A DNA stretch of 64,000 nucleotides from Niastella populi (GTDB taxonomy: Bacteria > Bacteroidota > Bacteroidia > Chitinophagales > Chitinophagaceae): contig NZ_LWBP01000194.1 in NCBI RefSeq assembly GCF_002078015.1, positions 1 through 64,000 on the forward strand, read 5' to 3'. The notes under the pieces were generated by a model that was given only the letters and a program-made list of their open reading frames with translations, did not search any database and had not been told where the DNA came from. Shown here in pieces: positions 1-64,000 of the stretch. How positions within the stretch are numbered: the first letter of the stretch is position 1; each line of letters begins with the position of its first letter. Position numbers and translations under genes: made by a program.

Positions 1-207
1 AATGATATTTTCTGCATTTTCTGACCATGTATTTTTTGAACAACCGGGCACCCCGGCCCAGTAAACTGTAGAGAACTGCTGTTGATTGCTGTTGCGCACA
101 TATCCATTGATCGCCGTTACGAGGCCGCCCGATGCAGGTTGTACGCCATTTTCTTCATCTATGGTAATGGGTAATCTGCTGGAAACTATAAATAACCTTT
201 TATCCAT
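1..207 (-). CDS. otsA: Trehalose-6-phosphate synthase, N-terminal part (cut by window edge)
   Basis: Reading leftward from an ATG at 205-207, 69 codons stay open to the window edge. The protein starts MDKRLFIVSSRLPITIDEE and continues with PASGGLVTAI and VYWAGVPG. This is the glycosyltransferase family 20 N-terminus: the family has VSNRLPV, then SSGGLVSAL, then a WxGxPG segment. The enzyme makes trehalose 6-phosphate from UDP-glucose and glucose 6-phosphate in the cytoplasm. Bacteroidota often fuse it to a C-terminal phosphatase, but that part is outside the window, so synthase alone versus bifunctional enzyme is open. An in-frame TAG and TAA lie just upstream of the ATG, which fixes the start. 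It diverges from the stress-protein gene at 358. I am confident of the family from the N-terminal motifs alone. Confidence 0.85.
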   Translation of the reverse strand, partial: MDKRLFIVSSRLPITIDEENGVQPASGGLVTAINGYVRNSNQQQFSTVYWAGVPGCSKNTWSENAENII

Positions 208-293
208 GTGCACAACTTACTACCTCAACCCTTGACAGGCGTTAAGCTCATGTTAGAATGCCATTAAAAGATGGTCAAAGATCATATATCAGA

Positions 294-307
294 TTGATCT
301 GCATCAT
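294..307. promoter_or_regulatory. FNR/CRP-like inverted repeat upstream of usp gene
   Basis: The sequence TTGATCTGCATCAT matches the FNR consensus TTGAT-N4-ATCAA at nine of ten defined bases. It lies 51 bp before the ATG of the universal stress gene and about 87 bp from the start of the divergent trehalose gene. A receiver-CRP fusion regulator is encoded at 35296-36357, but no link between the two is shown. Single motif match, so tentative. Confidence 0.35.
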
Positions 308-357
308 ATTATCCCAGGTATTCTTCAATGAAATTGTGGATTACAATTACTCAGGCA

Positions 358-1242
358 ATGAAAAGAATACTTATTCCAACCGATTTTTCAGAAAATGCGT
401 TAAAAGCTGCATTATATGCAGGCGTTGTTGCCCGAAAAGCCAATGCAGCGTTGTATTTGGTGCATGTGATTGAGCCTGTTGACGAAAAAATACACCAGCC
501 ATTTCCCCTGCATGAGAAATACCTTAAAGAAACCTTACATATGAGAATGCGGGAGGTTGAGTCTGTAAAAACGATCATTTTGAACAGCCATCCTGAAATT
601 ACTATCGAAACCGCTGTGCTATCCGGAGATATCAGTGCAACAATCGCTGAATTTTCCGGAAATAATGACATTGACATGATAATAATGGGCACCAAAGGCG
701 CCACAGGATTAAAAGAATTGCTAATAGGCAGCGTCACGTCGAAGGTAATCGGTCATTCAAAATTCCCTGTACTGGCCATCCCTGTAGATTACCAGCCCGA
801 AGAACCTGACGGCATTTTGTTTGCAACAAACCATTTTGAAAAAAGCAATATCCTTCTTACTCCTGTAATTGAACTGGCAAAGTTATTCTTCGCAAAAATC
901 TATGTCATCATTTTCGTCGATAAGGAGAAGAAAGGTGCCGTAGAATATATGTCTGATACACGCAGCCTGTATAATTACCTGGATTACCTGCGGAAGACAT
1001 TTCCCGGAGTAATTTTTCAGGGCGAATTGTTGGAGGGAAAGGATTTCGAGGATGCCGTTAATGCTTATGAAGAGAAAAACAAACTTGACATAGTTTCCAT
1101 GATTACATATCCTAAAGGTTTCTGGGAAAAAATATTCAAAGGAAGTGAAACAAAGAAAATGGCTATTCATTCCCACATACCGGTGCTTGCGATACCCGCA
1201 GGTAACATTCCCGGGGCCGAAGAAAGTTTGCCCATGCTATAA
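358..1242 (+). CDS. Universal stress protein, two Usp domains
   Basis: The 294-residue protein holds two UspA folds. The first begins MKRILIPTDFSENALKAAL and contains the nucleotide-binding signature MGTKGATG followed by LLIGSVTSKV and FPVLAIP, so it probably binds ATP. The second half ends IHSHIPVLAIPAGN but lacks a clear glycine-rich signature and is probably structural. I chose the ATG at 358 because Usp proteins begin with this strand; an ATG 30 bp upstream would add ten residues unlike the family. Proteins of this type act in the cytoplasm under growth arrest or oxygen stress. A second Usp gene follows at 1995 in the same direction with 750 bp between. A terminator-like hairpin follows at 1295. 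Confidence 0.85.
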   Translation: MKRILIPTDFSENALKAALYAGVVARKANAALYLVHVIEPVDEKIHQPFPLHEKYLKETLHMRMREVESVKTIILNSHPEITIETAVLSGDISATIAEFSGNNDIDMIIMGTKGATGLKELLIGSVTSKVIGHSKFPVLAIPVDYQPEEPDGILFATNHFEKSNILLTPVIELAKLFFAKIYVIIFVDKEKKGAVEYMSDTRSLYNYLDYLRKTFPGVIFQGELLEGKDFEDAVNAYEEKNKLDIVSMITYPKGFWEKIFKGSETKKMAIHSHIPVLAIPAGNIPGAEESLPML

Positions 1243-1294
1243 GTCAACCCTTATATCGTACCTATTCACACATTCCTGGGAAATAGTAATACCC

Positions 1295-1330
1295 ACGGCT
1301 TATATATAGCCGTTCTATCTATTTTTTAAA
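1295..1330 (+). terminator. Probable terminator of first usp gene
   Basis: ACGGCT and AGCCGT pair across a seven-base TATATAT loop (1295-1313), and a T-rich stretch with six consecutive T follows at about 1320. It begins 52 bp after the stop codon. The stem is short, so confidence is moderate. Confidence 0.45.
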
Positions 1331-1620
1331 TTGGCTAACCATATCAATGCACCGGCTACAAAAAATTGAATAAACGTAAACGCAATTCGAATATAAACCA
1401 GTATTGCATATTTGTAACATAGATCTTTGCTGCATTTGCAAGCGTTGTAACGTTAAAAATAAACAAACCTGTCAGCAAACTGAATTTCAGTCGCTGGGTT
1501 CATACCCTTCTCCCTGAACAATTCCACCATCCCACGCCATCATGCATATCTGCCGGCAGCATTCCATTTTAAAAACGGGATGTGGCATTTCTGTTATGGA
1601 TGCCCCTAATATTGTTTCGT

Positions 1621-1653
1621 AAAAAAAACGCCATTGAAATTGTCAATGGCGTT
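1621..1653 (-). terminator. Orphan rho-independent terminator, leftward
   Basis: AACGCCATTGA (1627-1637) and TCAATGGCGTT (1643-1653) form a perfect 11-bp stem with a five-base loop. On the minus strand the stem is followed directly by eight T residues (complement of 1621-1628), the classical terminator layout. No minus-strand gene ends here, so it may close a small RNA starting between about 1660 and 1990. Confidence 0.65.
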
Positions 1654-1994
1654 TGTTAACCCTTTAAAAAAAATACGACTTAAATAAGCGATAGCGTAAC
1701 GAAAACATAAAAATACTTAACCCGACCTTAAAAACACCTTAAAACACCTCCCCGGTAATTACCTCTTAGTCCCTCCCGTTTTATGGTCGAAGATCCGGAT
1801 TTGCCAGCCTGATATCATGCATCGTATTCGCAGATCTCTTTCGATACCATTCCACAATTCTAATCACGTTCTAATATGCCTCTTTATTAAGCATAAGCAA
1901 AGTGCGTTAAATTGCCCGAATTGATGCAATAAAATAAACTTATATTAATAATACTGATAATATCGTGGCATTAAGCTAATAAGCCTTTCTTCAA

Positions 1995-2810
1995 ATGAAA
2001 AAGATTATCGTACCGACCGATCTCAGTAAAAGTTCGTTGAAGGCACTGGAAGTTGCAATACATATTGCCGTGAATGATGATGCCATAATACAAATTTTAC
2101 ATATCAACGATATAATAGACGATGTTGACGAGGGTAAGCCACCGGCAAGTGGCAGGGAAATCTTTGATGCCATGGCAGAAACCATACAACTGAAACATGG
2201 CATTAAAACAGAGATAATAATGGCTGAGGGCATGGTTGGACAGGTGATTGCCAAAACCGCCTTTGACCATAAAGCCTGTCTCGTAGTTATGGGTTCACAT
2301 GGCATTTCGGGAACACGGGAATTGTTTATTGGTTCCAATGCCTACTACGTAATTAAAAGGGCCAGTTGCCCGGTGTTGTTGATACCTGAAGGAATAACAT
2401 CCTGCCAATTTGAAAAGATATTACTTCCTGTACAACAAACTGTTTTTTCATTACGCCTTTTTGAAATCATTGAACAAACTGTTTTGGTTAATTACAGCAA
2501 ATGCGTCGTAAAAATTATGGGTATCACTTCAGTCAAAAGCACTAAGGCGATACCTCAGTTTCTATCGGCAGTAGACGATTTGAAAAACAAATTTCGAGAT
2601 AGCCGTATCGAAATTACAGTTAGCCAAACCAACAACAGAAATGTTGCAGAAAGTGTATTGTTAAAAGCAGAACAGTTTATGGCAGACCTGATAGTCATTT
2701 CACCGGGCCTCGATGTAGCCGATCTTCCTTTTTTTATCGGGCCCTTTTCGCAAAGGATAATAAATCATTCCAAAATTCCAATACTAAGCATTTTGAGAAA
2801 CTCTATCTGA
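1995..2810 (+). CDS. Universal stress protein
   Basis: The 271-residue protein begins MKKIIVPTDLSKSSLKALE, the first strand and helix of the UspA fold. It carries VVMGSHGISGTRELFIGS, which matches the G-2x-G-9x-G-S nucleotide-binding signature, followed by CPVLLIP. The second half, from about residue 140, is a degenerate Usp repeat ending HSKIPILSILRNSI without the signature. Two tandem domains with only the first able to bind nucleotide is the same plan as in the gene at 358, so the two are probably diverged paralogues. Expected role is a cytoplasmic stress protein. The ppnP gene follows 178 bp downstream with its own promoter candidate. Confidence 0.85.
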   Translation: MKKIIVPTDLSKSSLKALEVAIHIAVNDDAIIQILHINDIIDDVDEGKPPASGREIFDAMAETIQLKHGIKTEIIMAEGMVGQVIAKTAFDHKACLVVMGSHGISGTRELFIGSNAYYVIKRASCPVLLIPEGITSCQFEKILLPVQQTVFSLRLFEIIEQTVLVNYSKCVVKIMGITSVKSTKAIPQFLSAVDDLKNKFRDSRIEITVSQTNNRNVAESVLLKAEQFMADLIVISPGLDVADLPFFIGPFSQRIINHSKIPILSILRNSI

Positions 2811-2936
2811 ATTAAAAATGAATTGGCGCCGGAAACTGCCAGGGCGCAACAGCAGAAACCCATTTAAAGAATTGGTTGTAATAGGCAACGCGTGCATTCG
2901 TTCTTTCCGCCCGGTAACGGAAAAGATTTAAAAGCC

Positions 2937-2944
2937 TACCTTTG
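2937..2944 (+). promoter_or_regulatory. Candidate -7 box of ppnP
   Basis: TACCTTTG fits the Bacteroidota -7 consensus TAnnTTTG. It lies 45 bp before the ATG of ppnP. I see no convincing TTTG at the -33 position, so the assignment rests on one box. Confidence 0.35.
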
Positions 2945-2988
2945 TTAAAGGACATCAAAACTATAATCAACGATTAACACTTTAAATT

Positions 2989-3303
2989 ATGAGTAGTTCA
3001 AATAGTTCATTGAACCTAAAGGATGCAGTTTCGCATAACGTATACTTTGATGGAAAAGTTCAAAGCCTCGGCATTGAAACAGAGAAAGGGAAAGCAACCG
3101 TTGGAGTTATGAAAAAGGGAAGCTATGTGTTTAACACCTCTTCGCCTGAAACTATGGTGATTATTGCAGGTATCGTGAGTGCAAAGGTGAGCGGCGGCGA
3201 ATGGACCATGTACAAAAAGGATGATAGTTTTGAAATAGCCGCCAATTCGTCATTTGAAGTTATGTGTGACGTGGATGTAGCCTATCTCTGTTACTATAAT
3301 TAG
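2989..3303 (+). CDS. ppnP: Pyrimidine/purine nucleoside phosphorylase PpnP
   Basis: The 104-residue protein is a small single-domain cupin of the PpnP (YaiE, DUF1255) family. The diagnostic segments are YFDGKVQSLGIE, KATVGVMKKGSYVFNT, and the C-terminal YLCYYN, which line up with E. coli PpnP throughout. The usual length is about 95 residues; here roughly ten serine- and asparagine-rich residues are added in front. The enzyme splits nucleosides with phosphate to free base and ribose 1-phosphate in the cytoplasm. The gene stands alone, with a promoter box upstream and a terminator hairpin 24 bp downstream, and converges on the gene at 3370. Confidence 0.92.
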   Translation: MSSSNSSLNLKDAVSHNVYFDGKVQSLGIETEKGKATVGVMKKGSYVFNTSSPETMVIIAGIVSAKVSGGEWTMYKKDDSFEIAANSSFEVMCDVDVAYLCYYN

Positions 3304-3327
3304 TATATTGCATAAAGAACTGTAAAG

Positions 3328-3350
3328 GCCGGGGTTTTGCTCCGGCTTTT
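3328..3350 (+). terminator. Terminator of ppnP
   Basis: GCCGGGG and CTCCGGC form a seven-pair stem (one G-T pair) over a TTTTG loop, followed by TTTTG. It sits 24 bp after the ppnP stop. It may also serve the convergent gene at 3370. Confidence 0.65.
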
Positions 3351-3369
3351 GTCGTTAGTTTATATACTT

Positions 3370-3927
3370 TCATTCTTTAAGGTAGTGAAGCGCAACACAT
3401 CCTGATGTAAGCGTATTTGACGCTGCCAGCTTTAATTGTACACACTGCGGCAGGATGGCGCCATCAAATAACCGTCTCCCCTCGCCCGCCACTACTGGGT
3501 GAACTACTATATAGTACTCATCAATTAAACCAAGTTCCATTAGTTGTGAAGGCAGCGCTACGCCACCTGTTGAAATAATTCCTCCCGGGGCCTGTTTCAA
3601 TTTAAGTATTTCGTCCTGAAGGTCCGTACGCACAATGCGCGTATTCTTTTCTTCAGCGTCGGGCAATGATCGTGAAAAAACAACTTTATCGATTGCGTTA
3701 AATGTATGAGCGAATTCATTCATTGATTTTGTATCACCCGAGTTGTTCTTTGCGACATCGGGCCAAAAAGGCACCATCAACTCATAGGTTTTACGCCCAT
3801 AAACAAGCAGGTCAACACCACGCATCAAACTGGTAAAATATTCATGTATTTCAACACTACCATTCATTTTAGTATGGTCGCAACAGCCATCTATTGTCAG
3901 ATTGATTCCGAAGATCAATTTTCTCAT
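3370..3927 (-). CDS. Dihydrofolate reductase family protein (RibD C-terminal fold)
   Basis: The 185-residue protein has the RibD C-terminal/DHFR-like fold: it starts MRKLIFGINLTIDGCCDH, carries DLLVYGRKTYELM, then GGIISTGGVALPSQLMELGLIDEYYIVVHPVVAGEGRRLF near residues 115-155, the NADPH-binding core of the YyaP/YwjB group. These are stand-alone cytoplasmic reductases of unknown substrate, not true folate enzymes and not riboflavin RibD, because the deaminase half is absent. It is a single gene convergent with ppnP. Length is normal for the group. Function beyond NADPH-dependent reduction cannot be named. Confidence 0.82.
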   Translation of the reverse strand: MRKLIFGINLTIDGCCDHTKMNGSVEIHEYFTSLMRGVDLLVYGRKTYELMVPFWPDVAKNNSGDTKSMNEFAHTFNAIDKVVFSRSLPDAEEKNTRIVRTDLQDEILKLKQAPGGIISTGGVALPSQLMELGLIDEYYIVVHPVVAGEGRRLFDGAILPQCVQLKLAASNTLTSGCVALHYLKE

Positions 3928-4266
3928 TTGATTGCATATTTTGTGTCACCTAAATTAATAATTCCCTTTGAGTATTAAGGAAAATGATCTTCATGGCTTC
4001 CTACCGTCAATGAAACATTTACCCAAATTCCCGTTGGGCATCCCCTGGCAAAGGATATAACCGATCCAATAATTGGCAGAGCTCTGCTGGTACTGCTGAT
4101 ATTATTTATTGCAGGTTCTATTTATAAACGGCTAAACGGTCAAATACCCTGCTATTTGTACAGTAGCAAAAGACTATAAACCTAAGTTATTTATTAGTGC
4201 AGTAAATCTGACAGCTCAGACAATTTCCGATATTATAGTATCTTGCGAAGCTTAAAGGAAATAGTT
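3928..4266. other. Gap with possible gene remnant
   Basis: This stretch contains the presumptive upstream regions of the genes at 3927 (leftward) and 4267 (rightward) and the open but startless frame described at 3988-4179. I see no TAnnTTTG box pair. Confidence 0.5.
3988..4179 (+). pseudogene. Possible remnant of a membrane protein
   Basis: The frame after the TGA at 3985 is open for 63 codons without an ATG. It encodes TFTQIPVGHPLAKDI followed by a hydrophobic stretch, RALLVLLILFIAGSIYKRLN, that would span a membrane. It looks like a piece of a transporter or other inner-membrane protein but matches nothing I can name, and it could be chance. Confidence 0.2.
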
Positions 4267-4884
4267 ATGGATAAAGAGCTCTATATCATCAGGCATGGGG
4301 AAACCGATTATAATAAGTTGGGCATAGTGCAGGGAAGAGGAGTAAATACTGACCTTAATGAGTTGGGAAGAAAACAGGGGGATGCATTTTACCAGTATTA
4401 CAAAAACGTGTCCTTTGATAAGGTGTATACATCCGCCCTTAAGCGTACTCATCAAACGGTAAAAGGTTTTATAGAACAGGGTACACCCTGGGAACAATTG
4501 CCGGGGCTTGATGAACTGTCTTTTGGCATTTGGGAGGGCAAGGAAAGTAAGGAAGATTGGGTGAGCGCATTCCGCGATATGAATAACTGCTGGCAGAGCG
4601 GACAATGTGACCTGTCATTTGAAAAAGGTGAAAGCCCCAATCAGGTTTCCAGGCGCCTTCAGGAAGCGCTGGACGTTATTCTCTCCAGGTCAGATGAAAA
4701 GCGGGTACTCGTATGCATGCACGGTCGCTCATTGCTGGTATTGCTGTGTATGCTCACCCAGTCGCCTATCAGTTGTATGACAAACTTTGGCCATAGCAAT
4801 ACCTGCCTTTATCGTGTGTCGTATGTTAATGGCCGGTTCAATGTACTGGAAGCAAACGATGTTCGCCATCTGGTAAGTTCATAA
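4267..4884 (+). CDS. Histidine phosphatase family protein
   Basis: The 205-residue protein starts MDKELYIIRHGETDYNKLG; RHGET is the phosphoryl-accepting motif of the phosphoglycerate-mutase-like superfamily. The second catalytic histidine is in VLVCMHGRSLLVLLCML near residue 160, and LSFGIWEGKE supplies the acidic residue. Enzymes of this size are usually cytoplasmic phosphatases of sugar or nucleotide phosphates. I chose the ATG at 4267; a TTG eight codons earlier would add a segment not seen in the family. It is a single gene. A second, only distantly similar family member is at 47249. Confidence 0.87.
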   Translation: MDKELYIIRHGETDYNKLGIVQGRGVNTDLNELGRKQGDAFYQYYKNVSFDKVYTSALKRTHQTVKGFIEQGTPWEQLPGLDELSFGIWEGKESKEDWVSAFRDMNNCWQSGQCDLSFEKGESPNQVSRRLQEALDVILSRSDEKRVLVCMHGRSLLVLLCMLTQSPISCMTNFGHSNTCLYRVSYVNGRFNVLEANDVRHLVSS

Positions 4885-4955
4885 AACGGCTTGATTGAAC
4901 GATAGCCACAAAAAAAGTGGATGCATCAAAAATAAACGAAGGACCTGAGAATGGC

Positions 4956-4992
4956 TTAATCGGGTACCTGACTCCATCAGGTACCCGATTAA
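4956..4992. repeat. Perfect 16-bp hairpin
   Basis: The 16-base arms at 4956-4971 and 4977-4992 are exact inverse complements (core TCGGGTACCTGA) around a CTCCA loop. No T-run follows on either strand, so it is not a typical terminator. It lies 72 bp after the phosphatase gene. The leftward open frame through this stretch (4838-5320) has no protein-like features. Confidence 0.7.
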
Positions 4993-5353
4993 AAAGAGAG
5001 CGTAGGTATGCCGTGTGGTTTGATTTGCCCGGTAGACATAAAAAATAAAGCCCTGCATAACTGCTGAGCATTAAAAAATGCAGGAGTTGATTCCGCCAGG
5101 CAGGAAACCGCCGACCCTCACGACCATAGGTCGGGATGACTATAAGTCGGGATAACAGCTTTCTCCTCTTCGTAAACAACGTTAGCGCATATTTTAAGAC
5201 TGAGCCCTGAATACAGGTGACGACCTTCAGAGTTTTGGAAGGTCGCGCAGTTCCGGCTATTATATAATTGATGAAGACCATGATGGCTTGAAAAAATACC
5301 TCGCCTATATTCCTTATCATTTGTTTTATGACCTTGTGAGAAAAGGATGTATC

Positions 5354-5476
5354 ATGCCCAGGTTAAAGGTTTTTCCCATGAATATTTATTATCGTCAGGA
5401 GCAGTCAGATATTGACAGGTTTAAAAGACGGGCTGAAAAGGATGGTAATAATTTAAAATGGGTGTTGCCCCAATAA
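5354..5476 (+). CDS. Doubtful small ORF, 40 residues
   Basis: From an ATG at 5354 a 40-residue polar product ending DRFKRRAEKDGNNLKWVLPQ can be read; an in-frame TTG at 5288 would extend it to 62 residues. The C-terminal part is rich in charged residues and looks protein-like, and a perfect hairpin follows the stop by 14 bp. I recognise no family and cannot exclude chance. Confidence 0.2.
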   Translation: MPRLKVFPMNIYYRQEQSDIDRFKRRAEKDGNNLKWVLPQ

Positions 5477-5490
5477 CAAATCTAAAATAA

Positions 5491-5526
5491 AAACAGGGTG
5501 CATCAAAACTATGTTGCACCCTGTTT
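5491..5526 (-). terminator. Perfect 12-bp hairpin, probable terminator
   Basis: AAACAGGGTGCA and TGCACCCTGTTT pair perfectly across a 12-base loop. On the minus strand the stem runs into a T-rich tail (complement of the A-rich 5483-5493), so leftward termination is more likely than rightward. It would end a leftward transcript through 5540-5749. Confidence 0.5.
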
Positions 5527-5539
5527 ACATTGAACCTTG

Positions 5540-5749
5540 TTATTTAATCACACTTATTTTCCCCGTCAGACGCCAGGATGTCCCTGTGATCCCAAATCGT
5601 GGATCATGCTGAAAAGTTGGGGAGCAGGAATGGTTATTCTTAATATAGAATGTATTCGGGCCATTTTTCCCTTTTTTAGTATATTGCACCAGGTTATACC
5701 ATTGACAGCATTTATTACTCATTCCGCAATCAGCATTCTTTCTACACAA
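5540..5749 (-). CDS. Doubtful cysteine-rich small ORF
   Basis: A leftward frame of 69 codons begins at a TTG and encodes CRKNADCGMSNKCCQWYN near the start and GTSWRLTGKISVIK at the end. Its stop lies 14 bp before the leftward terminator at 5491-5526, which is the main argument for a real transcript. It has no recognisable domain and no ATG start, and the frame opens in the tandem repeat at 5761. It may be a remnant. Confidence 0.22.
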   Translation of the reverse strand: MCRKNADCGMSNKCCQWYNLVQYTKKGKNGPNTFYIKNNHSCSPTFQHDPRFGITGTSWRLTGKISVIK

Positions 5750-5760
5750 GACAATCGCCA

Positions 5761-5838
5761 GACCCTCACGGGACCTTCACGAGACTTTCACAAGACCTTT
5801 ACGAGACCCTCACGGGACCTTCACGAGAACCTTTACGG
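5761..5838. repeat. Tandem 11-bp repeat, about seven units
   Basis: Seven consecutive units of the form GACCYTCACGR follow head to tail: six of 11 bp from 5761 and a seventh of 12 bp at 5827. Units 1-2 and 5-6 are identical pairs (GACCCTCACGG then GACCTTCACGA), which suggests a later duplication of a 44-bp block. The unit length is not a multiple of three and no gene uses it. Confidence 0.85.
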
Positions 5839-5863
5839 GATGTAAATCTTATGGTAATGGCTT

Positions 5864-5894
5864 CGGAGTGCATTTGCAAGGGCCTTGCACTCCG
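5864..5894. repeat. Nine-bp perfect stem-loop
   Basis: CGGAGTGCA and TGCACTCCG pair around a 13-base interval that can itself pair partly (GCAAGG with CCTTGC). It follows the 11-bp tandem repeat by 25 bp. No T-run is next to it. Confidence 0.5.
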
Positions 5895-6230
5895 GTTAAA
5901 CTATAGATAAAAGCCAATGAAAGTATACTGAAACGGGTAGTTGTATTTATGTGAATAACCCGGGTACAACCTACAGATTGTCTGATGACACACTGGCGAT
6001 TGCCTCACACACAAGGTATCGGTAGAGGGGCCGCAGGCAATCCCCGGCGTATCTCAGTACAATACCCCGGCTATCTGGCTACCATTAACGTACAATGCAG
6101 GTACCATTACCCTACCATGTTTGACTATAATCCCCCATTTTTTTGACCTGATCCCAAATTGTTATCAGTGTGACCAATATAGTATCGGCCGAGTGTAGAA
6201 GAATGCAATATATAAACGTAAAAAGGCATA

Positions 6231-6258
6231 AAAAAGGCTCACATTACTGTGAACCTTC
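6231..6258 (-). terminator. Terminator of tRNA-Val
   Basis: Read leftward, AAGGTTCACA pairs with TGTGAGCCTT (one G-T pair) over a GTAA loop and is followed by six T residues. It lies 8 bp beyond the 3' end of the tRNA. The stem is a relative of the one at 9254-9287. Confidence 0.75.
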
Positions 6259-6266
6259 TTGTTTGT

Positions 6267-6340
6267 GGGAGTTGACGGGCTCGAACCGCCGACCCTCTGC
6301 TTGTAAGGCAGATGCTCTGAACCAACTGAGCTAAACTCCC
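6267..6340 (-). tRNA. tRNA-Val (anticodon UAC)
   Basis: The 74-nt leftward sequence folds as a full cloverleaf. The acceptor arms GGGAGTT and AACTCCC pair, the D-arm reads GCTCAGTTGGTTCAGAGC, the anticodon arm TCTGC-CTTACAA-GCAGA presents UAC, and the T-arm has GGTTCGAGCC. UAC reads valine GUA and GUG codons. CCA is not encoded: the 3' end is followed by ACAAAC. A -7 type promoter box lies 42 bp upstream and a terminator 8 bp downstream, so the gene is probably a single-tRNA transcript. Confidence 0.95.
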
Positions 6341-6381
6341 TTGTCTATCAATATCTTAAGTGCTTTATATCGATCGGGCGC

Positions 6382-6389
6382 CAAAATTA
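6382..6389 (-). promoter_or_regulatory. Candidate -7 box of tRNA-Val
   Basis: Read leftward this is TAATTTTG, a full match to TAnnTTTG, about 42 bp upstream of the mature tRNA 5' end. No clear -33 element is visible. Confidence 0.45.
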
Positions 6390-6662
6390 AGGATCGTTTT
6401 TTATTTACACGCATTTTGGTTAAATTTTTTTTCAAAAAAATTTAACGCTCACGGTCCATTGACTACTTCAGTGAGATGACTTCTTACAGGCCGCTCACAA
6501 AAGGGAAAGCATACTACGACCACAACAGCAATCCCGGCCAATCTAGCATATACATGAAACTTTAGAGGCAGGTTTGTTATTGTACATCGTCGCAGGTAAC
6601 ATCAAAAGTTCAAAAGGTTTGGGACAACCGGCAGCGTGAAAGGCTGCAGGCATATTGATCAT

Positions 6663-6700
6663 ATTGAAACAAATTGCACAAAGATTGAAACAAATTGCAC
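6663..6700 (+). promoter_or_regulatory. 17-bp direct repeat, operator candidate
   Basis: ATTGAAACAAATTGCAC occurs twice without mismatch, at 6663-6679 and 6684-6700. The 21-bp period puts both copies on one face of the DNA. It lies 62-99 bp upstream of the ATG of the secreted GtaA-like gene, immediately before a TTTACTTTGC promoter-like box, so it is well placed for an activator. Confidence 0.5.
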
Positions 6701-6761
6701 TAGCGGAGAACCGCCGATTATTTACTTTGCTTCTCTTTTTCATTGAACAACGATATTTTAC

Positions 6762-9227
6762 ATGACGCGATTGAACATCCTTAAAGTACTTGCCGTAATT
6801 ACAGGACTGCTTGCAAAAACCTGCATCTATTCCCAGGACAGACAAGCACCCGCCTATCCGCTCATCACGCACAATACATATTTTAGCGTTTGGTCAACCA
6901 CCGATCAGTTGAATGCATCAACAACGCAACACTGGACCGGTGCAGATAATTCTTTACTAGGATTGATCAATGTTGATGGCCGTATTTTCCGTTTCATGGG
7001 TAAAGTTGAGGCCAATTATAAAACGATCGTCAATGCTTCCGATGAAACTGCCTACAAAGTTCGCTATACCGAAACGCAGCCGCAGGGCGACTGGACGTCG
7101 GCGAATTTCAACGATGCCAGCTGGAAATCGGGTCAGGCTCCTATTGGCGATAACGAAAAGACCGCAAAAACAAGTTGGAGATCAAGCCACATCTGGGTAA
7201 GAAGGTCTTTTAATGTAACCAACCTCGCCGGCATCAACGAGCTTTTGCTGAAGTTGAATCATGACGACAATATCGAAGTGTTTTTGAACGGGAAAAAAGT
7301 ATATGACAAAGTGGGCTGGACGAATTCCTTTCAATATCATCCCATTGATAAAGCTGATCTTACAACCGGCCGGAATGTTATTGCCATCCATTTGAAAAAT
7401 ACCGCAGGCGGCAGGTTCCTGGATTTTGGACTGGTTGATAAAGTCAAAAACAATAACGACACAATTGCGTTGGCTGAACAAAAAAATGTTGAGGTCACTG
7501 CAACCCGAACTATCTATGATTTCACCTGTGGCAATGTCGATCTGAAAGTGACGTTTACTTCTCCCCTGTTGCTGAACGATATGAAGTTGCTTGCACGGCC
7601 TGTTTCATATATCACCTATGCGGTAAAGGCCAATGATGAAAAAAAACACAACGTTAAAGTGTTTTTGGGCGCTTCCTCAAATATGGCGGTGTACCAACCA
7701 GCGCAAAAAGTATCTACCCGGAAGTATAATGCAGGCGGTTTGTCAATATTAAAGACCGGCACGGTAGAACAACCTGTACTTAAAAAAGGAGCTGACGATA
7801 TGCGAATTGATTGGGGATATTTTTATGTAGCTGTACCCCGGTCGTCCGGTGCAGTGCAGTTTATCACAAAAAGCCCTGACGCCGCCAGCGCCTTCAGTAG
7901 TGGATCTGTAGTTTCAACCGCTTCAAACGGAAAGTCTCTTTCGCTGAACACCGTAATTCCCATCGGCACAGTAGCAAAAGTACCTGTAGAAAGTCAGGTG
8001 ATGCTTGGGTATGACGAATTATTTTCTGTGCAATATTTCAACACCAACCTGCGCCCCTGGTGGAATAATGATGGTAAACAAACGATAGAAGGCCAGCTGG
8101 CTGCAGCGGCAAAAGAATATAAATCTGTTATGGAGAAGTGTGCGGCTTTTGATAAGGATCTGAATAACGAAGCAACCAAAGCTGGTGGCAGTAAGTATGC
8201 GCACCTTTGTGCGCTGGCTTACCGTCAAAGCATCGCAGCGCACACGCTGGTAAAAAGTCCGAAAGGAGAAACGCTGTGGCTTTCCAAGGAAAATAATAGC
8301 GGAGGCTTCATCAACACGGTAGACGTAACGTATCCATCGGCCCCGTTATACCTGCTTTATAACCCGGAATTGGTTCAGGGTATGCTGAATGGCATTTTTT
8401 ATTTCAGTGAATCCGGTAAGTATGCGCATCCCTGGGCAGCACATGACCTTGGAACTTATCCTATCGCCAATGGTCAAACTTACGGTGAACCTATGCCTGT
8501 AGAAGAATCGGGCAATATGATCATACTGACAGCGGCAATAGCTAAAGTGCAGGGAAATGCGAATTATGCCAGATTGCACTGGAAAACGCTGACCACCTGG
8601 GTTGATTATCTGACAAAAGAAGGGCTCGATCCCAAAACGCAGCTTTGCACCGATGATTTTGCCGGCCACCTGGCACGTAATGCAAACCTGTCAGTAAAGG
8701 CAATTGTTGCAATCGCCTGTTATGCGCAGATGGCAGAGATGTTAGGCGAAACCGAAACTGCAAAGAAATACCGGCAGATTGCTGAAAGCATGGTTCCCCA
8801 ATGGATGGAGATGGCAGACGCCGGTGACCACTACAGTCTCACCTTCGATAACAAAGAAACCTGGAGCCAGAAGTACAATCTTATATGGGATAAAGTGCTC
8901 GATCTTCGCCTTTTTCCACAAAAGGTGTACGACATAGAAACCCAATACTATCTTACAAGGCAACAGAAATTCGGCTTGCCACTGGATAGCCGCAAAACGT
9001 ACACCAAGAACGACTGGATCCTGTGGACCGCCACTTTCGCTCCGCAACAAGACCAGTTTGAGAAGCTGATAACACCCGTTTACCGGCATTCTCTCGAAAC
9101 CGGATCACGTGTTCCCCTTAACGATTTTTACGATGCGATCACCGGCATCCGGGAAAATTTCAAGGCCAGAAGTGTTGTCGGCGGATTCTTTATGAAGATC
9201 CTGGCCGACAGCCTGAAGGTTAAATAA
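6762..9227 (+). CDS. Secreted GtaA-family (DUF4965/glutaminase A-like) protein
   Basis: The 821-residue protein begins with a signal peptide (MTRLNILKVLAVITGLLAKT, cleavage after IYSQ). The mature part opens APAYPLITHNTYFSVWSTTD, typical of the N-terminal DUF4964/5127 domain of the glutaminase A (GtaA) family. Between about residues 95 and 230 an extra jelly-roll-like domain is inserted (TSANFNDASWKSGQAPIG, HIWVRRSFNV, DNIEVFLNGKKVYD), resembling sugar-binding domains of beta-galactosidases. The DUF4965 and alpha/alpha six-hairpin part follow, with PMPVEESGNMIILTAAIAK and YNLIWDKVLDLRLFP. Annotated fungal members are glutaminases, but bacterial members look like glycan-acting enzymes, so I would not assign the reaction. 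It is probably periplasmic or surface exposed. A bidirectional terminator follows. Confidence 0.85.
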   Translation: MTRLNILKVLAVITGLLAKTCIYSQDRQAPAYPLITHNTYFSVWSTTDQLNASTTQHWTGADNSLLGLINVDGRIFRFMGKVEANYKTIVNASDETAYKVRYTETQPQGDWTSANFNDASWKSGQAPIGDNEKTAKTSWRSSHIWVRRSFNVTNLAGINELLLKLNHDDNIEVFLNGKKVYDKVGWTNSFQYHPIDKADLTTGRNVIAIHLKNTAGGRFLDFGLVDKVKNNNDTIALAEQKNVEVTATRTIYDFTCGNVDLKVTFTSPLLLNDMKLLARPVSYITYAVKANDEKKHNVKVFLGASSNMAVYQPAQKVSTRKYNAGGLSILKTGTVEQPVLKKGADDMRIDWGYFYVAVPRSSGAVQFITKSPDAASAFSSGSVVSTASNGKSLSLNTVIPIGTVAKVPVESQVMLGYDELFSVQYFNTNLRPWWNNDGKQTIEGQLAAAAKEYKSVMEKCAAFDKDLNNEATKAGGSKYAHLCALAYRQSIAAHTLVKSPKGETLWLSKENNSGGFINTVDVTYPSAPLYLLYNPELVQGMLNGIFYFSESGKYAHPWAAHDLGTYPIANGQTYGEPMPVEESGNMIILTAAIAKVQGNANYARLHWKTLTTWVDYLTKEGLDPKTQLCTDDFAGHLARNANLSVKAIVAIACYAQMAEMLGETETAKKYRQIAESMVPQWMEMADAGDHYSLTFDNKETWSQKYNLIWDKVLDLRLFPQKVYDIETQYYLTRQQKFGLPLDSRKTYTKNDWILWTATFAPQQDQFEKLITPVYRHSLETGSRVPLNDFYDAITGIRENFKARSVVGGFFMKILADSLKVK

Positions 9228-9253
9228 ATGCTTCATACGCAGACAGACCATAC

Positions 9254-9287
9254 AAAAAAAGGTTCACAGCAATGCGAACCTTTTTTT
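9254..9287. terminator. Bidirectional terminator
   Basis: AAAAAAAGGTTC and GAACCTTTTTTT are perfectly inverse complementary, with a short CA/TG pair and GCAA loop between. T-runs are present in both directions. It lies 27 bp after the stop of the GtaA-like gene. Confidence 0.8.
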
Positions 9288-9307
9288 ATTGATAACAATC
9301 ACTCTAC

Positions 9308-9341
9308 AACAGAAAAGCCGCACATGTGCGGCCTTTCTGTT
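9308..9341 (-). terminator. Hairpin, probable terminator of the leftward gene
   Basis: The 16-base palindrome GCCGCACATGTGCGGC is flanked by ACAGAAA and TTTCTGT, extending the stem to 15 or more pairs with one mismatch. Leftward it is followed by a TTTTCTGTT tail. It starts 45 bp beyond the stop of the gene at 9386. Confidence 0.6.
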
Positions 9342-9385
9342 ATATAATGTTTTATTTTTTCGTTTCTTCGATGAGTCGCCGAAAA

Positions 9386-9937
9386 TTACCTGTAAAATTG
9401 CCTGTTATTTCCAAACATTGAAGGATCGGCCGGATTATAAATGGGACCAACGCCATATCCATAATAGTTATTTCTGCTTACCCCAATGCTACCGGATATG
9501 GAGAATGTTCTTTCGGGATTCACATACATCAGACCGATTTGTGCCGCCGGGTTGATGTCAAATTTGTTGGGGTTACCAACGTTGTTGAACTTGCCAATAC
9601 CCGGTTGATAAAACGCCCCGTTGAAATTGAAATATGTTGGCGCAACAGAAACGTTGGCGAACGCGTACAGGTTATTTGTTAATTGCCTGTTAAGTTGTAC
9701 GCCAACTGGCGCGGAAACAAAGGTACCGCTCCCACCCCTGAATGCAACAAAGCCGGTGGAAATGCCGGCAAATTTGGTAAGGAACCATTTCTTTTTGAGA
9801 TTATTGGAGTCACCCACCTGGCTAAAATGCCTGTAACCGGGCTGCATGCCATTCATACCGCCAAAGGAAAGCGGCATCTGCGCTTTAACACCCACAGCGG
9901 AAAACAATATCGCGGCAAAAAAGAATGTGCGTATCAT
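9386..9937 (-). CDS. Secreted protein of unknown function, possibly small outer-membrane barrel
   Basis: The 183-residue product starts MIRTFFFAAILFSAVGVKAQ, a clear signal peptide with cleavage after AQ. The rest alternates polar and aromatic residues in short strands (LYAFANVSVAPTYFNF, AAQIGLMYVNPERTFSISGS), rich in Gly, Asn and aromatic residues. That pattern suggests a small outer-membrane beta-barrel, though no family is recognisable. I start at the second methionine because the signal peptide begins there; the first would add seven residues. It lies 60 bp downstream of the GH63-like gene in the same direction and could be cotranscribed with it. Confidence 0.6.
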   Translation of the reverse strand: MIRTFFFAAILFSAVGVKAQMPLSFGGMNGMQPGYRHFSQVGDSNNLKKKWFLTKFAGISTGFVAFRGGSGTFVSAPVGVQLNRQLTNNLYAFANVSVAPTYFNFNGAFYQPGIGKFNNVGNPNKFDINPAAQIGLMYVNPERTFSISGSIGVSRNNYYGYGVGPIYNPADPSMFGNNRQFYR

Positions 9938-9996
9938 CTCCTTAAAGATACACTGCATTTTTCAAACCTAAAAATTATCCGCACCCCGAATTTCGG

Positions 9997-12609
9997 CTAT
10001 AAACCCTGATTCTTCATTATGATCATATTGGCAATGAGGCCCGTCCAGCCGGTTTGGTGCGAGGCGCCCAAACCACGCCCATCGTCGCCATGAAAATACT
10101 CATGAAATAAAATGTAATCCCTGAAATGCGGATCGTTCTGCAATTTGTCGTTATCGCCAAACACTGCCCGCCTGCCATCTTTATCACTTTTGAAAATACG
10201 CAGAAGCCGGCAGGCCAATTCGTTCCCTACCTGCTTCAATGTATAGAAATGTCCCGAGGCGGTGGGATATTCTATCTTAAAATCATCGCTGTAATAAAAA
10301 TGGTACTTGCGCAAACTTTCAATGATCAGGAAGTTCATGGGCATCCATACCGGCCCGCGCCAGTTGGAATTACCGCCATACATATCGCAGTCACTATCGC
10401 CCGGCACATACGGTACGCTCATATCGGCTCCGTTTATTTTTATCCGGTATGGATGCGTTTCATATTCCTTCGACAACGAGCGTACCCCGTAATCGCTCAG
10501 GAACTGCGTTTCATCGAGCATATGGCCCAGCAGTCTTTTCATGCGATGGCCACCCAGCAAACTCAGCAGGTGTGTATCCTGTTTACCTTCCTCGTACCAG
10601 CGCGAAACCAGCAATGCCAGATCGGGGCGGTGACGCAGGAACCAGTTCATCCTTTCGGCAAACACGGGGTTATTGTCAAGCGTTTCTTTGGTAATCACTT
10701 CAACGGCAAATAACGGAATAAGTCCAACCATGCTTTTCACTTTCAGCTTTACGATCTGTTTATCTTTCAAATGCATCTGATCGTAAAAGAAACCATCCTC
10801 GTCATCCCATAATCCGGTATTGTTCTTACCCATGCTGGCCATAGCGCCGGCGATATACAGGAAGTGCTCAAAGAATTTGGTGGCCATTCCCGTATACGCC
10901 TTGTTGTAAGTTGCCAACTCGAGTGAAATATGCAGCATGTTCAATGCATACATGGCCATCCAGCTGGTGGCATCGGCCTGTTCGGCGGTTACCCCTTCGG
11001 GCAGCGGTGCGCTGCGGTCGAAAACGCCGATGTTATCAAGGCCAAGGAAACCACCTTCGAAAATATTGTTTCCCTCGGCATCTTTCCTGTTCACCCACCA
11101 GGTAAAATTGATCAGTAGTTTATGAAAGATCGATTCCAGGAACTCATAATCCTTCACCCCTTTTGCCTTTGCATCCATGCGGAATATCCTGAACACCGCA
11201 CCGGCGTGGATGGGCGGGTTGGCATCGCCCAGCGACCATTCATAAGCCGGTAACATGCCCGACGGATGCATATACCATTCCTCGGTAAGCATTTGCAATT
11301 GCTGTTTGGCAAAATCAGGATCAACGAGGCCAATGGTAACGCAATGAAACCCGAGGTCCCAGGCGGCATACCAGGGAAATTCCCATTTATCGGGAACCGA
11401 TAAGATATGTTCGTTATTGAGTTGTTTCCAGTCGTTATTGCGGCCATTCAACCGCTGATGCGGGGGCGGCGGTGTTGCCGGATCGCCATCGAGCCATTGC
11501 TGCACCTTGTATGAATAGAATTGTTTATTCCACAACATTCCGGCAATTGCCTGGCGATGAATACGCCGCTCATCTTCGTTGGCAACGATCTCCTGCAGAT
11601 CGGCATAAAATTTATCCGCTTCTTCCATCCGTTTTGAAAACAGTTCATCAAAACCGGCAAACGCATCGGCTGATTCCTGGTCGCTTAATCGCAGGCGAAT
11701 GGTATGGCTGGAACCGGCGGCGATCGTCAACTCATAATCGATGGCCGCCTTTGTGCCCATCATAGCCGGGTTCACCATTTTTTTGCCATGCAACAAATGC
11801 TCGGCAATGCCATCCTTGGGATATAATTCTTTATTGTCGAAATGATATAAGCGGCGGGTATTGGTTTCATTATTGCAGAACAACATGCGGCCATCGCCTT
11901 CGAAATACAAATCAGAGACTTTCAGCTTCTCATGCCCCAGTCGTATGGAGCGATCGCCATTCTTGTACAGCGAAGGTTTATAATCATGGCGTCCCCAGCA
12001 CCAGGTATTGCGGAACCACACGGTTGGCAGCACGTGCAGACTGGCATCTTCCTTACCGCGGTTGTGAATGGTTATTTTTACAAGAATATCATCTGTGCCG
12101 GCCTTGGCATATTCAACAAAGACATCGAAGTATTTATCGTCATTGAAAATACCGGTATCCATCAGTTCAAATTCCGGTTGCAGCCGGCTGCGGCGGGCAT
12201 TCTCTTCTATCAGCCATTCATAAGGGAACTCCTGCTGCGGATACTTGTACAGCATTTTCATATAGGAATGCGTGGGCGTGGCATCGAGATAATAATACAC
12301 CTCCTTAACATCTTCGCCATGGTTCCCCTGCTGGTTGTTCAATCCGAAAAGCCGCTCTTTTAGTATGGGGTCCCGTTTATTCCAAAGGGCCACCGCAAAA
12401 CACAACAACTGTTTCTCATCGCTGATGCCGGCAATACCTTCTTCTCCCCAGCGCCAGGCTTTGCTGCGCGCCATATCGTGCGTGGTAAAGTTCCAGGCGT
12501 CGCCATTGGCACTATAATCTTCACGCACTGTACCCCATTGCCTGTCTGAAACATATGAGCCCCATCTTTTCCAGTCGGGCTGCTGTAGTCGTTGTTGTTC
12601 TGCATTCAT
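9997..12609 (-). CDS. GH63-like glycosidase (MGH1-like domain)
   Basis: The 870-residue protein shows the (alpha/alpha)6 barrel glycosidases of the GH63/MGH1 group: YEWLIEENARRSRLQPEFEL, HVLPTVWFRNTWCWG in the N-terminal beta domain, then DKWEFPWYAAWDLGFHCV, GMLPAYEWSLGDANPPIH and the late NSNWRGPVWMPMNFLIIESL. These enzymes release glucose or mannose from alpha-linked oligosaccharides or glucosylglycerate; the substrate here is not fixed. There is no signal peptide, so it is cytoplasmic. I start at MNAEQQRLQQPDWKRWG; 24 in-frame residues upstream look non-coding. Upstream at 12687-12763 lies an inverted repeat separating it from the TonB receptor gene read in the same direction. Confidence 0.85.
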   Translation of the reverse strand: MNAEQQRLQQPDWKRWGSYVSDRQWGTVREDYSANGDAWNFTTHDMARSKAWRWGEEGIAGISDEKQLLCFAVALWNKRDPILKERLFGLNNQQGNHGEDVKEVYYYLDATPTHSYMKMLYKYPQQEFPYEWLIEENARRSRLQPEFELMDTGIFNDDKYFDVFVEYAKAGTDDILVKITIHNRGKEDASLHVLPTVWFRNTWCWGRHDYKPSLYKNGDRSIRLGHEKLKVSDLYFEGDGRMLFCNNETNTRRLYHFDNKELYPKDGIAEHLLHGKKMVNPAMMGTKAAIDYELTIAAGSSHTIRLRLSDQESADAFAGFDELFSKRMEEADKFYADLQEIVANEDERRIHRQAIAGMLWNKQFYSYKVQQWLDGDPATPPPPHQRLNGRNNDWKQLNNEHILSVPDKWEFPWYAAWDLGFHCVTIGLVDPDFAKQQLQMLTEEWYMHPSGMLPAYEWSLGDANPPIHAGAVFRIFRMDAKAKGVKDYEFLESIFHKLLINFTWWVNRKDAEGNNIFEGGFLGLDNIGVFDRSAPLPEGVTAEQADATSWMAMYALNMLHISLELATYNKAYTGMATKFFEHFLYIAGAMASMGKNNTGLWDDEDGFFYDQMHLKDKQIVKLKVKSMVGLIPLFAVEVITKETLDNNPVFAERMNWFLRHRPDLALLVSRWYEEGKQDTHLLSLLGGHRMKRLLGHMLDETQFLSDYGVRSLSKEYETHPYRIKINGADMSVPYVPGDSDCDMYGGNSNWRGPVWMPMNFLIIESLRKYHFYYSDDFKIEYPTASGHFYTLKQVGNELACRLLRIFKSDKDGRRAVFGDNDKLQNDPHFRDYILFHEYFHGDDGRGLGASHQTGWTGLIANMIIMKNQGL

Positions 12610-12686
12610 TTCTGAAATGTTGGCCCGAAGGTACAACAGGTACAGAGAACGTAAATATTTCTTTTGTGATAACTGTAGCAATTGCT

Positions 12687-12763
12687 GATTTTGGGATTTA
12701 GAGATTTGTTATTATGCTGAACCAAAAGAAATCTCAAAATCTCTAAATCTTAAATCAAAAATC
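12687..12763. repeat. Imperfect inverted repeat (GATTTAGAGATTT word)
   Basis: The left arm (12687-12707, with GGGATTTAGAGATTT) and the right arm (12729-12763, with AAATCTCAAAATCTCTAAATC) are inverse complementary with few mismatches. The element fills the gap between two co-directional genes, where it could fold in the transcript. The same word occurs again at 31867-31893. Confidence 0.7.
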
Positions 12764-12767
12764 CGTT

Positions 12768-15700
12768 TTACAACTTACAATTAATGCTCAACAGAAAACA
12801 AGTGCCGGATTGACTGAAGTGGGAACCATCGTACGTAGCTATATGGTAGCGGCCATTGAAGGTGACGGCATTGACATTTCGTCTTACCTCTCCGGGATCG
12901 TTCAATAATTCCCGGCCCGCATTATTCAAAGGCTTCAATACATACCGGGGCAAAACGTTGAAGATATTGTTTGCGGCAAAGGAAGCGCCCAGCCAGGGGG
13001 TGAACTGGTAACCTATATTGGCATCGGTGACCATTTTAGTTTGAAAGACCATTTTAATATTCTCATCAAGCCCTTCACTGCGAAATGTAGCCGGGCCGAA
13101 CAAAGTATTATTTACCGTCAGCGACCATTTATTGAGGATCAGATCACCGCCGAGGATCGCTTTGAATTTCGGGCGGCTGGTAAGCAGCAACGCTTCCTGC
13201 ATATAATCGAATATGGCCTGTCCGGCGTCATCGATCAGTTTGGGGTTCGATACCACTCCCAGCAAATTATTCGCAATGGTATAATTACCGGCCAGGTTGA
13301 TCGCCAGGCGGCCGGTGGTCATAACATGAATGTTCTTAAACGCGGCTACAAGATCGAGGCCCTGCGTATTGGTGCTGATGCCATTGGTAAAAAAACTTAC
13401 GCCAATGATCCCATTGGCGCTTAAAACAGCATCCAGCTGTGTATTCCTGTCTGGTGTATGTGTAATGTCTGAGCTCAGAATGATGCGGTCGCGGATCCTG
13501 ATATTATAATAGTCGAGGGTGAGGCTGAAGCGCTTCGATGGCCGCAAACCAAAACCCGCAGTAAAGTTTACAGACCGCTCTGGTTTCAACGCCGGTACAC
13601 CCAGCACCTGCGCCTGTGCGCTTTTGTTGCTCACAACGCCTTTTGATTGTACGCCCAGCCCCGGCGAAAAGATCTGCTGTACGATCTGCAGGTTAACCTG
13701 GTGCAGGCCGGGCGCCCTGAAACCGGTCGATACCGAAGAACGCAGCGTTAGCATGTCGCCGGCCAGTTTTTTCCGGCCACTTACCTTCCACACAAAAGCG
13801 CCGCCAAAATCATTGTAATATTCCTGCCGCGCCGTAGCATTGAGCAGCAGCGACCTGGAAACATCATAACTAACATCGAAGTAACCGCCAATATTGAACC
13901 GGCTCGATGTATTGGCATTTATATTGGAGATGCCTGAAAATGAAATAGGGCCCATCCCGGTGTAGGAGGCCCTGTCCCCTGCTATAATTGTAAAAATTTC
14001 ATTTCTGAATTCGGTACCGAAAGCGATCGATAATTTTTCATTCACCATATGGGTAACATCGGCGTTTCCTACCACATGATGAAAAGCGTAGCCGCCTGGC
14101 CGGAACGTGGTCGGACTGTTCTGGCCCATACTCGGGTTCCAGGTATTATCAACCGAATACAGTTGCCGGTTGCCCCCAACCGTAACACTGATATCGGAAG
14201 TCCATAATCCTTTCTCCTGTTTATACCCCAGCGTGGCATTGTAATCGTTCAGATCGCCGGCAAACGTAGGGCCGAAACCGAGATAGGTTGATGAGGTGTC
14301 GTGTAACAAATGCCAGGGGTCCTGTTTCCAGTAAGCCGTGCGGTAGTTGGCATAACTTTGAATGTTCTTGTATACATAAGCCGCGTTGGCATACACCGAG
14401 CCGTTGTTCTTTACCGGTATACCGGCATTTACCAGGAAGCGGGCAGCAGTAAGCGCCGGGGTGCCGTTTACGTTACGCGCATCGGGGAATTGTTCGAGGA
14501 ACGCTTTTACTTCCTCCAAACCGCCGGCCGTTCCATCACCCAGATCGAGATTATCCTGTTCAGCATCCACATTCCCCGGCCGGTTGGTGCGGTTCTCTTT
14601 TTGAAAATTGACGGTATAGTTAACAAAACCCCTGTCGCCGAAATTCACCCCGCTGTTGATGCTGGTGCCAATGGAAAATCCATCACCCTTACCTGTTATA
14701 CCTGTATTGGCTTTATAGCTGGTATATTCAAAACGGTCTTTTAAAATTATATTCATCACCCCGGCAATGGCATCGGAGCCATATTGGGCAGAAGCGCCAT
14801 CGCGCAGGATCTCCACGCGTTTGATGGCATCCATGGGAATGGCCGAAAGATCGGTTTCCGTTTCCCCGCGGCCGGGTGAGGTTTGAATATACACCAGCGA
14901 ACCGGGGTTCTTTCTTTTACCATTGATCAGGATCAGTGTGCGGCAGGGCCCCATATTCCTGATCTCATACGGATCGCTTAACGAAGTTGCGTCGTGCACC
15001 GGCATGTTCACCGTATTGAACGATGGGGCACGGAACTGTAAGGCCTTATCTAGCGTTAACTGACCGGTACTGAGCAGATCGGCGCCGTTGATATTATCAA
15101 CCGGCAACGAAGTATTGGTGAATGTACGTTGGGAAGCGCGGCTGCCCACAGCCACCACTACCCCGCTCAGATCGGTGACGGCATTGTTCAGCGTAACATC
15201 CTTTACCGCTGCCGCCCGCTGCATTTTTACCGTGGTCATATAACTGTTATACCCAACACTGCTGAAATACACTTTATGCGTTCCATTTTCCAGTGGCAGG
15301 CGGTAGCTGCCCTGTGCATCAGTCACCGTTCCCCGGGCAACGCCAATAACGATCACCGATACGCCCTGTACCGGTTCGTTCTTTACATTACGTACAGTGC
15401 CGATCAATAAATTGTGTTGTTTACCATCGGCTGAATCGGGGGTACCGGCATTTCCCTTATAGCGGCCGGGCGCTTCGGAGATGATGATCTGTGTGGGTGA
15501 TACTTTTTTAAAGGTTAGCCCGAACGGGGTAAGCAGGCTGCGCAATGCATTTTCCGCACTGTTTCCATCGCTGGTATCAGTAAGCACATTCTTGTTTTGT
15601 ACCAGTTGTTCGCGGTAAAGGATACTGATGCGGAATTTTCTTTCCAGTGCAGAAATTACGTCTTTTAAAGGCAGGCTGTTTTCAGCCGGATCAGTAAGCA

Positions 15701-15815
15701 GGGAAGAATTGCCGTTTTTGTCGTTCCGGACAATCCGCTGCCCGTACACGGCGTTTGCAGTGCATAGCGTTAAAATAAATGCAATAAGCCAATAATGATA
15801 CAGGCTTTTTCTCAT
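12768..15815 (-). CDS. TonB-dependent receptor with STN signalling domain
   Basis: The 1015-residue outer-membrane receptor has, in order, a signal peptide, an STN domain at about residues 45-105 (PLKDVISALERKFRISILYR ... LTFKKVSPTQIIIS), a carboxypeptidase-regulatory-like domain at about 140-220, a plug with VEILRDGASAQYGSDAIAGV, and a long beta-barrel ending FLLSINCKL. STN domains touch FecR and allow the receptor to signal to an ECF sigma factor. The fecR gene lies directly upstream (16030). It is a close paralogue of the receptor at 17921, which lacks the STN domain; the plug and barrel align over their length. I start at MRKSLYHYW, where the signal peptide begins. The ligand is unknown. 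Confidence 0.92.
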   Translation of the reverse strand: MRKSLYHYWLIAFILTLCTANAVYGQRIVRNDKNGNSSLLTDPAENSLPLKDVISALERKFRISILYREQLVQNKNVLTDTSDGNSAENALRSLLTPFGLTFKKVSPTQIIISEAPGRYKGNAGTPDSADGKQHNLLIGTVRNVKNEPVQGVSVIVIGVARGTVTDAQGSYRLPLENGTHKVYFSSVGYNSYMTTVKMQRAAAVKDVTLNNAVTDLSGVVVAVGSRASQRTFTNTSLPVDNINGADLLSTGQLTLDKALQFRAPSFNTVNMPVHDATSLSDPYEIRNMGPCRTLILINGKRKNPGSLVYIQTSPGRGETETDLSAIPMDAIKRVEILRDGASAQYGSDAIAGVMNIILKDRFEYTSYKANTGITGKGDGFSIGTSINSGVNFGDRGFVNYTVNFQKENRTNRPGNVDAEQDNLDLGDGTAGGLEEVKAFLEQFPDARNVNGTPALTAARFLVNAGIPVKNNGSVYANAAYVYKNIQSYANYRTAYWKQDPWHLLHDTSSTYLGFGPTFAGDLNDYNATLGYKQEKGLWTSDISVTVGGNRQLYSVDNTWNPSMGQNSPTTFRPGGYAFHHVVGNADVTHMVNEKLSIAFGTEFRNEIFTIIAGDRASYTGMGPISFSGISNINANTSSRFNIGGYFDVSYDVSRSLLLNATARQEYYNDFGGAFVWKVSGRKKLAGDMLTLRSSVSTGFRAPGLHQVNLQIVQQIFSPGLGVQSKGVVSNKSAQAQVLGVPALKPERSVNFTAGFGLRPSKRFSLTLDYYNIRIRDRIILSSDITHTPDRNTQLDAVLSANGIIGVSFFTNGISTNTQGLDLVAAFKNIHVMTTGRLAINLAGNYTIANNLLGVVSNPKLIDDAGQAIFDYMQEALLLTSRPKFKAILGGDLILNKWSLTVNNTLFGPATFRSEGLDENIKMVFQTKMVTDANIGYQFTPWLGASFAANNIFNVLPRYVLKPLNNAGRELLNDPGEVRRNVNAVTFNGRYHIATYDGSHFSQSGTCFLLSINCKL

Positions 15816-16029
15816 AATCCATAATATGCTCAAGGCTTAACGCTGAAGGCTTAATGCCTGCTCGTGAATTTCGTAAAGCTCGTTTTGCATCCTGCCGACA
15901 GTCTCAGAAAACAGAACGACAAAAAAACAGGCAAGGTTATGCGCTTTTGGCCTTCCGCGTTTAGCTTTTGGCCTTCCGCATTCCACCTTTAGCCTTCTGC
16001 CTTTAGCTTTCAGCCTTCAGCCTTCAGCT
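15816..16029. repeat. Word-repeat inverted element between receptor and fecR
   Basis: The left part has GCTTAACGCTGAAGGCTTAA and the right part (15950-16027) repeats GCCTTCAGCCTTCAGC, GCCTTCTGCCTTTAGC and similar words, which are the inverse complement in degenerate form. No coding frame is present. Confidence 0.65.
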
Positions 16030-17034
16030 CTATTCAATAATAATCTGATTTCCCTCCTTTGTAATTTTTGTTTTGAACAGTTCCCCCAGCACACTCAGCA
16101 TCACCTGTTCATTTTTCAACTCAAGCGTACCCGAAAACGTTTGTTTACCGAGGCTATCGTTGCGTACGATAAAGTCGTATCCATAATATGCCTGCAGTGT
16201 TTCACATACCTCTTTTACCGTAGTGTTCTCAAAACGGTATTTATGATCCATCCATGCGGTGAACAGACCGGGTTTGGCCACACGGGTAATTATTTTCCCC
16301 TGTGCTGCATCATAATAGCAATAATCGTTGGGCTGCATGATGGTTTCAGAGTGGGCGCCCGGAATGCTGAACCTTACCTTGCCTTCGCGTAACATCACTG
16401 TAGTGAAATGATTGATGCTTTTTACGTTGAACTCAGTGCCCAGCACTTCTATTTCTGCATTTTCGGCATGCACTTTAAAGGGCAGCGCTTTCCCATCATT
16501 TTCAATATGGCGAACCTTGAAAAACACCTCACCTGTGATCAACACCTCCCGAATTCCGCCAAAACGGCTTTTACTATACCTTACAGATGAATTGGCATTC
16601 AATACAACTTCTGTACTATCAGGCAACCAGGCCGTTTTAATAGCTGCATAGGGTGTAGAAATATAGGTATATGACGGTTTTCTTACATAATACAGTACCG
16701 CAGCACCGGTCAACAGACCCGCGACCACCGCGGCCGCTTTTATCCACCGGCCTGTAAACGACCTTATTTTGGCCGGGGCCGGTTGTGCCGTTGCAATCGT
16801 ACGATCTATCCGTTGTTTCAGGTTCACATAAAATTCTTCCGCAACTGTTTCCTTCTTAAAATCAAGGGAACGGATCATATCAATCGCTTTCTGTGCTGCT
16901 TCTCTTTTATCAGGATTGGCTTTCATCCATACGGTCCAGCTCTGGTTAGCCGGCGCACCGGGGTTCAACACCCAATTGATAAATGATTCATCCCGAAGAA
17001 AATCATTTACTTCGTATTGTTTGTATTTGTCCAT
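16030..17034 (-). CDS. FecR-type anti-sigma regulator
   Basis: The 334-residue protein has the usual plan: a cytoplasmic N-terminal part (NDFLRDESFINWVLNPG) that binds the sigma factor, one membrane span at about residues 93-115 (WIKAAAVVAGLLTGAAVLYY), a periplasmic FecR domain (TAWLPDSTEVVLNANSSVRY, TGEVFFKV, EVLGTEFNVKS, LREGKVRFSI), and a C-terminal STN-like DUF4974 domain (FENTTVKEVCETLQAYYGYD). It should hold an ECF sigma inactive until a substrate-loaded receptor with an STN domain signals; the receptor at 12768 is the obvious partner and the sigma at 20911 the likely target. The gene order is unusual because a receptor and an acetyltransferase gene separate it from the sigma gene. Confidence 0.9.
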   Translation of the reverse strand: MDKYKQYEVNDFLRDESFINWVLNPGAPANQSWTVWMKANPDKREAAQKAIDMIRSLDFKKETVAEEFYVNLKQRIDRTIATAQPAPAKIRSFTGRWIKAAAVVAGLLTGAAVLYYVRKPSYTYISTPYAAIKTAWLPDSTEVVLNANSSVRYSKSRFGGIREVLITGEVFFKVRHIENDGKALPFKVHAENAEIEVLGTEFNVKSINHFTTVMLREGKVRFSIPGAHSETIMQPNDYCYYDAAQGKIITRVAKPGLFTAWMDHKYRFENTTVKEVCETLQAYYGYDFIVRNDSLGKQTFSGTLELKNEQVMLSVLGELFKTKITKEGNQIIIE

Positions 17035-17085
17035 TTTTGTTTCTTAAGAATGCTGTCGTTTCCTCCGACAAACAAAGTAACAGTT

Positions 17086-17205
17086 TATGGTTTGTGGTTT
17101 ATGGTTTGTAGTTGCTGCCGCGCTTTCAGCCTTTTGGCAACTTGTAGGAAAGCCCGAAATGAATGAACTACAAACAACAAACCATAAACTACAAACTAAC
17201 TATTC
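17086..17205. repeat. Inverted word repeat (GGTTTATGGTTTG)
   Basis: Left arm about 17086-17113 (TTTATGGTTTGTGGTTTATG) faces right arm about 17163-17205 (AACAAACCATAAACTACAAA). The right arm continues to the stop codon of the acetyltransferase gene. The same word occurs at 23483, 25381, 28965, 53270 and 56000-56215. Confidence 0.7.
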
Positions 17206-17753
17206 CATTTCCAAACAACTATGCTCCACGCTTCTCCATCCGGTGCATGATACTGGTGGATCGACTCAAACCCAACCCGTTTATGCGCATTTATCGATCG
17301 CTGGTTCCTGATCGCGATCTCCGTGATGGCAAACTCATATTTGTCTTTAAAATAATTCCTGTACGCTGAATACATTGCATCGAGTATGCCCCTGCCCCGG
17401 TAGCCCCCGGCCACACAAACCTGTCCCACCACCATATACCGGTAAGCGGCGATCTTTTTATGTTCAAATTCCACCTGCTCAAACATCTCGAACATCGGCA
17501 TCAGAATAGGTATATCGAATCTCGAGTGTACCGTCATGGCCAGCAGGTAGCCCACCACGCGGTCGTCCTCTTTGGCTATCACATGCGCCTCGATATCGTT
17601 CATTTTCTTCAGGTCTTCAAAACTGTGCGATACGGTTACAAAACCCTGTGCCGCTATCTGCTCCGCCGAAAGGCCGGCCGCCAGATTTTGTTTTTGCAAT
17701 GCCAGGATCTGCTGAAGGTCAGTGTCGGTTGTTGCTCTTGTATATAATATCAT
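17196..17753 (-). CDS. GNAT family N-acetyltransferase
   Basis: The 185-residue protein has a GNAT fold: DDRVVGYLLAMTVHSRFD is strand 3-4 with the wedge, VGQVCVAGGYRGRGILDAMY is the acetyl-CoA-binding motif A (the Q/RxxGxG/A pattern as YRGRGI), and AIRNQRSINAHKRVGFESIH is motif B. It should transfer an acetyl group from acetyl-CoA to an unknown amine in the cytoplasm. It sits between a TonB receptor and fecR, all leftward, with word-repeat inverted elements on both sides, so it looks inserted into the signalling locus rather than part of it. Confidence 0.88.
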   Translation of the reverse strand: MILYTRATTDTDLQQILALQKQNLAAGLSAEQIAAQGFVTVSHSFEDLKKMNDIEAHVIAKEDDRVVGYLLAMTVHSRFDIPILMPMFEMFEQVEFEHKKIAAYRYMVVGQVCVAGGYRGRGILDAMYSAYRNYFKDKYEFAITEIAIRNQRSINAHKRVGFESIHQYHAPDGEAWSIVVWKWNS

Positions 17754-17760
17754 AATAAAT

Positions 17761-17913
17761 ACGCTGAAAGCTCAAGGCTAAAAGCCGAAGGCCAAATACA
17801 AAATGCAGGATTTACCTACCGCTTTTCTACCGAAACCTCGCGAAAACGAAAACAGGAACCATTTACGAAACCCGCGAGTAAGCGTTCTGCCTTTAGCCTT
17901 AAGCCTTCTGCGT
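17761..17913. repeat. Long imperfect inverted repeat, 32-base arms
   Basis: Arms 17761-17792 and 17882-17913 are inverse complements at 26 of 32 positions by direct comparison. Both are built from words such as AAGGCTAAAAGCCGAAGG. The 89-base interior is not coding. The element fills the gap between the receptor and acetyltransferase genes. Confidence 0.75.
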
Positions 17914-17920
17914 CTTAAAA

Positions 17921-20632
17921 CTACAATTTAAAATTAAGCGTTGCCAAAAAGGTGGTACCTAATTGGCTAAAATGTGATCCGTCGTAGGTAACCATGCTGT
18001 ACCTGCCGTTGAAAGTAATAGCATTCACATTCTTTTTCACCAGGGCGGCATCGCTCAAAACGGCGTCGCCATTACTGTTCAGTGCTTTCAACTTCCATTC
18101 GGGTGTTATATTGAATATGTTATTAACTGCAATCGAAGCATTTATCCGGCTGCTGAACTGGTAGGCGATGTTCACATCGGTAACCGCTTTTGTCAGGAAC
18201 TCGAGTTGCAGGTTTTTATCGAGCCCGTCGTTGCGGAATTTGGTTGGACCGTACAACGTATTATTCAGGAAAAAATTCCATTTGTTTAAAGTAAGGTCAC
18301 CGGCCAGCACTGCCTTGAATTTTGGGCGGCTGGTAAGCAACAGCGCTTCCTGAATGTAGTCAAAGGTTGATTGTCCGGCATCACCGATCAGTTTGGGATT
18401 GGTAATACTGCCATCGAGCTCGTTCGATAAAGTATAGTTACCGGCCAGGTTGATCGTCAGTTTTCCGGTGGTGCCCACAGCAATATTCTTATAATTAGCT
18501 ACCACATCTATACCTTCTGTGCTGGTACGGATACCATTGGTAAAGAAGCTCACGCCTACGATGCCATTGTTGCGCAATACGTCATCCAGTTCGGTATTTC
18601 CTGCCGCCGTATTGGTGATGTTTGAGCTGAGGATGATACGGTCTTTGATATCGATGTTATAATAGTCAACCGTAAGGCTGAAATTCTTTGTTGGGTTGAA
18701 CCCAAAGCCGGCCGTGAAATTCACAGATTTCTCAGGCTTCAATGCGGGAACGCCTAACAAATGCGCCTGCGGACTTTTATTACTTACGATCCCTTTTGTT
18801 TGAATACCTTGTCCGGGCACAAAGCTCTGTTGCGCGATCTGCAGGTTGATCTGGTGTAAACTGGGCGCCCTGAACCCGGTAGAGATAGAAGAACGCAGGG
18901 TAAGTTTATCACCGATCACCTTAGCGCGGCCGCTGAGTTTCCAAACGAATGTGCTCCCGAAATCACTGTAATATTCTTCGCGAACGGTACCGTTTACGAG
19001 GAATACTTTTGAGATATCATAATTCACATCGAAATAACCGCCGATATTGAAGCGGTTCACCTTGATGGCGTTCACTTCATTTACCCCGGGAAAAGAATTG
19101 GCGCCCTCGCCCGAATACGAAGCGGTATCGCCGGCAAAGATCTGGAAGTTCTCACTGCGGAATTCGCTTCCGAAACCAATGCTCAGTTTATCGGTTACCT
19201 CTTTGCTGATGTCGATATTCCCCACCACATGATTGAAGGCATACCCGCCGGGTTTAAAGCGAATGGGGCTTTTTGAACCAAGCGAGTGGTTCACGGTATT
19301 TTCTACAGTATACAATTGTTTATTACCGCCGGTGGTAAAGCTGATATCGTGCATCCAGCCGTTCCTTATTGTTTTAAAACCCACGGTGGCGTTATAGTCG
19401 TTCAGGTCGCCTTCGAAAGTAGGACCGTAACCCAGGTATTCGGTACCGGCCGGGTGCAGCAGGCCGAAATCCTGTTTCCAATATGGTGTACGGTAGTTGG
19501 CAAAACTCTGCACCTTTTTATATACATAAGCCGCATTGGCATAGAAGTTCGTGTTTTCACTGACAGGGATACCTGCATTCACCAGGAATTTGGTGGCCGT
19601 ACTGGTGGGGGTGCCGCTGATATTTTTGGCATCGGGAAAACGGTCGAGGTAGGCCTGTACTTCCTGCAGGCTGGCACTGGTGCCGGCGCTTAGGTCGTTA
19701 TTGTCGCCTTCGGCGTCAACATTGCCCGAGCGATTGGTTTTGTTCTCCCGCTGGAAATTGATGGTATAATTGATAAAACCCTTGCCGCCGAAATTGGCGC
19801 CGCCATTCAGGCTGGTAAGAACAGAAAAGCCATCGCCCTTATGCGTTATGCCGCTGGCTATTTTGAAATTGGTATAATCGAACCGGTCTTTTAAGATGAC
19901 GTTCATTACACCGGCAATAGCGTCAGAACCATATTGGGCGGAAGCGCCATCGCGAAGGATCTCTACCCTTTTGATGGCCTCAGTAGGAATGGCAGCCAGA
20001 TCGGCGCCGGTTTCACCACGGCCGGGAGACGTTTGAATATAAACGAGTGCACTTGGATTCTTTCGTTTTCCGTTGATGAGTATGAGCGTACGGCTGGGAC
20101 CCATATTCCTGATCTCGTAAGGATCGAGTAAGGAGGTGGCGTCATTCACCGGCGTGTTAACGGTATTGAAAGAAGGAACGCGTAACTGGAGCGCTTTATC
20201 GAATGATAACTGGCCCGAGTTCACGAGTTCGGAGGCATTGATATTATCTACAGGTAATGGCGTGGTAGTGAAGGTGCGTTGCGAAGCACGGCTGCCCACG
20301 GCAACAACCACTTCGCTCAGATCGGCCACGGCAAACTGCAGCACGATATCTTTTGTAACGGTGCCGTTATCGACTTTTACATTCATAGAATACGGATTGA
20401 AACCGACACTGGTTACCAGGATCCTGTAAGTACCGGCAGGTAAAGAAAGGCGGTAGTTACCGGTAGTATCGGTAGACGTACCGCCTTTGTTACCGCCCAC
20501 AATGATCGAAGCATTGGAGAGCGGTTCACCACTTTCGCTTGTGATGGTACCTTTTAAAATTCCCTGCGCGGTTGCAATTGCGCTCCATAGCAGCAAAACT
20601 ACCATCGGAATGGCATATGTTAATTTTCTCAT
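17921..20632 (-). CDS. TonB-dependent receptor without STN domain
   Basis: The 903-residue receptor has a signal peptide (MRKLTYAIPMVVLLLWSAIA), a carboxypeptidase-regulatory-like domain at about residues 23-105 (GTITSESGEPLSNASIIVGG), a plug (VEILRDGASAQYGSDAIAGV) and a beta-barrel ending FLATLNFKL. It lacks the STN domain of its paralogue at 12768, from which it otherwise differs mainly by scattered substitutions. It can therefore transport but should not signal to FecR. The sigma gene lies 278 bp upstream in the same direction. The pair probably arose by tandem duplication and either loss or gain of the STN domain. The ligand is unknown. Confidence 0.92.
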   Translation of the reverse strand: MRKLTYAIPMVVLLLWSAIATAQGILKGTITSESGEPLSNASIIVGGNKGGTSTDTTGNYRLSLPAGTYRILVTSVGFNPYSMNVKVDNGTVTKDIVLQFAVADLSEVVVAVGSRASQRTFTTTPLPVDNINASELVNSGQLSFDKALQLRVPSFNTVNTPVNDATSLLDPYEIRNMGPSRTLILINGKRKNPSALVYIQTSPGRGETGADLAAIPTEAIKRVEILRDGASAQYGSDAIAGVMNVILKDRFDYTNFKIASGITHKGDGFSVLTSLNGGANFGGKGFINYTINFQRENKTNRSGNVDAEGDNNDLSAGTSASLQEVQAYLDRFPDAKNISGTPTSTATKFLVNAGIPVSENTNFYANAAYVYKKVQSFANYRTPYWKQDFGLLHPAGTEYLGYGPTFEGDLNDYNATVGFKTIRNGWMHDISFTTGGNKQLYTVENTVNHSLGSKSPIRFKPGGYAFNHVVGNIDISKEVTDKLSIGFGSEFRSENFQIFAGDTASYSGEGANSFPGVNEVNAIKVNRFNIGGYFDVNYDISKVFLVNGTVREEYYSDFGSTFVWKLSGRAKVIGDKLTLRSSISTGFRAPSLHQINLQIAQQSFVPGQGIQTKGIVSNKSPQAHLLGVPALKPEKSVNFTAGFGFNPTKNFSLTVDYYNIDIKDRIILSSNITNTAAGNTELDDVLRNNGIVGVSFFTNGIRTSTEGIDVVANYKNIAVGTTGKLTINLAGNYTLSNELDGSITNPKLIGDAGQSTFDYIQEALLLTSRPKFKAVLAGDLTLNKWNFFLNNTLYGPTKFRNDGLDKNLQLEFLTKAVTDVNIAYQFSSRINASIAVNNIFNITPEWKLKALNSNGDAVLSDAALVKKNVNAITFNGRYSMVTYDGSHFSQLGTTFLATLNFKL

Positions 20633-20910
20633 GTGACTGATTTAATGATGGTTTTACAATGAAAAGCAAGCTACTCGCATCAAAAGTCACCGCGCGGTTT
20701 TAGTTAAGAGGAGGAAGCCGGGGAAATTACCCCATGGGTTTTGATTTTTTTTGGGAGTAAGGGGGGTGTACAGGTTGCAGGGGTATAAACTGGGACCTTA
20801 TAGATCACAGGAAGAAGTTACCAGATACCTGTTTCCGGGGGCCTTAATTCTATGCCCGCGATTATCTTTTTACAGTGCTTACCCTACCGGGAAACCGGCA
20901 ACCGGGAACC

Positions 20911-21528
20911 TTACAAAACCGGCTGGCAACAGTAGATCACAAATAATATACTGCAAACCATATTATCCCTTAAAACAGCGATGGCCCGGCCCATCAGCTT
21001 GTAACAGGCTTTTACCGACAGGTTCATATTGCGGGCAATGTCTTCAAAATTCAATCCTTCATAATATCGCAGATAGATAACTTCTTTTTGTTTTGCGGTG
21101 AGGGTAAGCAGCACGCTTTCGATCTGCTGCCTGATTTGGCGGTGCTGTTCATTATGCAGAAAAAGCGTTTCGGGCGTGAGCTGCAGTTCGAACCGGTACG
21201 ACTGCTCATCGCCGGGAGTAAGCGTTTGCAGGCGGTCCTGCCTGTGCAGCCAGTGCAGCAAAGTGGTGCGCAGAGATTTAAACAGGTAACTTTTAACGGA
21301 AGAATGAATGTTCAGTTTTTGCCGGTTAGCCCATAACCAAACGAATACATCGTGCAGGCAGTCCTCCACCGCAGGCAGATCGGGAATGAATTTCAGCCCG
21401 TACTGGGTCAACTGGCGGATGTATTTATTATAGAGCAGGGTAAAAGCATCATAGTCGCCTGACCGTATCTGAACGATCAGTGACGCATCCTCATGTGTAC
21501 TATTTGAATCCAAGGGTGTCCGGGTCAT
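20911..21528 (-). CDS. ECF-type RNA polymerase sigma factor
   Basis: The 205-residue protein has sigma region 2 (YDAFTLLYNKYIRQLTQYGL ... VEDCLHDVFVWLWANRQKL) and region 4 (LLTLTAKQKEVIYLRYYEGL, then the helix-turn-helix LNFEDIARNMNLSVKACYKL). No region 3 is present, as in all ECF sigmas. It belongs to the Bacteroidota FecI-like group that works with FecR and STN-bearing TonB receptors. The C-terminal tail is hydrophobic (VCSILFVIYCCQ), which is common in this group. The gene heads a leftward row of receptor, GNAT, fecR and receptor, and has a promoter box 35 bp upstream. Confidence 0.9.
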   Translation of the reverse strand: MTRTPLDSNSTHEDASLIVQIRSGDYDAFTLLYNKYIRQLTQYGLKFIPDLPAVEDCLHDVFVWLWANRQKLNIHSSVKSYLFKSLRTTLLHWLHRQDRLQTLTPGDEQSYRFELQLTPETLFLHNEQHRQIRQQIESVLLTLTAKQKEVIYLRYYEGLNFEDIARNMNLSVKACYKLMGRAIAVLRDNMVCSILFVIYCCQPVL

Positions 21529-21963
21529 GAACTGTGTAAATTACCAGTGAAAATGCAGTGTACAAACTTACCGGTCTGGTAAATAGCCGCCTGTAATTTA
21601 ACAACAAAATACACTTCACCGACATTTGTAAATTATATATATGAACATTTTCATCGCCTATAATCCAGCTTTGGCCCATCATTTTCCGGTTTAGTCTGTT
21701 TTAAAAGAAAGGGCGCAGTCATACTAATGATGAATTACGTAGCTTAGATACAGCTAAACGCTTAACGCAGAACGCTTAACGCCTAAAGCCGCTAAAGGCC
21801 GAACGCTTAAGGCTTAACGCCTGCTCGCGACTAACGAGCCACGCCTGCTGATACAGCTTCGCGAGGTTTCAACAAGCAAGGTCTTCTGTTGGCTTTGTAT
21901 TTCGCCTTCAGCCTTATGCGTTCAGCATTCAGCACTCATGAGGCCCGCAAACAATAGCGATTT
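21529..21963. other. Divergent gap with word repeats
   Basis: The left third carries the sigma promoter candidate. From 21750 to 21940 the sequence consists of words such as CGCTTAACGC, CTAAAGCCG and, on the far side, GCCTTCAGCCTTATGCGTTC, which form a degenerate inverted pair around GCTCGCGACTAACGAGC. No gene is visible. Confidence 0.6.
21563..21570 (-). promoter_or_regulatory. Candidate -7 box of the ECF sigma gene
   Basis: Read leftward this is TAAGTTTG, matching TAnnTTTG, 35 bp upstream of the ATG at 21528. The -33 region has no clear TTTG. Confidence 0.45.
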
Positions 21964-22236
21964 ATGGCATTGGTAAAATTCACATATGCACTAAAAAGGT
22001 TCTTTCCAAAGCTTACCGATACCGAGGCAGGCGGGAAAACACTGCGGGCTGTCATCGATGAAATAGAGGCCCGTTACCCAGGCGTTACGCGGTATGTGTT
22101 AGACGACCAGGGCCGCCTGCGCCAGCATGTGAACATCTTTATCGACGGCGTTATGATCAAAGACCGTAATGCGCTTACCGACCCTTTCCGTGATAACAGC
22201 GAGATCTATATAATGCAGGCCCTGTCAGGTGGATAG
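21964..22236 (+). CDS. MoaD/ThiS-family ubiquitin-like protein ending in GG
   Basis: The 90-residue protein has the MoaD/ThiS beta-grasp fold: LVKFTYALKRFFPKL, GGKTLRAVIDEIEARYPGV, VNIFIDGVMIKDRNALTDPF and EIYIMQALSGG. The C-terminal diglycine is the site that ThiF/MoeB-type E1 enzymes adenylate for sulfur transfer or conjugation. No E1-like gene, moaE or thiamine gene is in the window, so the pathway is not given by context. The next gene, 156 bp on in the same direction, is a cytoplasmic Asp-box propeller; I recall this neighbourhood from other genomes, but the function of the pair is not established to my knowledge. Confidence 0.85.
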   Translation: MALVKFTYALKRFFPKLTDTEAGGKTLRAVIDEIEARYPGVTRYVLDDQGRLRQHVNIFIDGVMIKDRNALTDPFRDNSEIYIMQALSGG

Positions 22237-22237
22237 A

Positions 22238-22392
22238 ATATCGAATATCCAATGTCCAATGCAGAAGGCTGAAGGAAATACAGAAGAGCGAAATGGGGGC
22301 TGGATTCACTTCGACGTTCAAAATTATACGGTTTTAAATTGTATTCACTTCGACATTCAACTTCTTCTGTTCAACATTCAATATTATTTATA
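22238..22392. repeat. Inverted word repeat (AATATTGAATGTCGAA)
   Basis: The left part (AATATCGAATATCCAATGTC) and the right part (CTTCTGTTCAACATTCAATA) are inverse complements in degenerate form. The element lies between two co-directional genes. The same words are used at 32584-32689 and 42755-42790. Confidence 0.65.
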
Positions 22393-23475
22393 ATGAAATC
22401 AACACTTCTTTTAGGCACCCGCAAGGGATTTATCGCCTACCGCTTTCAAAACGACCGGTGGAATATAGAGAATGTTTCTTTTGAAGGTGTGCCCATTTCC
22501 ATTGCCTATGCCGACCCACGTAACGGCACCTGGTGGGCCTGCCAGGATCATGGCCATTGGGGCGTTAAACTGCAACGTTCGAAAGACCGCGGCAAAACCT
22601 GGGAAGAAGTGGCCGCGCCGGCGTATCCCGAAGGCGAAGAAGTAAAGGACGGCGTGCCCGCCACTACGCGCTACATGTGGTCCATGGCGCATGGCGGCAA
22701 TAATCATATATCACGTTTATGGATAGGCACCGACCCCGGTGGTTTATTCCTGAGCGAAGATGAAGGCAACAGCTTTCAACTGGTTGAATCGCTTTGGAAA
22801 CATCCCACCCGTAAAGAAGGCTGGTTTGGCGGCGGCCGCGATCTGCCCGGGATCCATTCCATTATAGTTGACCCACGCAACGAAGACCATATTCATATCG
22901 GCATCAGTTGCGCCGGTGTTTTTGAAACTACCGATGGCGGTAAGAACTGGGCCATTCGCAACAAAGGGTTGAATGCTACTTTTCTGCCCGATCCCAAAGC
23001 AGAGGTTGGGCACGACCCGCATATTGTGGTAGCGGCGCCTTCGAACCCCGATGCATTATGGCAGCAGAATCACTGCGGCATTTTTCGCTCTACCGATGGC
23101 GCCATGAACTGGCAGGAAGTAAGTGAAGAGGGTGGTCCGGCCCGGTTTGGTTTTGCCATTGCCGTTGCCGACGACAATCCCGACCAGGCATGGGTAGCGC
23201 CCGCCGATAGCGACGAAATACGCACAGCCATCGGGGGCTCATTATTTATCAGCCGCACCGATGACGGTGGTAAAACCTGGAAACAATTACGCAAAGGGCT
23301 TCCGCAGGAAAATTGTTTTGATATCGTTTACCGCCATGCACTTGTAAGCGCCGGTGAGGCCGTTGCTTTTGGCACCACTACCGGCAACCTGTTCTTCTCC
23401 CGCGACCGGGGCGAGAGTTGGGAGGTAATTAATAATTATTTACCGATGATATATTCAGTTCAATTTGTTGACTAA
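22393..23475 (+). CDS. Cytoplasmic Asp-box (BNR/sialidase-like) beta-propeller protein
   Basis: The 360-residue protein carries at least six Asp-box motifs: SKDRGKTW, SEDEGNSF, TTDGGKNW, STDGAMNW, RTDDGGKTW and SRDRGESW. They mark a six- or seven-bladed propeller of the sialidase/VPS10 type. It begins directly MKSTLLLGTRKGFIAYRF with no signal peptide, so it is cytoplasmic, unlike true sialidases. The catalytic arginine triad of sialidases is not evident. I start at the ATG at 22393, because the 18 upstream codons come from the low-complexity element. It follows the MoaD/ThiS-like gene and may work with it. Enzymatic role unknown. Confidence 0.8.
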   Translation: MKSTLLLGTRKGFIAYRFQNDRWNIENVSFEGVPISIAYADPRNGTWWACQDHGHWGVKLQRSKDRGKTWEEVAAPAYPEGEEVKDGVPATTRYMWSMAHGGNNHISRLWIGTDPGGLFLSEDEGNSFQLVESLWKHPTRKEGWFGGGRDLPGIHSIIVDPRNEDHIHIGISCAGVFETTDGGKNWAIRNKGLNATFLPDPKAEVGHDPHIVVAAPSNPDALWQQNHCGIFRSTDGAMNWQEVSEEGGPARFGFAIAVADDNPDQAWVAPADSDEIRTAIGGSLFISRTDDGGKTWKQLRKGLPQENCFDIVYRHALVSAGEAVAFGTTTGNLFFSRDRGESWEVINNYLPMIYSVQFVD

Positions 23476-23796
23476 AGAAAATGTTTATGGTTTATAGTTT
23501 GTGGTTTATGGTTCATTAAACCCTGTATGCTGATCTTTATGATACCTCCCGATTTTCGGGAATAACAATAAACTATAAACCATAAACTATAAACCAACAA
23601 CTTCCTCGTATCTCCCATGTTCAACATACTTCCCCATGTAACAGAATGAGCTCATTGAATTGCACTCCCAGCTCAACCTCCCTCCGCTGCAAAATATAAT
23701 TAGCATGCTTAATCCTGAACCAGTTATGCCTTTCTATAAAAAGGTTATCCACATTCCGTAGGGTGGCACTATCCTTTAGGTACATATATAAGTAGT
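23476..23796. other. Gap with inverted word repeat and fecR leader
   Basis: At 23483-23518 GTTTATGGTTTATAGTTTGT and at 23567-23600 ATAAACTATAAACCATAAAC are inverse complements in degenerate form and could form a terminator-like structure behind the propeller gene. The rest up to the fecR start at 23797 shows no gene. Confidence 0.6.
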
Positions 23797-25023
23797 ATGT
23801 ACAAGCAATCGTTTTTCAGCTTATTGGATAAATACCAGGATGGAACTGCCAGCGCTGCGGAAAAAGCGCTGATAGAAGAATATTATCGCCGGATGGAAAT
23901 GGCTGGCAGTACCGAACTAACTGCCGAAGAAGAAACCGCTTTAAAAGAAGCGATGTATCAACAGATCTCGGCTAATGTATGGGAGCCCGGCACAAAGGTG
24001 ATACCCATCAAAAGAAACCGTTACGGTATGGCCGCAGCGGCGGCGGTATTGCTAACGATGATCGGCGCAGGCAGCTATTTCTTCTTGCTGAAGAAACCCG
24101 ATGCCAGGCCAATGCAGCCGGAAACAGCGAAAACAAAACCGAGAGACCTGCCGCCGGGGCGCGATGCAGCAGTGCTTACACTGGCTGATGGCCGCACTGT
24201 TATTCTCGACTCGGCCAGCGGCACCATTTCACAACAGGGCGGCGCAACGGTGATCAATATAAAAGGAATGGTTTCATACTCCTCCCCCTCCACCGGCGGG
24301 GGCCGGGCGGAAGCGGCCGTTGTATATAATAAAGTAAGCACAGCGCGCGGCAACCAGTATCAGCTGGTGTTGGCCGACGGGTCGAAAGTATGGCTGAACT
24401 CCGCGAGCTCGCTTCGCTTTCCCACCTCATTCACCGGTGACCGGCGCGAAGTGGAACTGGATGGGGAAGGTTATTTCGAGATTGCCAAAAACGCCGCCAA
24501 ACCATTTCATGTAAAAACACAAACACAGGATGTGGAAGTGCTGGGCACACACTTCAATGTGAATGCATACAGTGATGAAACCTCGGTAAAGACCACGTTG
24601 CTTGAAGGATCGGTGAGGGTAAGCCAATCGGCAATCGGTCACACCTTAAAGCGGGAGCAATCGGCAAAGGAGTCCGGGCATTCAGCAGTCTTAAAACCGG
24701 GCGAGCAGGCTGTACTGTCGCGAACCCACTCATCACTCACCACTCCCTATTCACCATTCACCATCGACCATTCACCAGATATCGATCAGGTAATGGCATG
24801 GAAGAATGGCTGGTTCGAATTCGAAAAAACAGATATCAGAACGATCATGCGCCAGATAAGCAGATGGTACGACGTAGATATCCGGTATGAAACAAAAATA
24901 AACGATGAAACATACGGTGGAAGGATCAGCAGAAATTTAAATCTTTCCAGTATTCTTAAGATGTTGGAGAATTACGGTGTTCATTTTAAGCTGGAAGGAA
25001 AAACGTTGACAGTAATTAGATAA
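23797..25023 (+). CDS. FecR-type anti-sigma regulator with low-complexity inserts
   Basis: The 408-residue protein has an N-terminal cytoplasmic part (LLDKYQDGTASAAEKALIEE), one membrane span at about residues 77-97 (AAAAVLLTMIGAGSYFFLL), a FecR domain (GNQYQLVLADGSKVWLNSAS, EGYFEIAKNAAKPFHV, VEVLGTHFNVNAY) and a C-terminal STN-like domain (FEFEKTDIRTIMRQISRWYD). At about residues 310-327 an insert reads HSSLTTPYSPFTIDHSPD; its DNA (24725-24777) is made of the word TTCACCA, like the intergenic repeats here. A shorter insert, SSPSTGGGRAEA, lies near residue 165. The gene precedes susC and susD and should regulate them with the sigma factor at 31282. Confidence 0.9.
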   Translation: MYKQSFFSLLDKYQDGTASAAEKALIEEYYRRMEMAGSTELTAEEETALKEAMYQQISANVWEPGTKVIPIKRNRYGMAAAAAVLLTMIGAGSYFFLLKKPDARPMQPETAKTKPRDLPPGRDAAVLTLADGRTVILDSASGTISQQGGATVINIKGMVSYSSPSTGGGRAEAAVVYNKVSTARGNQYQLVLADGSKVWLNSASSLRFPTSFTGDRREVELDGEGYFEIAKNAAKPFHVKTQTQDVEVLGTHFNVNAYSDETSVKTTLLEGSVRVSQSAIGHTLKREQSAKESGHSAVLKPGEQAVLSRTHSSLTTPYSPFTIDHSPDIDQVMAWKNGWFEFEKTDIRTIMRQISRWYDVDIRYETKINDETYGGRISRNLNLSSILKMLENYGVHFKLEGKTLTVIR

Positions 25024-25125
25024 TGTGATGATTCGACAATGTGATAATGCTTACATTTTGTGAACGCCGACTTTAATCGAGCCTCTTGAATTGCGAATTA
25101 TCACATTATCATATCATCGAATTAA
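25022..25125. repeat. Inverted word repeat (GTGATAAT)
   Basis: Left arm ATTCGACAATGTGATAAT (25030-25047) and right arm ATTATCACATTATCATATC (near 25097-25115, followed by ATCGAAT) are inverse complements with few differences. It starts at the fecR stop codon and could act as a terminator-like hairpin. Confidence 0.65.
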
Positions 25126-25514
25126 TTAAGTGTGGCTCCTTGGACGATTAAGCAAGATACAATTGGCAATAGACAGAAGGTTGCCCCGATTCTTCGGGGG
25201 CTGCAAAATTGGTTTTAACAATTGAGAACAGTGCGCATAAATCAACAACAATTCAGGGATATTTAAATGCAGCCTCGAGCCCGAAGTTTTATTGCCAGTT
25301 GTTATTGCGAACAGCTAGTGGCGGGTGGGGAATACTTGAAATTCGCGAGCCTGAATGTTATCGGCCGTCACAGAATAAAACAACCACAAACAATAAACTA
25401 CAAACCATAAACAAAATAAAAAGCCGCTTCGTGGCCAGACGAAACGGCGGATTCAGTAATGATAAATAAAACTGTTGAGGTATCATTTATTCAATCACCA
25501 AACCAAACAAAGTT
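25024..25514. other. Leader region of susC
   Basis: Beyond the inverted repeat at 25022-25125 this gap holds a one-sided AAACTACAAACCATAAAC word at 25396, a hairpin at 25423-25448 (GCCGCTTCGT with ACGAAACGGC, nine of ten pairs) and an AT-rich leader. No gene is supported; the rightward frame from 25209 starts at a TTG and resembles nothing. Confidence 0.55.
25423..25448 (+). promoter_or_regulatory. Hairpin in the susC leader
   Basis: GCCGCTTCGT and ACGAAACGGC pair at nine of ten positions around a GGCCAG loop, 66 bp before the susC start. It may be a leader structure or an attenuator; no T-run follows. Confidence 0.4.
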
Positions 25515-28500
25515 ATGCAAATAACTGCTATGATCCGCTTTCGTAGAAATACGGGCAGGTCAACACCCTGGTTAACAAGCCGGGAAAAGCACAAACTGCT
25601 TAAGGTCATGAAATTAACCACTGTCCTGTTATTCATCGCTTGCCTGCATGCTGTTGCCCATACCAACGGGCAAACAGTAACGCTGTCGGTGCGGAATGTA
25701 CCTGTGCAAAAGGTATTCAAAGCCGTATCGCGACAAACAGGCGTATCGATCGTTTACTGTGAAGACTTATTTGAGGGGCTCGATCGCGTTACCATCAACG
25801 TGAAGAACGCGCCATTAAAAGACGTGCTGCAGCAATGCCTCACCGGTGCGCCTTTTGAATACAGTGTTCAGGGTAATACCGTTGTTATCAGGAAGCGGTC
25901 TGTTATAGAACTGCCCAATATAACCAACACGCCCCCTCCCCCGCCCCCGCCAGCGCCCATCAAAGGTAAAATAGTTGACGAGAAAGGTGAACCGATAGCC
26001 GGCGCCAATATTACGGTTAAAGGAACAAAAAAAGGAACCAGTTCCGATCCCGAAGGCATGTTTACCATAGATGCCGACAGAGGCGATGTACTGATCATTT
26101 CGAATATCGGTTATGCCAGCCGTGAAATAACCGTTGGCAGCGATAAAAGCCTTACCATAACGCTTATCACCAGTTCACAGCAACTGGGCGAGCTGGTGGT
26201 TACCGCCCTTGGTATCCAGCGCCGCCAGAAAAGCCTTACCTATAGCACAACGAAGATCAACAATGCCGAACTTACTACGGTAAAGAACATGAACCCCATC
26301 GGCAGCCTGAACGGAAAAGTTGCAGGTTTGCAGATCAACCCCAGTGCATCAGGGGTGGGCGGTTCGGTTCGTGTTATCCTGCGCGGACAAAAATCAACCC
26401 GGGAAAACCAACCGTTATACGTGATCGACGGGGTACCGCTTACCAACTTCTCAACCGCTCAACCCGTTAACCTGTGGGGCGAAGCAGGTGGTATCAATAC
26501 ACCCGGCCGTGATGCGGGCGATGTGCTTAGTACACTGAACCCCGAAGATATCGAAAGCATTACCGTGCTGAAAGGCGCCTCCGCCGCCGCCCTCTATGGC
26601 AGCCAGGCCGGAAATGGCGTAATTGTCGTTACCACCAAAAAAGGCCGCATGGGAACGGCAAAGGTCGATCTCTCCAGTTCGTTTACAGTTGAACGCCCCA
26701 TGTACTATCCCGAACTGCAATATGGTTTTAACCAAACCAATAAAGACAATATCTATAGCTGGGGCCCCGCCGGTTCCAACCCCGACCATGTAAAACCCTT
26801 TTTCAAAACCGGTAAAACCTTTATCAATACCATAGCTTTCACCGCAGGTAATGAAAAGGCACAAACTTATTTTTCTTATTCAAACACGAACAACAACGGC
26901 ATTTTGCCAACCAGCGAGTTCAAACAACATACGTTCAACTTCCGCCAAACTTCCAAATTCTTTAACGATAAGCTGAACGTTGACGCCAATATTATCTTCA
27001 GCACCCAAAAAACGCATAACCGGGCCACATCGGGTTTATATTACAACGCGCTTACCGGTTTGTATCTCTTCCCGAGAGGTTTGAACTTCGACGAGTATAA
27101 GAACTTCGAATACTTCTCGCCTACCCGTAACGTGAACGTACAGAACTGGTGGAATATCAACCACGACAAAGGACTCGGCGGACAGGACAATCAGCAAAAT
27201 CCCTACTGGGTATTGAACCGTGATGTGAACCTTGGCAAAAAAGACAATCTCTTTGCTTCGTTAACATTGAAGTACCCCATCACCAAATGGCTGAACATCC
27301 AGGCCCGGGGAAGCCTTAACCGCAATTACGACAATTACGAATTGCACGCATACGCTTCTACCCAGATCACACTGGCCGACTTTAACGGCCGCTTTACATA
27401 TGACCGCCTCACCCGTACCCTGCTGTATGGCGATGTAATTCTTAGCGGTAATGTTCCAATTACCGATAAGATCGGTTTCAACTTCAACGCCGGTACCAGC
27501 ATCAACGATCAAAAGCAGGAGCGCGACTACATCGATTCAAAAGGCGGTGACCTCGCCTATGCCAATATATTTACATTGGGCAACCTGCGCCTCAGCCCGG
27601 CACTGATCGTTTCACCAACCGGTATGCGCCGCCAGGTGCAATCGATCTTTGCCACCGGTACGTTCGATTTTGACGAGAAGATCTTCATCGACCTTACCGC
27701 GCGCAACGACTGGTCATCTACACTGGCCTATACCCCCAAAGAAAAAAGCGGGTATCCTTATTTCTCCGCCGGTATCAATACCATCGTAAGCGACCTGGTG
27801 CAACTGCCGCAATTCATCAACTACAGCAAAGTACGTTTCTCCTTTGCAAAAGTGGGTAACGACGTAGAACCATTCTCAACCAACCCAACCAACGTTATCA
27901 GATCGGGCAATGTGGTAACCGTTCAGGAAAGTCCCTACCTGGGCGCTACCCTGAAACCGGAAGATGCCCGCTCGTTTGAGATAGGAACCGAATGGAAATT
28001 CCTCAACAACCGCCTTACATTCGATTTCACCTGGTATAAAACCAATACCCGTAACCAGTATTTCGACTTCGCGGCGCCAAGAGGCAGCGGCTTCTCGCGC
28101 TTCTTCGTAAATGCAGGTAACATCGAGAACAAAGGGATAGAAATGGTACTGGGTTATGATATACTCCGCAACGGCAATATAAAATGGAACAGCAGTGTAA
28201 ACTTCACCCGCAACCGCAACAGGATCATCGAGCTGTTACCCGAACTGGGCGGCATGTATGAACTTACTACTGCAGGCGTGAACAGCTATTCGCTCCGCAT
28301 TCGCGAAGGCGGTTCCTATGGTGATATATACGGACAAACTTTCCTTCGTGCAGCAGATGGTTCAATCGTAGTTGATGATAAAGGAAAACCACAAACCGGC
28401 GGCTGGGGTTTCGTTGGCAACCCTAACCCCGATTTCCTCATGGGCTGGAACAATACAGTAGAATATAAAGACTTTGTAATTACGGCGCTTATCGACGGCC

Positions 28501-28943
28501 GCTTTGGTGGTAAGGTAATGAGCATTACCCAGGCGGTTCTGGATGAATACGGCGTATCGAAAGTAACAGCGGATGCCCGCAATAACGGCGGCGTGCACAT
28601 GCCTGCCACTATGCTGAATGGTGGTAAATGGAGCGGCGCCTTACCCGCTGAAACTTTTTATACAACCGTAGGTGGTCGTGCAGGTATTTCAGAATATTAC
28701 ATGTACGATGCCACCAACATCAGGTTGCGTGAACTATCAGTCGGTTATAAACTGCCCTCAAAGTCAACAATTATAAAGGATATGCGCCTTTCACTGGTAG
28801 CACGCAACCTTTTCTTTATTAAAAAAGAAGCGCCATATGATCCTGAACTGAGCATGAGCACCGGCAACGGCTTACAGGGAATAGATGTATTCTCTCTGCC
28901 TGCAACGCGTAGCATGGGATTAAGCTTCAGGTGTTCATTTTAG
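25515..28943 (+). CDS. SusC/RagA-type TonB-linked outer-membrane receptor with STN domain
   Basis: The 1142-residue protein has a positively charged leader of about 33 residues and then a signal peptide (VMKLTTVLLFIACLHAVAH), an STN domain at about residues 60-115 (FKAVSRQTGVSIVYCEDLFE), a proline run PPPPPPP at about residue 140, a carboxypeptidase-regulatory-like domain (IKGKIVDEKGEPIAGANITV), a SusC plug (GLQINPSASGVGGSVRVILR, PLYVIDGVPL, VLKGASAAALYGSQAGNGVI) and the barrel ending SMGLSFRCSF. It imports an oligosaccharide or peptide ligand with the SusD partner encoded 184 bp downstream, and the STN domain lets it signal to the FecR at 23797. I keep the long start because such leaders are usual in SusC proteins of this family; a start at 25608 (MKLTTV) is the alternative. 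Confidence 0.92.
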   Translation: MQITAMIRFRRNTGRSTPWLTSREKHKLLKVMKLTTVLLFIACLHAVAHTNGQTVTLSVRNVPVQKVFKAVSRQTGVSIVYCEDLFEGLDRVTINVKNAPLKDVLQQCLTGAPFEYSVQGNTVVIRKRSVIELPNITNTPPPPPPPAPIKGKIVDEKGEPIAGANITVKGTKKGTSSDPEGMFTIDADRGDVLIISNIGYASREITVGSDKSLTITLITSSQQLGELVVTALGIQRRQKSLTYSTTKINNAELTTVKNMNPIGSLNGKVAGLQINPSASGVGGSVRVILRGQKSTRENQPLYVIDGVPLTNFSTAQPVNLWGEAGGINTPGRDAGDVLSTLNPEDIESITVLKGASAAALYGSQAGNGVIVVTTKKGRMGTAKVDLSSSFTVERPMYYPELQYGFNQTNKDNIYSWGPAGSNPDHVKPFFKTGKTFINTIAFTAGNEKAQTYFSYSNTNNNGILPTSEFKQHTFNFRQTSKFFNDKLNVDANIIFSTQKTHNRATSGLYYNALTGLYLFPRGLNFDEYKNFEYFSPTRNVNVQNWWNINHDKGLGGQDNQQNPYWVLNRDVNLGKKDNLFASLTLKYPITKWLNIQARGSLNRNYDNYELHAYASTQITLADFNGRFTYDRLTRTLLYGDVILSGNVPITDKIGFNFNAGTSINDQKQERDYIDSKGGDLAYANIFTLGNLRLSPALIVSPTGMRRQVQSIFATGTFDFDEKIFIDLTARNDWSSTLAYTPKEKSGYPYFSAGINTIVSDLVQLPQFINYSKVRFSFAKVGNDVEPFSTNPTNVIRSGNVVTVQESPYLGATLKPEDARSFEIGTEWKFLNNRLTFDFTWYKTNTRNQYFDFAAPRGSGFSRFFVNAGNIENKGIEMVLGYDILRNGNIKWNSSVNFTRNRNRIIELLPELGGMYELTTAGVNSYSLRIREGGSYGDIYGQTFLRAADGSIVVDDKGKPQTGGWGFVGNPNPDFLMGWNNTVEYKDFVITALIDGRFGGKVMSITQAVLDEYGVSKVTADARNNGGVHMPATMLNGGKWSGALPAETFYTTVGGRAGISEYYMYDATNIRLRELSVGYKLPSKSTIIKDMRLSLVARNLFFIKKEAPYDPELSMSTGNGLQGIDVFSLPATRSMGLSFRCSF

Positions 28944-28964
28944 CTATTAAATATAAAGTAACAG

Positions 28965-29112
28965 TTTATGGTTTATTGTTGGTGGTTTATTTATTCGGTC
29001 ATTCATTATTATTCTCAAGCTCGCGAAAGCTGAACAATGGTAATCTCGAATTAGCAGCGAAGCTGCAAGTCGCGGCAGCAACCACAAACAACAAACCACA
29101 AACAACAAACTA
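28965..29112. repeat. Inverted word repeat between susC and susD
   Basis: GTTTATGGTTTATTGTTGG at 28965 faces CAACAAACCACAAACAACAA near 29087-29108, inverse complementary in degenerate form. It fills the whole gap between the two genes of the importer pair. Confidence 0.65.
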
Positions 29113-29127
29113 ACTAATAATACCACA

Positions 29128-30738
29128 ATGAACAAACAATATAATTATCTGCTTACTATAGCGACCGTCGCATTACTGGCGACCGGTTGCACAAAGGACT
29201 TCAAGGATTACAACAAGAATCCGTATGGCGCAAGCAATGACGACCTGCTGCCCGATTACGGCCTGGTTGTTGGACAATTAAAAGAAGCGCAACGTTCTAT
29301 TTATGTATACCAGCCGGCATGGGTTACCCAACTGCAGCAGAACCTGATGGGTGATGTGTATAGCGGTTATATGATGCCGCCTACCCCATTCCGTGGCAAC
29401 AGCAACAACATGAATTACGATTTGGTCGACGGCTGGAACCTGTACGTCATGAGCGCCGCCTATTCCAGTCCCGAAGCCAGCGTTATGGCGCCGTTATCGA
29501 GCGTGGAGAACATCACCAAAACCTCAGCGCCCGATCTGTATGCCATGGGCAAAATACTGAAAGTAGAAGCCATGCACCGCGTGAGCGATATCTTCGGTCC
29601 CATCATGTATTCGAAATATAAAGTAAGGGCCGAAGACGGCGGTTATGACTACGATTCGCAGCAGGAAGCATACAATAATTTCTTTAAAGACCTGAACGAA
29701 GCAATTACCATTCTTACACCGCTTCGTGCAGAAAAATCAACGCCTACATTTACCAATGCCGACATGGTTTACGGCGGCAGTTATGCGAAATGGTTACAAT
29801 TCGCCAACTCATTGCGTTTGCGCCTCGCTTTACGTATTGTGAAAGCCGATGCGGCCAAAGCAAAAAATGAAGGGGAAGCCGCCCTCGCAAATGTGGGCGG
29901 ACTGTTAAAAGAAGCCGCCGACAATTTCAGCATCAACATCGGCGCCACCGAACACCCGTTGAACACTATCAGCGGCGCATGGTACGATATTCGCATGGGC
30001 GCACCCATTGAATCGATCATGAATGGTTATAAAGACCCGCGCCTTCCAAAATACTTTTTACCTGCAAAAGAAGCAGTTGTTGCCGGCCAGTACAAGGGCA
30101 TTCGCAACGGGATCGATATCGACGCAAAAAGCAGGTACCAGGACTATTCAGCCCTGGCTGAACTACCCAGCCTGCTGCAGCTGATGCCGGCCGCCGAAGC
30201 CTGGTTCCTGAAAGCAGAAGCAGCCCTGCGTGGCTGGACAGGCGCCGGTAACATCCGCGAAAATTATGAAGACGGTATCAAAACTTCATTCGCCCAATAT
30301 GGCTTACATCCTGACAGCGCGCTCAAATACCTGAATGATGCGGTCAGCAAACCGCTGCCCTATACCGATCCAAAAGCGGTTACACCCGGACAAAACGATA
30401 TACCCAACGGCTCGCAATGGCTCAGCACCATTACCATTCAATGGGAAGATGCCGACACATTCGAGAAAAAACTCGAAAGGATCATTACCCAGAAATGGAT
30501 CAGCACGTTTCCTGACGGACAGGAAGCATGGAGCGAGTTTCGCAGAACAGGTTATCCGAAACTGTTCCCTGTTGTGATCAACAACAGCGCCGGCAAAATT
30601 TCTACCAATACGTTTATCCGTCGCATTAACCTGCCCCCCGATGAATACCTCACCAATCCGAAAGGCGCCCAGCGCGCAGCAGCTACGTTGGGTGGGCCGG
30701 ATAACGGGGGAACCAGGTTGTGGTGGGACAGGCCGTGA
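29128..30738 (+). CDS. SusD/RagB-family nutrient-binding lipoprotein
   Basis: The 536-residue protein begins MNKQYNYLLTIATVALLATG followed by Cys, a lipoprotein signal peptide; CTKDFKDYNKNPYGAS is the typical start of the SusD-like_2 group. The helical TPR-like core is visible (SAPDLYAMGKILKVEAMHRV, DMVYGGSYAKWLQFANSLRL, AAEAWFLKAEAALRGWTG), and the C-terminal part has WISTFPDGQEAWSEFRRTGY, the family signature near the end. It would sit on the cell surface as lid of the SusC channel and bind the ligand. Length is normal. No glycan-degrading enzyme is adjacent, so the ligand cannot be inferred. Confidence 0.93.
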   Translation: MNKQYNYLLTIATVALLATGCTKDFKDYNKNPYGASNDDLLPDYGLVVGQLKEAQRSIYVYQPAWVTQLQQNLMGDVYSGYMMPPTPFRGNSNNMNYDLVDGWNLYVMSAAYSSPEASVMAPLSSVENITKTSAPDLYAMGKILKVEAMHRVSDIFGPIMYSKYKVRAEDGGYDYDSQQEAYNNFFKDLNEAITILTPLRAEKSTPTFTNADMVYGGSYAKWLQFANSLRLRLALRIVKADAAKAKNEGEAALANVGGLLKEAADNFSINIGATEHPLNTISGAWYDIRMGAPIESIMNGYKDPRLPKYFLPAKEAVVAGQYKGIRNGIDIDAKSRYQDYSALAELPSLLQLMPAAEAWFLKAEAALRGWTGAGNIRENYEDGIKTSFAQYGLHPDSALKYLNDAVSKPLPYTDPKAVTPGQNDIPNGSQWLSTITIQWEDADTFEKKLERIITQKWISTFPDGQEAWSEFRRTGYPKLFPVVINNSAGKISTNTFIRRINLPPDEYLTNPKGAQRAAATLGGPDNGGTRLWWDRP

Positions 30739-30742
30739 ATTA

Positions 30743-30788
30743 GTTGACTTGCTGACGAGTTAACTAGTTAACTCGTCAACAAGTTAAC
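30743..30788. repeat. Palindrome behind susD
   Basis: GACGAGTTAACT and AGTTAACTCGTC (30754-30777) form a perfect 24-base palindrome, extended on both sides by GTTGACTTGCT and AACAAGTTAAC at 9 of 11 positions. It begins five bases after the susD stop. The same words recur at 61910-61955. Confidence 0.75.
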
Positions 30789-30880
30789 CTGCATAAAGAG
30801 TCTATGATCAAAGGAGGTTAAGAAAGCAGCACCCCGGCAAAGGAGAAAATTGCAACCTATCCGGCGCCGGGGCAATGCGG

Positions 30881-31078
30881 GCAAAAAGAGCTTAAAGGGG
30901 AGTTCTCTTTTGCTCAGTTGTGAATTTCGATTTTATGCTTCTGTGAAAGCCGGGTGCAAACGAATAAAAGGGTTTGAAGAAGGTCTCTCTTATTCGACGT
31001 CCCGGCTTCGCAGAGGCTAAGAGATCTAAGGAGTAAAAGAGTTTGAAGAAGGTCTCTTTTACTCCTTTCTCTTTTTAT
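30881..31078 (+). ncRNA. Structured RNA element with three hairpins and repeated loop
   Basis: Hairpin A pairs 30881-30890 with 30905-30913. Hairpin B has an outer stem (30937-30954 with 31001-31017, about 17 pairs with two G-T pairs and one bulge), an internal loop, an inner stem (CGAATAAAAGGG with CTCTCTTATTCG) and the loop TTTGAAGAAGGT. Hairpin C (31028-31067) has a perfect 14-bp stem and exactly the same 12-base loop, then TCTCTTTTTAT, a terminator tail. The stems of B and C differ in sequence while the loop is identical, so structure and loop appear to be what is kept. Rightward orientation is inferred from the T-tail. It may be a leader, a processed 3' UTR of susCD or a small RNA. Confidence 0.55.
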
Positions 31079-31226
31079 ACTAAACGCTTAGCCAGGCTCC
31101 GAAATGCGTTTTCCAGAATAATTTCGAAAAGCCGAAATGCGGAGGGCAGCGTTCTGCGCTAAGCATTCAGCGGCCGTGCTTTTCATATATAAATTATCTG
31201 ATATCACTTATCTTTTCTTTGCAGTT

Positions 31227-31260
31227 TTCTGCCCCTGCACTTCCGGGAAGGTTAATTTTG
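31227..31260 (+). promoter_or_regulatory. Promoter candidate of ECF sigma gene
   Basis: TAATTTTG at 31253-31260 matches the -7 consensus; TTCTG at 31227-31231 lies 21 bp upstream as an imperfect -33 element. The predicted start of transcription leaves about 15 bases before the GTG start. Confidence 0.45.
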
Positions 31261-31281
31261 TCTTAACTTTCAGGTAAGAAC

Positions 31282-31875
31282 GTGCAAAATTATCCTATAC
31301 ATACCGACGATCAATTGCTGAAACGGCTCTATCAGAACGATGAAGGGGCGTTCGCCGAAATTTATAACCGGTATTGGAAACCGCTCTACACTTCTGCTCA
31401 CAATATACTACAGGTAAGGGAAGCCGCACAGGATGCCGTGCAGGAAGTTTTTATATCCCTGTGGAAACGCCGCCAGGATCTTCAGGTTGATGTATTGCAA
31501 TCGTATCTGCATCAGGCAGTTCGCTTTCAGGTATTTAAAGCCGTCAGGGCCGGGAAAACCGACCAGGATTTTTTCAACAGGCTCTCCCTGATCTCAAAAG
31601 ACATCCTTATAGAAGACCCCGTATTGTTCAAGGAACTCGAAAGCATTTACCAGCAGCTCATTCAATCGTTACCTCCCGATGAACAGGAGATCTTCCTGCT
31701 CCATCGCGATGGCGGGCTCACCTATAAACAGATCGCCGAACAAAAAAATATCTCGGTAAAAACAGTGGAGAAGAAAATGAGCCGCGCGCTGAAGGAAATA
31801 CGTTATGGAATGGATGATGCCATGCTGGTGGTATTGGTGACTTCGGCTACAATGATGCTTCCACATAATTTCTGA
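31282..31875 (+). CDS. ECF-type RNA polymerase sigma factor
   Basis: The 197-residue protein has sigma region 2 (EGAFAEIYNRYWKPLYTSAH, AAQDAVQEVFISLWKRRQDL) and region 4 (SLPPDEQEIFLLHRDGGLTY, helix-turn-helix KQIAEQKNISVKTVEKKMSR). It belongs to the Bacteroidota FecI-like group. The start codon is GTG at 31282; no ATG fits. It lies downstream of fecR, susC and susD, all rightward, an inverted order compared with the usual sigma-first arrangement and with the locus at 12.8-21.5 kb. It is the natural target of the FecR at 23797. Confidence 0.9.
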   Translation: MQNYPIHTDDQLLKRLYQNDEGAFAEIYNRYWKPLYTSAHNILQVREAAQDAVQEVFISLWKRRQDLQVDVLQSYLHQAVRFQVFKAVRAGKTDQDFFNRLSLISKDILIEDPVLFKELESIYQQLIQSLPPDEQEIFLLHRDGGLTYKQIAEQKNISVKTVEKKMSRALKEIRYGMDDAMLVVLVTSATMMLPHNF

Positions 31876-31928
31876 TTTAGAGATTTTAGATTTAGAGATT
31901 ACAATCGCGAAATTTCTATTTTTGCCCA

Positions 31929-32579
31929 ATGAACAAACAACAAATCATTGAAGCAACTATAAAACACGTACAGGACACACTTAAAGACGCCGAAGGCGGG
32001 CACGACTGGTGGCATATTCATCGTGTATGGAAAACAGCGCAACTGATCGCCGCCGCAGAACATGCCGATGAACTGGTGGTTTCGCTGGGCGCCCTGCTGC
32101 ACGACATTGCCGATTCAAAGTTCCATAATGGCGATGAAACGATCGGCCCGCGTATGGCCCGCGAATGGCTGGTATCACTGGGCGTGGAAGAAAGCGTAAT
32201 AGCCCATGTTGAAAATATAATCACCCACATCTCTTTCAAAGGCGGCAATCACCAGCAGGCTTTTAAATCGAAAGAACTCGATATTGTGCAGGATGCCGAC
32301 CGCCTCGACGCACTTGGCGCCATTGGTATTGCCCGCGCATTTAATTACGGTGGATTTAAGAACCGGCCCCTGTATGATCCGGCCGTTCCACCCAATCTCG
32401 CCATGAACAAGGAACAATACAAGAATAACCAGGCGCCTACCATCAATCATTTTTATGAGAAGTTGCTGTTGTTAAAAGACAGGATGAATACGGAGACGGG
32501 GAAAAATTTAGCTATCCAACGGCATGAATTTATGGAAGGTTATCTTAAACAGTTTTATTATGAGTGGAACGCAGAGTAA
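31929..32579 (+). CDS. HD-domain phosphohydrolase (YedJ-like)
   Basis: The 216-residue protein has the HD metal-binding pattern: HDWWHIHRVWKTA supplies the first His, LGALLHDIAD the HD pair near residue 58, and IVQDADRLDALGAIGIARAF the distal Asp. This arrangement is typical of the small YedJ/YpgQ group of nucleotide phosphohydrolases. It is cytoplasmic and stands 53 bp behind the sigma gene, separated by a GATTTAGAGATTTTAGATTT word repeat, so cotranscription is possible but not required. The substrate is unknown. Confidence 0.87.
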   Translation: MNKQQIIEATIKHVQDTLKDAEGGHDWWHIHRVWKTAQLIAAAEHADELVVSLGALLHDIADSKFHNGDETIGPRMAREWLVSLGVEESVIAHVENIITHISFKGGNHQQAFKSKELDIVQDADRLDALGAIGIARAFNYGGFKNRPLYDPAVPPNLAMNKEQYKNNQAPTINHFYEKLLLLKDRMNTETGKNLAIQRHEFMEGYLKQFYYEWNAE

Positions 32580-32583
32580 TATT

Positions 32584-32689
32584 GAATATTGAACCGAAGA
32601 ATGTTGAATGTCGAAGTAAATACAGTCCCGATCTTAAAATTTGTATTTCACTTCTACATTCAACATTGAGCATTCGACATTCAATATTC
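32584..32689. repeat. Inverted word repeat between convergent genes
   Basis: Left arm 32584-32624 (GAATATTGAACCGAAGAATG ...) and right arm 32642-32689 (ending CGACATTCAATATTC) are inverse complements in degenerate form over about 40 bases. It could serve as a bidirectional terminator for the HD gene and surE. Confidence 0.7.
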
Positions 32690-32690
32690 T

Positions 32691-33434
32691 TTACGAAACC
32701 GGCTGTTTGATCAGCACTTCCTTCAATCGCCTCTCATCTGTAAGATCGAGCCGAAGCGGTGTAATGCTCACATAATCATTTTCAACGGCATAGCGGTCTG
32801 TGCCTTCTTCAGCAGGTTCCAGCGGCGTTACCGTAAACCAGTAATGTTTGCGGCCCATCGGGTCAACACCGGGAACTATTTTGCCATCGTATAAGCGAAC
32901 CGACTGGCGGGTCCACTGGATGCCCTTCGGTTGTTGAGGGAAGTTTACGTTGTATAAAGCCAGATCGGGATTCTCAAATAATATCGCCAGCGTTTTTTCA
33001 ACATACGGCGCCAGGGCTTCGAAATCGGGCTCTGTTTTACCTACCGGCGTACTTAATGCAATACCCCTCATGCCTAACAGCACCGCCTGTTTGGCGGCCG
33101 CCAGCGTACCGGAATGCCACATGCCATTGCCAAGGTTAGGCCCCATATTTATGCCGGATAAAACAATATCGGTATGCGCGTATAAATGACTGCCCAATGC
33201 CACACAATCGGCCGGCGTTCCGTTCACCCGCCAGGCTTCTATTCCATCTCCTTCAAATGCTATGGGCGATTTCTTCAGCGACAATGGACGGGAATGCGTT
33301 ACGGCATGCCCCATAGAACTTTGTTCAACATCGGGCGCAATTACAGTAACCTTTCCAAAACGAGAAGCTATTCTGGCAAGCGCGGCAATACCCGGACTAT
33401 AAATTCCGTCGTCGTTCGTGATCAAAATGGTCAT
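32691..33434 (-). CDS. surE: 5'/3'-nucleotidase SurE
   Basis: The 247-residue protein begins MTILITNDDGIYSPGIAAL; the DD pair and the later SGINMGPNLG and NGTPADCVALG are the metal- and phosphate-binding segments of the SurE family. It dephosphorylates nucleoside monophosphates in the cytoplasm and is linked to stationary-phase survival. Length and order of motifs are normal. It is a single leftward gene between convergent and divergent neighbours. Confidence 0.95.
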   Translation of the reverse strand: MTILITNDDGIYSPGIAALARIASRFGKVTVIAPDVEQSSMGHAVTHSRPLSLKKSPIAFEGDGIEAWRVNGTPADCVALGSHLYAHTDIVLSGINMGPNLGNGMWHSGTLAAAKQAVLLGMRGIALSTPVGKTEPDFEALAPYVEKTLAILFENPDLALYNVNFPQQPKGIQWTRQSVRLYDGKIVPGVDPMGRKHYWFTVTPLEPAEEGTDRYAVENDYVSITPLRLDLTDERRLKEVLIKQPVS

Positions 33435-33529
33435 AGGTTATCAGTATTGGTTCATTATAAAACAAGGGATTATCATGCCAGCCTGCGTGGTATAATTTTA
33501 TATTCCATGTTCAGGAATACATACAATGA

Positions 33530-34426
33530 ATGAAAACGATCAACCTTATACATAACCCCGGCGCGGGGGATGAAGCGCACTCTAAATCAACGTTATTAAG
33601 ACTTATTGAAGCGGCCGGGTACGAATGTAGATATTGTTCTACAGACAGTGAGTCATGGAAGAATATAGACCCAAAAGCCGATTTTATCGTAATTGCCGGC
33701 GGGGATGGCACCATAAAGGAAACGATAACCGAACTTTTAAAATCAGGGAACGCAGCGAAAAGGCTGCCCATTGCCCTACTTCCCTGCGGTACCGCCAACA
33801 ATATTGCAACCTCCTTAGATATAAAAGGAGAAATGATCGATATCATTCGCAAGTGGAGCAATCCCGAAACTACAGCCATAGATGTGGGTGAGGTCTTTTT
33901 TTTTGAAGAGAAACCCCATTTTTTTATTGAAAGTTTCGGTTATGGATTATTCCCCTACCTGATGAAGGAAATGAAAAAAACGGGCAAAAACAAGATCGAA
34001 GATAAAGAGGAGAAAATAAAAGCGGCCCAGCAACTGATGCACGACATATCGCATTCGTACAAACCGCATTACTGTGAACTGTTCATCGATGGGGAAGACC
34101 ATAGCGGCGAATTCCTTATGGCTGAGATCATGAATACCCGCTTTATTGGTCCCAACCTTTTTCTTTCGCCACACGGCCATCCCGGCGACGGCACTTTCGA
34201 AGTGGTGCTGATACCGGGCGAAGACCAGAAAAAATTTGCAGCCTATGTCGATAGCAAGATCAACAATTCGGAAGTAGCTTATTCGTTTGTTACCATCAAG
34301 GCCGAAGACGTTAAAATAAAATGGAAAGGCACCCACGTGCATGTAGATGATCAACAGGTAACCCTAAAAGAAAATGCACCTGTTCATGTACAGGTGCAAA
34401 AGAATGCATTGACGTTCTTGATCTAG
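33530..34426 (+). CDS. Diacylglycerol kinase family lipid kinase
   Basis: The 298-residue protein has the DAGK catalytic core: NLIHNPGAG at the start, DFIVIAGGDGTIKETITELL with the GGDGT ATP-binding motif near residue 62, and PIALLPCGTANNIATSLDI. The C-terminal lobe has DGTFEVVLIPGEDQ and the end IKWKGTHVHVDDQQVTLKE, as in YegS-like kinases. Members phosphorylate diacylglycerol, sphingoid bases or undecaprenol-like lipids; the lipid cannot be told. It is a single gene with a strong hairpin 3 bp after the stop. Confidence 0.87.
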   Translation: MKTINLIHNPGAGDEAHSKSTLLRLIEAAGYECRYCSTDSESWKNIDPKADFIVIAGGDGTIKETITELLKSGNAAKRLPIALLPCGTANNIATSLDIKGEMIDIIRKWSNPETTAIDVGEVFFFEEKPHFFIESFGYGLFPYLMKEMKKTGKNKIEDKEEKIKAAQQLMHDISHSYKPHYCELFIDGEDHSGEFLMAEIMNTRFIGPNLFLSPHGHPGDGTFEVVLIPGEDQKKFAAYVDSKINNSEVAYSFVTIKAEDVKIKWKGTHVHVDDQQVTLKENAPVHVQVQKNALTFLI

Positions 34427-34428
34427 GC

Positions 34429-34461
34429 AAGTGTGTCACGTTTTGGAAACGTGGCACACTT
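34429..34461 (+). terminator. Hairpin directly behind the lipid kinase gene
   Basis: AAGTGTGTCACGTTT and AAACGTGGCACACTT pair over 15 positions (one G-T) with a TGG loop, starting 3 bp after the stop. A weak TAAATTT tail follows. It shares the core GTGGCACACTT with the palindromes at 35152 and 60208. Confidence 0.65.
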
Positions 34462-34465
34462 AAAT

Positions 34466-34603
34466 TTATAGTAAGGTAAACTCGATAACATGTATTTGTA
34501 TATTCGGTTTTTGCGGCAGGTTGATCAGCAGCTTTGGTGTTCGTAGACTTATAACCGGTATATTTTGAATCGAACGGGCAAAATCCCTCATGATGCTTGG
34601 TGG
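34466..34603 (-). pseudogene. C-terminal fragment of an unidentified protein
   Basis: In the same frame as the sigma fragment and after its stop, the leftward sequence encodes MRDFARSIQNIPVISLRTPK followed by LLINLPQKPNIQIHVIEFTL and a TAA at 34466. The alternating strand pattern looks like the last two beta strands of a secreted carbohydrate-active enzyme, but I cannot name it. It is probably debris. Confidence 0.3.
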
Positions 34604-34801
34604 TCAGTAGGTGTAGATATACTTGCCGGGATATTCAACATTTGCCAACCCGTCGCGGCTTTCCCATATTTTGGTGAACACATCCTGTACAATTTCTTCG
34701 GCGTCGACCCGGGTCATTTGCAATACAAAAGAAAACAACCGCAATTTGTACAGGTCAAATAACCGCCTGAAGGCATCCTTATGGCCACGGGCTACCTGTT
34801 G
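34604..34801 (-). pseudogene. ECF sigma factor fragment (region 2 only)
   Basis: Read leftward after a TAA at 34802, the frame gives QQVARGHKDAFRRLFDLYKL, then LFSFVLQMTRVDAEEIVQDV and FTKIWESRDGLANVEYPGKY, ending IYTY at a TGA. This is sigma region 2 of a Bacteroidota ECF sigma factor, with the normal acidic VDAEEIVQDVF core. The start codon, region 4 and the rest are missing. It lies downstream (leftward) of two LacI-type operators at 34938-34972. The fragment is too well preserved to be chance and too short to work. Confidence 0.75.
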
Positions 34802-34937
34802 TTATAATATCCTATCGGTATATGTGTTGTTAAATGACACGCCGGCGCCGGTTGTTTTGGTTCTTAGCTGACTAAGTTAATCATAAATATGTTGTTTTCT
34901 ATTCACCCGTAAAAAAATGCGCTGCCGGTTTATCCAG

Positions 34938-34972
34938 GCAAACGATTGTAACGGTGTATGCAAACGATTGCA
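34938..34972. promoter_or_regulatory. Two LacI-family type operators
   Basis: GCAAACGATTG occurs at 34938-34948 and 34960-34970, with a 22-bp period. The second copy, TGCAAACGATTGCA, is palindromic except at the two bases around the central CG and fits the LacI-family operator pattern with central CG. No LacI-type gene is in the window. A related CAAACGATT is at 53887, upstream of the DeoR-type gene. Confidence 0.5.
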
Positions 34973-35114
34973 TTTTTTTGATTAACGGCGTATGTTATGC
35001 CCGCATTAATTAATGACAATCATAAAATCCAGTGACAGCCATCATAAGAAACTACACGTACCTGTTATACATTTGCATTACGGGTTTTTCATAGGATATT
35101 TAAAAAATCAGATC

Positions 35115-35145
35115 GAGGCTCCGGTTTTCCGGAGCCTCCTTTTTT
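35115..35145 (+). terminator. Orphan rho-independent terminator
   Basis: GAGGCTCCGG and CCGGAGCCTC form a perfect ten-bp GC-rich stem over a TTTT loop, followed by C and six T. No rightward gene ends here. A TACATTTG box at 35068-35075 could start a short RNA of about 60 bases ending at this terminator, but no -33 element accompanies it. Confidence 0.75.
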
Positions 35146-35151
35146 ATGCGT

Positions 35152-35188
35152 ACAGATGTGCCACACTTTTAACGTGTGGCACATCTGT
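35152..35188. repeat. Perfect 15-bp palindrome (GTGCCACAC family)
   Basis: ACAGATGTGCCACAC and GTGTGGCACATCTGT are perfect inverse complements with a TTTTAAC loop. Variants lie at 34429 and 60208. Confidence 0.75.
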
Positions 35189-35202
35189 TAAACAGTTTTA
35201 AA

Positions 35203-35240
35203 TAATAAAAAGGCGAGCTGCCCCCGAAGGCCAACTCACC
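35203..35240 (-). terminator. Terminator of the receiver-CRP gene
   Basis: Read leftward, GGTGAG pairs with CTCGCC and inner bases pair partly over a TTCG-containing loop, followed by TTTTTATTATT. It begins 56 bp beyond the stop codon of the gene at 35296. Confidence 0.6.
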
Positions 35241-35295
35241 CTGTTATACTTTTTAAATTATTTAATTAATTAAAGGCGATTGTTATAATCATAAG

Positions 35296-36357
35296 TCAGT
35301 TCAATAAATTTTCAAGCTCCTTTTCATTCAGTATGGTAATATACCCATCATGGATATCGATCAGTTTTTCGCTTTTGAATTCGCTGAGCGTTCTGATCAT
35401 GGAAGCGGTGGCCGTGCCTGCAATGGCGGCCAGGTTCTCGCGACTTAGGTTAATAGAGGTTTTGTATTTTCTGTTCACCGTTATAAGCGCGTCGGCAACT
35501 TTTTTGCGGAGGGAATTGTAAGCCAGCCCCAACAACAGCTGTTCCTTTTCCGTAATATTTTTTGCCATCATAGTCATGAAGCGGTTCACCACTTCGCGCC
35601 TTGTATTCATTAATGCATCGAACTCATCTTTTGGGATAATAGCCAGTTCGGTATTTTCCATTGTTTCAGCGCGTTCCTTATAAACAGTGCCTTCCAGCAA
35701 TGCAACATAGCCGAGAAAATCGCCTTCACCATAGATACCAACGATCAGCTCTTTTCCTTCTTCATTGGTTTTATACGTTTTTACTTTCCCTTTCTTTATA
35801 TAATACAACCGCGCTGGGCGATTGCCTTCTACATAAATGATCTGTTTTCTTTTGTATTTGCAAATGTCGCGGTTCTCTGATAAAAGACTAAGAATGTCCC
35901 TTTCATTACAAGTTCTGGCTACATCGTTTATAGCGTGGCCATTTAAATTTACGGTTGTAGCCTGCTGAACAAATTCCTGCTTAAACCATTCAGCCCGTTT
36001 CAACCTGCATTCAATGGCCTGTAATAGCTCTGTTTTCTCAAATGGTTTGGTAATATAATCATCGGCCCCCAACTCCATGCCTTTGCGCATTTCAGCGCGT
36101 TCTGCGCGGGCACTCATAAAAATAAATGGGGTGTTTCTAATGGCGGGATTTTTATGTATTAAATGCAGAACGCCAAATCCGTCTAATTGCGGCATAACAA
36201 CATCACACAGGATCAGGTCTGGTTTTTCTTGCAATGCGATCTCAATACCCAACTTCCCATCTTCTGCAGTGAATACCTTGTAATTCGCTAACTCCAGTAT
36301 ATCTGCAATAGTCTCTCTGATTCCGGCATTGTCTTCAATAACAAGAATCTTTTTCAT
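35296..36357 (-). CDS. Response-regulator receiver fused to CRP/FNR-type regulator
   Basis: The 353-residue protein combines a receiver domain (residues 1-120; MKKILVIEDNAGIRETIADI, phosphoacceptor Asp52 in LILCDVVMPQLDG, Lys in DDYITKPFE) with a cyclic-nucleotide-binding-like domain (about 160-260; IIYVEGNRPARLYYIKKGKV, GEGDFLGYVALLEG) and a CRP-type helix-turn-helix (about 275-345; NLSRENLAAIAGTATASMIR). Phosphorylation probably controls DNA binding. No Cys cluster of true FNR is present. I start at MKKILVIEDN because receiver domains begin there; 28 upstream codons are not protein-like. No kinase gene is adjacent. Proteins of this architecture occur across Bacteroidota, often near stress and oxygen-response genes. 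Confidence 0.9.
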   Translation of the reverse strand: MKKILVIEDNAGIRETIADILELANYKVFTAEDGKLGIEIALQEKPDLILCDVVMPQLDGFGVLHLIHKNPAIRNTPFIFMSARAERAEMRKGMELGADDYITKPFEKTELLQAIECRLKRAEWFKQEFVQQATTVNLNGHAINDVARTCNERDILSLLSENRDICKYKRKQIIYVEGNRPARLYYIKKGKVKTYKTNEEGKELIVGIYGEGDFLGYVALLEGTVYKERAETMENTELAIIPKDEFDALMNTRREVVNRFMTMMAKNITEKEQLLLGLAYNSLRKKVADALITVNRKYKTSINLSRENLAAIAGTATASMIRTLSEFKSEKLIDIHDGYITILNEKELENLLN

Positions 36358-37030
36358 GTTTGGTTGAGTTTTAAAGTGTAATAAAAGCTGGTACCATGCT
36401 ATGGCAAGCACAGATAAAGACAATAGTCTTCGAAGGAACAAAAATTTATATGGATCCGGATGGATAAGGTGCGCGGTAAGAGCTACATTTACGGAGAGTG
36501 CTATTGTTTTTTCTAAAGCGGGGAGAATAATCTCATCTATTCACTGTAATGAAGACCATAACAGTGAAGCTACGTTTAAAACCTGCCAAGGATTGGGTTA
36601 TTGATCAAGCAATGAATCGGTTGGACTGTTAATTTAAAGATAACGTATTTTATACATTATTCCCACCGCATCCATAATTTTTTTTACGAATTCGTTTTGC
36701 AATCGGTAATGCGTTTTACAAAGAGATTAGTGATTATCGCTTTTCAGGTAAGACACGGAAGGGAAATGCAAAGTTGCATCATTTCATTTTTTTTATCATC
36801 CTGAACTGTTATGTTTGAACAGCTATAAAAAGCATTTTTCAGGCTGTATCGAATAGGCTGAACGCTGAACGCTAAAAGCTTAACGCCAGCCCCCGAAATG
36901 CGTTCTTCCCGAATAATTTCATAAGGACCGGATGCGGGATTTTGCATTCTGCGTTTTGCGTTTTGCATTCTGCGTTTTGTGTTTTGCCTTCAGCCTTTGG
37001 CGTTTTGCCTTCAGCCTTTGGCGTTTTGCG
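36358..37030. other. Gene-free 670-bp gap with word repeats
   Basis: The left half is the upstream region of the receiver-CRP gene; I see no clear promoter pair. A small ATGCAA/TTGCAT hairpin with a following T8 run lies at 36763-36796. From 36850 to 37030 the words AACGCTGAACGCTAAAAGC and, inverted, TTTTGCCTTCAGCCTTTGGC fill the sequence. A segment around 36895-36925 (CCCGAAATGCGTT, AATAATTTC) has a near copy at 31099-31126. Confidence 0.55.
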
Positions 37031-39859
37031 TTAAGCGTTCCGCGTTACTTCATCGAGCAGGTATAACACGGAGCGATAGTTTTTTCCCGATGATTCAGCC
37101 AGTGCCATTTCACAGGTTTTGGCAGTGGAATAACAATCACTGACCTGCGTGCTGTTCACTTCGGCCACTTCGGCGCGGGTTGCCGCTTCCGTCAATCCCG
37201 GGTAATAAAAACCGCGATCACCGGCCATGCCGCAACAACCGGCGGTGACCGGAATTACCGGGTGCACTACCGTTTGCGCAGCCAGGTGCACCAGGTTTTT
37301 ATTGAGGTTCATTTTATACAGCGAGCATACTGGATGAAAAACCGCATTGTCCTTCTTTTTTGTAATTGTAAGGCGCGGTAACAGCATATCTGTCGCAAAT
37401 TGCAGGCTATCAATAATTTTCAGTTTATCGAAACGCAGCTGGTTCTCCGGCGTCAGGTGCGGGCGGCAGGTTTGCAGCGAATGCGTACACGAAGTGATGT
37501 CGAGCACAACGGGCAGGCTGCCCTCATTGCTCCACTCCCACAACGTATCGATCGTTTTATTTACAAAGAAGCTATACGCCGGTGTAAATCCTTTTGAGGC
37601 AAAAGGCTGGGCGCAACAGGTACCTGTTAAATTGGATGGAATGAGCAGGCGGATATTCGCCTTTTGCGCCAGGCGTTTACACACATCCACAATAGATTCC
37701 TGTTTTTCAATATCCTTACCCATGGTACGGCTGATGCAGGAAACAAAATACACCACATCGGCCTGTTGCGGCAATTGCGCCTTTACCGTCACGGGCGCCG
37801 TCAACTGCTGGGGCCATAAGGGAAATGCAGGCGCTATCTTACGCATGCCGCTGGTTAGCCGGTACATGGCTTTTTTTCCAAACACGCTATTTACCACCCG
37901 GCCGCTGCGCAAACCGGTTTTGATCAGTCTTTCTACCAGTCCGAAATTTTTGGCCACCTGCATGGCAATGGCATTGCCGGTTTTGGAATGGTTCTCCCTT
38001 CTTAACCGTTTTACCAGTTCGCCGGTATTGATGGCAACCGGGCAATCGGTGGCGCACATGCCATCTACCGCACAGGTATCGAGGCCATCATATTGATAAT
38101 CTTTTAAAATGGTTTTGTATGTTGCCGTATCGCCTGCTTTCTGCAACCGCGATAAGGAACGGCGCAGCACGATCCGCTGGCGCGGGGTAAGGGTGAAATG
38201 CCGGCTCGGACAACGGTTCTCGCAATATCCACACTCAACGCATTTGTCAACTTCCTCTTCTACCACGGGCATGGGCTTCAGGTTCTTTAAATGGCATTCG
38301 TGATCGGCATTGATGATAACCCCGGGGTTCAAAATATTATCGGGATCTATGAGGGTTTTCAGCTCCTTCATGATGGCATACCCTTCTGTACCCCACTCTG
38401 TTTCAACATAGGGCGCAATCTGGCGGCCCGTTCCGTGCTCGGCTTTCAGGGCCCCGTCGTACCGTTTGATCACCAGTTCGGCCAGTTCATCGTTAAAAGC
38501 GCCAAAAACGGCTACTTCCGCCGGCGTATCTATCGACTGCGATAACAGGAAATGCAGGTTACCTTCCTTGGCATGGCCAAATACGATGGCGTCGAAATAT
38601 TTGTATTTGATAAACAGTTGTTGCAGGTCTTCGATGCAATCGCCCAGGCGGTGCACAGGTACGGCAATATCTTCCAGCATCACCGAAGTACCTTTTTGCC
38701 GAACCGCCGCTACTGAAGGATACATCCCTTTGCGCAGCTTCCAGTAATTGGCCTGCACCGCCTCATCGGTACTGAATTCGGTTTTATAAATGATGGGCAA
38801 GGCATCGATGTACTTCCAGGCATTGGTCAGCTTTTGATGCAAACCAGCTTCGGTATCTGACTGGTATTCACACAGGATGCCGGCGCTGTTTGCCGGTAAG
38901 TCTTTTAAAAAGGCAGGCGCCCCGTACAGGTCTTCGATGGAATGAATAGCGGCGCGGTCCATAAACTCCAGCGCCTCGGCATCGCTATCGCGAAGGGCCG
39001 GAATGGCGTTACAGGCAGCAGCGGGCGACGCAAAAAAGAGCAGCCCCGTGCTTTTGAACGGTTTATCGGGAATGGTGTTCAGCACGGCTTCGGCAATAAA
39101 GGCCAGCGTGCCTTCCGCCCCTATCAGCAAATGCGCCAGCACATCGAGCGGATGTTCATAATCGAGAAACGAATTGATACTGTAACCAACCGTATTCTTT
39201 ATTTTATACTTGTCGCGGATCTTTGTGGTTAGGGCAGGATTATCCTTTATGCGTTGCCCGAGTTGTTGAATACCGGCAAACAACTGCGGCTGGGTGGTTT
39301 CGAACCGCTGATAATCAGCGGCATTTTCCGTATCGAACACTTCCCCGTTGGGCAGAACGAACTTTAGATGTTTTACCGTATGGTAAGAATTGTAAGCCAC
39401 CCCGCAGCACATGCCGCTCGAGTTGTTCGACAGAATTCCGCCCATCATGGCGGCGTTGATCGATGCCGGGTCGGGACCGATCTTCTTTTTGTATGGTTTC
39501 AGGAAATGGTTCACACGGCTGCCGGTAATACCGGGTTGCACGCGAACGGCATTACCCTGCAGTTCTGCTTTTATCAGCGGCCAGTTGCGCGACAGATCGA
39601 CGAGAATACCATCAGTTACCGACTGGCCCGATAAACTGGTGCCGCCCGTACGAAAGGTAAGCGAGGTATTGTGCTGTTTGGCGAACCGGAAAAGAAATTG
39701 TACTTCTTCGATGTTCACGGGGAATACAACCGCCTTCGGTACCAGGGTGTAAAAACTGGCATCCGACGAATAAGCATGCAGATCGATCAGGCGGGTTTTC
39801 AGTCTGTCTGCCGGGAACTTTGCTGCAAGGGCCTGTTGTATTTGTTTCTCCTTTGTCAT
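37031..39859 (-). CDS. FAD- and Fe-S-dependent D-lactate dehydrogenase type enzyme
   Basis: The 942-residue protein joins an FAD-binding oxidase module (FRTGGTSLSGQSVTDGILVD, GPDPASINAAMMGGILSNNS), the FAD-oxidase C-terminal domain (IVFGHAKEGNLHFL, KAEHGTGRQIAPYVETEWG, LIDPDNILNPG), two 4Fe-4S motifs near residues 540 and 600 (CVECGYCENRCPS; CAVDGMCATDCPV, where the second Cys of the usual CxxC is lacking, as I recall for this family), and a C-terminal cysteine-rich CCG domain pair (TGTCCAQPF, TAGCCGMAG). It oxidises a 2-hydroxyacid such as D-lactate and passes electrons to the quinone pool on the inner membrane face. I start at MTKEKQIQQALAAKF; seven codons upstream are dispensable. It is a single gene. 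Confidence 0.88.
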   Translation of the reverse strand: MTKEKQIQQALAAKFPADRLKTRLIDLHAYSSDASFYTLVPKAVVFPVNIEEVQFLFRFAKQHNTSLTFRTGGTSLSGQSVTDGILVDLSRNWPLIKAELQGNAVRVQPGITGSRVNHFLKPYKKKIGPDPASINAAMMGGILSNNSSGMCCGVAYNSYHTVKHLKFVLPNGEVFDTENAADYQRFETTQPQLFAGIQQLGQRIKDNPALTTKIRDKYKIKNTVGYSINSFLDYEHPLDVLAHLLIGAEGTLAFIAEAVLNTIPDKPFKSTGLLFFASPAAACNAIPALRDSDAEALEFMDRAAIHSIEDLYGAPAFLKDLPANSAGILCEYQSDTEAGLHQKLTNAWKYIDALPIIYKTEFSTDEAVQANYWKLRKGMYPSVAAVRQKGTSVMLEDIAVPVHRLGDCIEDLQQLFIKYKYFDAIVFGHAKEGNLHFLLSQSIDTPAEVAVFGAFNDELAELVIKRYDGALKAEHGTGRQIAPYVETEWGTEGYAIMKELKTLIDPDNILNPGVIINADHECHLKNLKPMPVVEEEVDKCVECGYCENRCPSRHFTLTPRQRIVLRRSLSRLQKAGDTATYKTILKDYQYDGLDTCAVDGMCATDCPVAINTGELVKRLRRENHSKTGNAIAMQVAKNFGLVERLIKTGLRSGRVVNSVFGKKAMYRLTSGMRKIAPAFPLWPQQLTAPVTVKAQLPQQADVVYFVSCISRTMGKDIEKQESIVDVCKRLAQKANIRLLIPSNLTGTCCAQPFASKGFTPAYSFFVNKTIDTLWEWSNEGSLPVVLDITSCTHSLQTCRPHLTPENQLRFDKLKIIDSLQFATDMLLPRLTITKKKDNAVFHPVCSLYKMNLNKNLVHLAAQTVVHPVIPVTAGCCGMAGDRGFYYPGLTEAATRAEVAEVNSTQVSDCYSTAKTCEMALAESSGKNYRSVLYLLDEVTRNA

Positions 39860-40053
39860 AGGGATAATCTTCAGCCGCAAGTTACGCCATAGCCGCTGAA
39901 AGCGAAATACTTCAGCAATCAGTCATTGCGTAATAGGTATTTATCACTATTGAAGAAAGCAGGTTGCAGAAAACGGCAGGAGCAACAGGCAATAAAAACC
40001 AGGCAAAGGGCAAGGGGGAACTGGCAAAGGATAATGCAAAAGCTTCTTTGCAG

Positions 40054-40081
40054 TGGTGCATTGCAGCACTGCAATGCACCA
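40054..40081. repeat. Perfect 28-base palindrome
   Basis: TGGTGCATTGCAG and CTGCAATGCACCA are perfect inverse complements around a CA centre. It lies about 200 bp upstream of the FAD/Fe-S enzyme and 62 bp beyond the stop of the lipoprotein gene. No T-run follows on either strand, so an operator or a structural hairpin is as likely as a terminator. Confidence 0.7.
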
Positions 40082-40143
40082 TTAACGCAGTAAACGGCAA
40101 TAATACCGGATTATATTACCTCAATTCGATTAGCAAATCGGAT

Positions 40144-41118
40144 TTAAGGATGGTAGTAATACTTTTCCCCATAGGTATAAATGGTGGAAGGTGAGCCATA
40201 GTCGGGTTCCTGCCAGGTAACAGAAGCAAGGTTTCCACCTGCATCAAATGTATTTGCATATGACTGAACGATCGTGCTTCCCTGTTTTTTCGACAACAAT
40301 ACATTACCCTTAAACGTGCTCACCGTAGGCAATTCCCAGGCAAACCCAAACAGCTTTGATCTGGTAAACCAGATCAGGTCACCGGCCCATTGCGAAAGAA
40401 ATTTCTGCAATTCCTTCGGGGTTTTACTGCCGTGCTGGTACGTGTATACTACAGGAGTTGTATTGTTGTATTGATAAGTTTCGGTAGTCAGGTTGCCCGC
40501 CGCATCATAATCATAACTCGTTTGACTGCTATCAAGCTTACCCGATGACTTTCCATAGGATTTATAGTAAACTACCCGGTCATCTACGATTCCCCTTTGA
40601 TAAAAGTCATTGGCATCGGTATAACCATACCTGTGTTTCTGTGTAGAATCTATAAACGTAACAAAGGTAGTATCGCCGCGTTTGTCGTATTTCACAAGCC
40701 CCTCGCTACTTGCCATTAAACCATCTTTATATTGCGACAGCACTTTAGACACCTTGCCATCGACATCACGCACAAATTCCATTCTGCTAATATACAACTG
40801 ATCATAGGTGTCAATTTGTTCGTATAATACCAGTTGGTACCTGTCGTTATAAGTGAAGGTCTTCATTGAGGTATCCAGATTTCCTGTAGTGCCTTCAATT
40901 GTATGGAAAATAATTTTATTGTTGACAGAATCAATCGAGATATATGTACTGTCATAGTAAAACCTGCTGCTTGTATTATTTTGCGAAGTATACACCATCG
41001 ACCTTAACTTAAACCATTCGCGGTTTTCTGCCGGCGGGTTATCATTATTATCATCATTCTTGTTACAGGAAATTGCAATAACGAACAGGCCCAGAAGGGC
41101 ACAATAAATGCGTTTCAT
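40144..41118 (-). CDS. Lipoprotein of unknown function
   Basis: The 324-residue product starts MKRIYCALLGLFVIAISCNK, a lipoprotein signal with Cys18, followed by an Asp/Asn-rich linker DDNNDNPP. The rest repeats short strands with YD-like patterns (TSYDYDAAGNLTTETYQYNN, ANTFDAGGNLASVTW), resembling the YD/RHS-type repeats found in many Bacteroidota lipoproteins of unknown role. It should sit on the outer membrane, surface-exposed or periplasmic. It is a single leftward gene with a TTACTTTG box about 80 bp upstream (near 41200). Confidence 0.75.
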   Translation of the reverse strand: MKRIYCALLGLFVIAISCNKNDDNNDNPPAENREWFKLRSMVYTSQNNTSSRFYYDSTYISIDSVNNKIIFHTIEGTTGNLDTSMKTFTYNDRYQLVLYEQIDTYDQLYISRMEFVRDVDGKVSKVLSQYKDGLMASSEGLVKYDKRGDTTFVTFIDSTQKHRYGYTDANDFYQRGIVDDRVVYYKSYGKSSGKLDSSQTSYDYDAAGNLTTETYQYNNTTPVVYTYQHGSKTPKELQKFLSQWAGDLIWFTRSKLFGFAWELPTVSTFKGNVLLSKKQGSTIVQSYANTFDAGGNLASVTWQEPDYGSPSTIYTYGEKYYYHP

Positions 41119-41412
41119 GATCTTTTTTAAAATAATTAAATAATGCGTCTGATCTGGTGTTATAATGTGGTGATTATAGGGATGAATTTCTCGGAGGCCC
41201 GCAAAGTAACAACATTTTTAATATTTTTCAGAAAACGACTCTTCAGATTTTATTTTTTTACACACACAACCGTCGCATTATACGCTCATTAACACAACCA
41301 TAAACTGTTATTGTAACCGGGCGCATAGATTACATTTTATAATATGCGTTACCGTTTGAACGAAATTTTTTAAATTCAGTAAATTTTTATCCTGAAGAAG
41401 AGCGTTGCCATA

Positions 41413-41658
41413 ATGCTGCCGGCCTTTCACCTTTTCCACCTGCCAGGCTATCCGCTGTTGTTTGATTACTTCATTCAACGGCTAAACGAACAACCGGCAC
41501 ATCAGCTCAACGAATACCCACCCCGGCCATTTCCAAATCACGATCATTATCACCGGCCCTTATCATCTTACCCCTGTGCAAGCGAAACCTCTGCTTATTA
41601 CAACCAACCCGGCCGGGAGCATTACTACCCTGCCCCATTATTAACTTATAGCTTGTAA
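41413..41658 (+). CDS. Doubtful small ORF, or non-coding transcript
   Basis: An ATG frame of 81 codons encodes a His/Pro/Tyr-rich product (PPRPFPNHDHYHRPLSSYP) of no known family. A good rightward terminator lies 67 bp after its stop, which supports a transcript but not necessarily translation. Confidence 0.25.
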   Translation: MLPAFHLFHLPGYPLLFDYFIQRLNEQPAHQLNEYPPRPFPNHDHYHRPLSSYPCASETSAYYNQPGREHYYPAPLLTYSL

Positions 41659-41725
41659 TGAACCGTACCGGTCATTGCAGGCCTTACAATATATTCTTCC
41701 ATGACCATTGCCTTTTCCAAAACAG

Positions 41726-41755
41726 GCCGGCCGTATTCTTATGGCTGGCTTTTTT
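41726..41755 (+). terminator. Rho-independent terminator
   Basis: GCCGGCC pairs with GGCTGGC (one G-T pair) over a ten-base loop and is followed by six T. It would end a rightward transcript from about 41400. Confidence 0.65.
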
Positions 41756-42007
41756 ATTGCGTTAAACGAACAATTTACCGATAGGTGAATGCTGCCAAAG
41801 TGGCTTTTGTTTTCCTGCACAAAAAACTACGGTAGTCTGAAAATAATACAACAGACCTGTAAGGACCGCTTATAATTTCTACTTACCGAAATATAGATGA
41901 CGGCCTTTACCGATCCTGTTTTTACCTGTACCACCTATTTAATTTTCCCGTCAACAACGCTGAAAACCACTCATTTAAAACTGTTAAATTATAGCGTTTT
42001 CAAAATT

Positions 42008-42023
42008 TGGCAGAATGATTGCT
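42008..42023 (+). promoter_or_regulatory. Sigma-54-like promoter sequence
   Basis: TGGCAGAATGATTGCT matches the consensus TGGCAC-N5-TTGCW with one difference and has the exact GG-N10-GC spacing. It lies 267 bp before the response-regulator start. With no enhancer site or rpoN gene in view this may be chance. Confidence 0.25.
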
Positions 42024-42289
42024 ATATGTTCCGCGGAAAAAGGGACTGCTTACGCATTCATATGCATCACATCGCGGTTCCTGCTACATAAAACCAATTC
42101 TGATTAGTACAAAGCCACAACAGGAACCACCGGTGTAACTGATGGTAGTCCATGTATTTTTCCGTTTTCACCCTACAAAACATATTTCGGCCAATATACA
42201 TGCGGGTTTACTTATTCCCATAAAAGGAATATTATGCAATTAAACCTGCGTATATTACTTTTATCCAATTGCAAACTTTTAACATCAAT

Positions 42290-42736
42290 ATGCAGCGCGA
42301 ACCAACGACGATATTATATATAGATGACGACCAGGATGATCTGCTGATATTTGAAGAATCTGTATGCTCGCTGTATCCTCACGTCAGGCTTTACAAAGCG
42401 CAAAGCAGTGAAGCAGGGATCAACATCCTGAATCAACTGGAGAGAGAGCGAAAGCCATTCCCATCGCTGATCATGATCGATATGAATATGCCGAAGATGA
42501 ATGGCCGTGAAACCCTGCAGCATATTCGAAGCAACCGGAAATGGCGCGATATACCGGTGGCCATTTTCACCACTTCTGCCAATAATGATGATATAGAATT
42601 TTGCAGGCACTTCGGCTCAGCCTGTATCACCAAACCGATGAGTTATGCGGATTATAGCGCTACGCTGCAGCGGTTGTTTAATCATATACCGGGCGACCCC
42701 TTGAGGGGAGAATTAAAAATGAGGAATGAGGAATGA
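42290..42736 (+). CDS. Single-domain response regulator
   Basis: The 148-residue protein is a receiver domain alone: ILYIDDDQDDLLIFEES supplies the acidic pocket, Asp64 in SLIMIDMNMPKMNG is the phosphoacceptor, and SACITKPMSYADY has the conserved Lys. There is no output domain, so it acts by protein contact or in a phosphorelay. No kinase gene is adjacent. The C-terminal residues ELKMRNEE come from an AATGAGGAATGAGG word repeat, so the true domain ends about ten residues earlier. I start at MQREPTT; the upstream TTG adds seven residues of no known role. Confidence 0.88.
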   Translation: MQREPTTILYIDDDQDDLLIFEESVCSLYPHVRLYKAQSSEAGINILNQLERERKPFPSLIMIDMNMPKMNGRETLQHIRSNRKWRDIPVAIFTTSANNDDIEFCRHFGSACITKPMSYADYSATLQRLFNHIPGDPLRGELKMRNEE

Positions 42737-42737
42737 G

Positions 42738-42970
42738 TAGAACGCAAAACAGAAGAATGTCGAATGGCCAATTTCCAATGTCGAAGTGTTGAATACAGGA
42801 AAAGCGGCATTTGCGTGTAGCGTGTAGCTTGAAGCTTGCAGCATGAAGCTTGTAGCTGCATTTTGTATTCGCTTTCGGCTTTTATCTTTCGCCTTTCGCC
42901 CTGTATTTGTTTTCGCTTACAGCTTGCAGCTTACAGCTTACCGCTTCCAGCTTGCAGCTGCATTTTTACA
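42738..42970. repeat. Word-repeat stretch (AAGCTTGCAGC)
   Basis: Between the response regulator and the GH106 gene the sequence consists of words such as GTAGCTTGAAGCTTGCAGC and CTTACAGCTTGCAGC, which are partly self-complementary, and an AATGTCGAA word at 42755-42790. The right part reaches the stop codon of the GH106 gene. Confidence 0.7.
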
Positions 42971-42972
42971 AC

Positions 42973-45900
42973 TTACTTACTTTCACTGATAACCACTGGT
43001 CCCAACAATCCCGATGCCATCAACTGCGCATCTTTCTTAAAAGTAATATTCGTGCGGGTTAGCCTTTTCTCCAACGGCAATGCGGCATCGCCAATAAGCC
43101 GGTTGGGCCAGCAGTTGACCACCACAATCTCCAGCACATTACCGGAAGGCTTCAATAACCCGGTAACCTCTGCCCGCCAGGGCGCCGTCCACAAAATGCC
43201 GAGTTTTTTTCCATTCAAAGTCAGTTCCGCAATATTTCTTACCACACCTGTTTCAAGGAAATAGCTTTTACCGGCTTGTATACCGCCCGCATCGAAATGT
43301 TTTATATAGGTAGCCCTGCCTGAATAATATTTGATGTTTTCCTCCGGACGTTTTGTCCAGTCTTCCAGCTTTTCAAACTCCACGGTGGCCGGTCCGCCCC
43401 ACTCTGTATCGAAGTGAACCTTCCACGCGCCGGTTAATTCCTGCACAGGAGTTAGTACCGGAAAATTGGCAGCGTTATTTTTTGCACCCCCCCGGGCAGG
43501 CTTTTGTAACCCGGTTTTATTGAATACAATGAACCACGACTGGAAGGGTGCAAACTGCAGGTCGATCTGCGTATAACCATCTTTACTAATAGCATTGACA
43601 ATTTTACCGGTTTCACCGGTAACCGCATCCCACAGCTCAGGTGTTTTGCCTGTGACCCTGAAACGGCACTCCGCTTTTTCATCGCGGTTATTCCGGTTGG
43701 CGACAAAATAAATGTCCGTATCGCCTGCGCTGCGGTGAATAAAATCAATAAAGGCATTTTCGTTATCGCAAATAAAATCGGGTCCTATCCCTTTTTCTTT
43801 CAGGATCGCTTTTAAAGGAATGTTCCAGTATACTTTGCCTTTTCCATACACCTGGTGTTTTACATTTTTGCCATCACACTTTCCCCAAACGGCCCCAGCC
43901 ATTTCTTTTACGCGTACATCGCATTGCGGAAAATTATTCAACCCGCTGTCTTTTTCGGGTTTGGGGCCTACAACCGTTGCGCCCGCAAAAACCAGTTCTT
44001 TTATTTTCTGCATTACCGGCACGGGCATCGACGTATTTTCGGGCAGCACCAGCAGGCGATAGCTCATGCCATCGGGCAGAACGAGCCGGCCATATTTGAC
44101 GCTTACCCGGGTCAGCAGCACTTCTTCATTGCATACATCATAATCGTACCCTTTTCCAAGCGATGGATCAACATGTTTGGGCAATACGATATTCGGCGTA
44201 ACATCGCCGTTATAATATAATACATCGGCCACAAAGAGGCCCTGCTGCAAAAGATACTGACAACGGCTGAGATAATCCAGGAAGGCGCCCGCCTGGTTCC
44301 ACCAGGTTACATTGGGATTGAAATGCGTTCCTGCACCATACTCTATTCCCGGTTTGCCATCCTGCAAGCGGGTTGCCGTTGAGGTATGAATAAGGAAGCG
44401 GTTAACGCCCTCGCAAAATGCGCGGTCAGCCGCCTGTTTCATGTTACCGGGATAGTCGTACCAGTGGCGGAAGGAAGTGAATGATTCGGCAGACACCGTT
44501 TTCTTTCCATAAATATGCGCTGCCGAAGCAACCATTTTGGTCACCTTGTTTTGCCCTTTTTCAAGCCGCACCATTCCATAACCCAGTTTCTCATCCAGCC
44601 CGCCTTCTTCATCGTGTTTACCACCCAGCCAGAACTCCCCCTGCGGCATATCGCTGCGCCCGAGATTCTTCAAGGCATCCATGCACATGGTGCCTGAACG
44701 GCTTGGCCCGGCGGCTTCGTTTTGCACCTGTAATCCATGCTTATGGCACAGACCGGCAAAATGTTTATAATGTTCATCGGCGAGGCAGTCGGCTACAGTT
44801 TTGCGGTAGTCGTTCAAAAAGCGGTCGCTTTGTTCAACACTGCCTATAATATAACCATTCAATACCGGCAGGTAAGGCGTTGGATCATAACCCCGGTATT
44901 TTTTGAATTGTGAAATAATATTTTCAGTCCAGTTGGGAAAACCATCTTCAAAACTATCATCACACAAATACGTAAGCGTTTTTCCTGCAAGGTCACCGGC
45001 TTCCTGTAACAAGATCTTTCCCAGGTTCTCGAACTGCAGATCAACGCCCGTATGGCTCAGCCAGTCAACCGACAGGCCGCTGGCTTCGGGTTGCGCTATC
45101 ATTACTTTTGAACCCGTCATGCGGTGACCGGTGCGAATGATGGTCCATTCACCGGCAGGCACATCCCAATCGAGCTGCCCATCTGCGCCTGTTTTGCCAG
45201 TAAGGTCGATCACACTTTCGGGTGCAACAGGTACATCGCCGGGCATGATTTCCCAGGGTGTTGCCACCGGGGTCATTACATCGTTGGCTTTTATAAAATT
45301 GCTGGCATCTTTGCGGTTGGTCTTGGCCGGGAACAAGGCAGCGCGTTTACCGGTCCTGAGCGGATTTTTATCAGCGCCGGCAGGAATGGCCACAATGGCC
45401 GTATCGCGGTAATCGATCTGTTCCAGCGGCAGATCGATATATTCCTTCCAGCCGGGCGCATTAACGAGGTTATCATAGCCGTCGCGATTGCCGGGCAGCG
45501 GCAATTTGCCGGAGAATTTCTGCGGACCGGTAACGGTAATTTTTGATTGCAGGAACCAGCGGCAGGCATGTTGCGGCGGGATCCACGGGCCGCCCATACA
45601 CCAGCCGGAACTCATGTTCACGCCCATTTTTAAACCAAGACGGTTTGCTTCCTTCAATGCATGGCGATATAATTCGCGCCATTCGGGTGAAAGAAATAAA
45701 GCGCCCTGCGGTACTTTGGCGCCCCCAAGCCCGCCGGCAGAATTGATCATCAGCACTTCGCCCATTCCCTTTGCCTTAAATTCTTCCAGGTCGCGGGTGA
45801 TGCCTTCCTTATCAACCAACCCATTGAACCACCACCAGTAACAACCCGCCTGAAAGGGCTGGCCGGGTGCAGGAAATTTTTCTTTTAAAGCACGGAAGGC

Positions 45901-46017
45901 CGGAGCAACCCCGGCAAACGGTTCCCGTTCATCGATCCATTGGGTTAGTCCGCTTTTTGCTGCGGCTAACAGCAAACCGGTAAGGGAACCAAGTGTTATG
46001 AATTTTCGCCTATCCAT
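42973..46017 (-). CDS. GH106-type glycoside hydrolase (alpha-L-rhamnosidase family)
   Basis: The 1014-residue protein begins MDRRKFITLGSLTGLLLAAA, an N-terminal signal with a twin-arginine motif. The mature part has GCYWWWFNGLVDKEGITRDL, then MGVNMSSGWCMGGPWIPPQH, DDSFEDGFPNWTENI and GYDPTPYLPVL, all typical of the GH106 group, and ends with a beta-sandwich containing ATYIKHFDAGGIQAGKSYFL. Characterised GH106 enzymes release L-rhamnose from glycans and pectic side chains. It is probably periplasmic. It follows the glycerophosphodiesterase gene in the same direction but is separated from it by 174 bp that include an 8-bp tandem repeat. Confidence 0.85.
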   Translation of the reverse strand: MDRRKFITLGSLTGLLLAAAKSGLTQWIDEREPFAGVAPAFRALKEKFPAPGQPFQAGCYWWWFNGLVDKEGITRDLEEFKAKGMGEVLMINSAGGLGGAKVPQGALFLSPEWRELYRHALKEANRLGLKMGVNMSSGWCMGGPWIPPQHACRWFLQSKITVTGPQKFSGKLPLPGNRDGYDNLVNAPGWKEYIDLPLEQIDYRDTAIVAIPAGADKNPLRTGKRAALFPAKTNRKDASNFIKANDVMTPVATPWEIMPGDVPVAPESVIDLTGKTGADGQLDWDVPAGEWTIIRTGHRMTGSKVMIAQPEASGLSVDWLSHTGVDLQFENLGKILLQEAGDLAGKTLTYLCDDSFEDGFPNWTENIISQFKKYRGYDPTPYLPVLNGYIIGSVEQSDRFLNDYRKTVADCLADEHYKHFAGLCHKHGLQVQNEAAGPSRSGTMCMDALKNLGRSDMPQGEFWLGGKHDEEGGLDEKLGYGMVRLEKGQNKVTKMVASAAHIYGKKTVSAESFTSFRHWYDYPGNMKQAADRAFCEGVNRFLIHTSTATRLQDGKPGIEYGAGTHFNPNVTWWNQAGAFLDYLSRCQYLLQQGLFVADVLYYNGDVTPNIVLPKHVDPSLGKGYDYDVCNEEVLLTRVSVKYGRLVLPDGMSYRLLVLPENTSMPVPVMQKIKELVFAGATVVGPKPEKDSGLNNFPQCDVRVKEMAGAVWGKCDGKNVKHQVYGKGKVYWNIPLKAILKEKGIGPDFICDNENAFIDFIHRSAGDTDIYFVANRNNRDEKAECRFRVTGKTPELWDAVTGETGKIVNAISKDGYTQIDLQFAPFQSWFIVFNKTGLQKPARGGAKNNAANFPVLTPVQELTGAWKVHFDTEWGGPATVEFEKLEDWTKRPEENIKYYSGRATYIKHFDAGGIQAGKSYFLETGVVRNIAELTLNGKKLGILWTAPWRAEVTGLLKPSGNVLEIVVVNCWPNRLIGDAALPLEKRLTRTNITFKKDAQLMASGLLGPVVISESK

Positions 46018-46030
46018 TTTATATACTGAG

Positions 46031-46117
46031 TTGTTCAGTTGTTCAGTTGTTCAGTTGTTCAGTTGTTCAGTTGTTCAGTTGTTCAGTTGTTCAGTTGTTC
46101 AGTTGTTCAGTTGTTCA
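46031..46117. repeat. 8-bp tandem repeat (TTGTTCAG), about 11 copies
   Basis: The unit TTGTTCAG repeats without interruption from 46031 to 46117, about 10.9 perfect copies, ending 14 bp before the start codon of the GH106 gene. The number of copies is likely to vary by slippage and would shift promoter or leader spacing. Three copies of the same unit lie near 61845-61870. Confidence 0.95.
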
Positions 46118-46191
46118 AACTCGCTACTAATAGCGAGTCAGTGAAATTGATGAACTCAATAACTCATAAACTGAATAACAGAACAACTGTT

Positions 46192-47112
46192 CTATTTCTT
46201 TCCGAAGAACTTTGTTTTTTTACTCTTAGCCGGGGCTAACGATCGAACCGCCGCAGCCGCTTCAATGGCCCTGTCGGCCTCTATTACATCGGCCCCGCTT
46301 TTGATGATCTGCACATAGGCTTTGGCGCGCTCTTCTGCCGTAGGCAGTTTATCGTAGATGGGCGCGGTAGAGATCATACACATAACACCGCGCTGATGCA
46401 GCAGATCGAAAATTTCTTTGTTCTCCGGTTTATCCTGCGGGCCAACATAGGCCATTATCTGCGCCCAGGGAATACCGGCTTTCTCATATTCTTCCAGGGC
46501 CTTTTTCGTTTTTACAAATGCCTCGAACATTACGTCTTTATTATCGTCGTAATAGAACTTTGCTTCTTTCGCATTGTGCACGGTGATCATTACCCATGCT
46601 TCGGCATGATGTTTTTTGATCAGTTTCGCGGTTATTGAAAGGGGAACATCTTTTTTATCCAGAATGAGCACCGTTTTTCCTTTGGCCCAAACGATGACTT
46701 CTTCGAGGGTGGGAATTTGATAAGGCGTTACATTGCCATTTACATCTTTCAGCTTCAGCTTTTTTACTTCTTCGAGGGTATAACTGTTCAGTTTACCATG
46801 CCCCGTAGTGGTTCTGTCGAGCGTATCGTCGTGCAACAACACCACCACACTGTCTTTTGTCAACCGCGGATCAATTTCAAAAGTGGCCGGGGTAAACGAC
46901 AGGGTATTAGCCATTGCCTCGATGCTGTTCTCGGGAGCATTTTTATCCGGTCCGCCCCGGTGCCCGCTGATCAGCGGCACATCGTTACCGGTGTATTTAA
47001 AGTATTGCTGTAATTGCTGCGGGGTGCTGACCTTTAATACATTCAATTTCTTCGACTGGCCAAATGCCTGCACAGAAGCTATGAGGGAAACAGTTAAAAT
47101 AAGTTGTTTCAT
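46192..47112 (-). CDS. Glycerophosphodiester phosphodiesterase family protein
   Basis: The 306-residue protein starts with a signal peptide (MKQLILTVSLIASVQAFGQS). The GDPD core follows: PLISGHRGGPDKNAPENSIE has the catalytic His-Arg and the Glu, FEIDPRLTKDSVVVLLHDDT the second acidic pair and the second His, and VIEADRAIEAAAAV the terminal strand. It should hydrolyse a glycerophosphodiester in the periplasm, giving glycerol 3-phosphate. The end is lysine-rich (AKSKKTKFFGKK). It stands at the end of the leftward polyol cluster, but the gap to the phosphatase gene is 136 bp, so membership in the same operon is uncertain. Confidence 0.87.
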   Translation of the reverse strand: MKQLILTVSLIASVQAFGQSKKLNVLKVSTPQQLQQYFKYTGNDVPLISGHRGGPDKNAPENSIEAMANTLSFTPATFEIDPRLTKDSVVVLLHDDTLDRTTTGHGKLNSYTLEEVKKLKLKDVNGNVTPYQIPTLEEVIVWAKGKTVLILDKKDVPLSITAKLIKKHHAEAWVMITVHNAKEAKFYYDDNKDVMFEAFVKTKKALEEYEKAGIPWAQIMAYVGPQDKPENKEIFDLLHQRGVMCMISTAPIYDKLPTAEERAKAYVQIIKSGADVIEADRAIEAAAAVRSLAPAKSKKTKFFGKK

Positions 47113-47248
47113 TGTTTTATGAAGGATCTTTGTTTCAATTTTTTCAGCCAGTGGTAAATAGCTGGCGGCTGGCAGGGTTCAAATTCGAGATCCGCGTTCC
47201 CGCTTTTTGCATTCCCAGTTCGCTACCTGCTACTCACCACTCGCTCTT

Positions 47249-47845
47249 TTAGAATTTTGAATTAAGGTGCCGCAGTACAAACGTACCATCGGGCTCCAGT
47301 GTGAACATGCTGGCGGTTGCATTCTCCATAAAGAAACGGCGATAATTGCCGAGGGGCATGCCCAGTTTATGCGAAAGAAACAAACGGTTCACCCCATTAT
47401 GGGCCGCTACCAGGAAATTACCGGTGCTGTATTGCTTTTGTAACTGCTGAAAAAAATCATCTACGCGCTGCACGATCTCAGCGCCTGTTTCACCGGTGCC
47501 CCCTGCCCTGCTGTTGGCGGGATCATTCATCCAGTTCGTCCACAGTTGTGCATTCTCTGCTATGAACTCTTCTTTTGTTTTTCCTTCCCACATACCGAAA
47601 TCCGCTTCTATAAGACGGTCATCTTTTATGACGGTTGCCCCGCTGGCAATTTGCGCTGTAGTAAATGCGCGCTGCAGCGGCGAAGAAAAAACACCATCCC
47701 ATTTTACGGAACCCAATTGCCGGCGCAATAATTCCGCCTGCTTCAATCCTTTTTCGGTAAGCGGGATATCAGTTCTTCCACAGTACCGGTTGTTATCGGC
47801 GTTCCAGGCGGTTTCGCCATGCCTTATCAGATAAATATTAAGCAT
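47249..47845 (-). CDS. Histidine phosphatase family protein
   Basis: The 198-residue protein starts MLNIYLIRHGETAWNADNNR with the RHGE phosphoacceptor motif; the second catalytic His is in NFLVAAHNGVNRLFL and the acidic residue in EADFGMWEGKTKEE. The first 8 bases overlap the end of the upstream FGGY kinase gene, so it is translationally coupled to it and should dephosphorylate a sugar or polyol phosphate in that pathway. It is not close to the paralogue at 4267. Confidence 0.87.
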   Translation of the reverse strand: MLNIYLIRHGETAWNADNNRYCGRTDIPLTEKGLKQAELLRRQLGSVKWDGVFSSPLQRAFTTAQIASGATVIKDDRLIEADFGMWEGKTKEEFIAENAQLWTNWMNDPANSRAGGTGETGAEIVQRVDDFFQQLQKQYSTGNFLVAAHNGVNRLFLSHKLGMPLGNYRRFFMENATASMFTLEPDGTFVLRHLNSKF

Positions 47846-49295
47846 ATTGTGTGTTGCTGATATAGCCTTTTGCGGTCAGGATCTCAATGAATTGCTGATA
47901 ATTGTTTTGATAAATAGCAACGGACGCCTGCCGGGGATACACTTCTTTTTCAATTTGCGTCAATGCCCTGGCCGCCGCTGTCAATGTCGCAAAATGCGTT
48001 TGTGACGCAGCTATGATGGCCGCCCCCACAGCGCCGGTAACGTGTTTCATTTTATACACCGGCAGTTGCAGCACATTACTTCTGATCTGCAACCACACAT
48101 CGCTGTTGCTGCCGCCGCCTGCGGTGAACACGGCCGATACGCGTTCGCCCGATAATTGTTCAATTACGTCAAACGCATACCGCTCTATATAGGCTACGCC
48201 TTCCATATTCGCCGTAAAAAGCTCAGCGGGTGATAAGCCGGCAGGTTGAAAACCGGTTGCCTGCGGTGCAATAAAAGGAAAACGTTCACCCTGCTGTTTC
48301 AGTGGCCAGGCCAAATGTTTTGTGGGCACCAGCTTCGCGGCCTGCGCCGTCAACTCGTTCAGGTTGGCGCCAAAATCGCGTGTAACCCAATCGGCACCGG
48401 TATTGCTGGCGCCACCGGGCATCCAGTACCCTTCGGGGTGGCGATGACAATACAAACGCCCAAACGGATCGTTGATCTCCTGCGTGGTTACCCCTTTTAC
48501 TACCAGCGTTGTTCCAATGGTAGTGTTCCAGTCGCCGATCTTTACCGCGCCCGATGCCACCTGCGCTGCGCAGCCGTCGGTCATACCCGCCACTATCTGA
48601 ACCGTGCGGGGCAACCCCAATGCTGTTGCCAGTTCGGGCAGAATGGTTGCAATGGTGGTGCCGGATGGCTGTACCGTTTGCAGCCAGTTTTGCTGAATGG
48701 GTAATTTATTCCAGATATAGGATGGCCACTCCGCTTTCCGCACATCGTAACCCGATTTCAGCGCGTTGGTATAATCGGTTACATCGTAGCGGCCGCTTAA
48801 TTTTCCAATAATGTAATCGGCGGCATGAATGAACCTGCCGATCTGTTCAACTTTATTGGGGTAACGATTGATGAACCATAACATTTTGGGCAAACCGCTG
48901 CTTGCATTGAAAGCAATATATCCATTGCTGTTTTCCGCCAGCGCTACTTTTTTGCAATAGTCTGCCTCTTCAGCCGAACGTGGATCGCTGTACATGATGG
49001 CGTGATGCAGCGGCCGGTTATTTTTATCGATGGGAATAATAGTGCCCGATGTTGAGGTAACGGAGATGGCTACAACGTTGGCCGGCTTTATCAGCGGTTT
49101 CGCCTGCTTCATTACCTGTTGCAGGCACAACAAACAATCCTGCCACCATTGTTCAGGCGACTGTTCCCCGCGCGACTGGTTGCTTAAAGGAAATGCCTGT
49201 TCTCCACTGCCCAGCACTTCACCAATTGAGTTAATTAATACTGCTCTTGCACCTTGTGTTCCTATGTCGATACCTATGAAATATGCAGAATTCAT
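47838..49295 (-). CDS. FGGY-family carbohydrate kinase
   Basis: The 485-residue protein starts MNSAYFIGIDIGTQGARAVL, the phosphate-1 motif of the FGGY/actin fold, and has VQIVAGMTDGCAAQVASGAV in the middle and FTAGGGSNSDVWLQIRSNVL, LPVYKMKHVTGAVGAAIIAA near the end, as in xylulose and related sugar kinases. It phosphorylates a sugar or polyol in the cytoplasm. The gene overlaps the phosphatase gene by 8 bp and is separated by only 17 bp from a second FGGY kinase gene. The two kinases share the fold but have different sequences, so they probably act on different substrates. Confidence 0.88.
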   Translation of the reverse strand: MNSAYFIGIDIGTQGARAVLINSIGEVLGSGEQAFPLSNQSRGEQSPEQWWQDCLLCLQQVMKQAKPLIKPANVVAISVTSTSGTIIPIDKNNRPLHHAIMYSDPRSAEEADYCKKVALAENSNGYIAFNASSGLPKMLWFINRYPNKVEQIGRFIHAADYIIGKLSGRYDVTDYTNALKSGYDVRKAEWPSYIWNKLPIQQNWLQTVQPSGTTIATILPELATALGLPRTVQIVAGMTDGCAAQVASGAVKIGDWNTTIGTTLVVKGVTTQEINDPFGRLYCHRHPEGYWMPGGASNTGADWVTRDFGANLNELTAQAAKLVPTKHLAWPLKQQGERFPFIAPQATGFQPAGLSPAELFTANMEGVAYIERYAFDVIEQLSGERVSAVFTAGGGSNSDVWLQIRSNVLQLPVYKMKHVTGAVGAAIIAASQTHFATLTAAARALTQIEKEVYPRQASVAIYQNNYQQFIEILTAKGYISNTQYA

Positions 49296-49312
49296 TTGTT
49301 TGTTCCTATAAT

Positions 49313-50755
49313 CTAAATGTTCCTAAATAACGCCCTCGTCTTCTTCCATTCCTTAAACAACCCAGCATAGTACTGCTGTTGCTGCGGGTAGATCACTTCT
49401 ATCGTATCATCAAATTCAACTGACGCTTTTAATGCTTCGTTGCAGATGAGCGCGCCGCCGATCACCGAGGCCTGTTCAAAACCTTTACGCACCTGTACTT
49501 TTTTGTTCAGCAAACCGGCCAGCAGGCTGCGCAGGGCAACGCTTTGCAAACCGCCGCCGCAGGCCCATACATAATCGGGGGCGTTACCGGCCACATCGCA
49601 TAATATTGTATAGTTTTCGGCAATGGAACAGGCAATATCCAAAATGGTGGCCCATACGAAGTGACCGCGTGTCAACTGATGCGATACCGGTGCAGGAAAA
49701 ACAAAACCGCCTTTAATCAACGGTGTTTTTTCATCGGCTACCAGCGATCCCAGGGAAGCCATACAAAATGCATCTTTGGTAGCTGCCAGCTCCTGTTCTA
49801 TAACGGAATAATCTTCATTGGGGTAGAAGATCTCCTTCAACCGTTGAAAGTTCAAACCGGTAACACCGGCGTTGGCTTCAAACACCAGGCGGCCCGGTAC
49901 GATATCGCGGCTCGTCCAGGTACGCTGCTGTGCATCGAGCAGGTAGGTATCAACCAGTTTTAAGATCGGCGTGGTTGTTCCCGATACGATCACAATATCT
50001 TCCACCGCGGGCTGCGTACTTCTGATAGCGAGCTGCGTATCGCCGCCGCCAACAACCACAACGGCGTCTTTTGAAATATTGAATGAATCGGCGATGCCTG
50101 GCAAGATGGCGCCCAGTATCGTTCCTGAGTTTTTTAGTTCAGGCAGCAGGGAGCGATCGAGGCTGAACAGGTCGCAGAGATCATTGCTCCACTGGCGGTG
50201 CTCAACATCGTACAGCAATGTTTCGGAAGCCTGCGAGTGTTCATATTTTACAACACCGCTCAGTTTGAATTCAACCCAATCGCTGATGCTTACAAAACTT
50301 ACACAGTTCTGCCAAACCTCTTTCCAGCGTTTTTTTATACCGAGTAATTTGAAAGCGGAGAATAATGAAGTAGGATACCGGCCGGTGCGTTTGTATACGA
50401 TGGTTTTATCGGGCAGCACATTTTCCCACTCGCGGCCGCGGTGATCGATATTGGGTAGTCCCACCAGCGATTCGCCGTTCTTACCCAATAATACAATCCC
50501 TTCGCGCTGGCTGGTGGCGGTCAATGCGCGCACCGTTATGCCGGGCAGGGCTTTGATCACTTCATTCGCCAGTGCCGTTACCTGCTTCCATAAAGCATCG
50601 GCATCGAAATACAACGCGTCGGGGTATTTTTCATCACGGATATATTGAATGTCTTCCCGGGCAACACCCAGCACGGCGCCATTGGCGCCTGTTGCCGCAA
50701 CGCGTACATTGCCGGTACCGATATCAATGATTATATATGCTTCTTTTGCAGTCAT
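49313..50755 (-). CDS. FGGY-family carbohydrate kinase
   Basis: The 480-residue protein begins MTAKEAYIIIDIGTGNVRVA, the FGGY phosphate-1 motif, and has DAVVVVGGGDTQLAIRSTQP and YVWACGGGLQSVALRSLLAG, with VRKGFEQASVIGGALICNEA close to the end. The C-terminal GGG motif belongs to the family that includes autoinducer-2 kinase and rhamnulokinase relatives. It lies 6 bp behind the dehydrogenase gene and 17 bp before the other kinase gene, so it is cotranscribed with both. The substrate is unknown. Confidence 0.87.
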   Translation of the reverse strand: MTAKEAYIIIDIGTGNVRVAATGANGAVLGVAREDIQYIRDEKYPDALYFDADALWKQVTALANEVIKALPGITVRALTATSQREGIVLLGKNGESLVGLPNIDHRGREWENVLPDKTIVYKRTGRYPTSLFSAFKLLGIKKRWKEVWQNCVSFVSISDWVEFKLSGVVKYEHSQASETLLYDVEHRQWSNDLCDLFSLDRSLLPELKNSGTILGAILPGIADSFNISKDAVVVVGGGDTQLAIRSTQPAVEDIVIVSGTTTPILKLVDTYLLDAQQRTWTSRDIVPGRLVFEANAGVTGLNFQRLKEIFYPNEDYSVIEQELAATKDAFCMASLGSLVADEKTPLIKGGFVFPAPVSHQLTRGHFVWATILDIACSIAENYTILCDVAGNAPDYVWACGGGLQSVALRSLLAGLLNKKVQVRKGFEQASVIGGALICNEALKASVEFDDTIEVIYPQQQQYYAGLFKEWKKTRALFRNI

Positions 50756-50761
50756 GATATG

Positions 50762-51763
50762 CTAGATCTGTACAGTGAGTAATTCTTTATTGGCCAGCCT
50801 GGCGCCGGTCTTTTTATTATTTATGTACCAGTCGACCAGCGTTTTATTTAAGATGGTCACATGATGGTCTTCCACCTCAAAGGTTGCGCCTGCAATATGC
50901 GGCGTTGCCAGCACATTGGGAAGGTCGATGATGCGGTAATCAATTTCATCGGGTGGTTCATGATCGAATACATCCAATATCGCGCCGCGAATTTTTTCTT
51001 CTTCCAGTACCCGCAACAGGTCTTCACGTTTAACGACAACGGCACGGGCGGTATTTACAAAAATGGCGTCGGGTTTCATTTTCGACAACAATGAATAATC
51101 GATCAGTCCTTTTGTTTGTTCCGTTACCGGCAGATGGATGGAAACGATATCGCTGGTTGCAAACACTTCTTCCAGTGAAACCGACCGGTAATTGCTGTCA
51201 TGATCAGTTACATACGGATCATAGAACCGGATGGCGCAGGGGTAACATTGCAGCATGCCGGCAATAAGCTGACCGATTGCGCCGAAACCAACCATGCCTA
51301 CCGTTTTACCGGCCAGTTCGGTTCCCTTGAACTGAAGATAAGAAGTATGTGCGCCAGCCGCCCAGTTGCGGCCTTTCAGCCATTCAACACCGGCAAGGGT
51401 ATTGCGCATAAAAGTGATCACATTGGCAACAAACATTTCGGCAACCGCCTGTGCATTGCGCGCCGGGGTATAAAAAACGGGAATCCCATGTTTAGTGGCT
51501 GTTTCAATGGCAACATTCGAAGGGGTTCCCCGGCATACACCGATAAACTGTAAATGCGGATTGGCATCGATCACTTCGGCTGTTACATGATCGTGCTCGG
51601 TTATCAATGCGGTGGCCGCTGTAGTTTGTAATAGCGCCGTTAATTCATCGGCATAATAAGCACGGCCATGCGGCTTCCAGGGCCTGTAAATTACCTCGCC
51701 AAAATGTTCCTGCAATGTTATTAACCCGTTATCATTGTACGGCGCCGTCACAAGGATCTTCAT
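50762..51763 (-). CDS. D-isomer-specific 2-hydroxyacid dehydrogenase
   Basis: The 333-residue protein has the two-domain fold of D-2-hydroxyacid dehydrogenases: NAD-binding GKTVGMVGFGAIGQLIAGML near residue 150, catalytic Arg probably in IFVNTARAVVV, Glu in LDVFDHEPPDE and His in LATPHIAGATFE. It should oxidise or reduce a 2-hydroxyacid or a related polyol-derived substrate with NAD. It is the second gene of the leftward cluster, 192 bp behind the permease gene; the gap holds a 15-bp inverted repeat. It is probably catabolic, since serine-biosynthesis genes are absent. Confidence 0.88.
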   Translation of the reverse strand: MKILVTAPYNDNGLITLQEHFGEVIYRPWKPHGRAYYADELTALLQTTAATALITEHDHVTAEVIDANPHLQFIGVCRGTPSNVAIETATKHGIPVFYTPARNAQAVAEMFVANVITFMRNTLAGVEWLKGRNWAAGAHTSYLQFKGTELAGKTVGMVGFGAIGQLIAGMLQCYPCAIRFYDPYVTDHDSNYRSVSLEEVFATSDIVSIHLPVTEQTKGLIDYSLLSKMKPDAIFVNTARAVVVKREDLLRVLEEEKIRGAILDVFDHEPPDEIDYRIIDLPNVLATPHIAGATFEVEDHHVTILNKTLVDWYINNKKTGARLANKELLTVQI

Positions 51764-51815
51764 AATTAATATACTTTTAATTTTTATTTTTCTATTTAGT
51801 TAGGTCGTTGTGGAC

Positions 51816-51938
51816 CGTGAAACGGCAAACGTGAAACGTGAAAGGGTTCGCGAAATTTGGGAATTATTTACAACCTTACGCCGCCCGAAATTCGAGCCGC
51901 TTGCCGACGTAGGCCGCGCTGAGGTTTGCCGTTTCACG
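51816..51938. repeat. Inverted repeat with 15-base perfect arms
   Basis: CGTGAAACGGCAAAC (51816-51830) and GTTTGCCGTTTCACG (51924-51938) are exact inverse complements, with a second, shorter copy of the same word on each side. The interior, 51841-51920, is not coding. It separates the permease and dehydrogenase genes of one operon and may stabilise or stop the permease transcript. Confidence 0.75.
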
Positions 51939-51955
51939 TCTGCCGTTTCACGCCA

Positions 51956-53254
51956 TTAATTCTCCAGCTTCAATTCCACCGGACGCATCTCTTCTTCTTT
52001 CACATGATGTAAGGTTTTCGCATTATCGGGCAGCGTAATGAACCTTGTAAGCACTGCGCTTATAAAATACAGGATGGCAAGGATCCAGATGATGCCTTCA
52101 TTGCCAACCGCGCTATAGAACAAACCAACCAGCGCCGGCCCTACAAATACCGGCAATCCCGCTCCAAGGTTCAGGATCGCAATGGCAGCGCCTTTGTCTT
52201 TTTTCACAAGCGATGGCACCAGGGCCGATAAAGGCACATAACCGGCCAGGCAGGCGCCCCATAATACACCGGCCGTTAATACCACTGCAAAATTACCGGG
52301 CGCAGCCTGTGGCACATAGTATAACAGCAGCGTGGTGATGGCGCAACCGATGCCGCCAAACCACATAATGGTATTGCGCCAGCCAAGACGATCGCCCACA
52401 AACCCGAAAATGAGATTGAAAATGATATTGCTGGTAAAGATGGTGCCCCAGATCTTGAGCCAGGTTGTAGTATCGAAACCGTGTTTTTCCATATACATGG
52501 GCAGAAAGACGGGAAATGCAAACTGTGCGGTGGTATTGATGATACGAACAATACCACCAAGCAGCACTTTCGGTTCTTCTTTCACGATGGTGAGCCCCTT
52601 CATCAATTCGCGGGCCTTGCCGTTCGCTTCATTTCCGGATGTATTTGGTTTGAAGGCCGCCCTGTTCAGCACCAGCGCAAAGAAAGCGCCTATACAAACC
52701 CAGAATATAGAGCTCCATAACGTATTGATGTACCCCAGGCTGTCGATAGCCCAACTGGAATAGAAAGCGCCCAACACATTTAACCCACCCGTAAACACAA
52801 ACCAGAACCAGCCAACGGCGCGGCCCAGTTTTTCCTTCGGGCTTTGATAGGCGATCCATACCATAAATGAATAAGCGAATAATGGATAACCAAATCCGCG
52901 CAATGCATAGGTTACGATCATAACAGGGAAGTTCAGGTCAACCAGGCCATAACCAACAAACCCGCAGGTACCGGCAAGGTATAATAACAAACCGGCCAGC
53001 ATGGTCTTCTTCGGCCCGAACCCTTCTGCCAGCACACCCGAGAACCAGGCGGAAACGGCAACGGTGATGCCATAAGCGGTGAACAGCGAAGCATTTTGTT
53101 CAATGCTCATGCCACGGCCTTTCAGGTAAGGGCTTAACCAGCCTGTTTCCATTCCATCGCCCATCATAAATATGAGAATGCCCGCATAGCCCCACAGGAG
53201 TGACATGGGAATGCCGGTTTTATCGGCGAATGAGTTTTTGTTGGCAGCAATCAT
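51956..53254 (-). CDS. Major facilitator polyol permease (RbtT/CsbX-like)
   Basis: The 432-residue protein has about twelve membrane helices and matches the polyol permease branch represented by RbtT, DalT and CsbX: PMSLLWGYAGILIFMMGDGM, METGWLSPYLKGRGM, YALRGFGYPLFAYSFMVWIA and GRAVGWFWFVFTGGLNVLGA are hallmark segments of that branch. It should import a polyol (ribitol, arabinitol or similar) by proton symport at the inner membrane. It is the first gene of the leftward cluster with a 2-hydroxyacid dehydrogenase and two FGGY kinases, and is read away from the DeoR-type gene at 54065. The C-terminus is charged and cytoplasmic. Confidence 0.87.
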   Translation of the reverse strand: MIAANKNSFADKTGIPMSLLWGYAGILIFMMGDGMETGWLSPYLKGRGMSIEQNASLFTAYGITVAVSAWFSGVLAEGFGPKKTMLAGLLLYLAGTCGFVGYGLVDLNFPVMIVTYALRGFGYPLFAYSFMVWIAYQSPKEKLGRAVGWFWFVFTGGLNVLGAFYSSWAIDSLGYINTLWSSIFWVCIGAFFALVLNRAAFKPNTSGNEANGKARELMKGLTIVKEEPKVLLGGIVRIINTTAQFAFPVFLPMYMEKHGFDTTTWLKIWGTIFTSNIIFNLIFGFVGDRLGWRNTIMWFGGIGCAITTLLLYYVPQAAPGNFAVVLTAGVLWGACLAGYVPLSALVPSLVKKDKGAAIAILNLGAGLPVFVGPALVGLFYSAVGNEGIIWILAILYFISAVLTRFITLPDNAKTLHHVKEEEMRPVELKLEN

Positions 53255-53930
53255 CGGAGTTAGTTTATTGTTTTTGGTTTATGGTTTATGGTTCTTATGT
53301 TCGAAACTCGAAACTAAATGGCAGGCTCGCTTCTTTTGGTTTATGGTTTATTGTTTTTTGTTTATTGTTCTTTTTATGCGAAGCTTCCGACTGTATTCTA
53401 AATTCATTTCGGCTTGAAGCTTTCGGCTTTCACCTGTATTCACTTGCAGCTTACAGCTTGAAGCTTGCAGCTGTTTTCTGTATTCACTTGCAGCTTACAG
53501 CTTGAAGCTTGTAGCTGTATTCTGTATTCACTTTCGGCTTGAAGCTTTCGGCTTTCACCTGTATTTGCTTGCAGCTTACAGCTTACAGCTTGAAGCTGTT
53601 TTCTGTATTCACTTGCAGCTTACAGCTTGAAGCTTACAGCTGTTTTCATGTGTCAAATCGCTTTAAATTTGTTTAATATGCTAAAATCAACCCGCGATTA
53701 TTAGTTATTGACAGCCGTTACAGGAAAAAAGTACCAGACATCCTTATAAAAAGTTGCATGAAGGATGCTATTCAGCCTTGGAACGAGGTACAACCTGGCA
53801 CTAAAGTAAAGAAAATTCACACCAATTAAACAAAATTAAATACAAATTAATACTTTTAAACCTAAAATTAAACCTCTTTAAGCATACAAACGATTACCGG
53901 AATATTATTTCTGGTTAAAAATTTAAACCA

Positions 53931-53964
53931 TTTGTAAGCTTTTTACAGAAAACAAATAGCTTTG
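53931..53964 (+). promoter_or_regulatory. Promoter candidate of the DeoR-type gene
   Basis: TTTG at 53931-53934 and TAGCTTTG at 53957-53964 are separated by 22 bp, close to the Bacteroidota -33/-7 arrangement. The start codon is 101 bp downstream, after an inverted GATTTCGG word repeat (53978-54058). Confidence 0.5.
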
Positions 53965-53977
53965 TATACCAATTTCT

Positions 53978-54058
53978 GGATTTCGGAATTGCGGGATTTT
54001 GAGCTTTCAAGATGAGCTGCAACTGGTTAAAACCCGAAATCGCGAAATCACTAAATCA
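53978..54058. repeat. Inverted word repeat in the regulator leader
   Basis: GGATTTCGGAATTGCGGGAT near 53978 and CCCGAAATCGCGAAATCACT near 54031 are inverse complements in degenerate form and would fold in the leader of the regulator mRNA just before the ATG at 54065. Confidence 0.6.
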
Positions 54059-54064
54059 GCACCA

Positions 54065-54829
54065 ATGACCATAACAGACCGCCATCAACTCATCATTCAG
54101 AAATTACAGGAAAACGGACGGGTAGACATTCAGGAGCTCAGTGAAGAACTGCAGGTTTCGGGCGTTACCATTCGTAAGGACCTGAAACTGCTTGAAGAAA
54201 AGAACCTGTTGTTCCGCACCAAGGGCGGCGGTTCTATCAATAACCCATATGCGGCGGAACGGCCTATCAATGAGAAGGAGTTTATCAATTCCGATCAGAA
54301 AAAGAAGATCGCAAAGGCAGCGCTTAACCTGTTGGGCAATAACGACAGCATCATCATTGGTTCGGGCACTACTGTTTTTGAACTGGCGCAGGCCCTGTAC
54401 CCACCCAAACATTTAACCGTAATAACACCGGCATTACGTGTTGCACTTGAATTGTGCAACCGGCCCAATGTTGACATACTGCAAATAGGCGGGTTGATCC
54501 ATCACAGCTCGGCATCTGCCGCCGGCGCTTTTGGTGAAAGACTGCTGGAAGATATTTCGTGCGGGCTCCTGTTCATGGGCGTTGATGGCATTGAGCCGGA
54601 ATTCGGATTAAGCATAACCAATCTGGCAGAAGCAAGCCTCGATAAAAAAATGATCTCCGTAGCCCAACAGGTGGTTGTAATGGCCGACAGCACCAAGTTT
54701 GGCCGCCGGGGTATTGGCCGCATCTGCGGTCTCGACCAGGTCGATTACATCATTACCGATTCCGGCGCACCCGCAGAAAGCATCAGGCAACTGGAAGAGA
54801 AAGGTGTAAAAACCATTATTGCGGAATAG
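54065..54829 (+). CDS. DeoR/GlpR-family transcription regulator
   Basis: The 254-residue protein has an N-terminal winged helix of the DeoR type (MTITDRHQLIIQKLQENGRV, DIQELSEELQVSGVTIRKDL, KTKGGGSIN-like RTKGGGSINN) and a DeoR C-terminal sugar-phosphate sensor (IIIGSGTTVFELAQAL, TPALRVALEL, VVMADSTKFG, QVDYIITDSGAP). It is expected to repress the leftward permease-kinase operon and release DNA on binding a phosphorylated sugar. It is read away from that operon. I take the ATG at 54065, just before the family N-terminus; an upstream TTG at 53999 is not supported because the codons arise from a word repeat. Confidence 0.9.
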   Translation: MTITDRHQLIIQKLQENGRVDIQELSEELQVSGVTIRKDLKLLEEKNLLFRTKGGGSINNPYAAERPINEKEFINSDQKKKIAKAALNLLGNNDSIIIGSGTTVFELAQALYPPKHLTVITPALRVALELCNRPNVDILQIGGLIHHSSASAAGAFGERLLEDISCGLLFMGVDGIEPEFGLSITNLAEASLDKKMISVAQQVVVMADSTKFGRRGIGRICGLDQVDYIITDSGAPAESIRQLEEKGVKTIIAE

Positions 54830-54864
54830 TTCACAGTTCTCAGTTCACAGTTCTCAGTTCACAG
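54830..54864. repeat. 7-bp tandem repeat (TTCWCAG), five units
   Basis: Starting at the first base after the stop codon of the regulator gene, TTCACAG and TTCTCAG alternate for five units. It may also act as a 3' untranslated element. Confidence 0.8.
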
Positions 54865-54882
54865 TCCATGCATGAACCGGGC

Positions 54883-55290
54883 TCAGCCTGCTTTTTCTGC
54901 TGCGTTTCCGGAAGCATTATCTGCATTTGTTGTAGCAACAGCCGGTACCGGTTGAACCGCCCCTGGCGTCTCCTCCCCTGCTACCCAGCCCGAAGGCAAA
55001 TAGCCTTTATACTTTTGCAGTACCGGGTTCATTTTCCTTTGCACCCATTTTGAAATGATCTCAAACACCAGAAAGCCAATGACAATGGAGATCGCCCATT
55101 CCATAAAGCTGAACGTTTGCTTATCAACAACCGTTCTTTTTGCGGTGAGTCCCCACAGGTTATTGAGACTGCGGGTGGTGAAAAAATGCGCAACCAAACG
55201 GGTTGATGCCATCCCAATGGCAAACCCTGTAAAATTGCCGATGTAGTTACTGTAAACGTATTGCAGGAACTTCTGGCTGGCTTGTTTCAT
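54883..55290 (-). CDS. Small membrane protein of unknown function
   Basis: The 135-residue product starts MKQASQKFLQYVYSNYIGNF and carries two hydrophobic stretches, one near residues 17-35 (IGNFTGFAIGMASTRLVAHF) and one at about 65-85 (FMEWAISIVIGFLVFEIIS), followed by a basic segment (KWVQRKMNPVLQKYKGY) and an Ala/Val/Pro-rich tail. I recognise no family. I start at residue 73 of a longer frame because the upstream part overlaps the gap before the SRPBCC gene and is not protein-like. It lies 74 bp beyond the SRPBCC gene and is read in the same direction. Confidence 0.6.
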   Translation of the reverse strand: MKQASQKFLQYVYSNYIGNFTGFAIGMASTRLVAHFFTTRSLNNLWGLTAKRTVVDKQTFSFMEWAISIVIGFLVFEIISKWVQRKMNPVLQKYKGYLPSGWVAGEETPGAVQPVPAVATTNADNASGNAAEKAG

Positions 55291-55364
55291 AGCGTAAAGT
55301 TTGATGGTACCACAAAATAGTACCTTCTGCCCGCAATGGCCAGCATGTGTAAAAAATAACCATT

Positions 55365-55823
55365 TTACAGCACAACCATTCGGCGATGGCTGAATTCGAG
55401 CATTTTCTTTAGCTGTTTCAGGTTCCTGCGGCTGGTGTTCCTGATGGCAAGCGCCATAAACGGCGAGATCATTTTTGAAAATGAACGGGGAATGCCGCGG
55501 CTCCACACGGTCATACAGGTAGTGCGTTCATTGACGGCCTGCCATGCAACAACCGTCTCCATTCGCATACTGCTGTTACGTGTTTTCACTACCAGCTTCT
55601 GACCGGGAATGATCTCCACAACTTCGGCTACGTATCGCTGATGACGGCGCATGATGCGCTCATCGAAAACGATCTTTACGCCGGCCCGTAACGGTGTGTC
55701 GTGGTTCCATTCAACTGATTTGATATGGCTGCACCAACTGGGGGTATTGCCGGGGTCTGAAACATATTCGGCCACTAATTCCTTAGGGAGATTGATGATA
55801 ATCTCGGTTCTTACGTCTACCAT
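55365..55823 (-). CDS. SRPBCC family protein
   Basis: The 152-residue protein has the START/Bet v1-like fold of the polyketide cyclase/SRPBCC superfamily: VDVRTEIIINLPKELVAEYV forms the first strand and helix, DPGNTPSWCSHIKSVEW follows with the typical Trp, and the long C-terminal helix is IRNTSRRNLKQLKKMLEF. Such proteins bind hydrophobic ligands in a deep cavity; no catalytic role can be assigned. The small membrane protein gene at 54883 is downstream in the same direction and may be cotranscribed. Confidence 0.82.
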   Translation of the reverse strand: MVDVRTEIIINLPKELVAEYVSDPGNTPSWCSHIKSVEWNHDTPLRAGVKIVFDERIMRRHQRYVAEVVEIIPGQKLVVKTRNSSMRMETVVAWQAVNERTTCMTVWSRGIPRSFSKMISPFMALAIRNTSRRNLKQLKKMLEFSHRRMVVL

Positions 55824-56236
55824 TATTTAATACGGTCTAAATAAATAATTCCTTTACAGGGGGGTCGGATGCGGCTTTCAAAATTCAATCGGAGATATTA
55901 ATGCAGCATTGGAGGGCCAAATATAAATGTTTAAACAACACTAACCTCAACAATTATCCGGTCCAATAAAGGTTCATGGTTTCTGGGGAAGATGGGTTGG
56001 GTTTATGGTTACCATAGTTTGCCGCCAGAAATAACGGAGCTCAAACCTCCTGCTGTTAATTTTGAAATCCGAACTGAAAACCACAAACCAAAAACTACAA
56101 ACCACAAACCAAAAACGGGCTTTTAACAACCTGTTACAATTTGAAAATTAATCACTTACCACCTACCCAGCCTTTCAAACCGGTGAACAGGCCATAAACT
56201 AAAAACCATAAACGATAAACTGATTATTTTTGCCGG
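55824..56236. other. Divergent gap with word repeats
   Basis: From 55990 to 56215 the sequence is built from GGTTTATGGTT-like words (TTTATGGTTACCATAGTTT) and, towards the helicase gene, their inverse complement (ACCACAAACCAAAAACTACA, AAACCATAAACGATAAAC). No gene and no clear promoter pair is seen. Confidence 0.55.
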
Positions 56237-58141
56237 ATGGATTATTTCAAAAGCCTGCTGAACCTGCTGAAAACCGAACGTGAAGAGGACCGGGAATTAT
56301 ATCTGAAATTAAAACAAACTACCTCTGTTGCTCAACGCAGGGCCAATGGGCTTACCTGGTACCCTATTGCCATCCGCGACCAGGAAATGAGCCGCGGCGA
56401 TTATCTTACCGTTGAAGTAGAACGCACCACCCACCACGATCTTATTCACCAGCTCCGTTTCGGAATGCCGGCGGTGCTTTTTTCAAACCACGATGCTGAA
56501 AACAATAAAATAGAAGGCACCATCACATTTGTGAATGGGAACAGGTTGAAAATAACCCTGCGCACCGATGAGTTGCCCGACTGGGCCGGCGATGGCAAAC
56601 TGGGCATCGATCTGTTGTTCGATGAAAACAGCTACGATGAAATGCAGAACGCCTGCAAACTGGCGGCGGCGGTGGCTGAAAAAACCGCCGAAGGTAAACT
56701 GGTACAAATTCTTACAGGAAATAAAGCACCTTCTTTTGAATCAATTCATGGCTGGGAACCGGGCCGTGGATTGAATACATCGCAACAGGCGGCGGTTACA
56801 AAGATCCTCGAGGCAAACGACCTGGCCATTGTACATGGCCCGCCGGGAACCGGTAAAACCACTACCCTGGTGCAGGCCATCAAAGCCATGATCAAAAGAG
56901 ACAACAAACAGATCCTGGTTGTTGCCCCAAGCAATACGGCTGTTGACCTGCTGAGCGAAAAATTAAGCGATGAAGGACTGAACGTTTTACGCGTTGGTAA
57001 CCCCGCCCGCGTTTCGGAACGGTTGCTGTCGCTGACGCTCGATTATAAAATGGCCGGGCACAGCCATACAAAAGAAATAAAACGCCTGAAAAAACAGGCG
57101 GCCGCTTTTCTCGATATGGCGCATAAGTACAAACGCCATTTCGGTAAGGCCGAACGCGATCAGCGCAAGGCCCTGTTTACCGAAGCACGCAATATCATGA
57201 AGGAGGTAGACAATTCTGAACAATATATTATCAATGACCTGGTAGCCAAAGCGCAGGTAATTACCGCCACGCTGGTAGGCGCCAATCATTATACGGTAAG
57301 AAACCTGAAATTCAATACCGTGGTGATCGATGAGGCCGGACAGGCACTTGAACCGGCCTGCTGGATCCCCATTTTAAAAGCGCAGAAAGTGGTACTGGCC
57401 GGCGACCACTGCCAGTTACCGCCAACCGTAAAAAGCGCCGAAGCGGCCAGGAACGGCCTGGCCACCACCCTGCTTGAAAAATGTGTAAAGCTGCATCCGG
57501 AAGCGGTTGTATTGCTGGAAGAACAGTACCGCATGAACGAAATGATCATGGGTTATTCCTCTTCCACGTTTTATGACGACCGCCTGAAAGCACATGCATC
57601 TGTAGCCAGGCATGTATTGTTCAATAACGACAATCCGCTGGTGTTTGTAGATACCGCAGGGTGTGGTTTCGATGAAAAAACGGAGCAGACAAGCACTTAC
57701 AATCCCGAAGAAGCGGCTTTTTTGTTCAGGCATCTTACCCAGCTGGTGTCGGCGCTTGACAGCCATTACAAACCGGATAACTTTCCCAGCATTGCCATTA
57801 TTTCGCCGTACAAGCAACAGATCGATACACTGAAGGAACAATTCCAGAGCTCGCCGGCATTGCAGGTGTACGAACATAAGATCGCCATCAATACCATCGA
57901 CAGCTTCCAGGGCCAGGAGCGGGATATTGTTTATATCAGCATGACGCGCAGCAATGCCGATAGCCGCATCGGGTTCTTAAGCGATATCCGCCGCATGAAC
58001 GTAGCCATGACGCGGGCGCGAAAAAAACTCGTGATCATCGGTGACAGCGCCACGCTTTCGCAATTCGATTTCTATTCCAATTTTATTACCTGGGCGCAGG
58101 ACCGGAATGCCTATCAGAGCGCGTGGGAATTTGCAGAATAG
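56237..58141 (+). CDS. Superfamily 1 helicase (IGHMBP2/Upf1-like AAA protein)
   Basis: The 634-residue protein has the SF1B helicase set: Walker A GPPGTGKTTTLVQA at about residue 200, motif Ia VVAPSNTAVDLL, Walker B VVIDEAGQALEP at about 365, motif III LAGDHCQLPPT, then VLLEEQYRMNEMIMGYSSST, AIISPYKQQ, the Q-rich VI region DSFQGQERDIVYISMTRSN and RRMNVAMTRARKKLVIIGD near the end. An N-terminal beta-barrel-like part precedes the core. Bacterial relatives unwind or remodel nucleic acid with ATP; the exact role is not known. Its start at 56237 (MDYFKSLLNLLKTEREED) follows an inverted-word region. Length is normal for the stand-alone bacterial form. Confidence 0.9.
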   Translation: MDYFKSLLNLLKTEREEDRELYLKLKQTTSVAQRRANGLTWYPIAIRDQEMSRGDYLTVEVERTTHHDLIHQLRFGMPAVLFSNHDAENNKIEGTITFVNGNRLKITLRTDELPDWAGDGKLGIDLLFDENSYDEMQNACKLAAAVAEKTAEGKLVQILTGNKAPSFESIHGWEPGRGLNTSQQAAVTKILEANDLAIVHGPPGTGKTTTLVQAIKAMIKRDNKQILVVAPSNTAVDLLSEKLSDEGLNVLRVGNPARVSERLLSLTLDYKMAGHSHTKEIKRLKKQAAAFLDMAHKYKRHFGKAERDQRKALFTEARNIMKEVDNSEQYIINDLVAKAQVITATLVGANHYTVRNLKFNTVVIDEAGQALEPACWIPILKAQKVVLAGDHCQLPPTVKSAEAARNGLATTLLEKCVKLHPEAVVLLEEQYRMNEMIMGYSSSTFYDDRLKAHASVARHVLFNNDNPLVFVDTAGCGFDEKTEQTSTYNPEEAAFLFRHLTQLVSALDSHYKPDNFPSIAIISPYKQQIDTLKEQFQSSPALQVYEHKIAINTIDSFQGQERDIVYISMTRSNADSRIGFLSDIRRMNVAMTRARKKLVIIGDSATLSQFDFYSNFITWAQDRNAYQSAWEFAE

Positions 58142-58259
58142 AATACAGCCCCAAGCTGCAAGCCAAATACAGCCTAAAGCTGAAAGCCTAAGGCCGAAAG
58201 CTAAATACAGCTGCACGCTGCAAGCAACTACAGGAATACAGCTGCAAGCGTATTCCACG
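58142..58259. repeat. Word-repeat stretch (CAAGC/GCTGAAAGC)
   Basis: AATACAGC words with GCTGCAAGC and GCTGAAAGCC alternate after the helicase stop codon. They are the inverse complement of the words at 42820-42960 and 53400-53640. Confidence 0.65.
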
Positions 58260-58315
58260 TTGCCTTTTTGCCTTGTTGCCTTGTTGCCTTTTTGCCTTGT
58301 TGCCTTGTTGCCTCG
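58260..58315. repeat. 8-bp tandem repeat (TTGCCTTG), seven copies
   Basis: Seven head-to-tail units of TTGCCTTG or TTGCCTTT (last unit TTGCCTCG) end three bases before the stop codon of the ABC transporter gene. The unit length equals that of the TTGTTCAG tract at 46031. Confidence 0.9.
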
Positions 58316-58318
58316 TTA

Positions 58319-60142
58319 TCAAGCGTCCTCCGTTTCCTCGAGGTATCTTTTCGCCTGCATATTATACAGGGCGGCATACTGTTTATCCAGTTGTATCAGT
58401 TCTTTATGCGAACCCATTTCGGTAATGCGGCCGTGCTCCATCAGGATGATCTTATCGGCATTCTTCACCGTACTGAAGCGATGTGAAATAAGAATGACCG
58501 TTTTACCTTCCATGTTCTTCTCAAGCGTTGTAAAGATCCTTTCTTCCGTTACCGCATCGATGGATGCCGTGGGTTCATCGAGAATGGTTACCGCCGCATT
58601 GCGATAGAACATGCGCGCAACCGCCAGCCGCTGGTGCTGTCCCTTCGAAAGATCGATACCACCGGCAAAGTCTTTCCAGATCAACTGATCATAATCTTTT
58701 ATAAAATCATCGGCGCCGGAATACCGGGCCGCCTGCCGCAACTGCGCATCTTTATCATATTGCGAGACGCCATTGTCTTCTATTCTGCCCACGCTGATAG
58801 ATTCGCGAATGGTGAGGTTATAAACCGGGAAATCCTGGAACAGGATACCCAATGCGCTTTGCCAGTTATCGAGTTTGATATCTTTCAGGTTAATGCCGTT
58901 TATTAAAATATTCCCTTCGGTAGGATCATAAATACGGCAAAGCAGTTTAATGAGTGTGGTCTTACCGGAACCGTTCACCCCAACGATGGCTATTTTTTCA
59001 CCGGGTTTAATGGTAAAACTAAGGTCGCGTAACACCCAGGGCGTTTCGCCTTCCTCGGCCGGGTACCGAAAAGAAACCCGGTCGAATTCTATCAGCGGCG
59101 GTTGTTTAATGTCGATCACCACGCCGTTTTCTTTTGATACGATCCGCGGTGTTATATCGAACAGATCGAACCAGCGGGCGGCATACCGCGATGCTTCTTC
59201 CGCAACGGAAATACTTTCAATATAGCCGTTAACGGTTTGGTAGAACCGCGTATAGGTACTGAACGCAAGCAATAATCCGCCAACGGCAATACCACCAGAC
59301 AGCGCCTCTCTTGTCATCAATGCAATAGCGGCAAACAGGAACAACAAATACCAAAGGCTCATGATGCTGTACGATATGGCTTTCTTCCGTTCGGCCCTGA
59401 TGATCTTGTTGTTGAAATCCTCTTTCCTTTCTTTTACCTGCGCCTTTAACCAACCCTGCAGTTTCAGTAATATGACATCAACCGCTTTTTGCAGTTCTTC
59501 GAAATGCGATATGCGGTTCCGGATAAGCCGTTGATCGTTTATAGAGAACCGGCGGATGCGGAATACCTCCATGCTGTACTTATTGTAAAAGAAATACACG
59601 GGAGCCGCAGCCAGCACGGCAAATACAACCAGCCAGTAATTGAGCGACCACAGAATGGTAATGGATGTTATAATACTGGCAAAATTATGCGATGAATTAA
59701 AAAAGAAATCCTGCAGGCCCAGCACACTGCCTGTACCCCATTCCTGCGCGCTGCGTAACAAATTCTGGTAAGAACTGCTTTCAATGGTACCGATATCGAG
59801 TTTGCCCTGCCGGTCTATTTTATACAGGTCGAGATTCAGCGTTTGCTGCATGCGGAAGATCATACGGTAATGCCCGCCGAGGTTGCCTACAAAAAGCGGC
59901 ACCAGGAACGACAAACCCAACAACACCGACGACCGTACCAGATCGCCTGTTTTACCTGTGCCCTGTTTTATTTTAATGATCTCATCGACGATTGATGCAA
60001 AACTGGTGAATTGCAGGTAAACGACAGCACCGCTGAAAATATTGATCAGGATGAGGATGATCAGCAGCTTTCTGTTGGTGCGCCATGCAAAACCTATTGA
60101 TTTGATGGCGATAGTGAACATATTCTGGTTGTTATTCTTCAT
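58319..60142 (-). CDS. ABC transporter, permease and ATP-binding fused (half-exporter)
   Basis: The 607-residue protein has an N-terminal six-helix permease part (LLIILILINIFSGAVVYLQF, SVLLGLSFLVPLFVGN, NYWLVVFAVLAAAPVYFF, SLWYLLFLFAAIALM) and a C-terminal ATPase with Walker A VGVNGSGKTTLIKLL at about residue 390, a signature LSKGQHQRLAVAR in place of the usual LSGGQ, Walker B AVTILDEPTAS and the switch His in ILISHRFSTV. It functions as a dimeric exporter at the inner membrane. The substrate is unknown. It is leftward and separated from the SDR gene by the GTGCCACAC palindrome and promoter at 60208-60299. Confidence 0.88.
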   Translation of the reverse strand: MKNNNQNMFTIAIKSIGFAWRTNRKLLIILILINIFSGAVVYLQFTSFASIVDEIIKIKQGTGKTGDLVRSSVLLGLSFLVPLFVGNLGGHYRMIFRMQQTLNLDLYKIDRQGKLDIGTIESSSYQNLLRSAQEWGTGSVLGLQDFFFNSSHNFASIITSITILWSLNYWLVVFAVLAAAPVYFFYNKYSMEVFRIRRFSINDQRLIRNRISHFEELQKAVDVILLKLQGWLKAQVKERKEDFNNKIIRAERKKAISYSIMSLWYLLFLFAAIALMTREALSGGIAVGGLLLAFSTYTRFYQTVNGYIESISVAEEASRYAARWFDLFDITPRIVSKENGVVIDIKQPPLIEFDRVSFRYPAEEGETPWVLRDLSFTIKPGEKIAIVGVNGSGKTTLIKLLCRIYDPTEGNILINGINLKDIKLDNWQSALGILFQDFPVYNLTIRESISVGRIEDNGVSQYDKDAQLRQAARYSGADDFIKDYDQLIWKDFAGGIDLSKGQHQRLAVARMFYRNAAVTILDEPTASIDAVTEERIFTTLEKNMEGKTVILISHRFSTVKNADKIILMEHGRITEMGSHKELIQLDKQYAALYNMQAKRYLEETEDA

Positions 60143-60207
60143 TCATAAATATTAGGGAGTCTCAGAGGTCAACAAAATACACCAAAAAAAGTTCACCCGG
60201 CGACGAA

Positions 60208-60239
60208 AGATGTGCCACACTTCGAAGTGCGGCACATCT
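60208..60239. repeat. Palindrome of the GTGCCACAC family
   Basis: AGATGTGCCACACTT and AAGTGCGGCACATCT pair at 14 of 15 positions with a CG loop. It lies 65 bp upstream of the ABC gene and 97 bp upstream of the SDR gene. Related palindromes lie at 34429 and 35152. Confidence 0.75.
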
Positions 60240-60247
60240 AAAATTTA

Positions 60248-60280
60248 TTTGGAACATTCATTCCGATATACATACATTTG
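60248..60280 (+). promoter_or_regulatory. Promoter of SDR-TetR pair
   Basis: TTTG at 60248-60251 and TACATTTG at 60273-60280 are separated by 21 bp, an excellent match to the Bacteroidota -33/-7 consensus. The -33 box touches the GGAACATTCATTCC site and the -7 box is followed by the palindrome at 60284. Confidence 0.7.
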
Positions 60281-60283
60281 TAC

Positions 60284-60299
60284 CGGAATGATCATTCCG
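60284..60299. promoter_or_regulatory. Operator palindrome CGGAATGATCATTCCG
   Basis: A perfect 16-base palindrome lies at the predicted transcription start of the SDR gene. The related GGAACATTCATTCC lies at 60251-60264 and GGAACGGGAATTCC at 61103-61116, next to the TetR gene. All share GGAA-N5-ATTCC. This is the spacing and symmetry expected for a TetR dimer. Confidence 0.6.
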
Positions 60300-60336
60300 T
60301 TATTATTCAAATCAAACAATTCTCAATCTATCAACC

Positions 60337-61086
60337 ATGAGTCGTTTAAAAAATAAAACCGCCCTTATTACCGGCGGCAACAGCGGAATTGGCCTGGCCA
60401 CAGCCAAAGAATTTCTTGAACAGGGCGCCAATGTTATCATTACCGGCCGCAGTGCGGCAGCGCTTGAAAAGGCTAAGAAGGAGTTGAACGGACAGGTGCA
60501 CACCATATTATCGAACGCCGGCAACCTGAACGATATTCGCAGCCTCGCCAAAGAAGTACAACAGATCACCCCGCATCTCGACGTATTATTTGTAAATGCC
60601 GGCATAGGAAAGTTCGCACCGGTTGAGGCAGTAACTGAAGAACATTTTGACGAGCAGTTCAACACCAACGTAAAAGGCGCCTTCTTCACCATTCAGCAAT
60701 TATTACCGGTGATCAAAGACGGCGGTTCCATCATCCTCAATACATCGGTAGCAGCCCACATGGGTATGGCCAGTTCTTCTATTTATTCAGCAACGAAAGC
60801 GGCGCTGCTCAACCTGGCGCGAACATTATCGACAGAACTGTTGCCCCGGAAGATCAGGGTAAATGCGATCAGTCCCGGCCCCATCGCTACGCCTATATTA
60901 GATAAAACCGGATTAACGGCCGAACAGGTTGAAGGCTTTAAATCGTCTATCCAGACACAGGTGCCTATCGGCCGTATGGGCGATCCGTCTGAAATTGCCA
61001 AAGTTGCCACCTTCTTCGCTTCCGATGATTCCTCGTTCGTACTGGGTACCGAGCTCATTGCCGACGGCGGAATGGTAACTTTATAA
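60337..61086 (+). CDS. SDR family oxidoreductase
   Basis: The 249-residue protein is a classical short-chain dehydrogenase/reductase: cofactor-binding TGGNSGIGLA near residue 13, FVNAGIG around 88, catalytic Ser in IILNTSVAAHMG, YSATK (Tyr and Lys) near 152, and ISPGPIATPIL. The Arg in ITGRSAAALEK after strand 2 suggests NADP rather than NAD. The substrate is unknown. It is transcribed ahead of the TetR gene, 41 bp apart, with a strong promoter and operator site upstream. Confidence 0.9.
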   Translation: MSRLKNKTALITGGNSGIGLATAKEFLEQGANVIITGRSAAALEKAKKELNGQVHTILSNAGNLNDIRSLAKEVQQITPHLDVLFVNAGIGKFAPVEAVTEEHFDEQFNTNVKGAFFTIQQLLPVIKDGGSIILNTSVAAHMGMASSSIYSATKAALLNLARTLSTELLPRKIRVNAISPGPIATPILDKTGLTAEQVEGFKSSIQTQVPIGRMGDPSEIAKVATFFASDDSSFVLGTELIADGGMVTL

Positions 61087-61102
61087 AAATTGTGGTAATT
61101 TT

Positions 61103-61116
61103 GGAACGGGAATTCC
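61103..61116. promoter_or_regulatory. Second TetR operator candidate
   Basis: GGAACGGGAATTCC shares GGAA-N5-ATTCC with the palindrome at 60284. It overlaps the end of a TAATTTTG box at 61096-61103, 12 bp before the TetR ATG, so an internal promoter under self-control is plausible. Confidence 0.5.
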
Positions 61117-61127
61117 AATTTAACGCA

Positions 61128-61712
61128 ATGCCAAAGACAAAACAGTTTGACGAAACGGAAGTGCTGGTAAAAGCCAGGGAGGTTTTTAGTGTAAAAGGAT
61201 ACAACGGTACTTCGATGGACGACCTGGTTAACGCCACCGGTTTAAGCCGTTCGAGCATCTACGATACTTTCGGTGATAAACATGGCCTGTTTTTGAAAAG
61301 CCTGAGCCATTATTGCACGTCCCAGGGGGATGAACTGCAAAACCTATGCGCCAAAACCGACAGTCCGAAGAAAAAGATCCGCGCCATTTTCGATTATACC
61401 TTAAAAAGCATCCTCACCGATAAAGAACGGAAGGGTTGCCTGATGGTGAATGTGAGCATGGAACTGAACGCGGTGGACAGGGACGTGGCGGCTATTTCGC
61501 TTGCGAACATGGAAGATATGGAGCAAACGTTCAGCGCCCTGGTAAAAGAAGGCCAGGCCAAAGGGGAAATTTCGAAAAAGTTCTCCCCGAAAGCATTGGG
61601 CCGGTTGTTGTACAGCAATCTGATGGGGCTTCGCGTAAGCGGTATGAACCGTCCCGAACCCGATGCACTGAAGGAGATCGTCAAACTCGCGCTCTCGATA
61701 CTCGATGAGTAA
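61128..61712 (+). CDS. TetR/AcrR-family transcription regulator
   Basis: The 194-residue protein has the TetR N-terminal helix-turn-helix (VLVKAREVFSVKGYNGTSMD, DLVNATGLSRSSIYDTFGDK) and a C-terminal ligand domain with KGCLMVNVSMELNAVDRDVA of the TetR_C group typical for YcdC-like proteins. I take the ATG at 61128, since the GTG at 61092 would place the operator inside the coding region. It should repress the SDR gene and itself through the GGAA-N5-ATTCC sites. The inducer is unknown. A terminator-like hairpin follows at 61785. Confidence 0.9.
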   Translation: MPKTKQFDETEVLVKAREVFSVKGYNGTSMDDLVNATGLSRSSIYDTFGDKHGLFLKSLSHYCTSQGDELQNLCAKTDSPKKKIRAIFDYTLKSILTDKERKGCLMVNVSMELNAVDRDVAAISLANMEDMEQTFSALVKEGQAKGEISKKFSPKALGRLLYSNLMGLRVSGMNRPEPDALKEIVKLALSILDE

Positions 61713-61784
61713 CGCTGAACGCAAATACCTGATATTCCAGGCATACTTTGTTTTCAAATACCTCGCGATCGGAGGTAAACATAC

Positions 61785-61840
61785 AAAAACGCTTAACGTT
61801 GACAGTTTCCCTTCGGAAGCAATTCGCGTTAAGCGTTTTT
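61785..61840. terminator. Bidirectional terminator
   Basis: AAAAACGCTTAACG (61785-61798) and CGTTAAGCGTTTTT (61827-61840) are perfect inverse complements with an inner TTCC/GGAA hairpin. It lies between the converging TetR and histidine kinase genes. Confidence 0.7.
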
Positions 61841-61844
61841 TAGT

Positions 61845-61955
61845 TGTTCAGTTGTTCAGTTGTTCAGTTGCCGGCGTGCCTACTCCGACCTCATCGGGGT
61901 AGTTCTGTTAACCAGTCAACCCGTCAACTCGTTAACCAGTCAACCCGTCAACTCC
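61845..61955. repeat. Word repeats (TTGTTCAG, then GTTAACCAGTCAACC)
   Basis: Three TTGTTCAG units are followed by GTTAACCAGTCAACCCGTCA words, degenerate copies of the palindromic sequence at 30743. The stretch ends at the stop codon of the histidine kinase gene. Confidence 0.7.
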
Positions 61956-61959
61956 TCAC

Positions 61960-64000
61960 CTACTTATCAAACTCCACCCGCACTGTACAGCCATGTCCCG
62001 GCGCCGCCTGAATATCAACCTTTCCATTGAACACATCGGCGCGGTTGATGATATTGTTAAAACCGATACCCTTGCGTTTGGTAGCAGGATCGAACCCTTT
62101 GCCATTGTCGCTGATCGTGAGAATGATCTTTTTTTCTTCCTCTTTTATGGTGATGCCGATCTTATTGGCTTCGGCATATTTAAGAATATTTGTCAATTGT
62201 TCCTGTACTATACGGTAAATGGTAAGCTTTAACCCGTAATCGAGTTTTGTTTCGTCGATACCGCCATGATTGAAGCATACTTCAATCTTTTGCGCCCATT
62301 TGATATCACCGATCATATCATTGATGGTTTCGATGATGCCGAGGTCGGCGGCGCTGGGCGACACCAGTGATTTCGACAGCTTGCGAATTTCCTCTATGGC
62401 CATATGAATATGCTCCGCCGCCTTATTGGTGAACAACTCCCGCTCATCGCCTTCCAGGAATGGCGATGAAAGGAACAACTTGGCCGAAGCGAGGATCTGG
62501 TTCACATTATCGTGCAGTTCCTTACCTATCTCAGACCGTTCATATTCCTGCGTATTGATGGTTGCACGGGCAATCTGACGCTGATGGTTAACCCTTTCTT
62601 CCATCATTCTCGCTTCCTGCTGGCGCAATTGTTCTTCAGCCTGTTTCTGATTGGTGATATCATGTACTATACCCACCAGTTTTTCAGGTTCGCCCAAATG
62701 ATTTCTGAGCAATTGCCCCTGTGAATGTATAATGCGAATGGTGCCATCGGGCCGAAGGATCCGGTGCTCCAGGTCAAAATCGCCAATACCACCAATCGTT
62801 TTCTGTATGTCTTTAAGTACATACTCGCTGTCGTCGGGATGAATAAAGGCTACCTGCTGCTCGATACCGGGGTTCGACAAACTTTTATCACGGCCATAAA
62901 TATGATACATTTCATCTGACCAGATGGTTTCCCCGGTTTTCAAATTGGTTTCCCAACTGCCCAAACCGGCGATCCGTTCGGCCTGCTGCAGCAACCGCTG
63001 GTTATGCACTATCTGTTCTTCCGATTTCCTGCGTTCGGTACTATCGATGCCGATGGCAAAATAACCGGTTACCTTTCCTTTATTATCAAACTGCGGTTGT
63101 GCCTGCATGGTAACCCAAACCTTACGGCCCGATTTGGTATAGATCAGCAATTCGGTATCGAAAGTGCGGCCTACCCTTTTGTTCTCCATCAATTTCTTTA
63201 CGGCTTCCCTGTCGGTTTCTTCGCCGTACAGGAAATCTTCGGGCCGCTTTCCTACCGCTTCATTGAAGGTGTATTCTGTAACCATCGTAAATGCCGCATT
63301 GATCCATTGTATCCTTCGGTCGATATCCGTGATCACGATGGGACTGATCGTTTCGCGGGCTATATGAGAAAGCTTTTTTAGCTCTTCTTCCGTCTTTTTC
63401 CTGTCTGAAATATCGCGCAGGATGGTGCTCATCCTGTCTTCCCCGTTCAGGTCTTTAAAATAAACGGATGAGAATTCGCAGGGGAAAAACTCGCCGTTCT
63501 TTTTAATACCTGTCAGCTCGCCCTGCACAAAACCTTTCGTTATGCGGTCTTCCACCATCAGAAGCAATTCAGGGGTATGAAGCACAACATCCTGCCGGAT
63601 CTTCTTCACAAACTCTTCTTCCGTATAACCAAACAATTCGCAGGCTTTGCTATTGACCTCGAGTATGGAACCATCGGGGTTGCCCAGAATAAAAGCGTAC
63701 AGGCTGCTGTTGGCAATGGCGCGGTATTTTGCCTGCCCCAGGTAGATCAGTTGTTCAGCCTGTTTATGGTTGGTTATATCCTGGAAAGTGCCCACGAGCT
63801 GAATGGTCTTATTGAACAGTTGTTTTGGCTTGCCGATGGTGCGGATCCATTTTACCGGCATATCGCATTTGCTGCAATCGAGCTCGATATTGAAAGGAAT
63901 TCCCCGCGTTACCGCCAGTTGTACGGCCTGTTTGAATTGCAGGTAAGCGTCGTTACCCACAAAAGAGAGAATATCTTCCCAGGTGATACCGTTGTATTTC
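61960..64000 (-). CDS. Multi-PAS sensor histidine kinase (HisKA_3 type), cut by window end
   Basis: The visible 679 residues show a PAS part at the edge (ending VGTFQDITNHKQAE), a PAS domain starting YRAIANSSLYAFILGNPDGS, another starting ISPIVITDIDRRIQWINAAF, and one with AERIAGLGSWETNLKTGE. Then come a dimerisation helix SEIGKELHDNVNQILASAKL with the phosphoacceptor His, and an HATPase domain with NDGKGFDPATKRKGIGFNNI. The H-box ELHDNVNQ is of the NarX/DegS type, which signals to LuxR-type regulators. The N-terminus lies beyond 64000, because the frame stays open to the edge and GTG at 63958-63960 is only an internal valine. No partner regulator is adjacent in the window. Confidence 0.88.
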   Translation of the reverse strand, partial: KYNGITWEDILSFVGNDAYLQFKQAVQLAVTRGIPFNIELDCSKCDMPVKWIRTIGKPKQLFNKTIQLVGTFQDITNHKQAEQLIYLGQAKYRAIANSSLYAFILGNPDGSILEVNSKACELFGYTEEEFVKKIRQDVVLHTPELLLMVEDRITKGFVQGELTGIKKNGEFFPCEFSSVYFKDLNGEDRMSTILRDISDRKKTEEELKKLSHIARETISPIVITDIDRRIQWINAAFTMVTEYTFNEAVGKRPEDFLYGEETDREAVKKLMENKRVGRTFDTELLIYTKSGRKVWVTMQAQPQFDNKGKVTGYFAIGIDSTERRKSEEQIVHNQRLLQQAERIAGLGSWETNLKTGETIWSDEMYHIYGRDKSLSNPGIEQQVAFIHPDDSEYVLKDIQKTIGGIGDFDLEHRILRPDGTIRIIHSQGQLLRNHLGEPEKLVGIVHDITNQKQAEEQLRQQEARMMEERVNHQRQIARATINTQEYERSEIGKELHDNVNQILASAKLFLSSPFLEGDERELFTNKAAEHIHMAIEEIRKLSKSLVSPSAADLGIIETINDMIGDIKWAQKIEVCFNHGGIDETKLDYGLKLTIYRIVQEQLTNILKYAEANKIGITIKEEEKKIILTISDNGKGFDPATKRKGIGFNNIINRADVFNGKVDIQAAPGHGCTVRVEFDK

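Follow-up and report, generated by a model that had tools for sequence, protein, structure and literature searches.

Heterocystous cyanobacteria carry heptamer STRR repeats, which have the same 7-nt unit as the Niastella elements described here and are not known to be arranged as inverted pairs. We know of no accepted reason for the number seven in bacterial heptamer repeats. A 2007 study, as cited in PMC4692102 and PMC4679880, found heptamers over-represented among bacterial simple repeats, and PMC4692102 mentions tandem heptanucleotides in Calothrix. The GGGAATC heptamer repeats of Xanthomonas are presented there as convergent, a term from which an inward-reading G-rich strand can be deduced. 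TAACTGA direct repeats form intergenic heptamer arrays in Beggiatoaceae, cyanobacteria and five Bacteroidetes; in the account of PMC4679880, some gaps of the few Bacteroidetes with such arrays hold other heptamers too. Finally, REP elements, with GTAG and CGTC palindromes, and TIRYT-associated repeats are high-copy extragenic hairpins (sections of PMC3733652). Heptamer repeats and convergent pairs are already known elsewhere. Among the titles and abstracts listed by searches of the open literature, none described heptamer elements in inverse arrangement from Niastella or Chitinophagaceae.

Word-repeat hairpins in the window

The whole 64-kb stretch of Niastella DNA (the window) was analysed, with gene ends taken from our own ORF caller and junction lengths limited, depending on the script, to a minimum of 30-40 nt and a maximum of 600-2000 nt. 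The first-pass annotation had reported at least 15 gaps with repeated words, usually as two opposed arms. Arrays (score >=9) were detected in 21 of the 36 window junctions of >=40 nt, hairpins of score >=14 in 16, and an array together with a hairpin of score >=12 in 15. The observation of word-repeat hairpins at gene junctions is therefore confirmed, and exceeds what was claimed. Word repeats were present in all ten intervals originally listed. The best ungapped inverted pair was better than all 200 dinucleotide shuffles in nine of them; at 22238-22392 it was equalled by 62 of 200, although the heptamer array there scored above all 100 shuffles. The array scores were weak at 17761-17913 and 25022-25125, being reached by 1 and 2 of 100 shuffles, respectively. 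Folding of the listed intervals against 60 shuffled controls gave RNA MFE z values from -1.1 (22238) to -9.7 (23483). The elements, about 60-160 nt long by inspection, form one architectural class, as had been suggested. Rfam at gathering thresholds returned no match but a tRNA at 6266-6340. The octamer element at 53978..54058 overlaps the start of an ORF called at 53999.

Table 1. Word-repeat elements of the window and associated features.
Feature	Position	Strand	Remark
Octamer word GATTTAGA, arms 12687-12710 / 12726-12749	12687..12749	.	
Heptamer GCTTAAC / GCCTTCA arms around loop	15834..16028	.	Adjoins FecR stop codon
FecR gene	16030-17034	-	
W1 element, GTTTRTD heptamers, arms 17090-17113 / 17173-17196	17086..17205	.	
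W1 core AAGCGCGGCAGCAAC	17111-17125	-	Within 17086..17205 element
Heptamer GCTGAAG-type arms 17761-17792 / 17882-17913	17761..17913	.	
Heptamer GCTTAAC / GCTGAAC element	21752..21940	.	Divergent gap
Heptamer GAATATC arrays, without significant ungapped hairpin	22235..22376	.	Start within upstream gene's stop codon
W1-type element, arms 23488-23517 / 23567-23596	23483..23600	.	
Octamer GATAATGT, arms 25027-25048 / 25097-25118	25020..25125	.	
W1 element	28960..29118	.	Between TonB-dependent receptor gene and SusD-like gene
Octamer GTTAACTC element, arms 30743-30763 / 30768-30788	30743..30788	.	
Heptamer GAATATT/GAATGTC element	32577..32689	.	Fills convergent gap
Heptamer GCTGAAC / GCGTTTT element	36858..37040	.	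Overlaps end of - strand gene 37031-39880
Composite: GAATGTC, AGCTTGC, GCTTTCG heptamer arrays	42720..42972	.	Convergent gap
Octamer element, left arm (GTTGTTCA)n, right arm GTTATTGA-like	46030..46187	.	
Heptamer CGTGAAA / CGGCAAA element	51816..51950	.	
Composite: GTTTATG + AGCTTGC heptamer arrays, AATACA-like separators	53260..53645	.	
Octamer GATTTCGG element, arms 53979-53999 / 54029-54049	53978..54058	.	
Single-arm heptamer GTTCACA/GTTCTCA array	54830..54866	+	Begins at stop codon
W1-like heptamer arrays	55990..56225	.	Divergent gap
GCTGCAA heptamers + TTGCCTTG octamers	58142..58318	.	Convergent gap
AACGCTTAACG hairpin, GTTGTTCA octamers, GTTAACC octamers	61705..61957	.	End at stop codon

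Families, units and polarity across the genus

Arrays are frequent in all eight genus genomes and rare in the 19 other genomes sampled. Stretches of the eight gave 6-39 arrays per 100 kb (the 1720-nt G025 stretch was dropped from the count), against 4 arrays in 380 kb from the 19 outside genomes (20 kb from each; 9 had been selected for their W1 words), and none in 50 kb from E. coli. GTTTATG was considered as a phylum-wide signature and rejected: four units occur in 12 of 394 other genomes, compared with 5 of 395 for the backward-read control, and recurrence outside the genus is therefore sporadic.

The idea that each element has its own word did not survive this comparison. Indeed, words recur genome-wide, and 27 greedy families take in 244 of 277 arrays from the eight genomes; they replaced single-linkage clustering, which chained 183 and 55 of the 277 into two clusters. 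There are families with many copies in a genome, one of them with a common sub-terminal motif. Used as a query, the 17086-17205 element matched 104 pieces genome-wide, often several at one site. The W1 core (<=1 mismatch) has 34 matches in its own genome, 9 of them in tandem at contig ends C196/C197, 27 in G003 and 0-7 in 8 other genomes of the genus, and the backward-read control 0-1. Two W1 arms were present at 43 of 50 core-found loci, 38 having 24-nt arms in register; L224 (coding region), L226 and L236 (arms with other words) were left out, as was L234 from the arm-swap and target-site-duplication tests. The gene context of 30 W1 elements, some of them mutual orthologues, was convergent in 15 cases, co-directional in 14 and divergent in 1. 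The core showed no preferred side relative to the gene (7:7); both counts leave aside 20 short loci without gene context.

Different families are abundant in different species. With 40 candidates scored per genome, a GTTNCAG query matched at least 42 pieces in G005, at least 38 in G009 and at least 5 in G004, several per site in places. Ten copies were compared, 2 of 12 loci being left out as partial matches: their left arms are alike (0.73), and their loops show no relationship (0.347, against 0.308 after shuffling; p 0.30). The elements are high-copy extragenic imperfect palindromes, as REP elements are, and have terminal inverted repeats, as do MITEs, which are also marked by target-site duplications and by an autonomous parent with matching ends.

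Unit lengths are almost exclusively 7 or 8 nt. At 480 own-genome junctions (arrays of score >=11), 105 arrays had lag 7, 43 lag 8 and 92 the harmonic lag 14, and the remaining lags 0-8 each (0-2 in one shuffled set). The 105 lag-7 arrays have the unit of heptanucleotide simple sequence repeats, yet lag 8 is found too, and iteration is not near-perfect: in arrays of 4-12 units, neighbours are identical in a mean of 12-23% of comparisons. Near-perfect iteration does occur in a few long arrays, such as the homogenised (GTTGTTCA)n at 46030. In 102 short heptamer arrays, identity was lower between adjacent units than between units two apart (0.116 vs 0.227, p 5e-4), which speaks against the simple unit-by-unit slippage proposed earlier; this deficit is absent from longer heptamer arrays. 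Among 360 W1 units the two free letters were near-random between neighbours (identical 0.217 vs 0.230 expected), the other letters being fixed by construction, since GTTT[AG]T[AGT] was the pattern used to select units.

Polarity and position are also constrained. The G-rich strand reads inward in 57 v 9 cases in the own genome and 42 v 6 in congeners; for loci from other genomes, among 115 listed, the inverse arm lay downstream in at least 19 and upstream in 0. The elements lie preferentially just downstream of stop codons and in convergent gaps. Arrays start <=5 nt from stop codons at 59 of 152 junctions, with 17.5 expected, and are not pinned to start codons (8 v 8.4 expected; both counts from eight genus genomes). 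Hairpins of score >=14 occupy 24/82 convergent, 46/308 co-directional and 6/90 divergent junctions of the own genome.

Orthologous junctions and pairing of the arms

Presence, absence and different words were all observed at orthologous sites. The proposal that structure is kept while the sequence turns over thus holds for its second half, the word often differing between species: in 31 orthologous pairs with a hairpin and some periodicity on both sides, 13 had no common word, 14 had one and 4 were intermediate, by self-set cut-offs; the sharing level was likewise attained by 12 of 82 mismatched pairs. That structure is kept is doubtful. Array presence at orthologous junctions was weakly associated in co-directional pairs (odds ratio 1.6, nominal p 0.03, non-independent pairs), and odds ratios were 1.05 for convergent and 0.87 for divergent ones. 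At the receptor/SusD-like junction, some congeners have another word or no element, G004 and G005 having none. At this site (28944-29127), G009 holds a GTTACAG element between the flank TAAAGAAACAG and an AACAACAAAC piece resembling W1 arms from the window and from G002, G003 and G006. With 6 exceptions, the non-self matches listed for the G009 GTTACAG query stop before or at the AACAACAAAC edge (position <=89 of 107), and words may have been exchanged here in place. The 46030..46187 junction holds octamer arrays with other words in G004, G005 and G009. Some W1 copies are found at matching sites in several species (e.g. L222, L241, L237); part of the W1 set is therefore old and stable.

Compensation between arms, also proposed earlier, was not supported. 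In W1, the family tested, the two arms of one element are not coupled: 19.55 of 24 positions matched within elements versus 20.01 after swapping (n 38; P(swapped >= within) 0.9988). Comparison of arms between related genomes gave no clear sign of co-evolution to stay matched. In orthologous elements with arm identity >=0.8 (28 junction pairs, 595 pairs), two-sided changes numbered 3 v 4.0 expected, without excess of paired ones, and 92 one-sided changes included 17 to G-U and 30 to A-C. The same test on hairpins of array-less junctions (22 junction pairs) gave 20 G-U v 7 A-C. Looser alignments (identity 0.65) showed 42 two-sided changes v 26.8 expected by independence, 11 still paired, and a separate looser run 49 v 31.8, with pairing retained in 18. 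Such an excess can arise from words that were replaced or aligned out of register, and weak arm coupling is also possible. The comparisons of orthologous junctions, that of array presence included, use non-independent pairs from 8 species, with six extra locus pairs for double changes, and "array" labels the junction, a few best hairpins not being built of words. Maintenance of pairing by compensatory or G-U changes, as in structured RNAs or intrinsic terminators, was thus not found.

Origin of the elements and comparison with known repeats

On balance, we lean towards dispersed extragenic hairpin-repeat families, REP/MITE-like, with heptamer or octamer arms, gathering after stop codons and gained, lost or exchanged between species. 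A family would spread by copying, either by transposition in trans or by gene conversion between look-alike elements, and would survive where neither promoter nor coding sequence is hurt, which would explain why elements gather after stop codons. Arm complementarity would stem from the founding element and decay later, and near-perfect palindromes and identical neighbouring units may be purged as unstable. On this view the data call for no RNA function, although transcript ends are probably affected as a by-product. Some findings sit badly with dispersed families. Whole-unit copying predicts related loops in the GTTNCAG copies, unless loops decay fast, and the 7- or 8-nt unit of every family has no explanation in it. 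Moreover, no target-site duplication was detected around W1 (n 43, p 0.15), whose ends are fuzzy. Y1_Tnp, the sole transposase family looked for, has one strong copy in each of ten genus genomes. At four Y1_Tnp loci read by eye (L248-L251), a word element lay upstream in three and none downstream within 500 nt; a second, weaker own-genome copy had no two-armed element by eye and a short GTTAACAA-like piece downstream. At the loci read, no clear link between the Y1 tyrosine transposase and the elements was seen.

The earlier reading, in which selection acts on RNA structures (terminators, or protectors of 3' ends) and compensatory change preserves their shape, appears quite unlikely. It fits the location directly after stop codons, the hairpin distribution over junction types and the lower mean sense-strand folding z of 47 co-directional array junctions (-2.7 v -1.5 for 180 others). 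However, pairing is slightly better after arm swapping than within elements, the receptor/SusD-like element is missing from two species, and the G-U bias of orthologous array-less hairpins is not seen in orthologous elements. Likewise, on the sense strand G-U did not significantly exceed A-C in hairpins with arrays (50 v 39, p 0.29), and did so in those without (29 v 15, p 0.049). Replacement of classical terminators by arrays was also considered: terminators were somewhat rarer with arrays, as this reading would have it, and not significantly so (15/32 v 43/73 at convergent junctions, p 0.29; 17/80 v 91/326 at co-directional ones, p 0.26). The data speak neither for nor against a terminator role.

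Local birth, in which polymerase slippage favouring 7-8 nt builds each array on the spot, strand switching builds the inverse arm and identical words reflect biased mutation, is doubtful, with somewhat more in its favour. It would account for the restriction to periods 7 and 8, the homogenised arrays and the unrelated GTTNCAG loops, and agrees with the general excess of heptamers cited above. It does not fit one word at dozens of sites in one genome and few in others, the common core of W1 copies, the uncoupled arms or the adjacent-unit deficit of short heptamer arrays, which longer ones lack. We hold it improbable that a trans-acting activity in the genus writes or copies inverse 7-/8-nt word arrays around the post-stop sequence, so that arms spread and loops do not, each genome having a current vocabulary that overwrites old words. 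Binding-site arrays for a nucleoid, termination or transposase protein, with fixed letters as site and free letters as spacers, seem very unlikely: the near-random free letters of W1 units (fixed letters being so by construction) and the inward polarity are compatible with them, but about 27 different words would require either a large set of proteins or a single one with very relaxed specificity.

Dispersed families thus remain our preferred reading. In a genus that combines numerous word families of fixed polarity, anchored at stop codons, with words that differ between species at a given site, slippage, conversion and mobility would be separable. A further lesson is that finding a hairpin at one gene junction in several species does not in itself show conservation of an RNA structure. 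REP elements are associated with a RAYT/TIRYT tyrosine transposase, carry a GTAG/GGAG or CGTC tag and measure 20-40 bp, less than the Niastella elements. As far as the account in PMC3733652 extends, the latter differ from REP and TIRYT-associated repeats in having arms of tandem words and in that no clear association with the tyrosine transposase gene of the genus was seen. The TAACTGA repeats, as presented in PMC4679880, are direct rather than inverted, lie mostly just upstream of start codons in the main genome, and represent one word studied. Finally, the Xanthomonas GGGAATC repeats, in the description given by PMC4692102, consist of one G-quadruplex-forming word, whereas Niastella has about 27 words with periods 7 and 8, in arrays that begin at stop codons and whose words differ between species.

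Heptamer and octamer arrays at gene junctions

The window, contig C193 of the 8.6-Mb own genome (G000), was analyzed together with a further 800 kb of that genome, 200 kb each from the congeners G005 (one contig of 9033684 bases) and G009, and syntenic stretches from five others. Thus eight genomes of the genus were sampled, G007 and G008 lying outside this sampling. At a fixed score, 480 own-genome junctions contained 105 word arrays (imperfect tandem runs of a short word) of period 7, 43 of period 8 and 92 of period 14, a harmonic. The remaining periods gave 0-8 arrays each, and one shuffled set 0-2. Base-match probability in noncoding DNA peaked at distances 7, 8, 14 and 21, with a weak rise at 16; in coding DNA it did not rise at 7 or 8. 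Median array size was 4.7 units for heptamers and 4.6 for octamers. A hairpin score of at least 14 was reached by 76 of the 480 junctions, versus none in two shuffled sets. The observation of the first-pass annotation is confirmed: in 9 of its 10 listed intervals the inverted pair scored at a level reached by 0 of 200 shuffles. In the interval 22238-22392 the words are present, without a significant ungapped hairpin against 200 shuffles.

Arrays started within 5 nt of a stop codon at 59 of 152 junctions when eight genomes were pooled (17.5 expected under uniform placement). In the same pool their far end showed no attraction to start codons (8 vs 8.4 expected). Among the matches listed, 28 of 51 other-genome loci had an array beginning at -15 to +19 of the upstream stop. 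For arrays starting up to 20 nt past the stop codon, the inward-reading strand was the G-rich one (57 vs 9 in the own genome, 42 vs 6 in congeners). A one-word scan placed the inverse arm downstream in 19 and upstream in 0 of 115 other-genome loci, among the matches listed. TAG was over-represented before stop-adjacent arrays (22/59, p = 0.005), and in several cases array and stop codon overlap; some elements may therefore have supplied the stop codon of the gene. Convergent gaps were richest in hairpins (24/82) and divergent gaps poorest (6/90; p = 1e-4).

Location of individual features (window positions unless a contig is named)
Position	Feature	Context
22238-22392	word repeats	
28944-29127	word element	between TonB-dependent receptor and SusD-like genes
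34429-34461	hairpin motif GTGCCACACTT...AAGTGTGGCAC, distinct from word arrays	gap
35158-35182	same motif	gap
60212-60235	same motif	gap
42720-42972	composite element, AATACA / AAATACAG words between arrays	
53260-53645	same type	
58142-58230	same type	
45976-46191	octamer words	
46030	(GTTGTTCA)n array	
G000:C253:270785-271435 (locus L172)	tens of near-perfect GGAAGGC heptamer units	after gene end
G000:C196:71740-72782 and C197:37-298	tandem W1 core, five times at 168-base spacing	contig ends

The GTGCCACACTT...AAGTGTGGCAC motif gave 7 pattern matches with at most one mismatch, versus 2.9 expected.

Word families and their distribution

Greedy grouping across the eight genomes placed 244 of 277 arrays in 27 families of at least two members. 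In one family, W1, two opposed arms of GTTTRTD heptamers carry the core AAGCGCGGCAGCAAC inside one end. W1 loci were located via this core, the arms not being used to find them, and two W1 arms were present in 43 of 50. The core had 34 matches in the own genome, including 9 that lie in tandem at the ends of two contigs; G003 had 27 and the eight others 0-7, with none in G009. Of the 30 W1 elements with gene context, 15 lay in convergent gaps, 14 in co-directional gaps and 1 in a divergent gap, and orientation was balanced (7:7). For the GTTNCAG heptamer family, with 40 candidates scored per genome, matched pieces numbered 42 in G005, 38 in G009 and 5 in G004. Array density fell from 6-39 per 100 kb within the genus to about 1 outside it (4 arrays in total over nineteen 20-kb stretches). 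Between own-genome stretches (C253 versus C89 and the window) density differed sixfold (6.0 to 39.1 arrays per 100 kb).

What looks like a single orthologous junction in G001 and G005 (L226 and L236) also carries the W1 core, and the G001 arms there consist of other words. Heptamer hairpins of GTTTATAG enclosing GATGATTAC or its inverse (L046, L086, L111, L144, and L107, L109) apparently form another family; named records at these loci, among the matches listed, come from Prevotella/Prevotellaceae and Bacteroidales MAGs. All 10 genus genomes contain a single strong copy of a Y1 (IS200-like) transposase gene. By eye, this gene has the same two neighbours, of chorismate-mutase and aroB types, in 4/4 loci (L248-L251), with a word element upstream in 3/4.

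Tests of arm compensation and unit slippage

It had been proposed that structure is kept while sequence turns over, perhaps through slippage plus compensation. Compensation finds no support in W1, whose arms match at 19.55/24 within an element versus 20.01/24 when swapped between elements; 0.18% of permutations were as low as the within-element value (38 elements, fixed register). A gapped test on 43 elements had the same outcome, and arm identities were equal (left-left 20.1, right-right 20.1, left-right 20.0). Orthologous arms with identity of at least 0.8 (28 comparisons) contained 595 Watson-Crick pairs, 92 one-sided changes (17 G-U, 30 A-C) and 3 two-sided changes versus 4.0 expected, 2 of them still paired. 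Control hairpins from array-free junctions gave 20 G-U versus 7 A-C at identity 0.8, indicating that the test can detect RNA-type selection. At a looser cut of 0.65 (53 G-U, 59 A-C), two-sided changes rose to 42 versus 26.8 expected, and pairing was retained in 11 (26%), close to the one-third that chance would give. Under different alignment settings the two-sided count was 49 versus 31.8, with 18 still paired. Replaced or mis-registered words may account for this excess in looser alignments; weak coupling between arms is another possible source.

Simple unit-by-unit slippage is not supported either: plain unit duplication would predict neighbours more alike, the reverse of the result in short arrays and in W1. 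In heptamer arrays of 4-6 units, identity was 0.116 for neighbours versus 0.227 for units two apart (n = 102, p = 5e-4). Octamer arrays went in the same direction (0.133 vs 0.212, n = 32, p = 0.05), as did identical W1 units (45/207 vs 49/150, p = 0.03); longer arrays showed no significant difference. Some arrays, such as (GTTGTTCA)n, look like recent expansions.

Turnover at orthologous sites and possible origin of the elements

At 28944-29127, W1-type words are found in the window, G002, G003 and G006, and other words in G001 and G009; the orthologous site is empty in G004 and G005. In G009 the outer flank is retained together with a W1-like piece at the outermost position, and enclosed by them lies a GTTNCAG element. 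All but 6 of its non-self matches, among those listed, end before or at the edge of the W1-like piece, a pattern read as a word swapped at the site. At 45976-46191, three different octamer words occur in the window, in G004 and in G005/G009, with heptamers in G006. Element presence is weakly correlated between species, so dense independent gain would yield much of this recurrence of elements with different words at one site.

Word and inward polarity persist near the W1 core and among GTTNCAG elements, and exact pairing does not. In GTTNCAG the loop is likewise not retained: ten copies have similar arms and unrelated loops. Of all the observations, this one hints most clearly at a process stranger than the duplication of whole elements. 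The persistence of word and polarity without exact pairing fits dispersed repeats whose arms would be complementary at birth, and which would be retained downstream of stop codons, where the space is permissive.
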